Below are positions 1 through 64,000 of a DNA stretch of 64,000 nt, one piece after another. The notes under the pieces are model-generated. The model was not told where the DNA came from. It ran no database searches and was given only the letters and a program-made list of their open reading frames with translations. Position 1 is the first letter of the stretch. Every line of letters begins with the position of its first letter. Position numbers and translations under genes: made by a program. The DNA comes from Trichomonas vaginalis G3 (lineage: Eukaryota; Parabasalia; Trichomonadida; Trichomonadidae). The stretch is taken from assembly GCF_026262505.1 (NCBI RefSeq), contig NC_067206.1:15062205-15126204 (forward strand), in the 5' to 3' direction.

Positions 1-1
1 G

Positions 2-157
2 GAAGCTCTTAAGCAAACAGGAAACCCAGCACTTATAGAAAGCTTTTGGAAAGATAATGGTGAAAAGAAGTTTTATAAGAAGAGAAGCGGTCAGTTCTGG
101 AAGTATCTTTGCACATTACCTATAAATCTTGAACGCTACCAAATCTTCAATGAATGA
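2..157 (+). CDS. 3' end of an upstream Maverick gene (partial)
   Basis: An open frame enters from the window edge and stops at 155-157; its last residues read ERYQIFNE. The stop overlaps the ATG of the next frame (ATGA at 154-157). It is either the tail of a separate gene or the N-terminal part of the polymerase, split by a one-base frameshift. The fragment is rich in Lys, Phe and Trp and shows no recognisable domain. Confidence 0.4.
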   Translation, partial: EALKQTGNPALIESFWKDNGEKKFYKKRSGQFWKYLCTLPINLERYQIFNE

Positions 158-522
158 ACAAAAGAACTGCAACACTTATGACAGAAGACAATTGTTTCGT
201 TTATGCTTGCATTCAGGCTGGAGTAGATGGAGAGACTATTGACCACATGAGAGAAGTCATTCGTGTTAGAGACTTTCCTCAAAGTAAAGTACAAGAAATT
301 TCTGACGCAACAGGTATAGCATTTAATGTTACCATTGGTTACTTCAATGACTCAAGACATAATGAAATAAAGAGATACATACCAAAAGAATGTGAAACTG
401 TTAGAACTATTGACTTACTTCTTGTTGAAGACCACTACATGCTAAATGAAAGATTACCAATGACAACATATTTCATTCGCAACTATATAGAAATCTTCAA
501 AGTGTGGTGGAATGAACATTGA
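154..522 (+). CDS. N-terminal module of the Maverick polymerase, or small upstream gene
   Basis: A 122-residue frame begins at the ATG overlapping the previous stop and overlaps the next frame by 11 bases. Near its start is a Cys motif (DNCFVYACIQAGV) followed by alternating helices and strands. Similar Cys-containing stretches precede the exonuclease domain in some protist protein-primed polymerases and loosely recall OTU-like peptidases, but I see no convincing catalytic His. The tight overlaps suggest one polymerase reading frame broken by frameshifts; two compact overlapping genes remain possible. Confidence 0.45.
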   Translation: MNKRTATLMTEDNCFVYACIQAGVDGETIDHMREVIRVRDFPQSKVQEISDATGIAFNVTIGYFNDSRHNEIKRYIPKECETVRTIDLLLVEDHYMLNERLPMTTYFIRNYIEIFKVWWNEH

Positions 523-2822
523 GAAACAAATGAAGATTTATACAAAGAGAGAAGATAAATATGTAGTTCGTTATGATAGAACAACACCGTTATGGGATGT
601 TATGAAAACATTGTGGGAGTGCAAATATTTCGAACCTATTTCTTATGGAGAACTTTTCACATATACGACTGACTTATATAAACAGAACCTTGCACCATTT
701 AAAGATTTGACATATGCTCCAAAGTATTGTGTACAACTGAAGAAGAAAGCCGAGTCAAAAGAAGTAAATAAAAATAAGTGCAAGTTCATTCCTGAGCACG
801 TTTTCTTTGCTGACTTTGAGTGTAGCACAGACGGCTTTCATAAAGCTTTTAACATTGTTATGACAGTGAAGATGGTTCAGTGAGTGAAAGCATTTGGGGT
901 CAGAACTGTGCAACAGAATTTTTGGAACGACTTCCTGACAAGAGTTTAATATATTTCCATAACCTCAGTTATGATATAAACTTCATCTTAAGACACATGA
1001 CAGAAGTGAAAGGAACTCCCATCATTAAAGGTTCACGAACAATGCAAATAACTGGCTTATATAAAGGAAGGGCAATTATTATAAAAGACTCTTACAGTGT
1101 TATAAATAAGAAGCTTAAACTATTTCCTGCTATGTTTAACTTACAAACAGGACCGAAAGAAGTATTTCCATACAACTACTACAGCAGTGTTTTGTTAGCA
1201 AATGACAACAGAACTGGTGTCATTTCTGAAGCATGTAAGTTTATAGATAGATACATTCATGAAAAACATAGATTCCATCAAAGGTTGCAGAATAGATGAG
1301 AACCACTTCGACTTAGAAAAGTATAGCACATTTTATTGCAAACAAGATGTAAGAATTTTAAGAGAAGGTTTTGTTAAGTTCCGCAATGACATATTGAAAG
1401 AATTTGATTTAAACGTTTATGACTACGTTAGTATTTGTTCAATTGCTAACAAATTATTTGAGAACAGAGTGTACTTCCCGAATGGAAATTTATATGACCT
1501 CTCAAATAAACCAAGAGAATTTATTTCACGCTGTATTCAAGGTGGAAGATGTATGCTGTCAGATAACATTAAACAAAAGAGCGAAAAGAAACTCATTGCT
1601 GACTTCGACGCTGTTTCATTATATCCATCAGCTATAGCAAGACTTTATACTTTAGAAGGTATTCCAAAGGTTATGAAGAAAGAAATGTTAAGCACAGAGT
1701 ATCTCATGAGACATTTATTCGATGACGACCAAAAGGAACCCATTGGTGAAAAGTTTATGTCTGGCTTCTTTGTTCTCATTAAGATAACAGAGATTGGAAT
1801 ACATAGACACTTTCCTTTAATAGTTTGTGACCCTGAACTAAATCCAGAACTTAACGTTCCCAGAAGTTCAAACACTTGCTGTTTAATGTATGTTGACCAT
1901 ATAACATTACAAGACCTCATAAAATATCAAGGTGTCAAATGTGAAGTGTTGCAAGGATACTATTACGATGGAAACAGAGATATTAGAATAAGAGATGAAG
2001 TAAAGAAGTTGTTTGAGTTAAGGTTAAAGTATAAGAAAGAAGGAAATCCTTTGCAAGAAAATATAAAGCTCATTCTGAACAGTATTTATGGCAAAACTAT
2101 TCTATCTCCTATTGAGTCAAAAATAACCATAGTAAATGACAAAGATGCTATAAGATATGCCATCAGAAACTACAACCATATAGTGAAGTTCGAAGGTTTG
2201 GATGGTTCAGATAAAACTATTTTCAAGCTAACGAAAAGCATTTGCAGACACTTTAACTTCTGTCCACTTGGTGTTAACATTCTGTCTATGTCGAAGAGAA
2301 TAATGTGTGAAGTATTCTGTACTGCTGAGGACTTAGGAATGGACATCTTTTATAGCGATACGGACAGTATGCATCTCTACAATGAAGATATCCCTCGTTT
2401 AGCTGAAGAGTTTGAGAAACGTTATGGAAGAGTTCTCATTGGTAAAAACCTTGGTCAATTTCATAGCGACTTTGCAGAAATCACACCTGGAAAACAAAGT
2501 TTAGCATACAAGTCAATATTTTGTGGAAAGAAGACTTACATAGACTTACTCACGAATGATTTAAATGAAGTTGCATTTCACTGCAGAATGAAAGGCGTGA
2601 AGCAAGATGTTATTGCTTTAACCGCTAATGAAATGTTTCCTGACTCTGTTCAGTGTTTCTATGATGAAGATAAAGGTTTAATTTCCGCAAGGAACATATG
2701 ACAAAGACTCTGAGTTCAGTTTAATGAAACTTTACAAAGCACTTTATGACGGTCAAGAGATTGGATTTGACTTATGTAAGTCATGTCAACCTTGCTTTGA
2801 AAGAAGTTTAACTTCTCAATAA
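512..2822 (+). CDS. Protein-primed family B DNA polymerase (frameshifted)
   Basis: This enzyme would replicate the Maverick from a protein primer at its ends. Motifs appear in the right order but in several frames: Exo I DFECSTDG near 811-835, Exo II YFHNLSYD near 950-975, Exo III YCKQD near 1333-1350, motif A DFDAVSLYPS near 1603-1632, motif B KLILNSIYGK near 2065-2095, and motif C YSDTDS near 2352-2370. The longest intact stretch, 1259-2701, holds the whole polymerase core. Frame changes lie near 880, 1260-1300 and 2690; the true C-terminus (SLTSQ) ends at 2822. All active-site aspartates are present, so the breaks are recent or are sequencing errors. Confidence 0.9.
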
Positions 2823-2918
2823 CGACTAAAACAAGCTTTATTCGTAAGTTGAAGTTCTGAGGTCATTTATTTTTGTCAGCAATGAGGTCATTCGTGATAA
2901 AAATAAAACTAGCGTGAT

Positions 2919-3772
2919 TTACAATACTGCGATGGTAGAGTTTAAGAGTTGTGCTTCAATGTAGAGACAGTCCTTATGGTCTGGAGGTAAGAACACTGGG
3001 CAGTTATGGTCATGAGTGGAGAACATGTCTATCCAAAACTCACGATTGAAGCCAGTTAATTTATAGTATTTAGGGTTAGGAAGTGGTGAAGTTCTTGTAT
3101 GACCAATGAACTCATTTTCAACTCCCTTACTTAAGTTTGAATATAATATAGCTTGCTTTCTATCCCAAATGCCTGGAAATCTAATTTCGGAAAATTCATT
3201 TTTCCTCGGAAGCATTGCATCATAATTGAAAACATTCTTGAAATCATCACTTGGTTCAGAGATTTGAAATCTTATACGTAATGGATTTTTTTCTTTTTAG
3301 CGACTTCATTGAATGGTGAGAATACAATGAATTGACAGTCATGAGTTCCATCTTCATTTTACAAACTCGTAATGAAAGCTATTAATCTTTCTACAATTCC
3401 TTCTTCTTTCAGTTGTGCAAGAAACTCACGTAAAGGCTGTAAAGTTTGTACTTCAATGTTAAACTTCTTTTGAAAATTTTCGTAAAATGTAATTATACAG
3501 TCTTCTAACGTTGTATCGTCTTTAAAGTATTTGTATATGTGAATGTTTTGGGCGCTTAAAGACTGTTCGTCATTTTCTATCTCGACTTGAAGTATAAAGT
3601 CAACCTTTCTGAAAGCACGTGTTATATACATAGATGTTATGCCAATGTACTTCTCTTCATTTATGTTCACAATCCAGTCTGTTGGAAACTTAAACGTTAC
3701 TCTGTTCCCCTTTATTTTGACGTCAGGGTTTTCACTACTGAACGCAACAGATAAAGGTATTTGTCTATACAT
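2919..3772 (-). CDS. Penton-like minor capsid protein (broken)
   Basis: The N-terminal piece 3772-3359 (137 aa) and C-terminal piece 3215-2919 are parts of one protein of about 285 aa, interrupted by an in-frame TAA at 3359-3357 and a frameshift in an A run near 3290. Size and pattern match the genes at 23831-24691 and 29090-29938: a strand-rich start with a FKFPTDWIV/FDYPIRWL-type motif and a C-terminus with paired hydrophobic strands (FWIDMFST...CLYIEAQLL). I infer a jelly-roll minor capsid or penton-like role from this layout and from the neighbouring capsid gene. It points opposite to the polymerase. The ATG at 3772 follows a T-rich box ending TATCC. Confidence 0.5.
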
Positions 3773-3796
3773 TTAATTCGGATAAAAATAAACCAT

Positions 3797-4053
3797 TTAC
3801 TCTTTCTTTGCTTCAGCTTCTTTAGCTTTTGCTTCAGCTTCTTCTCTAGCTTTTTCGCCAGTAGTGGGTTCTTTTGTCTTCCAGCAGCTAATGCAGCAAG
3901 TTGTTTTTCACTAAGTTTTCTCTTTGGTCTCTCTGGCTTTTGTTCTTGTTTTTGTTCCTTCAGTTCGGATAAAATTTGCTCACGAATTTCTTTCTTCAAT
4001 GCTTCAACATCTATGACCCCTTGGGTCTTGTCCGTAGGGCTTGTCTGAGTCAT
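3797..4053 (-). CDS. Small K/E/A-rich coiled-coil protein
   Basis: Starts MTQTSPTDK at 4053. Residues about 15-55 are a highly charged helix (ALKKEIREQILSELKE), followed by KRKLSEKQLAALAAGRQK and an Ala/Lys/Glu tail ending AEAKKE with its stop at 3797. Reaching that tail needs a one-base correction at an A run near 3857; the noisy copy at 9937-10196 has the extra base (GCGAAGAAA), which supports this reading. Function unknown. It lies between the penton-like and capsid genes and could be a scaffold or DNA-binding virion protein; that is a guess. Confidence 0.5.
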
Positions 4054-4098
4054 TTGACTGCAGATAAAAAACAAAATTAAAACTTTAACCGATGTAAA

Positions 4099-4528
4099 AT
4101 GAGCTTGTCAAAATCAGAGCGAGAGTCTATTATATTAAATGACGCAAGAGGAATACAACATCCTTTCTATTACGTAAGTCAGAGTAAAGATGGTAAAATA
4201 TACGTAAGAAAAAGAAAGGTTCCATTAGCGAATGCAGAAAGCGACAACATTAAGGTGTATGGCAAGGGTGAAGTCCACGAAGCCCATATAAAACCTTCTG
4301 TTCAAACTGAGCAATAGAACCAGAAGAAAAGAAGCCAGATGTACTTTCAATAACGAACCAAGAGCTTATTGCAAAGTTCGTGAATTTCATTGAAAAACAA
4401 ACCGAGTCAAAGAACCTGACCCGCCAGTGAAAGAAGTTGAGACAAAAGAGAATGTACAGTTCATTGAAAATGTCAAGAAACAACTTCCACCACGAATGCC
4501 AAGAAGAAGAGTGAGAATAATGAAGTAA
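4099..4528 (+). CDS. Small Maverick protein with YxV-G-RK domain (frameshifted)
   Basis: Starts MSLSKSERES at 4099, 45 bases from the divergent gene at 4053. Residues about 10-45 carry a compact pattern (I..ARG....YYVSQSKDG..YVRK...PL) shared with the proteins at 25121-25705 and 35128-35373. After frame changes near 4312 and 4412 it continues as a Lys/Glu-rich segment and ends in a basic tail (PRRRVRIMK) at 4528. The basic tail suggests nucleic-acid binding. Function unknown; it directly precedes the capsid gene. Confidence 0.5.
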
Positions 4529-4555
4529 ATAGATATTTTTATCTGAAGTAAATAC

Positions 4556-6082
4556 ATGCAGAACGAACAGCTAAACGAATTTACTCCAGCAGAGCATATT
4601 CATCAGATTCGCTCATATTTCGATATCATAGACAATGCAGTTCAAATTGGTGACACTAATAGAAAATATTCTGACGCAAAGATTCCATCACAACCTGGAA
4701 CTGCTAAAGATAACACATGGGTAACATTCAATCTCTCACCTCCTGGTGAAAATATGTTGGACCTTTACAATACATTCATTACGTATAAAATGGAAGGTCA
4801 ATTTATTGTAGATAAAGAAATTGGTTCAGGTTCCAATAAAACAAACCCACCAGGATTTTGGATTGGTTTCGATGACGCTTTCTATGCAGTTGCTGGATAT
4901 CAAATCCTTGCAAATGGTCGTATCGTATATTCTCAAGACAACGCAAGAGAAGAAGCATATATAACTTCAAACTCACAAACTACCGAACAAATAAAGAAAG
5001 TAGATGTTTTCTCAAAGACTCGACATGAAGATGTATGGAGTCATTCGGGAACATGCAGAACAGGACAAATTGTTAGTGGTCCAATTACAGCAGGAAAATC
5101 ATTTGATTTTAAGCTTCGTTTAAGAATTCCTGTTAGAAGATTCCTTCCATTAGAAGCTATTCGATTTATTCCAGCTTTTGCAGGAAACATTCAGCTTAAA
5201 GTAAAGTTCAGTAGCGACGCCTTACAATGCACATCTATATCTGTAAATGATATCATTGCTTTCAATCCAACTCTTAAAGTTGCATTTGCTTCAGATTCAA
5301 ATCCACCGACAAATAAATTTGTTCCATGGAATGAACCATTCACTATGATAACGAAGGCAGTAGAAGCTAGTGGAACAGTTACTATTACAACTGTAACCCA
5401 GCAACTATTTCGAACAAAGATGGATTTTAATGAATGTTTCATTCATCCAAAGTCATTCTCTTTAGACCCTAACATTTATACAGAACTTGTAGAACATTAT
5501 ACAAACGAGGCTTTATGTTTTCCTGTTAAAGTTATGGATTGGATTCCTATGGACGGTTCATTCTCAAAGAATACAGATAGTTCAAGTGCAACATTTACAG
5601 CAGCTTATACGCCTATTAATGTTAAAAGTATTTGGGCACTATTTAGAAAGAAAGACAACTATTATGTTAATTTTGAGAACCCTAAGTTTAAATATCTTCA
5701 GCTTTCCATGGGAGCTTATGGAAATATGCCTGCAGAACCTGAAAAATCATATGGACCTGTATTTTATGAAATGGTTGCGAACGCCTGCAATACAAACAAT
5801 GATATGATAGGATTTAATGAAGATGTTATGAGGTCATTGGTGGATGATGGTAGTGTGGAACATAAATGGGATAGCTATGACAACACACATTTCTTATGTG
5901 GTTTTCCAACAGAAGTGGACTTTTGCTTCCAGCAAGGTCAAACATCTACTGCTCCAATAACATACAAATTGTCTGTTAAAGGACCTATTGAACTAGCAAC
6001 TGAAAATGTACCAAAGCCACTTATTGGATTTATGAGGGATTGTTGCTTTGCCATTCAGGTGCGTGCTAATGGCATCCCATAA
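4556..6082 (+). CDS. Major capsid protein, double jelly-roll (lineage A)
   Basis: An intact 508-residue frame, the expected size for a Maverick/Polinton double jelly-roll capsid protein that forms the pseudo-hexameric shell. It aligns by eye with the broken gene at 11237-12765: GYQILANGRIVYSQDN corresponds to GYKIYSNSDLVQTVTW, and RLRIPVRRFLPLEAIRFIPA to the LKLRVLCPLSS region. The C-terminus has the usual late-strand pattern (FLCGFPTEVDFCFQ). The ATG follows TTTTTATCTGAAG, the T-rich box seen before most genes here. It is the best-preserved structural gene of this segment. Confidence 0.75.
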   Translation: MQNEQLNEFTPAEHIHQIRSYFDIIDNAVQIGDTNRKYSDAKIPSQPGTAKDNTWVTFNLSPPGENMLDLYNTFITYKMEGQFIVDKEIGSGSNKTNPPGFWIGFDDAFYAVAGYQILANGRIVYSQDNAREEAYITSNSQTTEQIKKVDVFSKTRHEDVWSHSGTCRTGQIVSGPITAGKSFDFKLRLRIPVRRFLPLEAIRFIPAFAGNIQLKVKFSSDALQCTSISVNDIIAFNPTLKVAFASDSNPPTNKFVPWNEPFTMITKAVEASGTVTITTVTQQLFRTKMDFNECFIHPKSFSLDPNIYTELVEHYTNEALCFPVKVMDWIPMDGSFSKNTDSSSATFTAAYTPINVKSIWALFRKKDNYYVNFENPKFKYLQLSMGAYGNMPAEPEKSYGPVFYEMVANACNTNNDMIGFNEDVMRSLVDDGSVEHKWDSYDNTHFLCGFPTEVDFCFQQGQTSTAPITYKLSVKGPIELATENVPKPLIGFMRDCCFAIQVRANGIP

Positions 6083-6160
6083 TAAGATTAGATGACTATA
6101 ACTTAGCTACGGACGACAGTGAGGAATAAAGGATGAACGTTTATTTTTAAAGCTTATAAA

Positions 6161-6269
6161 TGAGTTCTTCATCAAGCTCTCGTGAACCTTCACCATCTAT
6201 GAAACAAACTTTACCAAACGATTATGGAGCACCTATTGAATATTTCTTACGAGCTGCACAATGGCAAAA
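6161..6269 (+). CDS. 5' end of an unidentified gene, cut by the assembly gap
   Basis: ATG at 6161 opens a frame starting with six serines (MSSSSSSREPSPSMKQ) that continues as APIEYFLRAAQWQ into the run of N. The upstream TTTATTTTTAAAG box matches the start-site context of the other Maverick genes. It lies 78 bases after the capsid stop on the same strand. Function unknown. Confidence 0.5.
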
Positions 6270-6294
6270 NNNNNNNNNNNNNNNNNNNNNNNNN
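6270..6294. other. Assembly gap (25 N)
   Basis: Twenty-five undetermined bases. The sequence resumes with a noisy copy of material found near 330, so the gap joins two contigs whose adjacency is uncertain. Confidence 0.99.
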
Positions 6295-8943
6295 TGATGA
6301 GCATTTAATGTTCCATGTTTTTTCAATGACTCAGACATAATGAATATTTAAAGAGATTATATAACCAAGAATGATGAAACTGCTCGACTATTGACTTACT
6401 TTTGTTGAAGACCACCTACTGCTAACCTGAAAGCATTACCACATGACGAACATATTTCTTCGCAACTATATAGAAATCCTTAAGAGTTTGGTGGAATGAA
6501 CATTGAGAAACATGAATAAGATTTACAAAGCAGATGTAAATATTGTCCTAAGCCATGATGATAGGAAACACCTGTTTCATGCGGAATTTTGTTTATTGGA
6601 GGAAACATTGTGGAGTGCAAATACTTCTTCGAACCCTATTTCTTATGGAGAAACTTTTACTAATACCCAGCCATCTGACTTAATATAAACAGAACCTTCG
6701 CAACCATTTAAGATTTTGAATATGCTCACCCCCGAAAGTATTCGTGTACAACTGAAGAAGAGAACCAGCGGTCCAGCCAAGAAAGTAAGCCTAAAAGTGG
6801 TAAGCTTATTCCTGAAGATCGTTTTCTTTTGCTGTACTTTTGAGTGAGTAGCACGAGGCTTTCATCATAAGCTTTTACCTTGTTGTTATGACAGTCGCAC
6901 GCTGGATTTAGCGAGAAGCTATTGGGGTCAGACTGTGCAACAGAATTTCTTGGAACGACTTCACTGACAAGAGTTTAATATTTTCCATAACTCAGTTATG
7001 ACATATAACGTCATCTTAAAACAATGACAGAAGTGAAACGGAACGTCCATCCATTAAGGTCGACAATGCAAATAACTGGCTTATATAAAGAAGGGCAAAT
7101 TATTATAAAAGACTCTTAACTGTTATAAATCAGAAGCTTAAACTTTCTCTCGCTATTTTTAACTTACAAACAGGGACCGTGAAAGAAGTATGTCCATACA
7201 ACTACTACCAGCAGTACGTTTTGTTAGAAAAAATGACAACAGAAACTGGTTCCTTCTTCTGAAGCAGTGTAAGTTTATGGTGATATTGAAACATCATTCG
7301 AAACAATAGATTCCATCAAAAGGTGCAGAATAGAATGAGCACCATTCGACTTATGAAATTAGTAGGTATTCTATTCGCAAACAAGATGTAAGAATTTAGA
7401 GCAAGGTTTGTAAGTTTCCGCTCGACTTATTGAAAGATTTGATTTAAACGTTTATGTAACGTTTAGTATCTTGCCTCTCCAATTGCCTAACAGTTAAGCG
7501 TTATCTTTCACGAATCAGCTATAGATACTAAATACGAAGGCCAGAATTTATATGACCTTCCAAGGCCTAACAAGCAACTTCTCCGCAGATACACATCTCA
7601 ACGGCAAGAGGTACTCGCAGAAACTAAAAGACGAAAAACTCCCATTGCTGACTCTCGACGCGCTGTTTCATTTACCCATCCGCTTAGCAGATTATACTTT
7701 AAGAAAGGATTCCAAAGTTATGAAGATGAGAATGTTAAGCAACAGAGTATCTCATGAGAATTATTCAGAATCGACCGACTCAAAGGAACCCCATGGTGAC
7801 AGTTTCATGTCTGGTTCTCTTTGTTCTCATTAAAGATACCAGAAGATTGACATACAGAGACACTTTCCTTTACATAGTTTGTGACCCTGAACTAAATCCA
7901 GACTTAAACGTTCCCGAAAAAAAAGAAGTTCAAGACACTTGCTCGTTAATGTATGTTGACCATATAACATTACACAGACCTCATAAAATATCAAGGTGTC
8001 CACAATTGAAGTGTTTGCAAGGATTCTATTAGCGATGGAAACAGAGATCATTAGAATAAGACGTGAAGTACACACGAGCGTCTGTTTGGTTAAGTTAAGT
8101 ATACAGAAGAAGGATCCTTCTGCAAGACTCATAAAGCTCAATTCTGACCGTATTATGGCAAACATTTCATATCTATCTTCCTAGACGTATCAAAACATAA
8201 CCATCAAGTAATGACAGATGCTATACAACTAGCCATCAGACAACTAACACACATATAGATGAAACCGTCCTATACCCGAAGTGTATGGATGGTTTTCAGA
8301 TCAAAATATCTTTCAAGCTAACGAAAAAGGCAATGGTTGCACGACACTTAACGTCTGTCCACCTTGGTGTTACATCTGTCTATGTCCGAAGAAATATGTG
8401 GACAGTATTCCTGTACGTGCTGAAGGATTGGACATGGAATCTTTTATAGCGGATACGGACAGTATGCATCTCCTCCAATGAAGATATCGCCTCGTTTAGT
8501 GAACGAGCCTTTGACCGAAACTTTTGGAAGAGTTCTCATTGGTAAGAAACCCTTTGGTCAGATTCATAGCGACTTCGCATAACACCTGGAAAACACAGCT
8601 TTAGCATCAAGTCAATTATTTGTGGAAAAGAAGAACTTACATGACCTTACTCACGCATAGTTTAAATGAAGTTGCATTTTGCACTGCAGAATGAAAGGGT
8701 GAAGAAGATTGTGTGCTTTAACCTTTTAAATGTCCTACTGTTCATGTTCTATAATGAAGATAAGTGTTTATGCGTCCGCAAGGCATAAATTTTGACAAGA
8801 GATGAGACATTCACATTGTTTGGAAGTCATATGATAAAGACCTTTCAGTTAATGAACTTACGTCTGATGTAAGAATTGCATTTGAGCTTATGTAAGTTTC
8901 TAAGTCCCTTGCTTTTGGCTGAAAAGTTAACTTCTCAAATAAC
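6295..8943 (+). pseudogene. Error-rich copy of the polymerase gene
   Basis: Follows 322-2825 closely but with an insertion or deletion every 10-30 bases, so no frame is longer than about 90 codons. The polymerase motif C region (GADTDSMHL-like, near 8450-8470) is still visible. Indels are as frequent here as in the non-coding stretches that follow, which fits low-quality sequence better than decay under former selection. Confidence 0.7.
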
Positions 8944-9057
8944 GACTAAAAAGCTTTATTCGTAAGTTGAACCGTTCTGAGGTCATTTATTTTTGTCAGC
9001 AGATGAGGAGGTCATTTATTCAGAGTCCATTCGATGATAAAAATAATACGCGTAGAG

Positions 9058-9913
9058 TTACAAATACTGCGAATGGTAGAGTTTAGGTATTGTTCAATGT
9101 AGTGAGCACACGCCTCCATTGGTTCTCGGAGGTCGAACACGTGGCAGTTATCGGTCTCGAGGGGGAACATGTCTCTATCCAACTCCCGACTTGAACGCCC
9201 AGTTACCACTCTTCATAGTACCTTTAGGGTTAGGGAGTGGTGAAGTTCTTGTAATGACCAACTGAACTCATTTTCAAACTCCCTATACTTAGTTTGAATA
9301 TAATATAGCTTGCTTCTATCCCAAATGCAGTGTTACAATCTCTTGAAAATTCATTTTTCCTCGGAAGCATTGCTCATATTGAAAACATTCTTAAATCATT
9401 CCTTGGTTCAGAGATTTGAAATCTTATTAGTAATGATTTTCTTCTTTAGCTACTTCAATGAATGGTGAATATAACAATTGACAGTCCATGAGTTCCATCT
9501 CGCATTTTCATTTAATTTCTATATGAACAAGTCTATAAGTGGGCTACCCTTCTTCTTTCAGTTTGCAGAAACTCACGTAAAGCTGTAAAGTTTCTACTTC
9601 ATGTTAACTCTTTTCTCGAATTTCATCGAAATATCTATACTTCTTTAAAGTTGTATTGTCCTTTAAAGTATTAGTAGCTATGTGAGATGTTTTTGGGGCT
9701 GGAAAGACTGTTCTCATTTTCTATCTCGACTTGAAGTATAAAGTCAACCTTTCTGAAAGCAGCTGTTATATATCATAGAATGTTGCTCAATGTACTTCTC
9801 TTCATTTATGTTCACAATCAGCTGTTGAGATTAAACGTTACTCTGTTCCCTTTATTTTCGACGTCAGGGTTTTCAACTACTGAACGCAACAGATAAGGTA
9901 TTTGTCTATACAT
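9058..9913 (-). pseudogene. Error-rich copy of the penton-like gene
   Basis: Counterpart of 2919-3772, with the start at 9913 behind the same TATCAGAATAA context. Many indels. Near 9500-9540 it differs from copy one by more than indels (an extra segment reading TTAATTTCTATATGAAC on the + strand), so it may derive from a different genomic copy. Confidence 0.6.
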
Positions 9914-9936
9914 TTATTCTGATAAAAATAAACCAT

Positions 9937-10196
9937 TTACTCTTTCTTTGCTTCAGCTTCTTTAGCTTTTTGTCTTCCCTTGTTTTCTCTTCTCTAGCTT
10001 TCTTCGCCAGCAGTGGCTTTCTGTCTTGCCAGCAGCTAATGCAGCAAGTTGTTTTTCACTAAGTTCTCTTATGGTCTCTCTGGCTTTGTTCTTGTTTTTG
10101 TCTTTCAGCTTCGACTAAATTTGCTCACGAATTTCTTTCTTCAATGCTTCAACATCTATGACCCCTGGGTCTTGTCCTAATGGTTGTCTGAGTCAT
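9937..10196 (-). pseudogene. Error-rich copy of the K/E/A-rich gene
   Basis: Counterpart of 3797-4053. It is useful because it reads GCGAAGAAAGCTAGAG where copy one has a shortened A run, which restores the Ala/Glu-rich tail frame of that protein. Confidence 0.6.
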
Positions 10197-10238
10197 TTGA
10201 CTGCAGATAAAAACAAATAAAACTTTAACCGATGTAAA

Positions 10239-10650
10239 ATGAGCTTGTCAAATCAGAGCGAGAGTCTATTATATTAAATGACGCAAAGGGAATCAAAACA
10301 TCCTTCTATATTACGTAAGTCAGGAAAGATGGTAAATATAGTAAGAAAAGGTTCCATAGCGAATGCAGAAAGCGACACATTAAGGTGCATGCAGGGCGAA
10401 GCCACGAAGCCCATATAAAACCTTCTGTTCAAACGAGCCACCAAAGAACCAGAGAAAAGAAGTCAGATGTACTTTCATAACAACCAAGCTTATTTGCAAA
10501 GTTTCGTGATTTCATTGAAAAACGCAACCCGAGTCAAAGAACCATGAACCCAGTGAAAGAAGTTGAGACAAAAGAATGTACAGTTCATTGCAAATGTCAA
10601 AACCAACTTCCACACGAATGCAAGAAGAAGAGTGAGAATAATGAGTAAAT
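10239..10650 (+). pseudogene. Error-rich copy of the small YxV-G-RK gene
   Basis: Counterpart of 4099-4528. It starts with the same ATGAGCTTGTCAAA context and ends with the same basic-tail codons, but is broken by indels throughout. Confidence 0.6.
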
Positions 10651-10676
10651 AGCATATTTTGTATCCTGAAGTAAAT

Positions 10677-10860
10677 CATCAGAAGAACATTAAACGAATT
10701 CCCTCTCAGCGAGCATATCATCAGATCGCTTCCTATTTCGATATCATAGACAATGCAGTTCAAATTGTCGACACTAATAGAAAATATATCTGACGCAAAG
10801 ATTCCTCCACAACCTGGAACTGTAAAGATAACAAGTAAAGATTCACAACGATCTTCACCT
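10677..10860 (+). pseudogene. Truncated, error-rich 5' end of capsid gene A
   Basis: Matches 4553-4740 with the start codon itself altered. Similarity to the first copy stops at about 10860, inside the coding region, and unrelated sequence follows. This is a junction (real or assembly) between the lineage A copy and whatever precedes Maverick B. Confidence 0.6.
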
Positions 10861-11236
10861 CCCCGTCGTGATACATATGTTAAGACGACGCACTAAACTA
10901 AGCAACTGACCACAGAGGTAGCTACGGTCTCCATAGCACCATCCTCGCCTCATGAGGCGGTCTTACATGCCATTCCTTCTTAATTTACAACCATAGTAGT
11001 GAACATTGAGGCAAGACCTGCCAACAACTTGAAGCAGTAGGGCAAGTTACAAAAAGCGGACACAAGAAGAGAGAACGAGTAGAACAAAGTGAAAGTAGTG
11101 AAGATTCATCTAGTGAAAAGTAAGGTGGCAAGGAAGGAAAAAGAAGAGTCTAAAACCAGTTCAGGAAGAAACTTGGTCCGAGTGGGTTCTATTATGACAC
11201 ATAAATCCAACTATTCTATATTTTTACCCATATGAA
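10861..11236. other. Unassigned 376 bp before capsid gene B
   Basis: No long frame. A short + strand stretch near 11050-11125 reads HKKRERVEQSESSEDSSSEK, which looks like the charged tail of a gene lost to frameshifts. A T-rich box (CTATATTTTTACCC) at 11215-11230 sits just before the capsid start at 11237. Confidence 0.35.
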
Positions 11237-12765
11237 ATGTACGCCGCTCAGAATATAACGCCAACAGTTTTGGATGCCATGAACGGAAATGTTTCCGAAT
11301 GGTATAACGAATGCGACAATGCCATTAGAAGGTCAGAAATAGTTCCTGGAACTTACGAATATACAACTGCTGTTTCTTATGGAAACGTAGGCGAGTTTGG
11401 AGAAGGTTCTTCAACAACAGTAAATATTGCTTGCGACAGGTTTCATATTATTTCTATTGACAACTCATTCTTATACGTGGAACAAGACATTGAAATAAAA
11501 CCTTCTGCCCAAGTTGTCTGACAAGAAAGGTTGCAATGGAATTTTCTATGTCGGGATACCAATATGCTCCAGAAGTTTTCATGGGATATAAAATATATTC
11601 TAACTCTGACTTAGTTCAAACAGTAACATGGGCAAACTATGAATGGTTCGCTTTGAGAAACTCAGTACAACCACAAGCTAGAGAACAAACAGACCAGTAT
11701 GCAAATATTGAGAAAATAAGAAGACTTGACCCTAACGTTCCAGGAGTTTATGTTAACCTTTCTGGACAAACTGCAGCAGCAGTAACCAAAGTAAAACTGA
11801 AACTTAGAGTTCTTTGTCATCTTTCCTCATCTTCAGGTTTTAAGATACTTGCCCAAACTGGGCAGGAAAAATTTCTATCGAACTTACTCCAAGCAAAAAT
11901 AACTTAGTCATTGCACCAACACAAGACCCATTCACTATTACAGACGTAAAGGGAACAAATCAAACATCATTCGCCGACTTTTGCAAAGACAAAGTTGACT
12001 TAGACTTTGGTTTCTCAAACTTCAACAATGAAGTAAACTATTATTTCAATGCTGCTGGAACTGCTTGGGACCAGTTAAGTTTACATGCGAAAAATTTGAA
12101 TGCAAGAGAATAGAAAGCAGACTTGCAGTCTATATGTTGGACCCAGATATTTCAAATGCTTTAGCTGCCAAATATATTGCAGTTCCACTTATGTTCCTAT
12201 AACCCAAATATCTGTCAAAGACTTTGCAGGTGAAGTTGGAAACCAAATGCTGACCCAGGTGCAAGAACAGATATTGCTTTAACAACTGCAATGAAACATG
12301 CAGATACTATGTTTGTACTGTTCAGACGAACTATAAATGACTATTCTTGTTTCTACAACCCCGGTATTAAATATCATATAAACATAGATGGCAAATATTA
12401 TCCAAGAGAAGAATATTCTACAGTTGAGGATATGAGGTCATACAACTTGACATTAGATGCTATGAACTTTAACAACAACTTCACAACAACCATTAACCCT
12501 GAAATGCAAAGTTTATTATGCCATATGTGAAAGTATGGACTCATACAGGAGGTCAAAAAACTCAATATACAAATGGAGACCGTTCAAACTTTTGGCTTGG
12601 CATTCCATTTGCTGACTCAGAAGACTTTATGGGTGGTATTTCAACTGTGGTACAGTTCAAATACAATATACTGGTGACAGAGACGGTCCAGATGAATTGA
12701 GAGCAAAGAAGTTTACAAAACCAATAGCACTTTTCACGGAAGATGCTCTTTTGAAGATTCGTTGA
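11237..12765 (+). CDS. Major capsid protein, double jelly-roll (lineage B, frameshifted)
   Basis: Starts MYAAQNITPTV and ends DALLKIR at 12763-12765, about 510 codons, the same length as the capsid gene at 4556. Frames change several times (for example near 11520, 11840, 11900, 12260, 12510 and 12650), but the combined reading is continuous and capsid-like: FHIISIDNSFLYVEQDIEI (first jelly-roll strand), the GYKIYSNSDLV segment, and C-terminal FWLGIPFADSEDFMGG followed by GISTVVQ. Similarity to capsid A is at the level of motifs only, so two capsid lineages sit in one window. Confidence 0.7.
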
Positions 12766-12784
12766 TGAAACCTGCTGGGGCTCC

Positions 12785-13151
12785 TCAGATTGCATAACGA
12801 CAGCTTCCATCGAGCAGATTTTGGCAGAGGTCAGTAAGTTGTTCTTGAACTGACTTCTCTCCGTCAAATATTGACAGTACGCCAGTTTTGACATAATATT
12901 GTAAGATAAACTTACCTTTAGAAATATCTGTAAGTTTTGAAGTTATATTTTTGTCTGCTTCAAGAACTTTCACCATTTCAGTTATACCAACTTTCTTTGC
13001 TTTATGGAAATATTTTGGTTCAAGCAAATATTGCTATTCTATAACATTTACCATTGTTTGTATAAAGAACTATTCTGTCAATGTATTTGTATTGTTTGTG
13101 TGTGTAAACTTTGTTCTGCTTCAATTCGAAGAGATACTCGAATACGTCCAT
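12785..13151 (-). CDS. Unknown small protein (one frameshift)
   Basis: Read from ATG 13149-13151 (MDVFEYLFELKQNK), with a frame change near 13025, then a Lys-rich helical segment (EMVKVLEADKNITSKLTD) to a stop at 12785. About 120 residues. It converges on the capsid gene with 19 bases between the stops and diverges from the next gene with 18 bases between the starts. Function unknown. Confidence 0.45.
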
Positions 13152-13169
13152 CTTTTTATTCTAAGTAAA

Positions 13170-13745
13170 ATGTCATTTCCGAAAAATAGAAGCGTGAGTG
13201 TTTCAAAAGGTTTATGGCGGTGGCAGATGTGAAGTTAAATTCACCAACTCAAACAAACAGTCAAAGTGTTGTTGTCAATGTCAAAGACAGAGATGTTGAA
13301 GTGGGGAAACCATACGAGGACGAAGATGGTATAACAATTGTTCCTGTAAAAGAACCAATATCCTGAAGTTAGCAGAGACTTAAGTTCTGTTGCAGATATT
13401 CGAAACGACTACCAACAACTGAAAGACAAACTTCAAACTCAGGAGAAGATTTGTCAAGCTTTAGGTATAATGTTAAACTTGGTCGAACACAACCCTGTAA
13501 AAGTGAACTCATATGTCATTGCACCTCATGAAGTTTTGAAAGAACTATTGAAACTTTTGACAGAGGCAGACGATATAAACATCAAAGAAATAGAACCCGA
13601 CATTAGTTGCTGTGGTGTTTCATATAATGTCATTGACAAGATATACGTTATGAAAGGAGGTGAAACGTTGAACTTAAAGTATAGTTTCCCAGACGTTATA
13701 AAAATATTTGACGACCACAACATTTCATTAAAGTTTATTTGCTAA
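13170..13745 (+). CDS. Unknown Maverick protein (frameshifted)
   Basis: Starts MSFPKNRSVSVSKG at 13170; frames change near 13210 and 13362 and it ends KFIC at 13745. The middle holds an acidic segment and a coiled coil (DIRNDYQQLKDKLQTQEK); the end is strand-rich. About 190 residues. It is separated from the next gene by four bases, so it probably belongs with the virion cluster. No known domain recognised. Confidence 0.5.
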
Positions 13746-13749
13746 GTAA

Positions 13750-14546
13750 ATGGCAGAAGATATAATGGTTTATACTATTACGACTAAAAACCCTGAGTCA
13801 TATAATTCTATAACAACAAACTTACAAAGTCCTCAAGGACGATATTGTAAACTAACCTTAAACACAATGACGACTAAAGCCTGTTTTGCTCTTTTGACAC
13901 CAGAAGACTTTATTGTTGTGAATGGTAAAAATACTCCTTTGAAGATACTTACTCAGATATACCACCAACAGGTTTTGTTGACTTATTTAATACTTTAAGT
14001 ACGGTGTAACATGTGCTGCAACTAGAGCAGGTTTTCATTATGTTTGGATGTCCGACTGAGTTTACTATAAACGATATGAGCTATAATACAAAACTTATTT
14101 CTGGTTTTTACTACCAACAGTTTCCTATAACAGGAAAAGGTGTCATACAAGGAATGTCTATTCCATTGACATTAAGCACACCAATCTTATATATTGTTTC
14201 AAACTTAGGTTCAAAGTGTTATTCGAATGTCGACAGAAACTATTATGACCAAAAGATACTTATGCGTATAAACAATACTTTCTCTGCTGGTTTGCCTATT
14301 GTTCATTCGAATGCAGAATTTTCAACCTTAGTGAACTCAAACACTTTGGCAAGTATAACGTTGACATTAGTTGACGCAAACTTTGTTCCTGTAAAACTTT
14401 TATGTCCTATGTATTTGTCAATGACGGCAGAAAGTTTCGAATTGGAAGATGCAACTGGTGAAAGTATTGTATTACAAGAACAACTTCAACAACAAATAGC
14501 TCAAGAACAACAAATGCAACAAATGCAACAACAAAGTCAAGAATAA
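13750..14546 (+). CDS. Penton-like jelly-roll protein (one frameshift)
   Basis: About 265 residues in two frames joined near 13955-14010. The body alternates short beta strands (YILYIVSNLG-like, ILMRINNTFSAGLPIVH) and finishes with SITLTLVDANFVPVKLLC, a pattern typical of Polinton and adenovirus-type single jelly-roll penton proteins (strand, L-D-x-N/G turn, strand). A Gln-rich tail (QQQIAQEQQMQQMQQQ) follows. Its place directly between capsid and helicase genes fits a virion vertex protein. The assignment rests on strand pattern and context. Confidence 0.5.
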
Positions 14547-14574
14547 AAAAAATATTTTTTTTATTTTTATAAAA

Positions 14575-15805
14575 ATGTACAGAATAGATGTTTCAGATTT
14601 TTATGACTTCCAAGCATTCAGAAATATGTGTCCATTTAGAGACTATAACAAAGCAGTCGAGAATTTGAAACGTTTAGTCATTTATGTCGACTCTGCCCCA
14701 GAATGTTATGTCATGAAAGAATGGGATGTAGTCTTTAACAAACCTAAAGCGACAATAGTTTCAGAACAAGAATGTAGACAGAAACTTAAGAAAATAAAAG
14801 TCGTACAAGTTGGCATGAAGATGTTAGATGCTTGGGATATCTTATTGTCAAAATTGAAGATTTTTCAGTTCGAGGTATAAAGTTCTATACACCTTCTCCA
14901 ACTTCTATTCTATCTTCACTGGATATAAATACGAACAAGTAGAATGGAAAGAAAATATTATAGAAGCTTGGTTAGACCATGTCAAAGAAATTATATGCAA
15001 TGGAAACGAAAGAGTCTATGAGTATATCTTATGTTGGTTTGCAAACATCTTACAACATCAAGTGCTAAAAATGAAACTGCTCTCATTATAATTGGAAAAC
15101 AAGGAACTGGTAAGAACACATTCTTTACAGATATTTTGTGCAAACTGTTAGAGGGCTATTCGAATCCGAATATGACAAACTTAGAAAACATCTGTGGCAA
15201 GTTTAACTCTTCAATTGAGAATATGAAACTTATAGTTTGCAATGAACTTCAAAGTATAGTACAACAAAAGTTTTAAACTCAGATGCTTTGAAGAGTCTTA
15301 TAACAGACAAAGTTGGAGTTGTTGAAAGAAAGTATAAAGACCAAAGAGTTTGTGAAAATGTTGCAAACTTCATTATGGTTTCAAACAATTCTGTTCCGAT
15401 GAAGTTAGAAAGTTCTGACAGAAGATATGTAGTTGTCAGAACGTCAGATTCTCATATGCAAGATACAGAATATTTTGACGACTTAGCAGAAACTTTGACA
15501 TCTGACTTTTACAACCACTTGTTCTCATATTTTATGACATTAGATATTTAAAGTTCAATCCAAGACAAATTCCACATACCGAAGAGAGACAAACATTGTT
15601 AGAAGCAAACAAGAGTGTATATGAACTGTTCATAGATGAAACTGACTTTGAGTGTTTAGATGAAAGGTCATTGTACGATTCGTATAAACAATATTGTCAA
15701 GAATATGGTTATATGACAGCGTCTAAACGAACATTCTTGGCAAATGTCAAAAGTCTTTTAGACGTACAGAATGGTGTATATACAAAGAAAAATTTTTATG
15801 AGTAA
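14575..15805 (+). CDS. SF3 (D5-like) helicase (frameshifted)
   Basis: Starts MYRIDVSDFYDF behind a TTTATTTTTATAAAA box. Walker A GKQGTGKN near 15093-15117, the second motif KLIVCNEL near 15230-15248, and the sensor-type FIMVSNN near 15372-15390, followed by SSDRRYVVV, define a superfamily 3 helicase of the pox D5/Maverick type, which unwinds the element during replication. It breaks near 14880, 15275 and 15550. The same motifs in the same order are in the palindromic element's helicase (36866-38929), which is longer at the N-terminus. Confidence 0.8.
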
Positions 15806-15840
15806 ATTTAAAAAAAAATATTTTTTATCCGATAGAAAAG

Positions 15841-16259
15841 ATGGCAAAATTCATCTCAGTAAACAAGTACATGTCAGGACTTAAAGAAGAACTAGACCCA
15901 TTCACATATTTGAATGTTTACTTCTACCATTTTGAAAAGTCTTCATTCAGCAAAGTTTGGAACATCGAACCAGTTAAGTTTGCTATTGTGACTAAAAATG
16001 GTGCGAAATTTGAAGACTTAGACATAGAAGGTTTGTTAGCAGTCAAGAAAGTTTTGACAGAAGGTTTTCAAACCTTAAAGAAGGCAAAGCATACAAACTT
16101 GTTATACCTTATGAACCAAAGAAAGCAGACGACTATGAATATTATGAGTCTAAAGTTGTAGAAGTTCAAGGTAAATTGGGTAAAAAGATTTTAGAGTCTA
16201 AGCCAGTGTTTACTCCTAAAGAGGAAGAGAACATTGACATTGACCCAGAAATGTTCTAA
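15841..16259 (+). CDS. Unknown Maverick protein (one frameshift)
   Basis: Starts MAKFISVNKYMSG at 15841 behind TTTTTTATCCGATAG. A frame change near 16085 leads to an acidic C-terminus (EEENIDIDPEMF) ending at 16259. About 138 residues, mixed alpha/beta. Between the helicase and the ATPase pair; function unknown. An acidic tail of this type can mimic DNA or bind basic partners, but there is no direct evidence. Confidence 0.5.
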
Positions 16260-16276
16260 AAAATAAATTTTATTTT

Positions 16277-16724
16277 TTACATGTTCAAATTTCTTTTCTC
16301 TGGAACTGGTTCAGATTCTTTCTTCTCTTCTTCTACTTTCTTTTTCTTTTCTTTCTTCTTCTTTTCTGGTGGAGTTATGTCAAATTTGGCGCAACTATAT
16401 TTATGTAAAAGTTCTTTGTCCTTTAATAGCTCATCTATTCTGTTTTCTATTCATCTTCAAGAACAGCGCATGTGTCTTCTTTGCATTCTAAGAAATTTTG
16501 TTGGACTTCATCTTTCCAAGAGGCGTCATCTCTGTCAACAAGTCTGTCATTGACAAACTTAAGACTTCTCTGCCTAATGTTTTATGGTTCTTGTCATATT
16601 CCCAGAAACAGAACTTTAGAACAAATTCACCTTTCTTGTTTACACTATGTAAGATTTTATGGTCGACAGATGTTTTGCTGTCAAAAAGTTTGTCTCGAAT
16701 ATAGATAGCGAAATCGCTAGACAT
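16277..16724 (-). CDS. Unknown protein with basic, Lys/Arg-rich tail (frameshifted)
   Basis: Starts MSSDFAIYIRDKLF at 16724, continues with a strand-rich core (EFVLKFCFWEYDKNHK), and after frame changes ends in a long basic stretch (KKEGKKRKESRRREESEPV) with its stop at 16277. About 148 residues. It diverges from the ATPase gene with 36 bases between starts. The basic tail suggests DNA binding; a core or packaging role is possible but unproven. Confidence 0.45.
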
Positions 16725-16760
16725 TTTCTAAAAGATAAAAATTTTAATTTTTCTAAAAAT

Positions 16761-17634
16761 ATGTTAGAAAAAAAGTTTGCTGACATTGACAAGAAATTGA
16801 GAATGTTTTAAACAAGAACAAGAGGAAGTTAGAAAATGCTCAGATAAAGCCTATACATGACAAGTTCTTATTTGCTCAGAATGGTATAACAGGTCTAATT
16901 GCACCACCTGGGTCGGGTAAGACTTTCACTTATCTTAAAATGGCTGCACAACAACAAGAACTAGATGAGAAGAACCATTCTATGAGTTAGTTGTCATTTG
17001 TAGTACTTCTGGTCAATTTGACCAAACCGTCAATTCGTTCAAAGATATTATAAAGAAGTCTAAGTTAGTATGTATAAAGGATACTGAGTTGTTAGATTGG
17101 ATAAAGAAGTACCAAAGAAGAGTTTTGAAGTATAATGCTATAAATGAGTATATAAATTCTAAGTTTAAAGACCCAAATGAGGAAATGCAGAGAATATTAG
17201 AGAAGAAACACTTCAGAAACAAACAGAAAGAGATAGAATACATTTCGAAGAAATTGCAATCTTACGATTGGAAGACATACCCTCATAGGTGTCTTCTTAT
17301 CTTAGATGACTTTGCTTCTCATCCTTTGCTTAAGAATAGAGAACAAGATATGTGTCGAATTCTTAAGAAGCTCAGACACTTTAACATCTCAGTCGTAATA
17401 TGTGTACAGACAGCAAAGAGTTTAAGTAAGGATGTTAAAAGAATACTTACTGACATTATACTTTTCCCCGGATTGTCCGAAGACGATTTCATGGAACTTA
17501 TGAAAGAGTCCATGGCAGGTAAGTTTGACAGACATGAACTATGGGAGAAGTACAAAGTCATACAAGACCCTCATACTTCTTTCAGAATTCATATCTACGC
17601 GAACAAAGTTCAAATTGTAAAAAGTCAAGCTTGA
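16761..17634 (+). CDS. A32-like genome-packaging ATPase (frameshifted N-terminus)
   Basis: Walker A APPGSGKT near 16900-16925 and Walker B LLILDDFA near 17293-17316, with a later VVICVQTAKSL strand (sensor), are the pattern of FtsK/HerA-superfamily packaging ATPases of Mavericks and large DNA viruses, which pump DNA into the capsid. Two frame changes (near 16808 and 16980) affect the N-terminal third; 17089-17634 is clean. ATG at 16761 follows TTTTTCTAAAAAT. Length about 290 residues, normal for the family. Confidence 0.8.
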
Positions 17635-17653
17635 AAAATGTAAGTGTTTAGTC

Positions 17654-17745
17654 TTAGTAAGTCTGTTGTGGTGCTGGGGCTGTCGGTTCTTCTGGCTTTG
17701 GAAGGCATTCAGGAAGAGGAACGTCAGTCATCCGTTTGTGTCCTG
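17654..17745 (-). CDS. Proline-rich C-terminal tail of a minus-strand gene
   Basis: On the minus strand a frame leaves the 22-bp repeat array and reads DDVPLPECLPKPEEPTAPAP before a stop at 17654-17656. It looks like the Pro-rich tail of a virion-type protein, but its body has been replaced or overrun by the repeat array. The gene at 62979-63316 beside the equivalent array is also Pro-rich. Confidence 0.35.
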
Positions 17746-18470
17746 TCGGAAGGAAAAACTTTTCCTGTTGGAAGGAAAAACTTTTCCTGTCGGAAGGAAA
17801 AACTTTTCCTGTTGGAAGGAAAAACTTTTCCTGTTGGAAGGAAAAACTTTTCCTGTCGGAAGGAAAAACTTTTTCTGAAGTTCGACCAAAAAGTTCTCAA
17901 TTTTCGAAAATTTGAATGGTTTACGGACGGACAACTGGAAAATTTTTTCCTGTCGGAAGGAAAAACTTTTCCTGTTGGAAGGAAAAACTTTTCCTGTCGG
18001 AAGGAAAAACTTTTCCTGTTGGAAGGAAAAACTTTTCCTGTTGGAAGGAAAAATTTTTCCTGTTGGAAGGAAAAACTTTTCCTGTCGGAAGGAAAAACTT
18101 TTTCTGAAGTTCGACCAAAAAGTTCTCAATTTTCGAAAATTTGAATGGTTTACGGACGGACAACTGGAAAATTTTTTCCTGTCGGAAGGAAAAACTTTTC
18201 CTGTTGGAAGGAAAAACTTTTCCTGTCGGAAGGAAAAACTTTTCCTGTTGGAAGGAAAAACTTTTCCTGTCGGAAGGAAAAACTTTTTCTGAAGTTCGAC
18301 CAAAAAGTTCTCAATTTTCGAAAATTTGAATGGTTTACGGACGGACAACTGGAAAATTTTTTCCTGTCGGAAGGAAAAACTTTTCCTGTTGGAAGGAAAA
18401 ACTTTTCCTGTCGGAAGGAAAAACTTTTCCTGTTGGAAGGAAAAACTTTTCCTGTCGGAAGGAAGGACTC
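17746..18470. repeat. 22-bp minisatellite with higher-order 185/229-bp structure
   Basis: Tandem copies of CCTGTYGGAAGGAAAAACTT plus TT, 22 bases per unit. Blocks are separated three times by the same spacer of about 75 bases (containing GTTTACGGACGGACAAC), the spacers recurring at intervals of 229 and 185 bases, a difference of exactly two units. All six frames stay open, so the long frames here are artefacts of the repeat. It lies between a Pro-rich tail and a DEAIYLIE-containing gene fragment, the same setting as the array at 63317-63658. Confidence 0.95.
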
Positions 18471-18556
18471 GGAATGCCAGAAGGATTTGACGAGGCAATT
18501 TACCTAATTGAGCTACTTGAGCCATCTGAAGTCAAGCGTAAAAATAAAGAGTTCAT
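18466..18556 (+). pseudogene. Fragment of a DEAIYLIE-motif gene
   Basis: Directly after the array a + frame reads MPEGFDEAIYLIELLEPSEV, matching the start of the gene at 63659 (EPLDEAIYLIEINELL). The start codon side is lost in the repeats, and the frame runs into the antisense end of the KilA-N gene at 18557, so this is probably a truncated 5' part. Function unknown. Confidence 0.4.
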
Positions 18557-19381
18557 CTACCCTACTTGTTTGAAGTTGTCAAAATACTCTGTTATTTTTT
18601 CCTTTAACAATGGCAAATCTTCTTTGAATGTAAGTATTGTACAACCTTTAATATCATAGTGTGTTTGAGGTAACGTATCTTGAACTATTTGTTTCACATC
18701 TTCATTCGGTGTCATTGAAATCGGTAAGTTTTCGCGATAGAACCAATTTCTGTCAGATTTGTAAATCTTAGCAAGGTCGTAAAAGCTTTTGTTGTTTCTT
18801 CTGACTAAATGCAACATAACCATATCTCTGTCTTCTTCTTTCTCCAACTCTTCAGTATAAATCATATACTTATAGTTCTTTTCCTTTCCTTTTGGTACTG
18901 AACGTGGTATTCTTTTCTGAATGCTTTTGTCTTTTGCTTCAATGACTTCATCTTTTGCTTGAAGTTTCTTTTCCATCTCTTCACGTTCTTGTCTATGAAT
19001 TTCGTCAAGAAGTCTGTAAATATACCAAGCATAACGAGGCGAAGCCCACATTGCAACAGCATTTACAAGAAGTCTATGTACATACCAACCTCTCAAACCA
19101 TTTGGCAAATTTTTACGATTTTCATGAGTTTTAGGCGACCCCGAAAAAAGTCGGTCTCGCTGTGCTTCGCTCAAAAGTTCTTGTGTGCTTTGGTTTTTGA
19201 ACCAATCGTCTGTATGTTTGGTATCTGGAGCAAAACATGCTGTCAAAATACTTTGCATCTGGTACATATCGTCTTTGACCGAACGAATGAGACGGAGTTG
19301 TTTGTTATACTGTATGTACTCATATTCTTCATTTATGGCTTCATGAACGATAGCAGTTGTTGTGTTCTCTGTTGTTGACAT
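18557..19381 (-). CDS. KilA-N domain protein with coiled coil and viral C-terminal domain
   Basis: Intact 274-residue gene from ATG 19381 (MSTTENTTTAIVHEA). Residues about 60-125 form a KilA-N-like DNA-binding module: WFKNQSTQELL, then GLRGWYVHRLLVNAVAMWAS and SPRYAWYIYRLLDEI. Next is a coiled coil (EEMEKKLQAKDEVIEAKDK) and a C-terminal domain (about 170-274) of the kind paired with KilA-N in large DNA viruses. The start shares the TTTTATTTTGTATGTAA leader with the genes at 21522 and 23001, which suggests co-regulation. Likely a DNA-binding regulator. Confidence 0.75.
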   Translation of the reverse strand: MSTTENTTTAIVHEAINEEYEYIQYNKQLRLIRSVKDDMYQMQSILTACFAPDTKHTDDWFKNQSTQELLSEAQRDRLFSGSPKTHENRKNLPNGLRGWYVHRLLVNAVAMWASPRYAWYIYRLLDEIHRQEREEMEKKLQAKDEVIEAKDKSIQKRIPRSVPKGKEKNYKYMIYTEELEKEEDRDMVMLHLVRRNNKSFYDLAKIYKSDRNWFYRENLPISMTPNEDVKQIVQDTLPQTHYDIKGCTILTFKEDLPLLKEKITEYFDNFKQVG

Positions 19382-19387
19382 ATCTGT

Positions 19388-19440
19388 CTTTACATACAAA
19401 ATAAAAAAATAAATAAAAATAAAACTAACTTTATTTTTTC
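19388..19440 (-). promoter_or_regulatory. Shared leader of the KilA-type gene family
   Basis: TTTATTTTTTTATTTTGTATGTAA lies just upstream of the start at 19381 (it is given here in two parts of the same strand). The same leader precedes the starts at 21522 and 23001 and, less exactly, recurs inside each 107-bp hairpin repeat. It is probably the core promoter or 5' leader; inferred from repetition only. Confidence 0.45.
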
Positions 19441-19674
19441 TGTCTTAAGGAAACTCATGATTTTCATGTGTTTTATGCAAGACCGAAAAAAGTCGGTCTA
19501 GAGAAATTTCACTGTTTTCATAGAGTTTTGGCGACTAAGGTTTTTTACCTACTCGCTGTTCTTCACTGTTTTCGTACGGAATCTCTTCTCTCGGTTTTTC
19601 CGAGGGAAGCAAGCATATGAGGAAATTCATGAAATTTGGTCATTTTTCAGCAAAAATAATGTTTAGGTGAAGAG

Positions 19675-19686
19675 GTTAGATCTAAC
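19675..19686. repeat. AGATCT-centred palindrome (GTTAGATCTAAC)
   Basis: Perfect 12-bp palindrome in the setting TTTAGGTGAAGAG...CTTCTACCC. One of about twenty related palindromes in the window; see 21866-21912 and 41797-41838 for the two main forms. Confidence 0.8.
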
Positions 19687-19726
19687 CTTCTACCCGACAT
19701 TCTCGTCAAATACAAAAAAATGAAAA

Positions 19727-20046
19727 AAATGACACTTTTTCATTAGATAACTGTTATTTTTTGACGAAGTGAACATTGACACTTCGTCAAAAAAATCCCT
19801 GAAATCATATCTTACATACAAAATAAAAAAATAAAATGACACTTTTTCATTAGATAACTGTTATTTTTTGACGAAGTGAACATTGACACTTCGTCAAAAA
19901 AATCCCTGAAATCATATCTTACATACAAAATAAAAAAATAAAATGACACTTTTTCATTAGATAACTGTTATTTTTTGACGAAGTGAACATTGACACTTCG
20001 TCAAAAAAATCCCTGAAATCATATCTTACATACAAAATAAAAAAAT
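19727..20046. repeat. Three 107-bp tandem repeats with a strong hairpin
   Basis: Units begin near 19731, 19838 and 19945. Each holds a near-perfect hairpin, TTTTTTGACGAAGTG, an 8-base loop, CACTTCGTCAAAAAAA, followed by the KilA-type leader CTTACATACAAAATAAA. Two copies recur at 23168-23360 and two noisy ones at 62345-62560. They look like repeated duplications of a hairpin plus leader unit in the upstream region of this gene family. Confidence 0.9.
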
Positions 20047-20349
20047 AAAACTAACTTTATTTTCTGACTTTCACAAAAGACCAAAAATAAACGCTTTACA
20101 TGTATTTTTCAGCAACTTCGTCAAATAATTTTATAGCTTTATCTATCTCATCTACGAGGGGGGCACAAACTTGCCCAGTGAGGTGAAGTGAAAAGTGACA
20201 AGTTTACATGTCAGAAATGTAAAGTGTCAGATTTGAAACAAAAAATGGATTAATTTATTATTATATGATAGAGAGATTTGGTAAGTTACTATCAAATTTG
20301 TAAGTAAGGGAAAAAAAGTAAGAAAGAAAAAAAATTAAAAAAAAATAAA

Positions 20350-20520
20350 AAGCCACTCGCTTCGCTCGCGGGAGACAAAAAGAACAAATTCGAAAAAAGA
20401 TTATATGAAATTACGAAACTAAGCCGCGAGCGAAGCGAGTGGCTTAAGAAAAGAACAGATTCGAAAAAAGATTGTATGAAATTACGAAACTAAGCCACTC
20501 GCTTCGCTCGCGGCTTAAGA
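20350..20520. repeat. 71-bp repeats with a GC-rich palindromic core that flips orientation
   Basis: Three copies of a 19-bp GC-rich core sit in AT-rich flanks. Copies at 20352 and 20493 read CCACTCGCTTCGCTCGCGG; the copy at 20424 reads the exact reverse complement, CCGCGAGCGAAGCGAGTGG, while the flanks (TTACGAAACTAAG on the left, CTTAAGAAAAGAACAG on the right) keep one orientation. The core itself is an imperfect hairpin. Confidence 0.85.
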
Positions 20521-20687
20521 AAAGAACAGATTCGAAGAAAGATTGTATGAAATTTTAATTCTTTATTTTTTAGGATTGTTAGCTTTGTAAGATTGCTTTC
20601 TCACAAGAGAAAACAAGTATAAGGTTTAAGCTGTATGTATTAAAGTTATAAATATTTGATTTTAAAAAAAATCAAGATTTTAAACTT

Positions 20688-20868
20688 TAAAGGTATTAAT
20701 TATGATTATCTTTCTTTAGCTTTGCATGCTGTATGCTACTTTTGGAAACTGCTCTATTGTATTAGAATGTTTTTAAATTTTGCACCTAAAAATGCGTAAT
20801 ATTAAAAATTAAGGTATTAATTATGATTATCTTTCTTTAGCTTTACATGCTGTATGCTACTTTTGTCT
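20688..20868. repeat. Direct duplication of a ~56-bp segment
   Basis: GGTATTAATTATGATTATC and the following TTTCTTTAGCTTTRCATGCT occur at about 20692-20745 and again at 20813-20866. The second copy carries the 3' end of the KilA-N/GIY-YIG gene (stop at 20857), so the first is a stray duplicate of that gene's tail and downstream region. The remainder of 20047-20856 is AT-rich with no gene visible. Confidence 0.7.
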
Positions 20869-21522
20869 TTGAGACATTCCATGATTTAAGTTAAGAAGCT
20901 TTAAAAAAAATGCAAAAAAAATTGAATACTTTACTGGCTGGGCAAATTTGTCGCCGCCCCTCTCATCTACTTCAAACGTTTCTTTACCTTTCGTGGGAGC
21001 ACCATACATTTTCTCAAAAACTTCAAGCAGTTCTGTTTCAGCAGCTCTCATATCATTAACGAACACAACCTTGACTCTATTGACTGTACTGTCATATCTT
21101 TGAGTTATATTATATGTTCTTCCTATCTTATATCTCTTTGTATTGAAGTCCTTCGGTTTCTGAACGATGTAAAGTAAGCCTTCACTGCAACGTTCCGTAT
21201 CGAATGAACCATATGTTATGAAGTTATATCCAACAACTAGGTCTAACCATAACAAAACTATTGGTATAAGACTTTTGTCTATAAGATATGCTCTTGTTCC
21301 ATAGAATTTTACCGATATCATAAGCTCAGGATTTCTTGTCAAAATTTTCTGAGTAGAAGCATTTCTAACCCAGTCCTTCGGTTTCTTTCCAAATGGAGAT
21401 ATAATGTCTGACAAAGAATATTTGTTGTATTTCTTTGAGTATCTTACGTTTAAATCACCTATTCTAACCAATTTGGTGTCATTGTCTATCTTTTTAACTG
21501 TTTCAAACTCAATGTTTGTCAT
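20857..21522 (-). CDS. KilA-N protein with GIY-YIG-like C-terminal domain
   Basis: From ATG 21522 (MTNIEFETVKK), 221 residues, intact. The N-terminal half is KilA-N-like (YSLSDIISPFGKKPKDWVRN, then FYGTRAYLIDKSLIPIVLLW). The C-terminal half (about 125-200) has GLLYIVQ, then YKIGRTYNITQRY, then a helix with AAETELLEVFEKMYG, the layout of GIY-YIG/T5orf172-type nuclease domains. Such fusions are common in large DNA viruses and phages. Likely a DNA-binding nuclease or regulator. Confidence 0.7.
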   Translation of the reverse strand: MTNIEFETVKKIDNDTKLVRIGDLNVRYSKKYNKYSLSDIISPFGKKPKDWVRNASTQKILTRNPELMISVKFYGTRAYLIDKSLIPIVLLWLDLVVGYNFITYGSFDTERCSEGLLYIVQKPKDFNTKRYKIGRTYNITQRYDSTVNRVKVVFVNDMRAAETELLEVFEKMYGAPTKGKETFEVDERGGDKFAQPVKYSIFFAFFLKLLNLNHGMSQRQK

Positions 21523-21679
21523 TTCTGTTCTTACATACAAAATAAAAAAATAAATAAAAATAAAACTAACTTTATTTTTTATTTCGGGAAAACTCATGAA
21601 ATTTGGTCATTTTTCAGCAAAAATAAAGTTTAGGTGAAGTGGTGCGATCTCACCTGTTTTTTCACAAGCGTTTTACATG

Positions 21680-21836
21680 AATTGTACGATGTATATTTGA
21701 AATCCTAAACAGTTTTGTAGCCTCTATTTCTTCTTTTAGTACATCGAATGTTTTAACAATGCCGAAAGTTTCTTTATACTTCTTCTTGACGTCAGACAGA
21801 AGGAAATCTTCTGCTGTTGGATAGTTTTTGTCAAGA
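21680..21836 (-). pseudogene. Orphan copy of the C-terminus of the 22063-23001 gene
   Basis: Nearly identical to 22085-22240 (codons around DVKKKYKETFGIVKTFDVLK) but cut off abruptly at about 21836, where repeats resume with GTCAAGACTTCATTG. It is a partial tandem duplication of the neighbouring gene's 3' end with no start of its own. Confidence 0.7.
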
Positions 21837-21865
21837 CTTCATTGTAAATGACCAAAAATATATTT

Positions 21866-21912
21866 TATGTTAGAATGTTAGATCTAACATGTTTTCTAAC
21901 ACGTTTTCTAAC
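21866..21912. repeat. Covarying AGATCT palindrome, TTAG/CTAAC form
   Basis: Reads ATGTTAGAATGTTAGATC then TAACATG, then two further TTTTCTAAC half-sites. It has an upstream GTTA half-site, a GTTAGATCTAAC palindrome and two downstream CTAAC half-sites spaced about 13 bases apart. Further members of this form are at 22019-22030, 23116-23127, 23457-23468, 23797-23808, 45265-45276 and 45700-45711. It is the counterpart of the GTGAG/CTCAC form at 41797-41838. Confidence 0.85.
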
Positions 21913-22062
21913 ATGGTCTAAAACACACAAAACTCATGAATTTTCAAGACTTCATCGAACTTAAATGTTTTGTCAAGACTTCATTGTAAATGACCAAAAA
22001 TATATTTTATGTTAGAATGTTAGATCTAACACGTTTTCTAACACGTTTTCTCACATAACTAT

Positions 22063-23001
22063 TTACAAGCGTTTTACATGGTATATGTTGCGATGGTTCA
22101 TGACTTTAAACAGTTTTGTAGCCTCTATTTCTTCTTTTAGTACATCGAATGTTTTAACAATGCCGAAGGTTTCTTTATATTTCTTCTTGACGTCAGATAG
22201 AAGGAAATCTTCTGCTGTTGGATAGTTTTTGTTCAGAAATTCTAACATGTCCATTTTATCTTCTGCTGGTTTTTCTGCTTCTTTCTTTAAGTCTGCATAG
22301 TCGTTTCTCATTCTTTCTATCTCTTTGACGGAGTAGTTATATCTCCTCATTGCTGCTTTACATTTAGAACATTGCGGGTTCATTTTTGCGTTATATTCTG
22401 AAACCTTACCTGCTAAAACAACTAAAGCGTCAATGGTTTTCTTTAACTCAAACATAGCGGGTCTTATTTGTTTATTCCATACTTTACCTCTTCTATCTTC
22501 ATCTCTTATCTGCCATACACATTCAGCAACTAACGAAACAAAGTTGTCGTAGGTCTTAAATTCTTCAGATTTATATATGTCAGAAACATTCTTATATACC
22601 ATGTCGCAATCTTTGTCCATAACCTTATGGTTGCAATGAAATCCTAGAAACTCATAGTTTACCTTTCGTATGAACTTCTTTATTTCTACTGAGTCAGTTG
22701 GTTTCACTTCTATTTCATCGAATTCAGGAATAGTGAGTTTTTGTTGCTGAATTTCAGGTAGTTTAGGCAAATGGTCGATGAGGTCCTCCATTTCACAAAG
22801 ATACTGTTCATTTGTTTCATCTTTCGCACTACAGTCTAAATTACTTGTTAAAAGTTCTTGCTTTATCTTCTGGATTTTTGTTTCGAAAGTATATGAAGAA
22901 GGAATGAAGCTTTTCATCTCTACTAACATAGATGTTGGATTCATGACTAAAGGGTTTGGTGCTGTAGTTGTTTGTATTGCTGTTGTGCCGATTGTTGACA
23001 T
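22063..23001 (-). CDS. Unknown Maverick protein with Cys pair and coiled coil
   Basis: Intact 312-residue gene from ATG 23001 (MSTIGTTAIQTTTAP). Predicted mostly helical; around residues 220-235 is CSKCKAAMRRYNYSV, a possible half zinc knuckle, followed by a coiled coil (EIERMRNDYADLKKEAEK). The last 50 residues (DVKKKYKETFGI to LFKVMNHR) look like a small winged-helix-type end. Same leader as the KilA-N genes at 19381 and 21522, so probably the same regulon. Fragments of this gene recur at 21680-21836 and 61607-61870. Confidence 0.6.
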   Translation of the reverse strand: MSTIGTTAIQTTTAPNPLVMNPTSMLVEMKSFIPSSYTFETKIQKIKQELLTSNLDCSAKDETNEQYLCEMEDLIDHLPKLPEIQQQKLTIPEFDEIEVKPTDSVEIKKFIRKVNYEFLGFHCNHKVMDKDCDMVYKNVSDIYKSEEFKTYDNFVSLVAECVWQIRDEDRRGKVWNKQIRPAMFELKKTIDALVVLAGKVSEYNAKMNPQCSKCKAAMRRYNYSVKEIERMRNDYADLKKEAEKPAEDKMDMLEFLNKNYPTAEDFLLSDVKKKYKETFGIVKTFDVLKEEIEATKLFKVMNHRNIYHVKRL

Positions 23002-23159
23002 TTTTATTTTTTTATACAAAATAAAAAAAATAAAAAAAATAAAACTAACTTTATTTTTTATTTCGGGAAAATTCATGAAAATTCAAAAGGTTAGAAAAAA
23101 CGTGTTAGAAAACGTGTTAGATCTAACCATCTACCCGACATTCTCGTCAAATACAAAAA

Positions 23160-23365
23160 AATGAAAAAAATGACACTTTTTCATTAGATAACTGTTATTT
23201 TTTGACGAAGTGAACATTGACACTTCGTCAAAAAAATCCCTGAAATCATATCTTACATACAAAATAAAAAAATAAAATGACACTTTTTCATTAGATAACT
23301 GTTATTTTTTGACGAAGTGAACATTGACACTTCGTCAAAAAAATCCCTGAAATCATATCTTTTAT
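23160..23365. repeat. Two 107-bp hairpin repeats
   Basis: Same unit as at 19727-20046: TTTTTTGACGAAGTG and CACTTCGTCAAAAAAA arms around an 8-base loop, followed by the ATACAAAATAAAA leader sequence. They lie upstream of the start at 23001. Confidence 0.9.
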
Positions 23366-23429
23366 ACAAAAAAATACAAAAAAACTAACTTTATTTTTTC
23401 TATCTTAAGGAAATTCATGACAAATTCAA

Positions 23430-23815
23430 GAGGTTAGAAAACGTGTTAGAAAACGTGTTAGATCTAACATTCTAACATAAACTTTATTTTTGGGTCCTTT
23501 ACACTCATTACGAAGAAGTCTTGACAAAACATTTACGTTCATGTTTGACAAAACATTTACGATGAAGAAGTCTTGACAAAACATTTACGAAGAAGTCTTG
23601 ACAAAACATTTACGATGAAGAAGTCTTGACAAAACATTTACGATGAAGAAGTCTTGACAAAACATTTACGAAGAAGTCTTGACAAAACATTTACGATGAA
23701 GAAGTCTTGACAAAACATTTACGAAGAAGTCTTGACAAAACATTTACGAAGAAGTCATGACAAATTCATGAGGTGAGAAAACGTGTTAGAAAACGTGTTA
23801 GATCTAACATGCTAA
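23430..23815. repeat. 28-bp minisatellite flanked by AGATCT palindromes
   Basis: Between palindromes at 23457 and 23797 are about ten units of the form GAAGTCTTGACAAAACATTT plus ACGATGAA, in which the GATGAA part is variably present. The same unit family builds the long arrays of the palindromic element and those at 62240-62930. Confidence 0.9.
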
Positions 23816-23830
23816 CATAAACATTATTTT

Positions 23831-24691
23831 TCAATACTTTTTCAGCACTTTTCCGTAGTTATATATGAAAGACAATTCGAGATAAAAGTCATAGTACAAT
23901 GGAATAATATGTTGCACACCATTTGTTGTGAACCAAACTTGAAAGTCAGAGAAACTGTTACTAGGTGGTTCGTAGAATTTAGAAGCAAAGTCATAAAAGT
24001 CCTTACCAATACATAGAAAACTATTGTTGCTTGAACTGAAACTTGCATGACACATAACATTTTGAGGGTCAAACACGTTTCTATAAACTGTCAAATCTGC
24101 TGGTGGAAGTATAAATTGAAATGGACCATCTGGTGGTAATGGTTCGTTCTGGTTTAGTAACCGAAGAAATTGTGCCCAAGAACGTTTGTCTACTTTCCAA
24201 AATAAAAACTCTGTATCTCTTGGAGGGTTAATTTCAATCTTTTGAAATGAAACGGTGGAGTTCATCTTGTCATATTCTAGTTTCAGATAGTATGTTCCAT
24301 TTAGTAAAGAGTCGTATTTTTCTTGAAATTCCCAATAATATTTGTTCATTTGAGTTTGAAAGTCATTTAGAGTTTTCTCAAGACTTTCGTCTGAACGAAC
24401 TGTAAAGATTCTCATTTCGTCAAATTTGTCTATTAGACCATCAGAACCTTTATACTGCCCATGAAAATATACTGCGAACATAAATGCGTTAGTTCTATTT
24501 GAAAACAAAACTCTTCTAAATCCTATTGCCTTTGCATCTGAAGGACTTTGAAGCCAACGAATTGGATAGTCAAACCTGTATACTCGGGATGAAATTTCTT
24601 CATCTGAAATAGTCCTACCAGCATTTGTAAAGATATAGTCTAACGGTTTTGTATCTGCTACTTTTGTTCTTTGTTTTTCAACCTGAAGCAT
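23831..24691 (-). CDS. Penton-like minor capsid protein
   Basis: Intact, 286 residues, ATG at 24691 (MLQVEKQRTKVADTKPLD). Shares its whole length pattern with 29090-29938 and, more weakly, with 2919-3772: TKPLDYIFTNAG, YRFDYPIRWLQSP, NVFDP, CHASFSSSNNSFLC, FYEPPSNSFSDFQVWFTT, and a closing LYYDFYLELSF strand. The last part, strand, turn with TTxG, strand, LELSF, is what the end of a small jelly-roll looks like. I infer a vertex or minor capsid protein; a receptor-binding or assembly role is not excluded. Confidence 0.6.
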   Translation of the reverse strand: MLQVEKQRTKVADTKPLDYIFTNAGRTISDEEISSRVYRFDYPIRWLQSPSDAKAIGFRRVLFSNRTNAFMFAVYFHGQYKGSDGLIDKFDEMRIFTVRSDESLEKTLNDFQTQMNKYYWEFQEKYDSLLNGTYYLKLEYDKMNSTVSFQKIEINPPRDTEFLFWKVDKRSWAQFLRLLNQNEPLPPDGPFQFILPPADLTVYRNVFDPQNVMCHASFSSSNNSFLCIGKDFYDFASKFYEPPSNSFSDFQVWFTTNGVQHIIPLYYDFYLELSFIYNYGKVLKKY

Positions 24692-24844
24692 TTAATATAT
24701 GTAAAAATATATTGTTTTAAAATAGTATGCCATTTCATATTTCTCATCTAACAAACAAGTTTCCCAACGGTCTTCTCCAACAAACTCAGCGTACATTTCA
24801 AATAAAATAAAAAAATGTCACTTTTTAAAAAATAAATTTTTACT
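24692..24844. other. Short AT-rich spacer
   Basis: About 150 bases containing a remnant frame (minus strand, about 24815-24725) reading EVYAEFVGEDRWETCLL, perhaps the tail of a lost gene. Otherwise A/T runs before the start at 24691. Confidence 0.3.
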
Positions 24845-25090
24845 TCATGCAATGTTTAACACATCGAAAGGCATGTCCATAAGACGTTCTTCTTCTAACC
24901 TCTCTAGTCTGTTTGGATAATTGGCACGTGCTGTTTCCAAATCCATTTCGTAGGTCAGACCAGCCAGTTTGTCATAGACTTTTATGGGTCTTCCCTTCCT
25001 ATATTTAAGATTCTTCGAAACTCTCCAACCATATCTTTGCAACTCTGCTTTTATTCTAGCAGATTTTCTATCCATTCTATATGGGGGCAT
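24845..25090 (-). CDS. Small basic protein of unknown function
   Basis: Intact, 81 residues (MPPYRMDRKSARIKAELQRY), strongly basic in the first half with an RKGRPIKVYD segment, acidic helix at the end (NRLERLEEERLMDM). ATG directly follows TTTTTTATTTTTATAAAA. Immediately downstream of the 25121 gene on the same strand. Size and charge suit a DNA- or scaffold-binding virion component; not recognised. Confidence 0.6.
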   Translation of the reverse strand: MPPYRMDRKSARIKAELQRYGWRVSKNLKYRKGRPIKVYDKLAGLTYEMDLETARANYPNRLERLEEERLMDMPFDVLNIA

Positions 25091-25120
25091 TTTTATAAAA
25101 ATAAAAAAATATTTTTTTCT

Positions 25121-25705
25121 TTACTTAACATAACCGCCTGCTGCCATAAGTCTTTGACGCCAACCCATACCAGCTAATGAAGGTTGACTTGGTTTAGTTT
25201 CCAAACTAAACTTTGGTTTTGGTTTATCTTCAGTTTTTGGTTTTTCTTCTTCTATCGGTTTTTCGTCACTTTTCGGTTTCTCTGACTTTACTTCACTTGC
25301 AGGAACAGTTGTGTCGTCAACATCTTCATAAATATCATATGCCATTTGTTTTTGTTTTCCTTTCAACTTTTTGTGTTTGTTGTAAAGTTTAGAATATTTC
25401 GACTCTAAGTCAATGAGATGTTCTATAATGAACTGTTGGTCAGTGAAGTAAACTTTTCCATCTGTTGTCTCGAAAGCTCCTTCAGACTTCAAATTTTTAT
25501 TTGTGAGAGTCTGTTTCTTTTTTGAGATACTTGCCGTTCCATTTTTATGAAAAGTGACTTTGTAGTTAGGGTTTGTATTTCCAGACCTGGCACTTTCTAT
25601 TATTGAATTTTTCTCTTCATCTGTAAGTTCTTTGACAGGTTTTGACAATGGTTCTGAACTTTTTGTTTGTGGTGTCAAATCTACCGTTTCAACTTCTTCG
25701 GTCAT
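25121..25705 (-). CDS. Maverick protein with YxV-G-KK domain and Pro/Lys/Glu-rich linker
   Basis: Intact, 194 residues. Residues about 28-70 (NSIIESARSG, then YKVTFHKNGTASISKKK) match the compact domain in the proteins at 4099 and 35128. Then comes a coiled coil (IEHLIDLESKYSKLYNKHKK), a low-complexity EKPKSDEKP-type linker and a conserved-looking tail (GMGWRQRLMAAGGYVK). The tail resembles short conserved ends of adenovirus-like core or scaffold proteins, but this is only a look-alike. It starts seven bases after the preceding 54-residue gene. Confidence 0.6.
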   Translation of the reverse strand: MTEEVETVDLTPQTKSSEPLSKPVKELTDEEKNSIIESARSGNTNPNYKVTFHKNGTASISKKKQTLTNKNLKSEGAFETTDGKVYFTDQQFIIEHLIDLESKYSKLYNKHKKLKGKQKQMAYDIYEDVDDTTVPASEVKSEKPKSDEKPIEEEKPKTEDKPKPKFSLETKPSQPSLAGMGWRQRLMAAGGYVK

Positions 25706-25711
25706 TTCATC

Positions 25712-25876
25712 TCAGTAAAAAATTTTAGTTTGGTTGTTTTCAACTGGTTGTTGTTGTTTTTTAAGTCGGTCTAAAACTTCCTGAGGTATAGGAAGAACTT
25801 GACAAACACGTTGTGTAACTGCTGGAAGCCGACAAATCCATCTTGAACCCATTTGTCTCAATGCTGTATTGTTCAT
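25712..25876 (-). CDS. Unknown 54-residue protein
   Basis: ATG at 25876 (MNNTALRQMGSRWICRLPAV), ending VENNQTKIFY at 25712. The start context TTTTTTACTGAGATGAA is the same as that of the next gene at 25705 (TTTTTTACTGAGATGAA), strong support for a real gene despite its size. Polar, with a Gln-rich end. Third of a tight minus-strand run of small virion-type genes (26298, 25876, 25705, 25090). Confidence 0.6.
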   Translation of the reverse strand: MNNTALRQMGSRWICRLPAVTQRVCQVLPIPQEVLDRLKKQQQPVENNQTKIFY

Positions 25877-25895
25877 TTCATCTCAGTAAAAAACT

Positions 25896-26298
25896 TTACA
25901 TTCCCCACGTTTGAGGCAGTTGAGGTTGGTTATTGTTTACCCACTGTTGTGCATGGTTATATCCTCTGTTAAAGAATCTTTCACCTTGGTCCATATAGTG
26001 TCCTGCTTGGTTATAGTAGTCATTTGCTTTGTTATAATAGTTTCCTGCTTGTCTTCCTACATTGTCCATCCATCCTTGAACTTTTCCTCTTGTTTCAGGA
26101 TTTGGAATAAGATTTGTTGCATCTCGTGCTACATCCCAACCTTTCTGTACAGTTTGTATAATAGGTTGTGCTTTTCTCTTTAAGTATACCTAATGTACTC
26201 AAAATCTTCCTTCCAACTCCAAATACACCTCTGGCTATTGTTCCCACTGCGGGCAAAAATCTGGATGCAACTCCTGCTAATGCGCCAAATAAACCCAT
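25896..26298 (-). CDS. Amphipathic virion-type protein (one frameshift)
   Basis: ATG at 26298; residues 1-40 (MGLFGALAGVASRFLPAVGT, then GVFGVGRKIL) form a Gly-rich amphipathic helix of the kind found in membrane-lytic internal proteins of adenovirus-like capsids. A frame change near 26180 leads into a Gln/Asn/Tyr-rich segment (NYYNKANDYYNQAGHYMDQ) ending LPQTWGM at 25896. About 133 residues. It diverges from the integrase gene with only 17 bases between starts. Role in entry or membrane disruption is inferred from the helix alone. Confidence 0.5.
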
Positions 26299-26315
26299 TT
26301 CTTATAGGATAAAAA
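26299..26315. promoter_or_regulatory. 17-bp divergent promoter region
   Basis: TTCTTATAGGATAAAAA is the whole space between the starts at 26298 (minus) and 26316 (plus). It contains the T-rich/ATAAAAA box found before most Maverick genes here, and any promoter must either fit here or extend into coding sequence. Confidence 0.5.
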
Positions 26316-27273
26316 ATGACGAATCCAAACAAGGACCCCTATGTTTCTAAAGCGACAAAGAAAGCACTCATGATAAAAATCTTTAGTTCAACACCAAATG
26401 CTTGGTTTATGGATATCTTGGAAAACATTCCGAGAGTTAGAACAGATGGACCACCATACTGGCTAATATTTGTCGGTCAAAACACAAGATACTGTGAGCC
26501 ATACCATTATGGTCCAAAAATATTTTAGATGTGAAAACTGCTTTGACAATATTCGTTGACAAATACCATCCAACAAAACTGACATCTGACTGTGAAAGTT
26601 CTTTCAAATCAGATGATGTAAAAAACTATCTGCGTTCAAAAAATGTAAACCAATATTTCATTGTCGACCAAAACCATTCTGCTCTTGGTGTCATTGACGG
26701 TTGTATAAAAATGTTAAGAGACTTAAACCAACCACAAGGTGGTGAAGCAAATGAAATGTCATATGACGACAAATATAGACACTTCTCCATGGCAAAGATG
26801 AGACAAGTTTTAAATATTTACAATAGCCGTAAACAAAAAGGTTTGGGAAACCATCCCCCGAAGAAATGAAAAACAACCCTGACTTAGAGAAAGACTATAT
26901 ATTTAATAATTTAGTCAAAAGAGACAAACAAGAAAGAATGCCGGGCTTCAAACTTCAGAAAGGTGACAAAGTAAAAATAGAAATACCTAAACGCGACCCA
27001 TATGAAAATACTATTGACTATGACAACAATGGGAACCCGACAGGTACTCACATTCGTGTTCGTAAAAATAGAAGAAAGTATACAAGAGAATATTATGAAG
27101 TTTTAGGCAAACATGGCAAAATGTACACACTGCAAGCAGAAGATAAAACTACTATTGTCAGACCTCGTTTCAAACTTGTCAAAGTTCAAGGTGGTATACT
27201 TTCAAAGACAGTTCCTAACAAATATAAGACAACTCCTGACGAATATGCTAAAGAAGTTGAAAATGACGACTAA
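26316..27273 (+). CDS. Retroviral-type integrase (rve) of the Maverick, two frameshifts
   Basis: Three frames (26316-26528, 26531-26869, 26866-27273) give about 315 residues. The catalytic core has WFMDILENIPR (first Asp), KLTSDCESSF (second Asp) and, exactly 35 residues later, ALGVIDGCIKML, where Asp replaces the usual Glu. The C-terminal part (QKGDKVKIEIPKRDP to PRFKLVKV) is an SH3/chromo-like barrel. No N-terminal HHCC zinc finger is present. It would insert the element with a 5-6 bp duplication. The frame changes lie at 26528 and 26866; the long last piece is clean. Confidence 0.8.
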
Positions 27274-29071
27274 GCAATTCTATACCATGCGTAAACTGTC
27301 ATGTAAGGTGGCATGTATTCTTTACCCAAGCCTGTTGGATTTGTTGTGAAAGTATGGACATGATTTCCTCCTGGTTCAGTTGGTCGAAAAGTCTTTTTTG
27401 CTGAATGGTTATAATCTGGAGATAAAACGTCATTGCCAGCATAATATTCTGAGTTGTATAATGGGTGGTCTCTTAATGAGTGGCTATGGTCGCCAGAAAA
27501 GTTTGTAGTTCCTGTATGAGTGTGCGGTGGAAGGTTTGCTTCTTTAATTTTCTTCGAACCACCTGTTTCCTTTGAAGAGTTTGCACAATACAAAAACCTG
27601 TCGACTATTTGTTCCCATGCACCAACACCAAACATTACTTGAGGACCTCTTGCTTCCATAGATGTATAAATAGAACCTACTGGGTTCATTAAATCAAACA
27701 TATGAGACATTATAGGATTGTCTCTTTTGAACTTAAAATATAGTGCAACTATTTCAGGTTTCTTCTGGTTTGTGTAAGAATATTTTTTATAATATAATCT
27801 TATGTTTTCAGGGTAGGTAAAATCTTGACTATAATATTTATTTCTGTCATCTATATAATAATATACTATTCTCGTTTTTTCTATTGCATTATATCTTTTA
27901 TATCTATAATAATCTAAATATAATGTTTGCTTTGTTCATCTGCATGTAGTGTTCCTTCGTCATCTACATAGTCATAATAATATGGTGCTGGAGCTGGGTC
28001 AGGCAATGTCATATCTGCCATTTCATAAATTCGGAAATATTTCTTTTGTTCGTCTCCATATAAGTTTAAGTAGCAGTTGTTGTCTAATGGAACTTTAACT
28101 TGTGTACCATCATTCTTTATATAGCTTACATACATTTCATTGTTATTTTTCGGAATGAGTTTATACCGTATACCATTTCTTAAGGACTGTACAAACTGCC
28201 ATCTAAAATATTTATTTTCTTCATTGAAAGAAAAGTCACCAACAATAGTTTCAATATTTTTTGTTGTTCCTATCAAACTTTGGTATATTTCATTGACATA
28301 TGTTTTATCTGCTTTATTTTCAAGGCTAACGTTTAAGTCTGTTATTTCAGATATAGAATGTGTATGTCCAACGGCACTTTTTCTGTTTAAGGTTTCTTGT
28401 AAGTTTGTAATATTTGCAATGGTATGTGTATGTCCAACGGCACTTTTCCTGTTTAAGGTTTCTTGTAAGTTTGTAATATTTGCAATGGTATGTGTATGTC
28501 CAACGGCACTTTTCCTGTTTAAGGTTTCTTGTAAGTTTGTAATATTTGCAATGGTATGTGTATGTCCAACGGCACTTTTCCTGTTTAAGGTTTCTTGTAA
28601 GTCTGTTATTTCAGATATAGAATGTGTATGAGTCTTTTTAGAATATTCGTTTTCAGCTCTTGTCACTTCACTTGACATTTTATTGTCAACATATGTTTTG
28701 TCTGCTAGTTCAGGATGAGTATGTTCTTTTGTTGCATAAGCATTGTTAGCTCTTTCTTCTTCTTTTGCTATTGCATCGTCTACATATTCTTTGTCAGCTT
28801 TGTTGTCAACATCTGCTTTCAAAAGAAGTTCATTTATAGGTTTCTCGTTTAAAGTTCCTTTTGTTGGATTTATACAGACAGTATGGTTCTTATTGTCTTG
28901 AAACAGAAACTCATCTGTCATTGGGTTTAATGTCAGTTTTAAGTTTCCTTCTTTCAATGACTCAGATATCTTAGAATAGTTTGAAAAGTTTGTTGTGTTC
29001 TTATTTAGAGCTTGCATAATGAGTTGTCGGTTGTGTTGTATTTCTCTCATGGAAGCAATATCTTTCGACAT
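27270..29071 (-). CDS. Phage-like tail-fibre protein with collar-type C-terminus (one frameshift)
   Basis: One gene of about 600 residues from ATG 29071: 29071-27914 and 27917-27270 join by a single frame change near 27915, because the frame upstream of the downstream ATG stays open (YKRYNAIEKTRIVYYYIDD and on). It begins with coiled coils, then has four 22-residue repeats containing NLQETLNRKSAVGHTH, then a strand-rich shaft. The C-terminal domain has NLPPHTHTG, HVHTF and YMPPYMTVYAWYRIA, the signature of phage fibre/baseplate C-terminal domains that trimerise around metal-binding His pairs. Probably the receptor-binding fibre of the virion. Confidence 0.75.
28340..28640. repeat. Four 66-bp tandem repeats inside the fibre gene
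   Basis: Each unit encodes a 22-residue module with ETLNRKSAVGHTH. The two central units are identical at the DNA level, indicating recent expansion or homogenisation. Confidence 0.9.
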
Positions 29072-29089
29072 TTTTATTCTAGATAAAAT
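29072..29089. promoter_or_regulatory. 18-bp divergent promoter region
   Basis: TTTTATTCTAGATAAAAT lies between the starts at 29071 and 29090. It is nearly symmetrical around TCTAGA, so each gene sees a similar T-rich box. Confidence 0.5.
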
Positions 29090-29938
29090 ATGCTTCCAAT
29101 AGAAAAAGAAAATTCAAGAGTTGCTACAACTAAACCATTAGATGAACTTTTTACTAATGTCGGTCAAAAGTTTGAGACAGAGACCGTAAAGCATGAAGGC
29201 TATCGTTTTGACTACCCATTAAGATGGCTAAGAGACCCATCTGTCACAAAAGCTATTGCTTTCGTAGAATGAAGTTCATTTCAGAAGCCATACATGGTTT
29301 CCCATTTACGGTCGGTTTTTGAAGTTCGATACTATAACAAAGAAAAACGTATGTATGAGAAATTTGAACAGGGAAAACTTTTACAAGTTAGTTTGCTTGT
29401 AAACTTAGAAACAACTCTTCAAGCTTTTCAAGAAAAAATAAACGATATCTATATCGAATATGCAAAACAGTATAACATTGACGAGGGAGAATACCATCTC
29501 GATATTATTTATGACAGGAAAAATGCAACTGTTAAAATCAATAGAATAGAAGACCTTGGAGAAAACGTTTATATTTCTACAAAATATAACAACTTGGCAT
29601 GGTATAGATTTATGAGGATGTTAAATCAGCCTGCAGCATATCCAGTACACCCAGACTTTTATGAAGTCGAAAACCCTAATGGAACATATGAAAATATTTT
29701 CGACCCAGATGCTATTATTGTTCATGCTTCATTTTCTGGTGCGCAAAACTCTTTCTTATGTCTGATGAATGATTTTTACGAAAAACCTACAAAGTTATAC
29801 GAACCACCAAGTGGAAGTATTTCAGACTTTCAAGTATGGTTTACTACAGATGGAAGAAAGAGAATAGTTCCATTATACCATGCGTTTTACTTAGAACTTA
29901 GTTTCATATACAACTACTATCGAACGGTAAAAATATAA
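29090..29938 (+). CDS. Penton-like minor capsid protein (one frameshift)
   Basis: Paralogue of 23831-24691 with the same landmarks (TKPLDELFTNVG, YRFDYPLRWL, NIFDPDAIIVHASFSGAQNS, ISDFQVWFTTDG, LELSFIYNYY). A frame change near 29270 separates the first 60 residues from the rest. Length about 283 residues. It points towards the small virion genes at 30183 and is convergent with them (3 bases between the stops). The right-hand Maverick has its end truncated at 61606. Two such genes in one element may form two different vertex or minor proteins. Confidence 0.55.
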
Positions 29939-29940
29939 TT

Positions 29941-30183
29941 TTAATATGGTTGAGGTGTTGGATTTGGTTGCCAACTAGACTGTGGTGCAGGTTCAGGCTG
30001 TTGTATAACAGGAGCTTGTTCTTCTGGTTCAGGGTCTTTAGGTATAATACCAACGAACTGACCTACTCTTTTACCAATATTTTTGACTCCGTTCCAAATT
30101 CCTCTTCCTACGGTTTTTATTCCATTCCATATACCTCTTCCAACATTTCGAAAGAAGTTTCCTATCTTACTGAAGAAACCCAT
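29941..30183 (-). CDS. Amphipathic, Pro-rich small virion-type protein
   Basis: Intact, 80 residues. The first half is a repeated amphipathic motif (VGRGIWNGIKTVGRGIWNGV) preceded by GFFSKIGNFFRN; the second half is Pro/Gln-rich (PEEQAPVIQQPEPAP). This recalls the membrane-active internal proteins of adenovirus-like particles and is similar in style to the start of the 26298 gene. An identical gene is at 61037-61279. Function inferred from composition. Confidence 0.6.
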   Translation of the reverse strand: MGFFSKIGNFFRNVGRGIWNGIKTVGRGIWNGVKNIGKRVGQFVGIIPKDPEPEEQAPVIQQPEPAPQSSWQPNPTPQPY

Positions 30184-30201
30184 TTTACTATATGTAAAAA
30201 T

Positions 30202-30564
30202 CTAATGTCCGCCTAGTCTCTTACGTTTCCTGTTGAGTTCCATAGCATTCTTTAACTGGAGCTCATACATTCTGTTTCTCCTCTGGTAGAAAACATATTC
30301 TGGGTCAACTCCTGTGTTCGCGTCATCTGCATAAAGTTGTTTATATCCCACTTCAGGGTTTGTATAAAACTCTTTCCATCTCATATTTGCATACCATGGT
30401 GGCAAACCTAACGCAGCGTCATTTGACATGGCAGTTTGCATTTGTACATCTGTTGGCACTTGACCATAGTTTGCCATTGCAGTTTGTATTCTAACTTCAT
30501 TTGGAATATTCTCTGGGTTTGGTTGTCCAGGTTGCTGTGCATTCGCTAAGTTCTGTGCGTCCAT
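30202..30564 (-). CDS. Unknown Gln/Asn-rich Maverick protein
   Basis: Intact, 120 residues (MDAQNLANAQQPGQPNPENI). An internal 14-residue repeat (NEVRIQTAMANYG / TDVQMQTAMSNDA) precedes a charged C-terminus (NRKRKRLGGH). Mirrored with one residue changed at 60656-61018, so it is conserved between two elements. Sits in the small virion gene run. Function unknown. Confidence 0.6.
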   Translation of the reverse strand: MDAQNLANAQQPGQPNPENIPNEVRIQTAMANYGQVPTDVQMQTAMSNDAALGLPPWYANMRWKEFYTNPEVGYKQLYADDANTGVDPEYVFYQRRNRMYELQLKNAMELNRKRKRLGGH

Positions 30565-30587
30565 TTAATATTAGATAAAAATATCTC

Positions 30588-30719
30588 TTACGAGTACATA
30601 TACTGAACATTTGCAGGCATTGGTTCATCTTCATATTCTCTATATCTTTCTGCCACGTCAAAGAAATAAATGACACAATGGAAAAAACCTAAAACAAGTA
30701 GTCCTATTTCAAACCACAT
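30588..30719 (-). CDS. 43-residue single-span membrane protein
   Basis: ATG 30719 to TAA 30588, overlapping the end of the methyltransferase gene by 16 bases. The sequence is a hydrophobic segment (FEIGLLVLGFFHCVIYFF) followed by an acidic tail ending NVQYMYS. The copy at 60501-60632 is preserved in sequence even though the adjacent methyltransferase copy is broken, which supports a real gene. Confidence 0.6.
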   Translation of the reverse strand: MWFEIGLLVLGFFHCVIYFFDVAERYREYEDEPMPANVQYMYS

Positions 30720-31522
30720 TTACTTACTAATAAAATTTCTTTGTTATGACACTTTCTCCAGTTTATAGGACCTCTCTCATATTCTATCTTGTCATATCTA
30801 AACTCATAGTCATGTATGTCCTCTAACCATCTCATAACGGTTTCCAAACCACTTTTATCGGATGTAAAGTAAAAGCATGGATGGTTATGTAAAACGTCTA
30901 AAGTTTCTAAAGAGTCTCTCAAAGTCCAGTCTACTTGGTATTGAAAATCCCATGTGTTATAGAACGGTGGGTCCACTATAAAGAAAACATTTTCCTTGTC
31001 TTTATATTTTTCATACAACTCTGTCCAATGACATCTCACAAACTCTATACCCTCAATATATTTTTCTATGTCCTCTTTGAAAACATTTGTATAGTTAAGA
31101 TATAAAACTTTTGACATAAGTGTTTCAATGTCATGAACTCTTATAGAACCACTATATAATAGTCTAGCAGATATACTATCCCAGTCTATATATTCTGCTT
31201 TTTTCAAAACCTCTCTCACAATATTTTTGTTATCTAATGGTATACGTTCCATCTTACCTATAGGTATCTTTTCTTTTAACTCTTTCAATATGTTGTTTGT
31301 GTCTGGAATATGTTTGAGACGGTCCATATAGTTGTCGAAGTCATTGCATATAATCTTTGAGTCTGGGAATATTGTATGGCACAAATGGGATATATAGAAA
31401 CTTCCACCGAACAAATCTACAAATGTTAGACCATTCGGTAGTTTCTTAAGTTCTCTCAATATAATATCTTTACATTTACTCTTATTTCCAAAGAACGGTA
31501 ACGGAGGTTTTGTAAAATTCAT
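30704..31522 (-). CDS. D12-class DNA adenine-N6 methyltransferase
   Basis: Intact, 272 residues. Motif FVDLFGGSF (about 34-42) binds S-adenosylmethionine and FIVDPPFYN (about 181-189) is the catalytic DPPY-type motif; PFFGNKSK near the start also fits the Dam/D12 family. It would methylate adenine N6 in DNA, and so could mark or protect element DNA; trichomonads are known to carry Maverick-encoded enzymes of this type. ATG follows TTTTTATTATTATATAT. It is the last gene before the terminal repeat. Confidence 0.85.
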   Translation of the reverse strand: MNFTKPPLPFFGNKSKCKDIILRELKKLPNGLTFVDLFGGSFYISHLCHTIFPDSKIICNDFDNYMDRLKHIPDTNNILKELKEKIPIGKMERIPLDNKNIVREVLKKAEYIDWDSISARLLYSGSIRVHDIETLMSKVLYLNYTNVFKEDIEKYIEGIEFVRCHWTELYEKYKDKENVFFIVDPPFYNTWDFQYQVDWTLRDSLETLDVLHNHPCFYFTSDKSGLETVMRWLEDIHDYEFRYDKIEYERGPINWRKCHNKEILLVSKCGLK

Positions 31523-31594
31523 TTATATATAATAATAAAAATGTTTTTACCCGAAAAGTGACAGAAAAGTGACAAAACATGAAAACATATATAA

Positions 31595-31702
31595 TTTGTG
31601 AAAAGCGACACATTATATAATGTTTTCGACCCAGAAGAAGGCTTCTTCCCAGAAGCAATGGAGGAAGAAGAAGAGTCCTCCGAATTCACACCAGAAGACT
31701 AA
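31595..31702 (+). other. Short acidic open frame near the Maverick tip
   Basis: A frame without ATG reads DPEEGFFPEAMEEEEESSEF and stops at 31702. Its copy at 59520-59627 is identical. It could be the 3' part of a lost or spliced gene, or chance in a conserved tip region. Kept as a low-confidence observation. Confidence 0.2.
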
Positions 31703-31740
31703 CAATTTTCCGAATAAAAACTTCATTTATACTAAACATC

Positions 31741-31779
31741 TTCGGGGCTAGAGGGCACGAAGTGCCTGGAAGCCCCACT
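31741..31779. repeat. Terminal inverted repeat of Maverick B (right end)
   Basis: Ends ...GCCCCACT at 31779, matching the AG...CT rule for Maverick termini, and contains the small hairpin GGCACGAAGTGCC. The mirror copy opens with AGTGGGG at 59443. It is followed on the outside by ACC and 24 T. Confidence 0.75.
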
Positions 31780-32103
31780 ACCTTTTTTTTTTTTTTTTTT
31801 TTTTTTATATATTCATAAAGATTTTCCAAAAATATGATACCGCAAAATTAAAAAAGTGACGTCTTGAGTGGAGTCAAAGGTCGAAATTGCTAGCTAAATG
31901 TTTTTTTTAGCGAAATTGCGTATTGTACGTTTTTTTCGCAAAACGAAACCCTTATTATAATTAAATTACTGCAATAATTACATATTTGCAAAATATTGAA
32001 ATTTTTAGGATGAAATTAGATAAAGATACACATTAATATCGAATATAATAATTGATTCGAATACGATTTAAAAAGATCTTTGTTGACACATATGAAATAA
32101 TTA
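31780..32103. other. Host flank between Maverick B and the MULE
   Basis: ACC plus a T run (31783-31806), then AT-rich DNA with no gene that I can support. It resumes at 59210 on the far side of the MULE. Confidence 0.6.
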
Positions 32104-32112
32104 ATGATTATA
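32104..32112. repeat. MULE target-site duplication, left copy
   Basis: ATGATTATA, repeated exactly at 59201-59209. Nine bases is the normal duplication length for Mutator-like elements. Confidence 0.85.
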
Positions 32113-32210
32113 GGGTCATTATTGATTTTGTAATTTAATCGTCGTCGTTATCGATTTTGTAATTTCATCATTATCGTCTTTTTTTAAACGTGCATTTTTT
32201 GCTTTCGGAG
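32113..32210. repeat. MULE terminal inverted repeat, left
   Basis: GATTTTGTAATTTAATCGTC followed by TTATCGATTTTGTAATTTC; matches the reverse complement of 59103-59200 with scattered differences. Confidence 0.8.
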
Positions 32211-33384
32211 CTATTGAACATACATTGGCCCTTACCAGCAATTGAAAACTATTTTTCATTATCAACAATTACATTACTCCGAGTTATTCATCAATCAATG
32301 AAAATCGATATATAGTCCATACTTCAATTTACAATATTGGCAAGTCCAATTTCACTTGGCATATTTAACTCATATAGAAAAACCAGTTGGAATCGGCAAA
32401 ATTATCTTTAATTCCATACATAAGAAAAAAAAATTATAAAGTTCTTCAATAATAGCAAACTAATAGTTTAAATAGATTTACAAGTATCGCCCATCTACTT
32501 TTGATATAATTCACATATTAAATGTAGAAAACTGGTTTAAAATAAATATTTCAAAAGTTCGAAAACGATTTATGAAAAAATAACGTGATGACATTTACTA
32601 AATTTGCTCTGTATTAAAGTATCGATGATAGAAAGAGCATATTTTGTAAATATTTCAAAAATATTTAAAAGTCGGAGAAATTGTATTGTAATGTACTATA
32701 ATTATGTTACAAATCCGATTGAATACTAATCCTTCGCTATTAAAGTTGTTTTGAGAAGGATATTCTCTAAATTCTTGATAAATCTTTAAAATCTAGAGTA
32801 ATCGTTTTGTAAACTTAACAAAACTAAAATGTATACCAATAGATTGGCATTTTCTACGTTTTCAAAGTGAGAGAGTGTAAATTCTTTTTTTTATCCTATT
32901 AAGGTTTTTAAAAAATTTAATTAACTTAATTTATATGATCTGAAATATATGACAAGTTAATATGGAGAATTCTTTCAACCCAATTTCAATTTATTGAATT
33001 TTCTATTCGAATTCAAAAATTTTCCCAAGAAGAAAAAATAATTAGGAAATTTAATATGTTAATACATAAAATATTTTATTTATTCAAAGAATTCAATTTT
33101 CTATTGGATCAAAAAACTTGTGTTAAAGTTCGTATTTTAAGATAACTATACTTTTAGAAGCTGTTTTTATTTTTTTCACCGGGATTTTATTAATTTAATT
33201 CTTTCAAAATTTGAATCTTATTGTATATCACCGGACTATGATCATAATAGAGTTGCAATCTCTAATTATAGCCACATTAGTACTCGTGGGTCGATATATC
33301 ATGGGAGATACAAAATTATTTGAATTTTCTTTTATTTTTTTAAAAAATATTAAAAAAAGTAAATAAATAACTAACAACACAGCA
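32211..33384. other. Non-coding MULE 3' region
   Basis: About 1.2 kb of AT-rich sequence downstream of the transposase stop. I see no gene, structured RNA or clear repeat. Confidence 0.6.
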
Positions 33385-34463
33385 TCACTTTTCGTAAAAT
33401 GCTTTAATCCTAGTCCTTTTTCCCCTTAATTTTTCAATCTCTCCCAGGTTGAAATTTATTCCGGGAATTTTTAAAGATGCTTGGTCAACATAAAATTTCA
33501 TTAAATCTTCCACAGGAGTCATAAACTCTGAACATTTGAAGCGAGCATGAACTGCATCATTCAAATTTTTAAGAAGATTTTTGTTCGAAAAGTGATTCAA
33601 TACGGCGATTACATGAATACAAGGTAATCCGTATAATTCGATGTGCTTACATGTGCATGAATATTGTGAATCTGACATAATTTTTACGCAATATGTATAG
33701 CGACCAAAAGTTGCATAATATAATTCTTGAATTGGATCATATAATACCGAGCTAAACATATCTGAATGTTTCAAAGTTTCATTTAGATTTTTGATAATAT
33801 TATCTGATTTAAAATCACCTGTTAAAACATTTTTAACAAGATTGAATTCATGTTCAATGAGACGGATAATTAGTTCGGCGGGTTCATATGTATCCCATTT
33901 ATCTTTATTTCGGCATTAAGGGATTCAATAAGAGATGTTGTGAGTATGCCAGCGGTGTAGTCATCGAATCCTTCAAATGGGTTAATACTATCTAAGTACT
34001 TAAAGAGATCTCTGATTATTTTCGCGGTTTGGATATTCCTCTTGTAAACGAGTTTCTAACTTTTTAATCAAGTCAATTCGTTTTTGAGGATGGTCTGCGT
34101 AAGCGACTTCAACAATTTCGGAATAGACATTGATGTATTCCCTTTTTGTTGCAAAATGACGTAAGCAAAATTTATGATCGCAAGAAAAGCCTGATTCTCT
34201 AACAGCAGCTATAATTGCCGGACCTTGATCGGAATAAATATTCTTGAATCTGCTTGGTGGAATAAAAGATTTCAATTTAGTGAGCATATCCTTAATTGTT
34301 ATCGTATTTTCACTAACAGACCATGCAAATGCAATAGGGATAAGTCTATTATTTGGTGCAGGTGTACCAATAATGAGTAAGTTTCCTTTTTTAATACAAA
34401 ATAAAAACGTTCCATCAATTTGAATTATTCCGCAAAAAGCTTGTGTTTGCATGTAAAAATGAG
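33385..34463 (-). pseudogene. MULE transposase, C-terminal two thirds (frameshifted)
   Basis: Contains the MULE catalytic domain: QIDGTFLF (first Asp), FKNIYSDQGPAIIAAV (second Asp) and, after a frame change near 34000, SLIESLNAEIK (Glu). The end has a SWIM zinc motif, YSCTCKHIELYGLPCIHVI (C-x-C-x8-C-x-H). Frame changes or stops near 34000, 33915 and 33780 make it inactive as read. Its N-terminal third is at 55021-55799 beyond the nested element, and the frame is continuous if the insert and one copy of the 5-bp duplication are removed. Confidence 0.85.
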
Positions 34464-34468
34464 TTATT
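34464..34468. repeat. Target-site duplication of the nested element, left copy
   Basis: TTATT, repeated at 55016-55020. Taking out the insert with one copy leaves the MULE transposase frame in phase, an independent check on these boundaries. Confidence 0.85.
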
Positions 34469-34649
34469 AGTTAGTATCCCTAAGTCGTGTACGGAGGCAC
34501 TGCGTTCCTCCGTATGCAATACTTGTGAATTTGACACTTTACAAAACCGTTAACGTATATTTTACAACACAAACGACAACACCAACTTAACCTTAAATAT
34601 TTATAAAGCCGCCAACCACTTCACCTTACTACTGTAAAAATAAACGTTC

Positions 34650-34975
34650 TCACTTACAAAAGTATTGCAACTCTTCCCATTGCTGTGCTTCACACAATAG
34701 TTCATATTCTTCAGTATCGCTGCTGTCGCTCCAATCGTCAGAGTCAAAGTCACTGTCAAAATAAATGTTAGTAAGTTTTGACAAAGCTAATGAAACACGT
34801 TTACCGTTTGTATCGTATGCTTGTATAAACTTCCATTCTTCATTCCTTCATAAACGCTCAAACTAACTTTACCCTTTCTCCCTCGTATCTGATAGAATGT
34901 ATTTTCACGAGGAACGAAGAACAAATTCTTGAACTCATGACCGTTGTAGTTTGTTATCTCAATAGTTTTCGTCAT
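34650..34975 (-). CDS. Small protein with Asp/Ser-rich tail (frameshifted copy)
   Basis: Copy of 54508-54834. The first 48 residues (MTKTIEITNYNGHEFKNLFF and on) are intact, then a frame change near 34832 moves the rest to another frame; the tail SDFDSDDWSDSSDTEEYE is still readable. See the intact copy for description. Confidence 0.6.
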
Positions 34976-35059
34976 TTACATAAAAATAAATAAAAATAAA
35001 TAAAAAATAAACTTAAAAATTAATGATATCACCACCCTCACACGTTGAAAACATAGCAC

Positions 35060-35116
35060 AAAAATAAATTTAGGTGAAGTGGTGAGATCTCACCTCTTTT
35101 TTCACCTCTTTTTTCA
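35060..35116. repeat. AGATCT palindrome, GTGAG/CTCAC form (gene-flanking)
   Basis: TTTAGGTGAAGTGGTGAGATC then TCACCTC, followed by two TTTTTTCACC half-sites, between the stop at 35128 and the start at 34975. The position directly downstream of a gene is typical for this family; mirrored at 54370-54410. Confidence 0.8.
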
Positions 35117-35127
35117 CCCACTTGAAT

Positions 35128-35373
35128 TCATTGCTTTATAAACTCTCTTCCTTTCTCCAACTCTTCTAACTTCTTCTTAAGTTCAGCAATGTTGTCCTCA
35201 TGAAGTTTAATCTTCCTTAATATACCTTCTCTATCTAATGGTTGCTTTATCTTTCTAAACTGAACTCTACCATCCTTCATAGTATGAATGTAAAAACCTT
35301 CTGGAATAGTTCCTGATTTAATGTATTCTACCAAAAACTTTTGTTTCATTGCTTCAGTGACTTTAGTCGTCAT
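35128..35373 (-). CDS. YxV-G-RK domain protein
   Basis: Intact, 81 residues (MTTKVTEAMKQKFLVEYIKS). The core GFYIHTMKDGRVQFRKIKQP matches the compact domain in the Maverick proteins at 4099 and 25121; the C-terminus is a coiled coil (NIAELKKKLEELEKGRE). The shared domain is one of the few links between the palindromic element and the full Mavericks. The right-arm copy is 54109-54345. Function unknown; probably a small DNA- or protein-binding factor. Confidence 0.65.
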   Translation of the reverse strand: MTTKVTEAMKQKFLVEYIKSGTIPEGFYIHTMKDGRVQFRKIKQPLDREGILRKIKLHEDNIAELKKKLEELEKGREFIKQ

Positions 35374-35399
35374 TTTACTCTAAGGTGAAGCTAGCACAG

Positions 35400-36140
35400 C
35401 GATAATGGATTTCATGACTTTTTAGTATTTCATGCAATCTTAACAGATAGCCTTATAAGTACTTCCAGTGTCCTAGCTGTCCCTCCTTTTTATATAACTC
35501 CATGACATTTATAATCTCGCGAAACTTAACAGGTAGCATAACAGATTAAAATCAGATGAGGTTTTGAACCAAAATTTCTAAGCAACGTTGTCAAGGATTT
35601 TGAGGAACTAGGGACAGAGTGTGGCAAAGTCCAAGATTTAATTTATCTTCATCTGTTTCATCAGCTATCTCATCTAATATGCCAATATTTTATTCATAAC
35701 TCGTGGCAAACTCACTAACTTTCATTATGTTCATCTGCATGCTTCATCTGATAGAAAGTATGACTTTCATTAACTCTGTGAGATAATGAAAACTACTAGG
35801 GACAGAGACCATGGCAAAGTTTATGATTTTCATTATTTCCGGAACTTAATGAAAACTACTAGGGACAGAGACCATGGCAAAGTTCATGATTTAATTTATT
35901 CTCTCACTAACAACAAACACAAACTCCAACACTAACATCAAGTACTAACCTCAGCACAAATGACAAACACTAACAACAAACACAAACTCCAACACTAACG
36001 ACAAGTACTAACCTCAGCACAAATGACAAACGCTAACAACAAACACAAACTCCAACACTAACATCAAGTACTAACCTCAGCACAAATGACAAACACTAAC
36101 AACAAACACAAACTCCAACACTAACGACAAAAATAAATGT
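35400..36140. other. Non-coding region with two tandem repeats
   Basis: Upstream of the start at 35373. Contains two copies of ATGAAAACTACTAGGGACAG plus AGACCATGGCAAAGT (about 35787-35885) and, at 35905-36130, about three 75-bp copies built of AACAACAAACACAAACTCC and ACTAACCTCAGCACAAATG. No gene. It probably holds the promoter of the 35373 gene. Confidence 0.7.
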
Positions 36141-36142
36141 CC

Positions 36143-36862
36143 TCACTTCTTAACAAAGTAATATGTGCTTCTTACACCACCATAGCTCAAACGTTTCTTT
36201 TCAAACATCGATTGAAACTTATTTTGAGCCATTGGCTTTAGTCTCTTTTTCTTCAAATACGCCAAGAAATCTTCTTCACATCTTTTCACTTCATAGCCTT
36301 CTTTAAACTCCTCCTTGTTAAGTTCTATGAAATCCTTTATCTCATTCTTTGTTGCAATGGCTTCTTCACGAACGACATCGTGAACTATTTCATCATTGCA
36401 TTCATGAACGACCTCCTCACTGTTCTCATGAACTATTTCAACACTGTTCTCATGTATGACCTCCTCATTGCATTCATGTATGACCTCCTTACTGTTCTCA
36501 TGAACTATTTCATCACTGTTCTCATGAACGACCTCCTCACTGTTCTCATGAACTATTTCATCACTGTTCTCATGTATGACCTCCTCACTGTTCTCATGAA
36601 CGACCTCCTTACTGTTCTCATGAACTATTTCAACACTGTTCTCATGTATGACCTCCTTACTGTTCTCATGAACTATTTCAACACTGTTCTCATGTATGAC
36701 CTCCTCACTGTCTTTCATAAGCGTTTCAAAGTCTCCTTTACTCATTACTTCAATCTCATGCTGTTCACAGTAGTACTTAAACTCACTGTATATGTCTTTG
36801 TTGTATGTTATATTGCTTCCCATGTACTCCATGAATTTTTCAAGCACTTCCTCATAATTCAC
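36143..36862 (-). CDS. Octapeptide-repeat protein, C-terminal extension of the helicase
   Basis: A 239-codon frame with no ATG at its start (GTG AAT TAT), separated from the helicase frame above it by a single in-frame TAA (36866-36868). In the right arm that codon is GAA and the two read as one protein. Residues about 50-160 are 8-residue repeats of the type EVIHENSD / EIVHENSK, about 14 here; the C-terminal 70 residues are a basic winged-helix-like region (LAYLKKKRLKPMAQNKF). So this is probably the end of a larger helicase polypeptide, cut by a nonsense change in this arm. Confidence 0.65.
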   Translation of the reverse strand: MNYEEVLEKFMEYMGSNITYNKDIYSEFKYYCEQHEIEVMSKGDFETLMKDSEEVIHENSVEIVHENSKEVIHENSVEIVHENSKEVVHENSEEVIHENSDEIVHENSEEVVHENSDEIVHENSKEVIHECNEEVIHENSVEIVHENSEEVVHECNDEIVHDVVREEAIATKNEIKDFIELNKEEFKEGYEVKRCEEDFLAYLKKKRLKPMAQNKFQSMFEKKRLSYGGVRSTYYFVKK

Positions 36863-36865
36863 TGT

Positions 36866-38929
36866 TTATTTCTTTCCATGACCTTCTAATATCATACTTG
36901 CTTCGTAAATATAACTTCTTGCAGAACCGTCTCGCTTTCTACTTCTCTTCACAAATTCTCTCATCTTGCCACCAAATACATTTGAACTACATGCAAAGAA
37001 TTCATTCTCCTTCGCAAATTCTTTATATCTTCTGTAGCACTCTGTACAATTCCATCCGGATACAAACTTTTCATAGAACTCCTCGTAAAACATTTGGTAA
37101 GGTGTTTTGTTCATTTCGATGAGTTCTTGTTTAGCCCTGGTGAATGGTATCTTCCTTACATCAAATTCACTTAAATCTTTCTTCATGAAGTACGTCAGTA
37201 AGTTTGAATAAAACTCTTCATTAAAGCTTTCAATGAGATTTGAGAAATATTCGTAATTTCCTTTGTATCTGCTGCTTACGTCAATGACAACAAATCTTCT
37301 GTCGTCTTTGTCAATCTTTACTGAGTTGAAGTTGTTAGATATCATGATGATATTACAAACATTCTCTATCTTTCTTACTGGCTGACACTTCTGATTTAAG
37401 TCCAACTGAGTCTCTGTTACTATTGACTTTAGTGCGTCGTGGTTCATGACCTTAGACGTATCGCATGAGCTTAGTTCATTGCATACGATGAGCTTCATGT
37501 TCTCAATAGCAGCATTGAATCTACCAACCACATTCTCTATTGCCGTTATATTATTGTTGGCGTACTTGCTAATGAGCTCGCATAGAACATTACTAAGTAC
37601 ATTCTTACCAGTTCCTTGCTTTCCTATTAACAAAAGTACTGTTCCAGTCTTTCCACAAGGATTTTGAACGATGTAGGCGAACCAGTTCAAAACATACTCA
37701 TAAAGCTCTTCATCCTCATTACATATGACATCGTGAACATGTTTCAAATATCCTTCAATAATGCTTTCATCTACTTCATTCAGTACCTCATACTCATATC
37801 CTCTGAAATAGCTGTAAATGTCATCTCTTTCGTCAAAGAATCTCATGCCTGACTTCATAAGATAGTTCTTGTTCTGACCCGCTTCATAAATCATCAGTGC
37901 GTTCACATCCTTCTCTTCAATACGTCCTACGTAAACACTCCTCATGAGCTTATTGAATTCCTTGCTATCTACTGACACAAGTGTTGTTGTGTCTCGTATT
38001 CCATCATAATCTTTCACTAGATATGTCATACATGCTCCGTCAATAACGACAACACATCTTCTTAAGTCATTTATAACACTAGCTATGTCAATACCGTCCT
38101 CACTCATGTACTTATTTCTTCTCAAGTCCTTTAGTGTGAAAGTGTCTCTAAGTTCTATTTCAAGCAATTCATTTACACATCCTTTGCAATACTTCTCTAT
38201 AAAATATTTCTGTCGTTCTTTACTAAGTTTCTTAACAGCTCTGAAGAACCATGTGTTTTGACTCAAACATCCTTCACAACTTCTCTCATTCATTCCTAGT
38301 TCTTTCATGTCATTATCTTCAACCTCTATGGTCTCATTGACTAAGGTCAAAGGGTTCTTAGTCATTGCTGGTCTTATCTGAAACAATGTTTGTGCAACAG
38401 GTTTAACTAGTTCAGCAACGTCCTTCCTTAATATGAATAGCTGTTTCCACTCATCTTTGCTAACAGTTCTTTCATAACCACTGACAGTAATGATTTCATT
38501 TGCTGACCTTAGACACTTATGTTCTATCATTTGTATTGCTTTTGTGTAAGGCTTTCGTGAGCATAGGTTGTATATGTCATTCCTGCAATGTTCATTCATG
38601 CCAATAGTACTAAATCCTTTCTTTGCTGTTGAGTGCATAATATCCATTAGTTCCTGTGTTCGTATTGCTGTCTCATAAAATACAACAAGACCTTTGTCAT
38701 CTATGACGTACTTACCGAAAACATTGCTTATATTCTTTAACCATGAAATAACATCCTCATTCATGCTGTCAAACATGAAGTAAGGTCTTACATACTCTTC
38801 ACTTATAAGATACTCCACAAAATACTTGTTAAGCTCTATGTCCTCGTGAGCGATTTCATTAGGTTTGATATTAGTTCCTTTTGTCATTGCTGTCATGTAC
38901 TTCACTCTCATAGTTCCTTTCAATAGCAT
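36866..38929 (-). CDS. D5-like primase-SF3 helicase of the palindromic element
   Basis: Intact, 687 residues from ATG 38929. Walker A IGKQGTGKN (about 433-441), KLIVCNELSS, then NIIMISNNFNSVKIDKDDRR give a superfamily 3 helicase of the D5 type, used to open and unwind replication origins. The N-terminal 200 residues contain VRPYFMFDSMN, faintly like the catalytic DxD region of archaeo-eukaryotic primases; a Cys cluster (CEGC...CKGC) lies near 220-260. It is much longer than the Maverick helicase at 14575 but shares its core. It is the only replication enzyme of this element. Confidence 0.85.
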   Translation of the reverse strand: MLLKGTMRVKYMTAMTKGTNIKPNEIAHEDIELNKYFVEYLISEEYVRPYFMFDSMNEDVISWLKNISNVFGKYVIDDKGLVVFYETAIRTQELMDIMHSTAKKGFSTIGMNEHCRNDIYNLCSRKPYTKAIQMIEHKCLRSANEIITVSGYERTVSKDEWKQLFILRKDVAELVKPVAQTLFQIRPAMTKNPLTLVNETIEVEDNDMKELGMNERSCEGCLSQNTWFFRAVKKLSKERQKYFIEKYCKGCVNELLEIELRDTFTLKDLRRNKYMSEDGIDIASVINDLRRCVVVIDGACMTYLVKDYDGIRDTTTLVSVDSKEFNKLMRSVYVGRIEEKDVNALMIYEAGQNKNYLMKSGMRFFDERDDIYSYFRGYEYEVLNEVDESIIEGYLKHVHDVICNEDEELYEYVLNWFAYIVQNPCGKTGTVLLLIGKQGTGKNVLSNVLCELISKYANNNITAIENVVGRFNAAIENMKLIVCNELSSCDTSKVMNHDALKSIVTETQLDLNQKCQPVRKIENVCNIIMISNNFNSVKIDKDDRRFVVIDVSSRYKGNYEYFSNLIESFNEEFYSNLLTYFMKKDLSEFDVRKIPFTRAKQELIEMNKTPYQMFYEEFYEKFVSGWNCTECYRRYKEFAKENEFFACSSNVFGGKMREFVKRSRKRDGSARSYIYEASMILEGHGKK

Positions 38930-39011
38930 AAAAATACTTCATTGTTTCATAACTGCTCTAAATTCTGTTCAAAATTCGTACAACATAACTTTTTAACATT
39001 AGTGAAAGAAC

Positions 39012-39715
39012 ATGAGCGAAACAACAACATCTAACATTACAGAAGAAGTCAATGACAATGCCGATGAAAACATTACAGAAGGAGCTAGTGAAAATATTGA
39101 CGAGTTCAGTGGAGGAAGAAAATATTGAGGACGTCAATGAGAACGTTAGTGGGGAACAAACTCAATGGGAAACATTGAGAATCATGAAGATTATGAGATT
39201 TGTACGACATATCCTTTTACTAATTCGTCGAAAGAAAAACAAACATATTAAGTGAATGCTTAAATAATCATGGTTATATTGAGCTTAGTTTAAACAACAA
39301 AATGTACTTAAAGCATAGAATTATTGCAGAACAGTGGATTGAAAATCCAAACAATTTGAAAGAAATAGACCATATAAATCATGATAGAACGGACAACAGA
39401 ATCTCAAACCTTCGTTGGTGTTCTAGATCTGAAAACAATAGAAATAAAAGCAAGTATGGCGATATAGTTTATGAGTTCGTTGATGAAATATCTGACGAAG
39501 CTGTTGAAATAACCGCTTATGGTAAGCATTCGTTTGAGTTCTACTACTATGTTGAGAATGAGGACGCATTCTATTATTATACAGGTCTTAACTATCGAAA
39601 ACTTCATATAAACTTTACAAAAACAGGTGCTGCTTATGTTTGTATGATAGATACAGAAAACAAGAGTGTAATTTTATTCATAAACAAATTCAAACGCTTG
39701 TACGGCTTCATGTAG
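39012..39715 (+). CDS. NUMOD4-HNH homing-type endonuclease (frameshifted)
   Basis: ATG at 39012 (MSETTTSNITEEVND) divergent from the helicase by 82 bases. After an acidic N-terminus a NUMOD4-like segment (WETLRNHEDYEICTTYPF in the other copy) leads to an HNH motif: LKEIDHINHDRTDNRISNLRW then SENNRNK. A frame change near 39130 and another near 39190 separate the halves; 39302-39715 is clean. Homing nucleases of this type cut at specific sites to promote spread of their gene. The right-arm copy (49904-50608) is broken differently. Confidence 0.75.
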
Positions 39716-39778
39716 GACAAACATTATTTTTCAACACTAACGCCAACACGTAGGACAAACATTCATGACTAACATTAC

Positions 39779-40255
39779 TGTATAACATAAATAATTTGTC
39801 ATGATTTAATCGTAAATGTTTTGTCAAGACTTCTTCATCGTAATGAGCGTAAATGATCCAAAAATATATTTTAGGTGAAGAGGTGAGAACTCACCTCTTT
39901 TCTCACCTCTTTTCTCACCCTCAGCCGCTAAGCGGCGAGACCCAAAGGGTCTTGAATTTTCATGACTCTTCATCGTAAATGTTTTGTCAAGACTTCTTCA
40001 TCGTAATGAGCGTATATGTTTTTGTCAAGACTTCTTCATCGTATATGTTTTTGTCATGATTTAATCGTATATGTTTTGTCATGATTTCATCGTATATGTT
40101 TTGTCATGATTTAATCGTATATGTTTTGTCATGACTTCTTCGTAATGAACGTACATTTTTGTCAAGACTTCTTCGTATATGTTTTGTCATGATTTAATCG
40201 TACATGTTTTGTCAAGACTTCTTCATCGTAATGAGCGTAAATGTTTTGTGAAGAA
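39779..40255. repeat. 28-bp minisatellite with an AGATCT-family palindrome
   Basis: Units of the form CGTAWATGTTTTGTCA + WGAYTTMWTC. Contains GGTGAGAACTCACC at 39883-39896, an AA-centred variant of the palindrome, and CAGCCGCTAAGCGGCGAGA, a small GC hairpin. Mirrored at 49390-49830. Confidence 0.85.
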
Positions 40256-40260
40256 TATAA

Positions 40261-40284
40261 CAACCGCCTGAATTCAGACGGTTG
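40261..40284. repeat. 24-bp palindrome CAACCGYCTGAATTCAGRCGGTTG
   Basis: Near-perfect inverted repeat (CAACCGCCTGAATTC / AGACGGTTG) just before the KilA-N remnant. Copies at about 49336-49359 and, noisy, at 62206-62229, each time next to the same remnant. Could be a terminator hairpin or a binding site. Confidence 0.75.
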
Positions 40285-40286
40285 CT

Positions 40287-40585
40287 TTTTATACAAAATT
40301 CACACAGGAAAATTCTTGAGTTTTGGTTGAAAGAATACGGTCAAGCCAAAAGTGGCTCGACCTCAAAAACAAACATTTTATGAGCTTACTAAGGAACTTA
40401 TGAATGAATTCAAAGGTATTTGCATACATCCTGACCTCGTTCATTTTGTTGCTGAATGGTGCTCTGTAAAGTATGCATTTTATGTCAAAGATATTATGGA
40501 CTCCATAGATAAGAAAGTTCATGAGAAGTTAGATGAAGAAGAACTCGAAGATACAGTAGAGAATGCAAAAACAAGCATTTTATGA
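40287..40585 (+). pseudogene. KilA-N domain remnant
   Basis: Encodes the C-terminal two thirds of a KilA-N domain: ILEFWLKEYGQ, FYELTKEL, CIHPDLVHFVAEWCSVKYAFYV and a short acidic tail. There is no proper start; the sequence begins at the 24-bp palindrome. One A too many in a short run near 40366 breaks the frame relative to the right arm. The end is repeated in part at 40565-40668. Probably a captured DNA-binding module, now decayed. Confidence 0.6.
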
Positions 40586-40670
40586 AGCTTACTAAGGCAT
40601 TTATGAATGAATTCAAAGGTATTTGCATACATCCTGACCTCGTTCATTTTGTTGCTGAATTCAGCAAAAA
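40565..40670 (+). pseudogene. Partial duplicate of the KilA-N remnant
   Basis: Repeats 40365-40465 (AAACAAGCATTTTATGA, then the IHPDLVHFVAE codons) and stops at GTTGCTGAATTCAGC, an AATTC-centred small palindrome. The same duplication exists in the right arm (48955-49050). Confidence 0.7.
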
Positions 40671-41301
40671 TAATGTTTACGTTAATGTTTTCACTGTCAC
40701 TACGTCACCATGTCACCAGGTTAATTAACTTCTCTTAAAATTACTTGACAACATGACATTTAGACAACAGTCCAGGAAATATATTTTATCGTATATGTTT
40801 GTCATGATTTTATCGTTTATGTTTTGTCATGACTTACCGTAATAACGTAAATGTTTTGTCATGATTTAATCGTAAATTTTGTCATGATTTCATCGTAAAT
40901 GTTTTGTAAGACTTCTTCGTATATTTTGTCAAACATGAACGTAAATGTTTTGTCATGATTTAATCGAATGAGTGTAAATGATTTCATATAATTGCTTACC
41001 TCGGAAAACCGAGAGAAGAGATTCCATATGAAAATCGCAAGAATTTGGCTCCTGGTTTGAAATATTATTATGTTCATAGACTTCATCGTATATGTTTTGT
41101 CAAACATGAGCGTATATGTTTTGTCATGATTTCATCGTATATGCTTTGTCATGATGATTTCATCGAAACTAAAACGTATATGTTTTGTCATGATTTCATC
41201 GTACATGTTTTGTCATGATTTCATCGTATATTTGTTGTCAAGATTTCATCGTAATGAGTGTAAATGAACCAAAAATAATGTTTACGTTCATGTTGACAAC
41301 C

Positions 41302-41665
41302 AGCAGGGGAAGGCAGTTATGAATTATTTTTGAAGAACTGAGGTGTCACTACGTCACCATGTGTCACTCGGTTAATTAACTTCTCTGAAAAAATGAGACA
41401 ACATGACATTTTGACAACACAGCAGGGGAAGGCAGTTATGAATTATTTTTTGAAGAACTGAAGGTGTCACTACGTCACCATGTGTCACTCGGTTAATTAA
41501 CTTCTCTGAAAAAATGGAGACAACATGACATTTTGACAACACAGCAGGGGAAGGCAGTTATGAATTTTTTGAGAACTGAAGGTGTCACTACGTCACCATG
41601 TGTCACTCGGTTAATTAACTTCTCTGAAAAAATGAGACAACATGACATTTTGGCAACAACACAGG
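41302..41665. repeat. Three ~120-bp repeats with iteron-like GTGAC triplets
   Basis: Units start near 41302, 41421 and 41543 (AGCAGGGGAAGGCAG). Each contains, on the minus strand, GTGACACATGGTGACGTAG then TGACACC, three GTGAC words 8-10 bases apart, next to the palindrome GTTAATTAAC. This arrangement recalls iterons bound by replication initiators. Equivalent clusters lie at 43430-43770, 44790-45150, 45830-46200 and 47950-48310, flanking the axis. Confidence 0.8.
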
Positions 41666-41796
41666 AAATAAATGTTTACGTATATGTTTTGTCAAGACCT
41701 CATCGTATATGTTTTGTCATGATTTCTTCGTATATGTTTTGTCATGACTTCTTCATCGTAATGAGTGTAAATGATCCAAAAATAATGTTTAGGTGA

Positions 41797-41838
41797 AGAG
41801 GTGAGATCTCACCTGTTTTCTCACCTAATTTTTCACCT
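41797..41838. repeat. Covarying AGATCT palindrome, GTGAG/CTCAC form
   Basis: AGGTGAAGAGGTGAGATC followed by TCACCTGTTTTCTCACC: upstream GTGA half-site, GGTGAGATCTCACC palindrome, then downstream CTCACC half-sites. It has the same layout as the GTTAG/CTAAC form (21866-21912) with T changed to G in each left half-site and A to C in each right half-site. Other copies: 41933, about 43896 and 44036, about 47662, 47801 and 54389. Confidence 0.85.
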
Positions 41839-44800
41839 CAGCCGCTAAGCGCGAGACCCAAAGGTCTTGAATTTTCATGATTTCTTCATCGTAATGAGTG
41901 TAAATGATCCAAAAATAATGTTTAGGTGAAGAGGTGAGATCTCACCTCTTTTCTCACCTCTTTTCTCACCTCATTGAATTTCATGATTTCTTCATCGTAA
42001 TGAGCGTAAAATGTTTTGTCATGATTTCATCGTACATGTTTTGTCAAAACTTCATCGTATATGTTTTGTCAAACATGAGCGTAAATTTTTGTCATGATTT
42101 CTTCATCGTACAGTTTTGTCATGATTTCTTCGTATATGTTTTGTCATGATTTCTTCGTATATGTTTTGTCAAACATGAGCGTATATGTTTTGTCAAGACT
42201 TCTTCATCGTAATGAGCGTAAATGATTGTCATGATTTCTTCATCGTAATGAGCGTATATGTTTGTCAAACATGAGCGTAAATGTTTTGTCAAAACTTTCT
42301 TCGTATATGTTTTGTCATGATTTCTTCATCGTAATGAGCGTATATGTTTTGTCAAACATGAGCGATATTTTTGTCAAGACTTCTTCATCGTAATGAGCGT
42401 AAATGATTTGTTCATGATTTCTTCATCGTAATGAGCGTATATGTTTTGTCAAACATGAGCGTAAATGTTTTGTCAAAACTTCTTCGTATATTTTGTGTCA
42501 TATTTCTTCATCGTAATGAGCGTATATGTTTTGTCAAACATGAGCGTATATGTTTTGTCAAGACTTCTTTCATCGTAATGAGCGTAAATGATTTGTCATG
42601 ATTTCTTCATCGTAATGAGCGTATATGTTTTGTCAAACATGAGCGTAAATGTTTTGTCAAAACTTCTTCGTATATGTTTTTGTCATGATTCTTCATCTCG
42701 TAATGAGCGTATATTTTTGTCAAACATGAGCGTATATGTTTTGTCAAGACTTCTTCATCGTAATGAGCGTAAATGATTTGTCATGATTTCTTCATCGTAA
42801 TGAGCGTATATGTTTTGTCAAACATGAGCGTAAATGTTTTGTCAAAACTTCTTCGTATATGTTTTGTCATGATTTCTTCATCGTAATGAGCGTATATGTT
42901 TTGTCAAACATGAGCGTATATGTTTGTCAAGACTTCTTCATCGTAATGAGCGTAAATGATTTGTCATGATTCTTCATCGTAATGAGCGTATATGTTTTGT
43001 CAAACATGAGCGTAAAATGTTTTGTCAAAATCTTCGTATATGTTTTGTCATGATTTCTTCATCGTAATCGAGCGTATATGTTTTGTCAAACATGAGCGTA
43101 TATGTTTTTTGTCAAGACTTCTTCATCGTAATGAGCGTAAATGATTTGTCATGATTTCTTCATCGTAATGAGCGTATATGTTTTGTCAAACACGTAAATG
43201 TTTTGTCAAAACTTCTTCGTAAATGTTTTGTCATGATTTAATCGTACATGTTTTGTCGAAACTTCATCGTATATGTTTTGTCATGATTTCTTCATCGTAA
43301 TGAGCGTAAATGTTTTTGTCAAACATGAACGTAAATGTTTTGTCAAACTTCTTCATCGTAATGAGCGTAAATGACCCAAAAATAATGTTTAGGTAGATGG
43401 TTTTTAGGTTATTCAATAATGAATTATTTGAAGAACTGAAGGTTCACTACGTCACCATGTGTCACTCGGTTAATTAACTTCTCTGAAAAAATGAGACAAA
43501 CATGACATTTTGACAACACAGCAGGGGAAGGCAGTTATGAATTATTTTGAAGAACTGAAGGTGTCACTACGTCACCATGTGTCACCAGGTAATTTAACTT
43601 CTCTGAAAAATGAGACAACATGACATTTAGACAACAACACAGGAGGAAGGCAGTTATGAATTATTTTTGAAAACTGAAGGTGTCACTACGTCACCATGTG
43701 TCACTCGTTAATTAACTTCTCTGAAAAAATGAGACAACATGACATTTTGGCAACAACACAGGAAATAAATGTTTACGTATATGTTTTGTCAAGACCTCAT
43801 CGTATATGTTTTGTCATGATTTCTTCGTATATGTTTTTCATGACTTCTTCATCGTAATGAGTGTAAATGATCCAAAAATAATGTTTAGGTGAAGAGGTGA
43901 GATCTCACCTGTTTTCTCACCTAATTTTTCACCCTCAGCCGCTAAGCGGCGAGACCCAAAGGGTCTTGAATTTTCATGATTTCTTCATCGTAATGAGTGT
44001 AAATGATCCAAAAATAATGTTTAGGTGAAGAGGTGAGATCTCACCTCTTTTCTCACCTCTTTTCTCACCTCATTGAATTTTCATGATTTCTTCATCGTAA
44101 TGAGCGTAAATTTTGTTCATGATTCATACATGTTTTGTCAAAACTTCATCGTATATGTTTTGTCAAACATGAGCGTAAATGTTTTTCATGATTTCTTCAT
44201 CGTACATGTTTTGTCATGATTTCTTCGTATATGTTTGTCATGATTCTTCGTATATGTTTTCAAAACATGAGCGTATATGTTTTGTCAAGACTTCTTCATC
44301 GTAATGAGCGTAAATGATTTGTCATGATTCATTTTCATCGTAATGAGCGTATATGTTTTGTCACAACATGAGCGTAAATGTTTTGTCAAAACTTCTTCGT
44401 ATATGTTTTGTCATGATTTCTTCATCGTAATGAGCGTATATGTTTTGTCAAACATGAGCGTATATGTTTTGTCAAGACTTCTTCATCGTAATGAGCGTAA
44501 ATGATTTGTCATGATTTCTTCATCGTAATGAGCGTATATGTTTTGTCAAACATGAGCGTAAATGTTTTGTCAAAACTTCTTCGTAAATGTTTTGTCATGA
44601 TTTAATCGTACATGTTTTGTCGAAACTTCATCGTATATGTTTTGTCATGATTTCTTCATCGTAATGAGCGTAAATGTTTTGTCAAACATGAACGTAAATG
44701 TTTTGTCAAGACTTCTTCATCGTAATGAGCGTAAATGACCCAAAAATAATGTTTAGGGTAGATGGTTTTTAGGTTATTCAATAATGAATTATTTTTGAAG

Positions 44801-45251
44801 AACTGAAGGTGTCACTACGTCACCATGTGTCACTTGGTTAATTAACTTCTCTGAAAAAATGAGACAACATGACATTTTGACAACACAGCAGGGGAAGGCA
44901 GTTATGAATTATTTTTGAAGAACTGAAGGTGTCACTACGTCACCATGTGCACCAGGTATATTTAACTTCTCTGAAAAAATGAGACAACATGACATTTAGA
45001 CAACAACACAGGAGGAAGGCAGTTATGAATTATTTTTGAAGAACTGAAGGTGTCACTACGTCACCATGTGTCACTCGGTTAATTAACTTCTCTGAAAAAA
45101 TGAGACAACATGACATTTAGACAACAACACAGGAGGAAGGCAGTTATGACTTCATCGTAAATGTTTTGTCATGATTTCTTCATCGTAATGAGCGTAAATG
45201 TTTTGTCAAGACTTCTTCATCGGAATGAGCGTAAATGATCCAAAAATAATG

Positions 45252-45330
45252 TTTATGTTAGAATGTTAGATCTAACACCTTTTCTAACATGTTTTCTAAC
45301 ATGGAGGATTTCATTAGATATAAATATTCT
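45252..45330. repeat. Innermost left palindrome, GTTAG form
   Basis: GTTAGATCTAAC (45265-45276) with its downstream half-sites, then ATGGAGGATTTCATTAGATA up to the hinge; mirrored exactly by 45645-45722. These are the last symmetric bases before the asymmetric centre. Confidence 0.85.
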
Positions 45331-45644
45331 TCCTCCATTTCATTCTATACACAATTTACATCATAGACGATTTAAAGAATATAATACTTTACTGTTTCAT
45401 CTGATATAAACATTCTTCCTCCATTTCATTCTATACACAATTTACATCATAGACGATTTAATAGATATAATACTTTACTGTTTCATCTGATATAAACATT
45501 CTTCCTTCATTTCATTCTATACACAATTTACATCATAGACGATTTAATAGATATAATACTTTACTGTTTCATCTGATATAAACATTCTTCCCTAAACATT
45601 ATTTTAGTTAAAGTCCATCAAATATTTTTAGGATACTTTCACCA
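45331..45644. other. Hinge at the axis: 86-bp tandem repeats
   Basis: Three copies of an 86-bp unit (starts near 45327, 45413, 45499; CATTTCATTCTATACACAAT) plus a partial fourth, in one orientation only. This is the only non-palindromic part of the element and so gives the centre a direction. No gene. Confidence 0.8.
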
Positions 45645-45722
45645 AATAATATTTATATCTAATGAAATCCTCCATGTTAGAAAACATGTTAGAAAAGGTG
45701 TTAGATCTAACATTCTAACATA

Positions 45723-48700
45723 AACATTATTTTTGGATCATTTACGCTCATTCCGATGAAGAAGTCTTGACAAAACATTTACGCTCATTACGATGAAGAA
45801 ATCATGACAAAACATTTACGATGAAGTCATAACTGCCTTCCTCCTGTGTTGTTGTCTAAATGTCATGTTGTCTCATTTTTTCAGAGAAGTTAATTAACCG
45901 AGTGACACATGGTGACGTAGTGACACCTTCAGTTCTTCAAAAATAATTCATAACTGCCTTCCTCCTGTGTTGTTGTCTAAATGTCATGTTGTCTCATTTT
46001 TTCAGAGAAGTTAAATTACCTGGTGACACATGGTGACGTAGTGACACCTTCAGTTCTTCAAAAATAATTCATAACTGCCTTCCCCTGCTGTGTTGTCAAA
46101 ATGTCATGTTGTCTCATTTTTTCAGAGAAGTTAATTAACCGAGTGACACATGGTGACGTAGTGACACCTTCAGTTCTTCAAAAATAATTCATTATTGAAT
46201 AACCTAAAAACCATCTACCCTAAACATTATTTTTGGGTCATTTACGCTCATTACGATGAAGAAGTCTTGACAAAACATTTACGTTCATGTTTGACAAAAC
46301 ATTTACGCTCATTACGATGAAGAAATCATGACAAAACATATACGATGAAGTTTCGACAAAACATGTACGATTAAATCATGACAAAACATTTACGAAGAAG
46401 TTTTGACAAAACATTTACGTTCATGTTTGACAAAACATATACGCTCATTACGATGAAGAAATCATGACAAATCATTTACGCTCATTACGATGAAGAAGTC
46501 TTGACAAAACATATACGCTCATGTTTGACAAAACATATACGCTCATTACGATGAAGAAATCATGACAAAACATATACGAAGAAGTTTTGACAAAACATTT
46601 ACGCTCATGTTTGACAAAACATATACGCTCATTACGATGAAGAAATCATGACAAATCATTTACGCTCATTACGATGAAGAAGTCTTGACAAAACATATAC
46701 GCTCATGTTTGACAAAACATATACGCTCATTACGATGAAGAAATCATGACAAAACATATACGAAGAAGTTTTGACAAAACATTTACGCTCATGTTTGACA
46801 AAACATATACGCTCATTACGATGAAGAAATCATGACAAATCATTTACGCTCATTACGATGAAGAAGTCTTGACAAAACATATACGCTCATGTTTGACAAA
46901 ACATATACGCTCATTACGATGAAGAAATCATGACAAAACATATACGAAGAAGTTTTGACAAAACATTTACGCTCATGTTTGACAAAACATATACGCTCAT
47001 TACGATGAAGAAATCATGACAAATCATTTACGCTCATTACGATGAAGAAGTCTTGACAAAACATATACGCTCATGTTTGACAAAACATATACGCTCATTA
47101 CGATGAAGAAATCATGACAAAACATATACGAAGAAGTTTTGACAAAACATTTACGCTCATGTTTGACAAAACATATACGCTCATTACGATGAAGAAATCA
47201 TGACAAATCATTTACGCTCATTACGATGAAGAAGTCTTGACAAAACATATACGCTCATGTTTGACAAAACATATACGCTCATTACGATGAAGAAATCATG
47301 ACAAAACATATACGAAGAAGTTTTGACAAAACATTTACGCTCATGTTTGACAAAACATATACGCTCATTACGATGAAGAAATCATGACAAATCATTTACG
47401 CTCATTACGATGAAGAAGTCTTGACAAAACATATACGCTCATGTTTGACAAAACATATACGAAGAAATCATGACAAAACATATACGAAGAAATCATGACA
47501 AAACATGTACGATGAAGAAATCATGACAAAACATTTACGCTCATGTTTGACAAAACATATACGATGAAGTTTTGACAAAACATGTACGATGAAATCATGA
47601 CAAAACATTTACGCTCATTACGATGAAGAAATCATGAAAATTCAATGAGGTGAGAAAAGAGGTGAGATCTCACCTCTTCACCTAAACATTATTTTTGGAT
47701 CATTTACACTCATTACGATGAAGAAATCATGAAAATTCAAGACCCTTTGGGTCTCGCCGCTTAGCGGCTGAGGGTGAAAAATTAGGTGAGAAAACAGGTG
47801 AGATCTCACCTCTTCACCTAAACATTATTTTTGGATCATTTACACTCATTACGATGAAGAAGTCATGACAAAACATATACGAAGAAATCATGACAAAACA
47901 TATACGATGAGGTCTTGACAAAACATATACGTAAACATTTATTTCCTGTGTTGTTGCCAAAATGTCATGTTGTCTCATTTTTTCAGAGAAGTTAATTAAC
48001 CGAGTGACACATGGTGACGTAGTGACACCTTCAGTTCTTCAAAAATAATTCATAACTGCCTTCCCCTGCTGTGTTGTCAAAATGTCATGTTGTCTCATTT
48101 TTTCAGAGAAGTTAATTAACCGAGTGACACATGGTGACGTAGTGACACCTTCAGTTCTTCAAAAATAATTCATAACTGCCTTCCCCTGCTGTGTTGTCAA
48201 AATGTCATGTTGTCTCATTTTTTCAGAGAAGTTAATTAACCGAGTGACACATGGTGACGTAGTGACACCTTCAGTTCTTCAAAAATAATTCATAACTGCC
48301 TTCCCCTGCTGTGTTGTCAAACATGAACGTAAACATTATTTTTGGTTCATTTACACTCATTACGATGAAATCTTGACAAAACATATACGATGAAATCATG
48401 ACAAAACATGTACGATGAAATCATGACAAAACATATACGTTTAGTTTCGATGAAATCATCATGACAAAGCATATACGATGAAATCATGACAAAACATATA
48501 CGCTCATGTTTGACAAAACATATACGATGAAGTCTATGAACATAATAATATTTCAAACCAGGAGCCAAATTCTTGCGATTTTCATATGGAATCTCTTCTC
48601 TCGGTTTTCCGAGGTAAGCAATTATATGAAATCATTTACACTCATTACGATTAAATCATGACAAAACATTTACGTTCATGTTTGACAAAACATATACGAA

Positions 48701-48960
48701 GAAGTCTTGACAAAACATTTACGATGAAATCATGACAAAACATTTACGATTAAATCATGACAAAACATTTACGTTCATTACGATGAAGTCATGACAAAAC
48801 ATAAACGATAAAATCATGACAAAACATATACGATAAAATATATTTCCTGGACTGTTGTCTAAATGTCATGTTGTCAGTAATTTTAAGAGAAGTTAATTAA
48901 CCTGGTGACATGGTGACGTAGTGACAGTGAAAACATTAACGTAAACATTATTTTTGCTGA
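45723..48960. repeat. Non-coding repeat region of the right arm
   Basis: Mirror of 40671-45250: 120-bp GTGAC repeats at 45830-46200 and 47950-48310, a long 28-bp/190-bp array at 46240-47630, AGATCT palindromes near 47662 and 47801. The array units here are more regular than in the left arm, which shows many single-base losses. No gene. Confidence 0.85.
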
Positions 48961-49034
48961 ATTCAGCAACAAAATGAACGAGGTCAGGATGTATGCAAAT
49001 ACCTTTGAATTCATTCATAAATGCCTTAGTAAGC

Positions 49035-49337
49035 TCATAAAATGCTTGTTTTTGCATTCTCTACTGTATCTTCGAGTTCTTCTTCATCTAACTTCTCATG
49101 AACTTTCTTATCTATGGAGTCCATAATATCTTTGACATAAAATGCATACTTTACAGAGCACCATTCAGCAACAAAATGAACGAGGTCAGGATGTATGCAA
49201 ATACCTTTGAATTCATTCATAAGTTCCTTAGTAAGCTCATAAAATGTTTGTTTTGAGGTCGAGCCACTTTTGGCTTGACCGTATTCTTTCAACCAAAACT
49301 CAAGAATTTTCCTGTGTGAATTTTGTATAAAAAGCAA
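49035..49337 (-). pseudogene. KilA-N domain remnant (right arm)
   Basis: Same remnant as 40287-40585, but here the frame is open throughout (HRKILEFWLKEYGQ to DTVENAKTSIL, 100 codons) because the A run is one shorter. The apparent ATG lies inside the 24-bp palindrome side, so a functional start is doubtful. Confidence 0.6.
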
Positions 49338-49389
49338 CCGTCTGAATTCAGGCGGTTGTTATATTCTTCACAAAACATTTACGCTCATT

Positions 49390-49860
49390 ACGATGAAGAA
49401 GTCTTGACAAAACATGTACGATTAAATCATGACAAAACATATACGAAGAAGTCTTGACAAAACATGTACGTTCATTACGAAGAAGTCATGACAAAACATA
49501 TACGATTAAATCATGACAAAACATATACGATGAAATCATGACAAAACATATACGATTAAATCATGACAAAACATATACGATGAAGAAGTCTTGACAAAAC
49601 ATATACGCTCATTACGATGAAGAAGTCTTGACAAAACATTTACGATGAAGAAGTCATGAAAATTCAAGACCCTTTGGGTCTCGCCGCTTAGCGGCTGAGG
49701 GTGAGAAAAGAGGTGAGAAAAGAGGTGAGTTCTCACCTCTTCACCTAAAATATATTTTTGGATCATTTACGCTCATTACGATGAAGAAGTCTTGACAAAA
49801 CATTTACGATTAAATCATGACAAATTATTTATGTTATACAGTAATGTTAGTCATGAATGT
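49390..49860. repeat. 28-bp minisatellite (right arm)
   Basis: Mirror of 39779-40255 including the AA-centred palindrome variant (about 49725-49738) and the GCCGCTTAGCGGC hairpin. Confidence 0.85.
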
Positions 49861-49903
49861 TTGTCCTACGTGTTGGCGTTAGTGTTGAAAAATAATGTTT
49901 GTC

Positions 49904-50608
49904 CTACATGAAGCCGTACAAGCGTTTGAATTTGTTTATGAATAAAATTACACTCTTGTTTTCTGTATCTATCATACAAACATAAGCAGCACCTGTTTTT
50001 GTAAAGTTTATATGAAGTTTTCGATAGTTAAGACCTGTATAATAATAGAATGCGTCCTCATTCTCAACATAGTAGTAGAACTCAAACGAATGCTTACCAT
50101 AATCTGTTATTTCAACAGCTTCGTCAGATATTTCATCAACGAACTCATAAACTATATCGCCATACTTGCTTTTATTTCTATTGTTTTCAGATTTAGAACA
50201 CCAACGAAGGTTTGAGATTCTGTTGTCCGTTCTATCATGATTTATATGGTCTATTTCTTTCAAATTGTTTGGATTTTCAATCCACTGTTCTGCAATAATT
50301 TTATGCTTTAAGTACATTTGTTGTTTAAACTAAGCTCAATATAACCATGATTATTTAAGCATTCACTCTTAATATGTTTGTTTTTCTTTCGACGAATAGT
50401 AAAAGGATATGTCGTACAAATCTCATAATCTTCATGATTTCTCAATGTTTCCCATTGAGTTTGTTCCCCACTAACGTTCTCATTGACGTCCTCAATATCT
50501 TTCTTCCTCACTGAACTCGTCAATATTTTCACTAGCTCCTTCTGTAATGTTTTCATCGGCATTGTCATTGACTTCTTCTGTAATGTTAGATGTTGTTGTT
50601 TCGCTCAT
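49904..50608 (-). CDS. NUMOD4-HNH homing-type endonuclease (right arm, frameshifted)
   Basis: Copy of 39012-39715. The NUMOD4 part reads through here (QWETLRNHEDYEICTTYP) but the frame breaks near 50500 and at the join to the HNH part (near 50313, where ATG-containing AAAATGTAC reads differently). HNH core LKEIDHINHDRTDNRIS is intact. Comparing both arms gives one continuous protein, so each arm holds different damage. Confidence 0.7.
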
Positions 50609-50688
50609 GTTCTTTCACTAATGTTAAAAGTTATGTTGTACGAATTTTGAACAGAATTTAGAGCAGTTATGAAACAATGAAGTATTTT

Positions 50689-53338
50689 ATGCTATTGAAA
50701 GGAACTATGAGAGTGAAGTACATGACAGCAATGACAAAAGGAACTAATATCAAACCTAATGAAATCGCTCACGAGGACATAGAGCTTAACAAGTATTTTG
50801 TGGAGTATCTTATAAGTGAAGAGTATGTAAGACCTTACTTCATGTTTGACAGCATGAATGAGATGTTATTTCATGGTTAAAGAATATAAGCAATGTTTTC
50901 GGTAAGTACGTCATAGATGACAAAGGTCTTGTTGTATTTTATGAGACAGCAATACGAACACAGGAACTAATGGATATTATGCACTCAACAGCAAAGAAAG
51001 GATTTAGTACTATTGGCATGAATGAACATTGCAGGAATGACATATACAACCTATGCTCACGAAAGCCTTACACAAAAGCAATACAAATGATAGAACATAA
51101 GTGTCTAAGGTCAGCAAATGAAATCATTACTGTCAGTGGTTATGAAAGAACTGTTAGCAAAGATGAGTGGAAACAGCTATTCATATTAAGGAAGGACGTT
51201 GCTGAGTTAAACCTGTTGCATTGTTTCAGATAAGACCAGCAATGACTAAGAACCCTTTGACCTTAGTCAATGAGACCATAGAGGTTGAAGATAATGACAT
51301 GAAAGAACTAGGAATGAATGAGAGAAGTTGTGAAGGATGTTTGAGTCAAAACACATGGTTCTTCAGAGCTGTTAAGAAACTTAGTAAAGAACGACAGAAA
51401 TATTTTATAGAGAAGTATTGCAAAGGATGTGTAAATGAATTGCTTGAAATAGAACTTAGAGACACTTTCACACTAAAGGACTTGAGAAGAAATAAGTACA
51501 TGAGTGAGACGGTATTGACATAGCTAGTGTTATAAATGACTTAAGAAGATGTGTTGTCGTTATTGACGGAGCACGTATGACATATCTAGTGAAAGATTAT
51601 GATGGAATACGAGACACAACAACACTTGTGTCAGTAGATAGCAAGCAATAAGCTCATGAGAGTGTTTACGTAGGACGTATTGAAGAGAAGGATGTGAACG
51701 CACTGATGATTTATGAAGCGGGTCAGAACAAGAACTATCTTATGAAGTCAGGCATGAGATTCTTTGACGAAAGAGATGACATTTACAGCTATTTCAGAGG
51801 ATATGAGTATGAGGTACTGAATGAAGTAGATGAAAGCATTATTGAAGGATATTTGAAACATGTTCACGATGTCATATGTAATGAGGATGAAGAGCTTTAT
51901 GAGTATGTTTTGAACTGGTTCGCCTACATCGTTCAAAATCCTTGTGGAAAGACTGGAACAGTACTTTTGTTAATAGGAAAGCAAGGAACTGGTAAGAATG
52001 TACTTAGTAATGTTCTATGCGAGCTCATTAGCAAGTACGCCAACAATAATATAACGGCAATAGAGAATGTGGTTGGTAGATTCAATGCTGCTATTGAGAA
52101 CATGAAGCTCATCGTATGCAATGAACTAAGCTCATGCGATACGTCTAAGGTCATGAACCACGACGCACTAAAGTCAATAGTAACAGAGACTCAGTTGGAC
52201 TTAAATCAGAAGTGTCAGCCAGTAAGAAAGATAGAGAATGTTTGTAATATCATCATGATATCTAACAACTTCAACTCAGTAAAGATTGACAAAGACGACA
52301 GAAGATTTGTTGTCATTGACGTAAGCAGCAGATACAAAGGAAATTACGAATATTTCTCAAATCTCATTGAAAGCTTTAATGAAGAGTTTTATTCAAACTT
52401 ACTGACGTACTTCATGAAGAAAGATTTAAGTGAATTTGATGTAAGGAAGATACCATTCACCAGGGCTAAACAAGAACTCATCGAAATGAACAAAAACACC
52501 TTACCAAATGTTTTACGAGGAGTTCTATGAAAAGTTTGTATCCGGATGGAATTGTACAGAGTGCTACAGAAGATATAAAGAATTTGCGAAGGAGAATGAA
52601 TTCTTTGCATGTAGTTCAAATGTATTTGGTGGCAAGATGAGAGAATTTGTGAAGAGAAGTAGAAAGCGAGACGGTTCTGCAAGAAGTTATATTTACGAAG
52701 CAAGTATGATATTAGAAGGTCATGGAAAGAAAGAAACAGTGAATTATGAGGAAGTGCTTGAAAAATTCATGGAGTACATGGGAAGCAATATAACATACAA
52801 CAAAGACATATACAGTGAGTTTAAGTACTACTGTGAACAGCATGAGATTGAAGTAATGAGTAAAGGAGACTTTGAAACGCTTATGAAAGACAGTGAGGAG
52901 GTCATACATGAGAACAGTGATGAAATAGTTCATGAGAACAGTGAGGAGGTCGTTCATGAGAACAGTGATGAAATAGTTCATGAGAACAGTAAGGAGGTCA
53001 TACATGAATGCAATGAGGATGTCATACATGAGAACAGTGATGAAATAGTTCATGAGAACAGTGAGGAGGTCGTTCATGAATGCAATGATGAAATAGTTCA
53101 CGATGTCGTTCGTGAAGAAGCCATTGCAACAAAGAATGAGATAAAGGATTTCATAGAACTTAACAAGGAGGAGTTTAAAGAAGGCTATGAAGTGAAAAGA
53201 TGTGAAGAAGATTTCTTGGCGTATTTGAAGAAAAAGAGACTAAAGCCAATGGCTCAAAATAAGTTTCAATCGATGTTTGAAAAGAAACGTTTGAGCTATG
53301 GTGGTGTAAGAAGCACATATTACTTTGTTAAGAAGTGA
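50689..53338 (+). pseudogene. Primase-helicase fused to the octapeptide-repeat domain (right arm, frameshifted)
   Basis: Copy of 38929-36143 with at least four frame changes (near 50865, 51215, 51515, 51650 and 52490). Walker A IGKQGTGKN is in the clean stretch 51694-52530. The helicase end continues without a stop (GHGKKETVNYEEV) into the octapeptide-repeat region, which has about nine repeats, then the same basic end YYFVKK. It shows that helicase and repeat domain were probably one protein of about 920 residues. Confidence 0.75.
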
Positions 53339-53340
53339 GG

Positions 53341-53590
53341 ACATTTATTTTTGTCGTTAGTGTTGGAGTTTGTGTTTGTTGTTAGTGTTTGTCATTTGTG
53401 CTGAGGTTAGTACTTGATGTTAGTGTTGGAGTTTGTGTTTGTTGTTAGCGTTTGTCATTTGTGCTGAGGTTAGTACTTGTCGTTAGTGTTGGAGTTTGTG
53501 TTTGTTGTTAGTGTTTGTCATTTGTGCTGAGGTTAGTACTTGATGTTAGTGTTGGAGTTTGTGTTTGTTGTTAGTGAGAGAATAAATTAA
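53341..53590. repeat. ~75-bp tandem repeats downstream of the helicase
   Basis: About three copies of GTTAGTGTTGGAGTTTGTG plus TTTGTTGTTAGYGTTTGTC and GTGCTGAGGTTAGTACTTG. Mirror of 35905-36130. Confidence 0.9.
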
Positions 53591-54108
53591 ATCATGAACT
53601 TTGCCATGGTCTCTGTCCCTAGTAGTTTTCATTAAGTTCCGGAAATAATGAAAATCATAAACTTTGCCATGGTCTCTGTCCCTAGTAGTTTTCATTATCT
53701 CACAGAGTTAATGAAAGTCATACTTTCTATCAGATGAAGCATGCAGATGAACATAATGAAAGTTAGTGAGTTTGCCACGAGTTATGAATAAAATATTGGC
53801 ATATTAGATGAGATAGCTGATGAAACAGATGAAGATAAATTAAATCTTGGACTTTGCCACACTCTGTCCCTAGTTCCTCAAAATCCTTGACAACGTTGCT
53901 TAGAAATTTTGGTTCAAAACCTCATCTGATTTTAATCTGTTATGCTACCTGTTAAGTTTCGCGAGATTATAAATGTCATGGAGTTATATAAAAAGGAGGG
54001 ACAGCTAGGGACACTGGAAGTACTTATAAGGCTATCTGTTAAGATTGCATGAAATACTAAAAAGTCATGAAATCCATTATCGCTGTGCTAGCTTCACCTT
54101 AGAGTAAA
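53591..54108. other. Non-coding region before the YxV-G-RK gene (right arm)
   Basis: Two copies of the TTTGCCATGGTCTCTGTCCC segment (near 53600 and 53660) and a related third (TTTGCCACACTCTGTCCC near 53855). TATAAAAAGGAGGGACAGC at about 53986-54004 looks like a TATA-type box, although trichomonad genes usually rely on an initiator. No gene. Confidence 0.55.
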
Positions 54109-54345
54109 ATGACGACTAAAGTCACTGAAGCAATGAAACAAAAGTTTTTGGTAGAATACATTAAATCAGGAATTATTCCAGAAGGTTTTTACATTCATAC
54201 TATGAAGGATGGTAGAGTTCAGTTTAGAAAGATAAAGCAACCATTAGATAAAGAAGGAATTTTGAGAAAGATTAAACTTCATGAGGACAACATTGCTGAA
54301 CTTAAGAAGAAGTTAGAAGAGTTGGAGAAAGGAAGAGAGTTATAA
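54109..54345 (+). CDS. YxV-G-RK domain protein (right arm)
   Basis: 78 residues, same as 35128-35373 except a few substitutions and an earlier stop (ends GREL), due to a two-base difference in the GAGAGTTTATA region. The domain GFYIHTMKDGRVQFRKIKQP and the coiled-coil end are preserved. Confidence 0.65.
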   Translation: MTTKVTEAMKQKFLVEYIKSGIIPEGFYIHTMKDGRVQFRKIKQPLDKEGILRKIKLHEDNIAELKKKLEELEKGREL

Positions 54346-54369
54346 AGCAATGAATTCAAGTGGGTGAAA

Positions 54370-54410
54370 AAAGAGGTGAAAAAAGAGGTGAGATCTCACC
54401 ACTTCACCTA
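54370..54410. repeat. AGATCT palindrome, GTGAG/CTCAC form (right arm)
   Basis: Two GGTGAAAAAAGA half-sites precede GGTGAGATCTCACC (about 54389-54402), mirror of 35060-35116, between the two small genes. Confidence 0.8.
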
Positions 54411-54507
54411 AATTTATTTTTGTGCTATGTTTTCATACGTGTGATGGTTGTGATATCATTATTTTTAAGTTTATTTTTTATTTTATTTTTATTTTATTTT
54501 TATGTAA

Positions 54508-54834
54508 ATGACGAAAACTATTGAGATAACAAACTACAACGGTCATGAGTTCAAGAATTTGTTCTTCGTTCCTCGTGAAAATACATTCTATCAGATACGA
54601 GGGAGAAAGGGTAAAGTTAGTTTGAGCGTTTATGAAGGAATGAAGAATGGAAAGTTTATACAAGCATACGATACAAACGGTAAACGTGTTTCATTAGCTT
54701 TGTCAAAACTTACTAACATTTATTTTGACAGTGACTTTGACTCTGACGATTGGAGCGACAGCAGCGATACTGAAGAATATGAACTATTGTGTGAAGCACA
54801 GCAATGGGAAGAGTTGCAATACTTTTGTAAGTGA
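54508..54834 (+). CDS. Small protein with Asp/Ser-rich tail (intact)
   Basis: 108 residues, ATG 54508 behind TTTTATTTTTATGTAA. The N-terminal 60 residues are strand-rich and basic (FYQIRGRKGKVSLSVYEGM); residues about 75-95 are strongly acidic (SDFDSDDWSDSSDTEEYE). It is the outermost gene of the arm, next to the tip, and its left copy (34650-34975) is frameshifted. A basic-then-acidic layout suggests nucleic-acid binding with a DNA-mimic or nuclear tail; not recognised. Confidence 0.6.
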   Translation: MTKTIEITNYNGHEFKNLFFVPRENTFYQIRGRKGKVSLSVYEGMKNGKFIQAYDTNGKRVSLALSKLTNIYFDSDFDSDDWSDSSDTEEYELLCEAQQWEELQYFCK

Positions 54835-55015
54835 GAACGTTTATTTTTACAGTAGTAAGGTGAAGTGGTTGGCGGCTTTATAAATATTTAAGGTTAAGTT
54901 GGTGTTGTCGTTTGTGTTGTAAAATATACGTTAACGGTTTTGTAAAGTGTCAAATTCACAAGTATTGCATACGAAGGAACGCAGTGCCTCCGTACACGAG
55001 ACTTGTATACTAACT
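54835..55015. repeat. Tip of the right arm with terminal hairpin
   Basis: Contains TTAACGGTTTTGTAAAGTG, the hairpin TACGAAGG...CCTCCGTA and the terminal ATACTAACT. The left tip has the matching bases at 34469-34620, with a perfect hairpin stem (TACGGAGG...CCTCCGTA). Confidence 0.8.
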
Positions 55016-55020
55016 TTATT
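55016..55020. repeat. Target-site duplication of the nested element, right copy
   Basis: TTATT, identical to 34464-34468. Confidence 0.85.
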
Positions 55021-55799
55021 GGAGGAATTACAATAAATGAATAAATTTGAAAGTCTTTTGAATTTTCAGGTAATTCATCACCTTTCTTAAATGTATGCAA
55101 TTCAATTTCATTGTTAACTTCTTTAACTAAAATCATTTCGCAGAATCCTTGTTCGATTTTGTTTATGATTGAAAAAATTGTTGAGAAATAATTGTAAGAT
55201 TGAATTCTATCCCCCCTTTGTGGTTCCTTTAAGTTTATTTACTATATTATGGAACATCGTATAAGTTGCATTGGGAATATTCAATTCTTTTGCAAAAATT
55301 TCTTTGCATTGAGGAACATTATCAGAATTTGCTAATTCATAGACTTTTTTTCCTGCTTGCAACTTAAGAATTTTTGGTATATTGTTACTCGGCTTGCATT
55401 GCTTTGCTCTATGCTCGTGTTTAATTACTGGAATGAAGAAAAGTTGACTATTTTCATGAGTCTTTACAAGCTCCATGCAAAATTGGCAGTTAGGACAACG
55501 AAACTTTTTTCCTTGCTCAAAATTTAATGGATAAAAAGAATTATATGAATCTTTTGCAATAAATATAGCAGCTTCTGTAGGATCTGTAAATTTTAATTTG
55601 CTATATCTTTCCTTGAGAATTGGAATTGGGGATTTTCAGGTATTTCCATTCTATATTTCAATTTTTTACGGGAATTCAATTCATTTTGAATTAAATCCAG
55701 CATATCAGCTCCATCTCCTTTTTCTTCATCAACAATAGCTTGGATGGATACTGATATAGTTTGATTCTCTTCCACTATTGTCGGTTCGCTTTCCGACAT
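55021..55799 (-). pseudogene. MULE transposase, N-terminal third (interrupted)
   Basis: Starts MSESEPTIVEENQTIS at 55799; frame changes occur near 55620 and 55200. A Cys/His motif, FRCPNCQF followed by IKHEHRAKQC, is the WRKY/FLYWCH-like zinc finger that MULE transposases use to bind their ends. The last codons before the insertion (IVIPPI) lead in phase into the C-terminal part at 34463 once the nested element is removed. A helical linker (IFAKELNIPNATYTMFHNIV) separates finger and catalytic domain. Confidence 0.75.
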
Positions 55800-56023
55800 G
55801 AGATAAAATTGAAGGTTTAACGTACTTTTGATACTCTGAGTTAAAAAAAGATTTTCTTAACATAATTTGATTTATTGGTCCTTAAAAAATTCTGATTCAA
55901 AATTGAATTGAATCGAACGAGTTTTCCTTTTGAGTCATTTCAAATATTCATGAGAAAGAAAAAAATTCTAGCAATTTCAAATATTTTTGATTTGATTGAA
56001 TTCAAAAGTGTCACAAATATTCA

Positions 56024-56380
56024 ATGAGAAAGAGAAAAGAGATCGAATATGTTGTTTCTGAGCGAATAGTCAAGCAATATTTCGTTAAGTACAAAGATCA
56101 GCATCCGGAAAAAAATAAATGGGTATATCAAAATGAGATTCCGCAAGAAATATTTGAAAAATATCTAGAAACGAAGAAAACAGAAAATATTGATGAAATG
56201 TTACGCTGTACTCGAATTGTTCATGTTGTTGATCAAGATAAAAAAGAATTTTATCTTGAATTTTCAAAAAAAAATCAAATTCATCACATATTAAACAAGA
56301 ATCTAGATGAAGAACATCAAAAGGCTTATATAGATTATCTTGAAAGTTTACTCAAACTTGAAATAAAAAATAAAAATTAA
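56024..56380 (+). CDS. HP1-like protein (chromodomain plus chromoshadow-like domain)
   Basis: Intact, 118 residues. Residues 6-50 (IEYVVSERI, QYFVKYKDQ, NKWVYQNEIPQEIFEKYLE) follow the chromodomain plan: Y-V-V/E-x-I, strand Y-x-V-K-Y, W-x-x-x-x-E-I, C-terminal helix. Residues 58-112 (MLRCTRIVHVV, FYLEFSKKN, HHILNKNL, KAYIDYLESLL) resemble a chromoshadow domain. If so, it is a small heterochromatin-type adaptor that might bind methylated histone tails. It lies inside the MULE, 225 bases upstream of the divergent transposase start, and overlaps the end of the next gene by 33 bases. Confidence 0.5.
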   Translation: MRKRKEIEYVVSERIVKQYFVKYKDQHPEKNKWVYQNEIPQEIFEKYLETKKTENIDEMLRCTRIVHVVDQDKKEFYLEFSKKNQIHHILNKNLDEEHQKAYIDYLESLLKLEIKNKN

Positions 56381-57532
56381 ATTAACCCTCGTTAGGATAT
56401 CGTTGCAAATAAAGATCTGTTTCTCAGAAAGATCCTGATTTTCTGATAAATATTCTGTTGTAACTTCTACAAGGTTTAAGATATGAAAAACATTTTTGAA
56501 TATTTCATCGCTATCAAATCTGCGGAAACATCTGGAATATAATTTCAAATATTTGTGAAGATTTGAATTCTCAATTGCATAATTAATTAAAAATTCATGT
56601 GAATTTAAAAAATCGGTAGATGAAATTTGCATGGGTATAAGAGGAAGTACACAATAATACCCCTGAACTACATACTCTGTAAATGAATAGTGAGGAGAAA
56701 GACTTCGCAGAATTTCAAGTGTTTTTATGAATTCTAAAGCCATCTCAGATGTTATATCGACTGCTTTATAAAATAAAACTATAAATTTGAGAAGATAAAC
56801 AAAATCTTCGTTATTTATAATTGAATTCACGTCATTAAAAAAGTTGAAATAATTTGATATTAGTATATCCGAACATGGAAGAGCAGTTGCATATCCTGGG
56901 TAATATTTTAATAATTTTGTAAAGAAATTTGCAATTGCATAAGTTGAATATTGATTTTCGTACTCAATAATACTAGAAAAAATTTCTTTCTTGAGTAAAA
57001 CTGCGTTTTGGAAGAATTCAACGTCAAGAATATTGTTTTTAATCAAAGCAATAAATGTATCGATGATATAGAGAGAATTGTCACTGCTGCTTATGAAACG
57101 TAATATCTCATCATATTGATCGGAAAATGTTGATAAATAAAGGTATTGTATGTTATCTAAAGCTTTAAAATGAATTAATTTTAATGAAAAAATGAAAAAA
57201 ATCTGGTTAATATAATGCGATAAATATTCGAATAAATTTTCCAGTAGTATCAAATCTATTTGAAAGATATTCGAAGAAGTGATATTTTGAATTGTGAATT
57301 TTAATATTGTTTCATTTTGTGTAGATTGCTCGATAATGAAATGTATCAAAAGATTCATTGAATATGAGTCAATGGAAAAGCTTAAATCCTTAGGGATATC
57401 CAAAATAAATCTTAATAAAGAAGATTCGTCTTGAAAATTAGCTTCCGAAAGTTCTATTTCAGTCGGAGCTGGAAGATTCCGATCATTTATGAATCTCGAA
57501 ACGACAGAAAATTTGTATTGTTTATATTTCAT
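56348..57532 (-). CDS. Helical repeat-type protein of host origin, unknown
   Basis: Intact, 394 residues (MKYKQYKFSVVSRFINDRN). Almost all helical with recurring pairs of amphipathic helices (YAIANFFTKLLKYYPG, DFVYLLKFIVLFYKAVDI), like the armadillo/HEAT-type host proteins common in trichomonads. No catalytic motif. It is convergent with and overlaps the HP1-like gene. Composition (Phe/Ile/Asn/Ser-rich) differs from the Maverick genes. It may be a host gene captured by the MULE. Confidence 0.55.
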   Translation of the reverse strand: MKYKQYKFSVVSRFINDRNLPAPTEIELSEANFQDESSLLRFILDIPKDLSFSIDSYSMNLLIHFIIEQSTQNETILKFTIQNITSSNIFQIDLILLENLFEYLSHYINQIFFIFSLKLIHFKALDNIQYLYLSTFSDQYDEILRFISSSDNSLYIIDTFIALIKNNILDVEFFQNAVLLKKEIFSSIIEYENQYSTYAIANFFTKLLKYYPGYATALPCSDILISNYFNFFNDVNSIINNEDFVYLLKFIVLFYKAVDITSEMALEFIKTLEILRSLSPHYSFTEYVVQGYYCVLPLIPMQISSTDFLNSHEFLINYAIENSNLHKYLKLYSRCFRRFDSDEIFKNVFHILNLVEVTTEYLSENQDLSEKQIFICNDILTRVNLIFIFYFKFE

Positions 57533-59102
57533 TATTCGAAATGATAAACTTCAAAATCTAAAATTTATTTTTTTACAATATATTTCATCCTATTGTCAAG
57601 GCTAAATTTTTCACCGGAAGTGTATCAAAAATTGATAAGATTTACGGTGATCTAATTATGACAATTCAATGCATCTCGTGATATAACGCAGATATAAACA
57701 CAACTGATATTGCATAACTAATAATTGAGTCAAATAACTAAATTATGTGTTATATTTTACACATATTTCTTCAATTTTGTAATAAATGGATGTTTAACAC
57801 TAATTTTTTAAGGACTTCGACTTTAGCATCACATAAATATGTTATTTTCTATATTAAAACGTAATTTTGGTGGTCTTAGAATAGAAAAATATGCAATATT
57901 CGTGGAGATAATGAGGGTTCTTAAACATGTTCTTAAAAATAAATAAAATAATACAAATCTTTATTCAATCTTTTGATATTGTTGGTCCTCTCTTTGTGAA
58001 AATACTTAACTTCAAAGAGTATTATGTTTTACCTAGTGAGGACCTTAAGTTTGCAAAAACATAATAAAAGTAAAATAAAAAAGATCGGATTTATCACAAA
58101 ACTTTGAGTATTATAGGATTTAATATATTTTCTTAGTAGATTATATGATTTAGTTTCTTAAAATCTAAAGTATTTCTTGAGGAAAATATAAATTGAAATT
58201 CAAAAAGTAAAAAAAATGTAAACAAATCAAATTTTAAATGGACCAAATGTTGATTTTTCATTCGTTTTCTCATTATCGAAAAAAATTTGGAAAGCTAAGA
58301 AGTCAATAACAAGTTATATAATACAACAAAACCACATCGGATATGTTTTCATCAAATAGTCTCCTAGATTTGTTATGAAATTAAAATATCATGATATTTT
58401 AAGGGCTTTTGATTTCAATATTAGAATTATTCAGTTATGTCGTGCTAATATCAATTGCTTTATACAATTAATCGTTTACAAGCTGCAAAAATCGAACAAT
58501 AATTTGACTTTGTAAAAAAAGTGCGTCATTTTTATTCGTTATACTTACAAAATGTAAACATTACGAGAAACATTTACATTTGTAAATGTAACAAGTAAAG
58601 TTGTATCGCATAATTTGACTTTGTAAAAAAAGTGCGTCATTTTTATTCGTTATACTTACAAAATGTAAACATTACGAGAAACATTTACATTTGTAAATGT
58701 AACAAGTAAATACATCAGATTTAAATTGTAAATGTAGTTTATCTCTCTCATCTCCTTTTTAAAAGGTATTACATACATACGAACGCATGGGTCACTCAAT
58801 AATTAGCGTGATAATAATTGAGGATAGACTGTAATCGTAATTTTATTTTTGGACTTATATTTCGACATTTTGAAGTCGCTTGAAAGTCTTGCAAATGATT
58901 AAATTTGGAAAATTTGACCTAAGTCTGCATTATTTTGATGACTTAAACAATTCTATAAATCTGTTTTCCTAAAAATTTAAAAAGATATAATTTCAATTTC
59001 CCTAAATTTATGTAATTCATATATCACCAAAATATTTGGACTGCATTTCGTTTGTCTGCACCTAATTAAAGTCTAAATACCAATTAATTTTGGAGTTGCA
59101 TT
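57533..59102. other. Non-coding MULE 5' region
   Basis: About 1.6 kb, AT-rich. One clear structure: a 111-bp tandem duplication at 58501-58710 (AATTTGACTTTGTAAAAAAA...) whose units each contain the palindrome CATTTACATTTGTAAATG. No gene seen. Confidence 0.65.
58501..58710. repeat. Two 111-bp direct repeats
   Basis: Starts at 58501 and 58612, near identical, each with a CATTTACAAATGTAAATG-type palindrome. Subterminal repeats of this kind are often transposase-binding regions; this is inference. Confidence 0.75.
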
Positions 59103-59200
59103 GCTTTTAATGTAAAAATGCACGTTTAGAAAAAGACGATAACGATTAAATTACAAAATCGATAACGACGACGATTAAATTACAAAATCGATAACCTCTC
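59103..59200. repeat. MULE terminal inverted repeat, right
   Basis: CGATTAAATTACAAAATCG occurs twice within it; mirrors 32113-32210. Confidence 0.8.
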
Positions 59201-59209
59201 ATGATTATA
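59201..59209. repeat. MULE target-site duplication, right copy
   Basis: ATGATTATA, identical to 32104-32112. Confidence 0.85.
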
Positions 59210-59442
59210 AATTATCAAAGCTAGTTTATTAGAAATTATAAACTTTCATAAAAGATCTTTTCGATAAAAAACTATTGGGACACTCCTGACATGTCAGACT
59301 TTAATATAAATGTCAGCCAGTTGACACACACCGACAAATCGATGTCAAACAGGACTCAAAAAATTCACTTGAAATTTTATATTAGTTTTATTCCTCTATT
59401 GATAATAATGATATTTTCAAAAAAAAAAAAAAAAAAAAAGGT
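59210..59442. other. Host flank between the MULE and the right Maverick
   Basis: AT-rich, ending in 21 A (59419-59439) and GGT. A short + frame at 59291 (MSDFNINVSQLTHTDKSM) has no support as a gene. Continuous with 31780-32103 if the MULE is removed. Confidence 0.6.
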
Positions 59443-59481
59443 AGTGGGGCCTCCAGGCACTTCGTGCCCTCTAGCCCTGAA
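59443..59481. repeat. Terminal inverted repeat of the right Maverick
   Basis: AGTGGGGCCTCCAGGCACTT onward, mirror of 31741-31779, including the GGCACTTCGTGCC hairpin. Confidence 0.75.
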
Positions 59482-59699
59482 GATGTTTAGTATAAATGAA
59501 GTTTATATTCGGAAAATTGTTAGTCTTCTGGTGTGAATTCGGAGGACTCTTCTTCTTCCTCCATTGCTTCTGGGAAGAAGCCTTCTTCTGGGTCGAAAAC
59601 ATTATATAATGTGTCGCTTTTCACAAATTATATATGTTTTCATGCTTTGTCACTTTTCTGTCACTTTTCGGATAAAAACATTTTTATTATTATATATAA

Positions 59700-60516
59700 A
59701 TGAATTTTACAAAACCTCCGTTACCGTTCTTTGGAAATAAGAGTAAATGTAAAGATATTATATTGAGAGAACTTAAGAAACTACCGAATGGTCTAACATT
59801 TGTAGATTTGTTCGGTGGAAGTTTCTATATATCCCATTTGTGCCATACAATATTCCCAGACTCAAAGATTATATGCAATGACTTCGACAACTATATGGAC
59901 CGTCTCAAACATATACCAGACACAAACAATATATTGAAAGAGTTAAAAGAAAAGATACCTATAGGTAAGATGGAACGTATACCATTAGATAACAAAAATA
60001 TTGTGAGAGAGGTTTTGAAAAAAGCAGAATATATAGACTGGGATAGTATATCTGCTAGACTATTATATAGTGGTGCTATAAGAGTTCATGACATTGAAAC
60101 ACTTATGTCAAAGTTTTATATCTTAACTATACAAATGTTTTCAAAGAGGACATAGAAAAATATATTGAGGGTAAGAGTTTGTGAGATGTTATTGGACAGA
60201 GTTGTATGAAAAATATAAAGACAAGGAAAATGTTTTCTTTATAGTGGACCCACCGTTCTATAACACATGGGATTTTCAATACCAAGTAGACTGGACTTTG
60301 AGAGACTCTTTAGAAACTTTAGACGTTTTACATAACCATCCATGCTTTTACTTTACATCCGATAAAAGTGGTTTGGAAACCGTTATGAGATGGTTAGAGG
60401 ACATACATGACTATGAGTTTATATATGACAAGATAGAATATGAGAGAGGTCCTATAAACCGGAGAAAGTGTCATAACAAAGAAATTTTATTAGTAAGTAA
60501 ATGTGGTTTGAAATAG
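59700..60516 (+). pseudogene. D12-class DNA adenine-N6 methyltransferase (two frameshifts)
   Basis: Copy of 30704-31522 with FVDLFGGSF and IVDPPFYN intact, but a missing A near 60112 and a missing base near 60172 break the frame between them. A few substitutions (for example SGAIRVHD for SGSIRVHD) show that it is a separate copy. Confidence 0.8.
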
Positions 60517-60632
60517 GACTACTTGTTTTAGGTTTTTTCCATTGTGTCATTTATTTCTTTGACGTGGCAGAAAGATATAGAGAATATGAAGATGAACCAA
60601 TGCCTGCAAATGTTCAGTATATGTACTCGTAA
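60501..60632 (+). CDS. 43-residue single-span membrane protein
   Basis: Same product as 30588-30719 (FEIGLLVLGFFHCVIYFF span, acidic tail ending NVQYMYS), overlapping the methyltransferase end by 16 bases. Intact in both Mavericks. Confidence 0.6.
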   Translation: MWFEIGLLVLGFFHCVIYFFDVAERYREYEDEPMPANVQYMYS

Positions 60633-60655
60633 GAGATATTTTTATCTAATATTAA

Positions 60656-61018
60656 ATGGACGCACAGAACTTCGCGAATGCACAGCAACCTGGACAACCA
60701 AACCCAGAGAATATTCCAAATGAAGTTAGAATACAAACTGCAATGGCAAACTATGGTCAAGTGCCAACAGATGTACAAATGCAAACTGCCATGTCAAATG
60801 ACGCTGCGTTAGGTTTGCCACCATGGTATGCAAATATGAGATGGAAAGAGTTTTATACAAACCCTGAAGTGGGATATAAACAACTTTATGCAGATGACGC
60901 GAACACAGGAGTTGACCCAGAATATGTTTTCTACCAGAGGAGAAACAGAATGTATGAGCTCCAGTTAAAGAATGCTATGGAACTCAACAGGAAACGTAAG
61001 AGACTAGGCGGACATTAG
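60656..61018 (+). CDS. Unknown Gln/Asn-rich Maverick protein
   Basis: Intact copy of 30202-30564, differing at one residue (NFANAQQ for NLANAQQ). ATG follows TTTTTATCTAATATTAA. Confidence 0.6.
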   Translation: MDAQNFANAQQPGQPNPENIPNEVRIQTAMANYGQVPTDVQMQTAMSNDAALGLPPWYANMRWKEFYTNPEVGYKQLYADDANTGVDPEYVFYQRRNRMYELQLKNAMELNRKRKRLGGH

Positions 61019-61036
61019 ATTTTTACATATAGTAAA

Positions 61037-61279
61037 ATGGGTTTCTTCAGTAAGATAGGAAACTTCTTTCGAAATGTTGGAAGAGGTATATGGAATGGAA
61101 TAAAAACCGTAGGAAGAGGAATTTGGAACGGTGTCAAAAATATTGGTAAAAGGGTAGGTCAGTTTGTTGGTATTATACCTAAAGACCCTGAACCAGAAGA
61201 GCAAGCTCCTGTTATACAACAGCCTGAACCTGCACCACAGTCTAGTTGGCAACCAAATCCAACACCTCAACCGTATTAA
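61037..61279 (+). CDS. Amphipathic, Pro-rich small virion-type protein
   Basis: Identical in protein sequence to 29941-30183 (amphipathic VGRGIWNGIKTVGRGIWNG half, Pro/Gln-rich end). Confidence 0.6.
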   Translation: MGFFSKIGNFFRNVGRGIWNGIKTVGRGIWNGVKNIGKRVGQFVGIIPKDPEPEEQAPVIQQPEPAPQSSWQPNPTPQPY

Positions 61280-61283
61280 AAAA

Positions 61284-61606
61284 TTATATTTTTACCGTTC
61301 GATAGTAGTTGTATATGAAACTAAGTTCTAAGTAAAACGCATGGTATAATGGAATTATTCTTTTTCTTCCATCTGTAGTAAACCATACTTGAAAGTCTGA
61401 AATACTTCCACTTGGTGGTTCGTATAACTTTGTAGGTTTTTCGTAAAAGTCATTCATCAGACATAAGAAAGAGTTTTGCGCACCAGAAAATGAAGCATGA
61501 ACAATAATAGCATCTGGGTCGAAAACATTTTCATATGTTCCATTAGGGTTTTCGACTTCATAAAAGTCTGGGTGTACTGGATATGCTGCAGGCTGATTTA
61601 ACATCC
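61284..61606 (-). pseudogene. Penton-like gene, truncated at a rearrangement
   Basis: Carries only the last ~105 codons of the 29090-29938 type gene (from RMLNQPAAYPVHPDF to the end). Upstream of that the sequence changes abruptly to a fragment of another gene. Confidence 0.75.
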
Positions 61607-61870
61607 TGAATTTCAGGTAGTTTAGGGCAAATGGGTCGATGAGGTCCTGGCATTTCATTAAAGATACTGTTCATTTGTTTCATCTTTCGCACTACAGTCT
61701 AAATACTTGGTTAAAAAGTTCTTGCTTTATCTTCTGGATGTGTTTCGAAAAGTATATTGGAAGAAGGAATGAAGCTTTTCATCTCTACTACATAGATGTT
61801 GGATTTCACTGACTAACGAGTTTGGTGCTTTGTAGTTGTTGTTGAAGTGTTTTGTTGCGATTTTGTTGCA
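61607..61870 (-). pseudogene. N-terminal fragment of the 22063-23001 type gene
   Basis: Matches 22745-23001 with many small indels; the start region is still recognisable next to the TTTTATTTTATATACAAAATA leader. It is joined to the penton-like fragment at CCTGAATTTCAGGTAG. Confidence 0.7.
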
Positions 61871-62978
61871 CATTTTATTTTATATACAAAATAAAAAAAA
61901 TAAAAAAAAATAAAACTAACTTTATTTTTTATTTCGGGAAAAATTCATTGAAAATTTCAAGAGGTTAGAAAACAAAAATGTTAGAAAACATGTTTAGATC
62001 TAACATTCTAACATAAACTTTATTTTTGGTGAATTCAAGCAACAAAAATGAACGAGGTCAGGATGTATGGTAATACCTTTGATTCATTCATAATCACCCT
62101 TGTAAGCTCATTAAAATGTTGTGTTTAGGGTCGAGCCACTTTTGGCTCCACCGTATTTCTTTCAACAAAACTCAAGAAATTCCTGCATGAATTTTATATA
62201 AAAACCCAACCGTCTGAATTCAGACTGTTGCCTAATTATTCTTCACAAAAATGTACCGATGAAGTCATGACAAAAACATGTTACGATGAAGTCATGACAA
62301 AACATGTACGAAGAAGTCTTGACAAGAAACATTTTACGAAGAAAAAAAATGGTGGACACTTTTTCATTAGATAAACTGTTATTTTTTTGACGAAGTGAAA
62401 CATTGGACACTGTCGTCAAAAAAAAATCCCTGAATCATATCTTACATACAAAAATAAAAAAATAAAATGACACTTTTTCATCATAATAAACTGTTATTTT
62501 TTGACGAAGTGAACATTGGACACCTTCGTCAAAAAAAATCCCTGAAATCATGGATCTTTTAATACAAAAAATACAAAATAAAAACTAAACTTAATTTTTA
62601 TTCGGGAAAATTCATGAAAATTCATTGAGGTTTAGAAAAACATGTTAGAAAACATGTTAGATCTACATTCTAACCATAAACCTTTATTTTATGGGTCCTT
62701 TACACTCATTACGAAGAAAAGTCTTGACAAAACATTTACGTTCATGTTTGACAAAACATTTACGATGAGAAGTCTTGGACAAACATTTACGAAGAAAGTC
62801 TTACAAAACATTTTTACACTCATTACGATTAAAGAAGTCTGACAAAACATTTACGAAGAAGTCTTGACCAAAACATTTACGGAAAGAAGGCCATGACAAA
62901 AACATTTTACGATGGAAATCATGAAAATTCAAGAGGGTAGAAAAAGAGGTTTAGATCCTAACCTTCTACCCTAAATTA
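61871..62978. repeat. Error-rich repeat region
   Basis: In order: leader and GTTAGATC-type palindrome (near 61990), a KilA-N remnant with the 24-bp palindrome (62030-62235), two 107-bp hairpin repeats (62345-62560), another AGATCT-type site (62650), a 28-bp array (62700-62930) and a last palindrome (62952). Each part matches a cleaner copy elsewhere in the window but with many indels. No gene. Confidence 0.75.
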
Positions 62979-63316
62979 TCATTTTTTGATTGTCGGAACA
63001 ACTTTCTTCTCCAATATGGTAGTAGCATACTTCTTTGCTAACGGGTTCAGACCTTCCTCGAACTCTTTGGTCTCTCTTGATTGAGTTGGAATTGTGGGGC
63101 AGGGTTTTGCATAATCATCCAATAGCGGTTGGCGGAAGTAAAGGCATAGGCTGAGGAGGGTTTTAAGTTCGGGAAGCTTGGTGGTGGTAGTAACCTTTGA
63201 GCGTGGGAAATTTGGTAGTAAATCGGAGGTACTTGCTGGAACTGAGGTTCAGGGGCTGGTGCTTTTAGGTTCCTCTTGGTTTGGGCAATGACTGGTTTGG
63301 TGGTACGTTCGGACAT
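62979..63316 (-). CDS. Proline-rich protein of unknown function (one frameshift)
   Basis: ATG 63316 (MSERTTKPVIAQTKRNLK), Pro/Gln-rich middle (PPPSFPNLKPSSAYAF, MIMQNPAPQFQL), then after a frame change near 63080 a helical basic end (FEEGLNPLAKKYATTILEKK) with its stop at 62979. About 110 residues. Divergent from 63659 across a minisatellite. Confidence 0.45.
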
Positions 63317-63658
63317 TGTCTGAAACAGTACAATACTAGTTCTGAAACAGTACAAGTATGTTCTGAAAAAGTACAAGTATTGTTCTGAAGCAGTGCAAGT
63401 ATTGTTCTGAAAAAGTACAAGTATTGTTCTGAACAGCAGTACAAGTTATTGTTCTGAAAAAAGTACAAGTTATTTTCTGAAAAAAGTACAAGTATGTGTT
63501 TACTGAAAACAGAAAATTTTTCTCACAAATTGAGAGTTTACGGAAAATTTGTTCTGAAAAAGACAAGTTTGTTCTGAAAAGTACAAGTATGTTCTGAAAC
63601 AGTACAAGACTAGTTCTGAAACAAGATACAAGTATTGTTTCTGAAAAAGTACAAGACT
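63317..63658. repeat. 22-bp minisatellite between divergent genes
   Basis: About fourteen units of TTCTGAAAAAGTACAAGTAT plus TG with length variation, broken once (63490-63560) by a spacer with GAGAGTTTACGGAAAATTTG. It occupies the same place relative to a DEAIYLIE gene as the array at 17746-18470, and the spacers share GTTTACGG and AAAATTT, but the 22-bp units differ. Confidence 0.85.
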
Positions 63659-64000
63659 ATGTCTGAAACAGAACAATGGACAAACATCGAGCCATTAGAT
63701 GAGGCAATTTACCTTATAGAGATAAATGAGTTGTTAAGCAGTACTTGGCAAGGACCAAAGGCCAACAAGTCCCTCGCTGCTGCGTTGTCTGGAAGAGGTG
63801 CGCTGGAAAAATCGAAATTTGAAACGGAATTCCAATTCAAATACCAGACGGGACACCTACGAACGACATAAAGCAAGCCAAAAAAGAAGGAAGCCATTAT
63901 AAAGTTCTTTGCAAGCGTCCTTGGATACTACTCCAAACAGAGAGAGTCCAATTCCACGAATTAATACCAAATTCTTCAGAGCCACTGTTCCACTTCTCGG
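63659..64000 (+). CDS. DEAIYLIE-motif protein (partial, frameshifted)
   Basis: ATG 63659 (MSETEQWTNIEPLDEAIYLI), frame change near 63840, then an open frame to the window edge (KEGSHYKVLCKRPWILLQTE). It is the intact 5' end of the gene whose fragment is at 18466-18556. Mixed alpha/beta; not recognised. Confidence 0.45.

Follow-up and report, generated by a model that had tools for sequence, protein, structure and literature searches.

Mavericks (Polintons) of the PolB type were reportedly described in Trichomonas vaginalis by Pritham et al. in 2007, a study cited in PMC7845603. Foldback and other long-inverted-repeat transposons carry large inverted repeats, the Foldback-type elements having a 9-bp duplication and family-specific ends, and palindromic adenovirus recombinants and parvovirus dimers are self-complementary linear DNAs produced through end-primed or hairpin replication. 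Excerpts of the respective papers describe large inverted repeats in Teratorn (PMC6431247) and a replication module of primase and SF3 helicase in Polinton-like viruses and virophages (PMC3671162, PMC10120064). Bellas et al. 2023 (PMC10120064) state in their introduction that T. vaginalis Mavericks had until then yielded no capsid gene.

In the window analysed here, a stretch of 64,000 nucleotides from T. vaginalis G3, positions 34469–55015 hold an almost mirror-symmetric element of 20.5 kb, with tips reading AGTTAGTAT and TTATT duplicated at both sides. Our best explanation, to which we give a probability of roughly 0.7, is a family of Maverick (Polinton) satellites that are palindromic and non-autonomous; we infer that these are integrated in trans and that their mirror symmetry is kept by fold-back copying. 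Like the PolB-type Maverick, the element has AGTTAGTA tips, 5–6 bp duplications, end genes of 108 and 81 aa, KilA-N and repeat stretches, but it lacks PolB, integrase and the other long Maverick genes, is palindromic and has a hinge of its own. The helicase-type Maverick (C4:21.74M) shares with it an SF3 primase-helicase (37–42% identity), KilA-N, ~120-bp arrays and the tips; this Maverick, itself without PolB, differs in having an integrase and in not being palindromic, and probably represents the class of the 'Mav1.6 DNA primase domain protein' named in a passage of PMC7845603. Polinton-like viruses and virophages have capsid genes and are not palindromic, whereas the element has no ORF above 280 aa besides its helicase. 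Most of the window element consists of inverted repeats, as in Foldback-type elements, but its 5–6 bp duplication and Maverick ends set it apart from them, and compared with both Foldback elements and Teratorn, its repeat spans nearly the whole 20 kb and its genes are carried twice. In contrast to the adenovirus and parvovirus forms, which are replication products, the element belongs to a family that is inherited and dispersed through the genome. The literature searched, which included few subscription papers and no bioRxiv, yielded no account of Polintons that are palindromic or non-autonomous.

The window element is a real insertion. At its left boundary TTATT is followed by AGTTAGTATCCC, at its right boundary GTATACTAACT is followed by TTATT, and end alignment and the empty site place the target-site duplications at 34464–34468 and 55016–55020. 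The target was a MULE element, whose transposase fragment (34000–34452, minus strand; from ORF and domain evidence and from empty-site and flank comparisons) lies outside the insertion. The empty site, with the MULE flanks joined over 240 bp, occurs without any difference at 34 of the 40 places scored, which adds to the paired tips and duplicated TTATT that had been taken as a clean insertion signature. Within the element, 34469–43932 aligns to the reversed 55015–45676 over 9536 columns with 52 mismatches and 268 gap columns, and the inner stretches 44365–45331 and 45645–46611 are 99% complementary with 313 nt in between. The mirror and the ~0.3-kb hinge claimed in the preliminary description therefore stand, but the arms are not equal (10863 versus 9371 bp), the left one having ~1.36 kb of extra repeat DNA. 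Tandem repeats occupy ~4–5 kb per arm: repeat analysis locates non-coding arrays of 25-, 37-, ~120- and ~184-bp units at 40011–45303 in the left arm (plus strand), to which Mavericks have related arrays on comparison, and the right-arm arrays at 45673–49607 (minus). By sequence comparison, the left hinge shoulder (45224–45328, plus) is 100% inverted at the right one (45649–45753, minus). The asymmetric hinge (45332–45644) is composed of 86-bp units and a unique 59-bp tail, is conserved between copies on copy comparison, and has zero matches in the five Mavericks compared.

The outer 0.6–0.9 kb of the palindrome are Maverick ends. The left tip (34469–35100, plus) is 95–97% identical to both ends of five out of five full Mavericks, being homologous to their ~0.63-kb terminal inverted repeat, and arm alignment and Maverick comparison assign the right tip (54384–55015, minus) to the same repeat. 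The adjoining left-arm stretch (35101–35375, plus), which holds the 81-aa gene, is homologous, past ~35155, to just one of the two ends in all five Mavericks. This gene occurs at a single end in five of five Mavericks, and each arm has it in the two palindromes examined. Both arms are derived from the same Maverick end, which the preliminary description had not anticipated. ORFs and Maverick comparison place it at 35128–35373 (minus) in the left arm and, with 78 aa, at 54109–54345 (plus) in the right. The 108-aa tip gene, 98–100% identical in Maverick tips, is full length in the right arm only (54508–54834, plus; ORF and Maverick comparison), the ORF list giving a shortened frame of 62 aa in the left (34787–34975, minus). 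Further inward, a domain search identifies an HNH_3 endonuclease gene (39302–39715, plus) with its mirror at 49904–50317 (minus), and KilA-N is a C-terminal remnant in both arms (40400–40585, plus, from domain search; 49035–49220, minus, from ORFs; both with Maverick comparison). The SF3-type (DUF5906) helicase is open in the left arm only (36866–38929, minus, 687 aa; domain search and alignment), where repeats and ORFs reveal an acidic 24-bp-repeat tail at 36143–36832 (minus). In the right arm its frame is split into several pieces (50677–52530, plus; ORF list and domain search), and the helicase end with the acidic tail forms a 276-aa frame (52508–53338, plus; ORF list); in the copy C3:26.79M, tail and helicase share one frame of 841/842 aa. 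The six gene units reported earlier as mirrored do lie in mirrored positions, but not all are intact on both sides, several being broken or shortened in one or both arms.

Matches to the window element were obtained for 16 of the 119 ORFs of at least 100 aa in fifteen Maverick stretches, namely ten 108-aa tip genes, three KilA-N genes, one SF3 helicase, which belongs to the helicase-type Maverick, and two chance frames over the tip. The palindromes have the AG...CT terminal inverted repeats and 5–6 bp duplication of Mavericks, and their ends are common to an autonomous Maverick family of the same genome. In tblastn searches, PolB and integrase matched neither the window element nor C3:26.79M, and the exact integrase marker was absent from seven palindrome spans on C1 among the matches listed. 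No capsid, ATPase or protease gene was seen in the element ORFs, which says little as such genes were likewise unrecognised in a separate ten-ORF scan, and the eight element ORFs scanned had zero Pfam capsid matches. These results support the earlier view of the element as Maverick-related, reduced and satellite-like, without polymerase or integrase of its own. Many resident Mavericks bear the same tips, and possible helpers abound, with at least 877 integrase-marker places in the genome (by marker match, intact or not), and the element probably spreads with Maverick-made enzymes.

The presence of the helicase in both arms is a feature absent from the preliminary description. Its substitutions (16 nonsynonymous and 17 synonymous, against a neutral 2.56:1; p=0.004) indicate that it is under purifying selection; a scan of IMG/VR with the helicase alignment returned 4 remote loci at 26–29% identity. 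Such a conserved helicase, the 25-bp arrays that adjoin its gene, and the primase-helicase that the helicase-type Maverick has instead of PolB raise the possibility that the element is nearly autonomous in replication, using the arrays as origin and a host polymerase, and borrows integrase only. We hold this possible but doubtful, because the N-terminal primase half has lost motifs that are kept in 14 of 15 aligned relatives, in the helicase-type Maverick and in a copy related to it, and because no polymerase gene was found with PolB in either element searched.

The two arms of one copy change mostly in concert. Tips differ by 0.39% within and 5.99% between copies (8 copies), and all 16 arms compared are closest to their partner; of 34 tips, 19 had sufficient length to be counted. 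The tip tree groups both ends together in five of five Mavericks and in 10 of 14 palindromes, the window element, C3:26.79M, C2:2.46M and C4:2.11M having unlike ends. At the helicase C-terminus the difference is 0.14% both within and between copies (19 of 34 arms), which leaves the outer ~1.6 kb as the basis for the concert; in a second segment, another copy contains a nearer relative for 4 of 32 arms. The four unlike pairs, together with the 2.3% difference between arms in the window element's first kb, suggest that palindrome ends are not always equal or were exchanged with Mavericks later. Over 35376–39967, its arms diverge by 0.31% (14/4450). Over 1600 bp, matches of the MULE flank to its eight best relatives fall 19 bits short of a perfect score. 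This would correspond to about 4 differences, and mutation after insertion could then explain up to ~0.5% arm divergence, in keeping with arms that began alike. Later gene conversion is an alternative route to equal arms. The same satellite would then have been equalised after insertion, as in long chromosomal palindromes, and the long, closely spaced arms, the single mismatch per ~2.9 kb in two copies and the unlike tips, by which equality is not automatic, are in keeping with this. We nevertheless consider it unlikely. The ten palindromes with like ends each have one tip type, distinct from that of other copies, despite their insertion duplications, so the change was probably present in both arms before insertion. 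Moreover, all five Mavericks behave likewise, though their short repeats lie ~20 kb from each other, and the divergence of the window arms is consistent with mutation since insertion.

Palindromy is shared across the family, together with a conserved hinge, and does not reflect a one-off dimer, a point that the preliminary description had not anticipated. Copies of the helicase marker number 89 in forward and 96 in reverse orientation, those of the hinge shoulders 85 and 84, and this shoulder count puts the family at about 85 palindromes. In the merged map (C1–C4:26.36M), 45 convergent pairs account for 90 of 108 arms, and integrase neighbours on C1 lack the pairing bias seen for palindrome arms. 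Copies were picked via exact helicase markers, which favours young ones; both tips are kept in 14 of 17 palindromes read, so other paired-tip copies, on which the preliminary description depended, exist, and 13 of the 14 have a 5–6 bp duplication (mismatched controls, 0 of 182). The hinge is conserved in seven of eight copies, one of these seen in part only, and its length is 126+86n in 39 of 44 complete hinges. Such quantised length implies that the palindrome is inherited, not remade. Among the 38 complete hinges listed in C1–C4:26.37M, the exact helicase marker lies within 25 kb on both sides in 25, on one side in 3 and on neither in 10, one of which still has mirrored repeat arms. That each palindrome forms independently, through fusion of half elements end to end or through their paired insertion, is highly improbable: Warring et al. 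2021 (PMC7845603) do mention Mavericks that appeared fused end-to-end, and 18 of 108 arms are unpaired, but a single target duplication encloses both tips in 13 of 14 copies and the same hinge of quantised units lies between the arms, so we reject fresh fusion per copy. One of the 18 unpaired arms was examined as a candidate half-length ancestor, and has unrelated genes 2.5–8.5 kb inward of the HNH gene. The length and identity of the arms, the further copies and the empty site exclude chance symmetry. Fold-back chimeras are a recognised long-read sequencing error, but an assembly artefact from such reads is rejected as extremely improbable, because 13 copies have differing flanks, each sharing its duplication, hinge lengths vary between copies in quantised steps, some differences are specific to single arms of the window element and the empty site is present in the genome.

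Our preferred reading, a palindromic Maverick satellite, would build each arm from one Maverick end (tip, 108- and 81-aa genes), the SF3 helicase, the HNH gene, the KilA-N remnant and repeat arrays, two mirror copies being joined at the conserved hinge. Maverick integrase would act in trans on the common tips, as the shared tips and absent integrase suggest, and replication proteins beyond the helicase would be supplied by Mavericks. The mirror may go back to a single event in which one end-half was joined head to head at the hinge. During replication, a displaced single strand would fold into a ~10-kb hairpin, and copying around the hinge loop would yield two equal arms and so keep the mirror. 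More tentatively, and despite the four palindromes with unlike ends, which weaken this reading, the family could represent a stable transposon class that inherits a single arm as its unit. In most replication cycles the element would pass through a self-complementary hairpin, which would make a palindrome of like arms self-correcting. The hinge loop, with its variable number of 86-bp units, would then be the turning point, the primase-helicase would have been reduced to a helicase serving the hairpin mode, and a larger resident element would supply polymerase and integrase.

The upkeep of long inverted repeats is a question common to adenoviruses and other protein-primed replicons, and this gene-bearing palindrome family is a natural record of how end-replicating linear elements keep such repeats alike. 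The Mavericks of this genome split into a PolB type, a helicase type and palindromic satellites with common ends. Through these three end-sharing types, parasitism among giant transposons becomes testable.

The preliminary description of the window element (34469-55015) named paired tips, a TTATT duplication and mirror symmetry, all of which are borne out by sequence alignment of the ends and arms. Alignment of the two arms spans 9536 columns, of which 52 are mismatches and 268 contain gaps. The arms keep the mirror order but are unequal in length (10863 versus 9371 bp), the difference being mainly ~1.36 kb of extra repeat DNA near the hinge, the asymmetric centre, in the left arm. The window element is an insertion, and its target is a MULE. 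In the assembly (180.85 Mb, 86 contigs), where the window occupies C4:15062205-15126204, a 240-bp empty-site query made of the left flank with one TTATT fused to the right flank finds a full-length match at all 40 places scored (of 61 first-look candidates), with full score at 34.

Further paired-tip palindromes, for which the preliminary description proposed a search, exist in the genome. A 39-bp helicase marker (marker 1, up to 3 mismatches allowed) occurs 89 times forward and 96 times reverse, against 0 for the control, and a second marker has 83 + 86. Among the 100 marker-1 matches listed, all exact, 80 lie no more than 40 kb from a convergent partner, making 40 pairs with a median spacing of 14.0 kb; one neighbouring pair of another orientation (++) was seen. 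The merged arm map, built from both markers (100 matches listed each) and the best 40 matches of two further searches, holds at least 146 arms and at least 58 convergent pairs. From C1 to C4:26.36M, where all exact marker-1 matches are covered, greedy pairing leaves 18 of 108 arms unpaired and joins 90; on C1 one minus-plus neighbour sits between two successive pairs. For any arm counted as unpaired, a partner with mismatched markers could exist. Inward of one unpaired arm, stretch L067 (C1:3056000-3062000) contains unrelated ORFs, one of 428 aa, and neither hinge nor tip was found in it. Maverick integrase markers occur in 450 + 427 copies; among the 100 matches listed (C1 up to 23.1 Mb), neighbours within 25 kb are 4 ++, 3 -+, 2 -- and 1 +-. 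Convergence is therefore not a general Maverick trait.

Both arms were read in 17 copies, namely the window element, C3:26.79M (stretches L024/L025) and 15 from the remaining 38 convergent marker-1 pairs. Paired AGTTAGTA tips are recognised in 14 of them, and identical 5-6 bp flanks accompany 13 of these 14, versus 0 of 182 mismatched left-right combinations. The palindromic copies are bona fide insertions. A recognisable tip is absent on one or both sides in C1:0.25M, C3:6.19M and C1:7.42M. At C3:7.29M (L054, L055), which has both tips, no target duplication was found and the mirror extends ~180 bp beyond the tips; this would be a nested or rearranged copy. Tandemly repeated tips with a unit of roughly 260-350 bp occur in arms of C1:24.38M (L050/L051), C1:0.25M (L026) and C4:2.11M (L041), as if tips could duplicate or add.

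The best matches include at least 13 further paired-tip loci. Six were read, all with 5-6 bp duplications. One is a second palindrome, C3:26.79M, 15.9 kb long, in which each arm has an open helicase frame (841/842 aa), and five are ordinary Mavericks having only their ends in common with the window element. In all five, this common stretch reaches window position ~35100-35155 at one end and ~35375 at the other, and the 81-aa gene lies at the latter end only. Since this gene is present in both arms of the window element and C3:26.79M, both arms derive from the same Maverick end. One of the five, a helicase-type Maverick at C4:21738274-21758463 (L021-L023), carries an integrase and KilA-N, and has an SF3 primase-helicase where the Maverick at C4:2.87M has its PolB block; a search of it for PolB gave no match. 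Many related copies exist in the genome, with 4349 first-look candidates, of which 106 were scored. The PolB Maverick (C4:2872593-2895027) seems to be located inside a helicase gene; both its flanks (L009, L011) hold helicase pieces 42-54% identical to the window helicase. A Maverick protein at L012:6177-7968 contains Phage tail repeat-like (PTR) stretches (1.8e-15). Because the tips are common to Mavericks and palindromes, and no integrase was found in the two palindromes tested, integration by a Maverick integrase is the simplest reading.

The 687-aa window protein matches DUF5906 (5.9e-19), VapE-like and Parvo_NS1, which we take to indicate an SF3-type helicase, and a search with the family profile hits PDB chains labelled Primase (6k9c/6lrb, 6k9e). 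The protein collection holds 32 relatives, 25 of them at 35-49% identity, mostly on contigs <6 kb. In an alignment of 17 rows, D-x-D (YFDFDS or alike) is present in 14 of the 15 rows besides the window protein and row P0001, the fifteenth being gapped there, and SMH lies downstream in most of the 15; we identify these as archaeo-eukaryotic primase motifs. The window protein and P0001 have YFMFDS at the motif site and no second (SMH) stretch. The protein of a helicase-type Maverick (C5:5.09M) retains IDVD and GGLH, as read by eye. Between copies, the helicase shows 33 distinct substitutions, 16 nonsynonymous and 17 synonymous versus an expected 2.56:1 (binomial p=0.004); one creates a stop. Warring et al. 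2021 (PMC7845603) describe a DNA primase domain protein of Maverick Tv1.6 and report Mavericks seemingly fused end to end, some of which may be these palindromes. No published description of palindromic or non-autonomous Polintons/Mavericks was found in a search of mainly open-access journal literature.

The hinge was examined in eight copies. In six, 86-bp units and a 59-bp tail lie between inverted shoulders; at C1:5.66M the stretch read ends within the hinge, with one shoulder and the tail visible, and at C3:18.07M the hinge is outside the 2 kb read. In the genome, a shoulder marker occurs 85 times in forward and 84 times in reverse orientation. Among the 100 shoulder matches listed, 88 make 44 complete hinges and 12 are single, and shoulder spacing equals 126+86n (within 5 bp) in 39 of the 44, with n=1 in 16, n=2 in 8, n=3 and n=4 in 7 each, and n=7 in one. 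L025, L028 and L034 carry the tail flipped against the orientation of the units, and in L043 the units themselves point both ways; these variants are loop rearrangements. The five Mavericks read gave no match to the hinge sequence. The same hinge, with spacing quantised by 86 bp, argues that the centre formed once and was inherited with loop changes.

The two arms of a copy mostly change in concert. For the outer 0.85 kb, where 19 of 34 arms passed a 60% length cut and 16 had a partner (8 copies), the median difference is 0.39% within versus 5.99% between copies, and the nearest arm is the partner in 16/16. For the next 0.75 kb (33 of 34 arms, 32 with a partner), the values are 0.07% versus 1.49% and 28/32; for the helicase C-terminus, in all 34 arms, they are 0.14%, 0.14% and 19/34. 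In a tree of 40 tips, the two ends group together in 5/5 Mavericks and 10/14 two-tipped palindromes, and lie apart in the window element, C3:26.79M, C2:2.46M and C4:2.11M. Palindrome and Maverick tips are intermixed: the tree has 4 label changes, of which well-supported branches require at least 2, against a mean of 9 for shuffled labels. The window arms differ by 2.3% in the first kb versus 0.31% in the coding part, which would fit the exchange of one tip. Gene conversion after insertion could equalise the arms, but does not readily explain why a copy-specific tip type is common to both tips in 10 of 14 copies. Alternatively, a displaced palindrome strand could fold on itself almost fully, and a hairpin copied from the tip around the hinge would yield equal arms, keep the hinge unpaired and let the 86-bp units slip. 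Later tip exchange would account for the four palindromes with unlike tips. Fold-back copying with such exchange would explain the inherited hinge and the concerted arms together.

The left MULE flank (1600 bp) scores 2886 bits against itself and 2867 bits against its eight best relatives, a 19-bit shortfall that we read as about four differences. These date at earliest from the MULE's own insertion, so that of the window element is younger still. Window 32869-34468 and its relatives form a MULE family rich in near-identical copies, which points to a recent burst, usable as a clock for later insertions.
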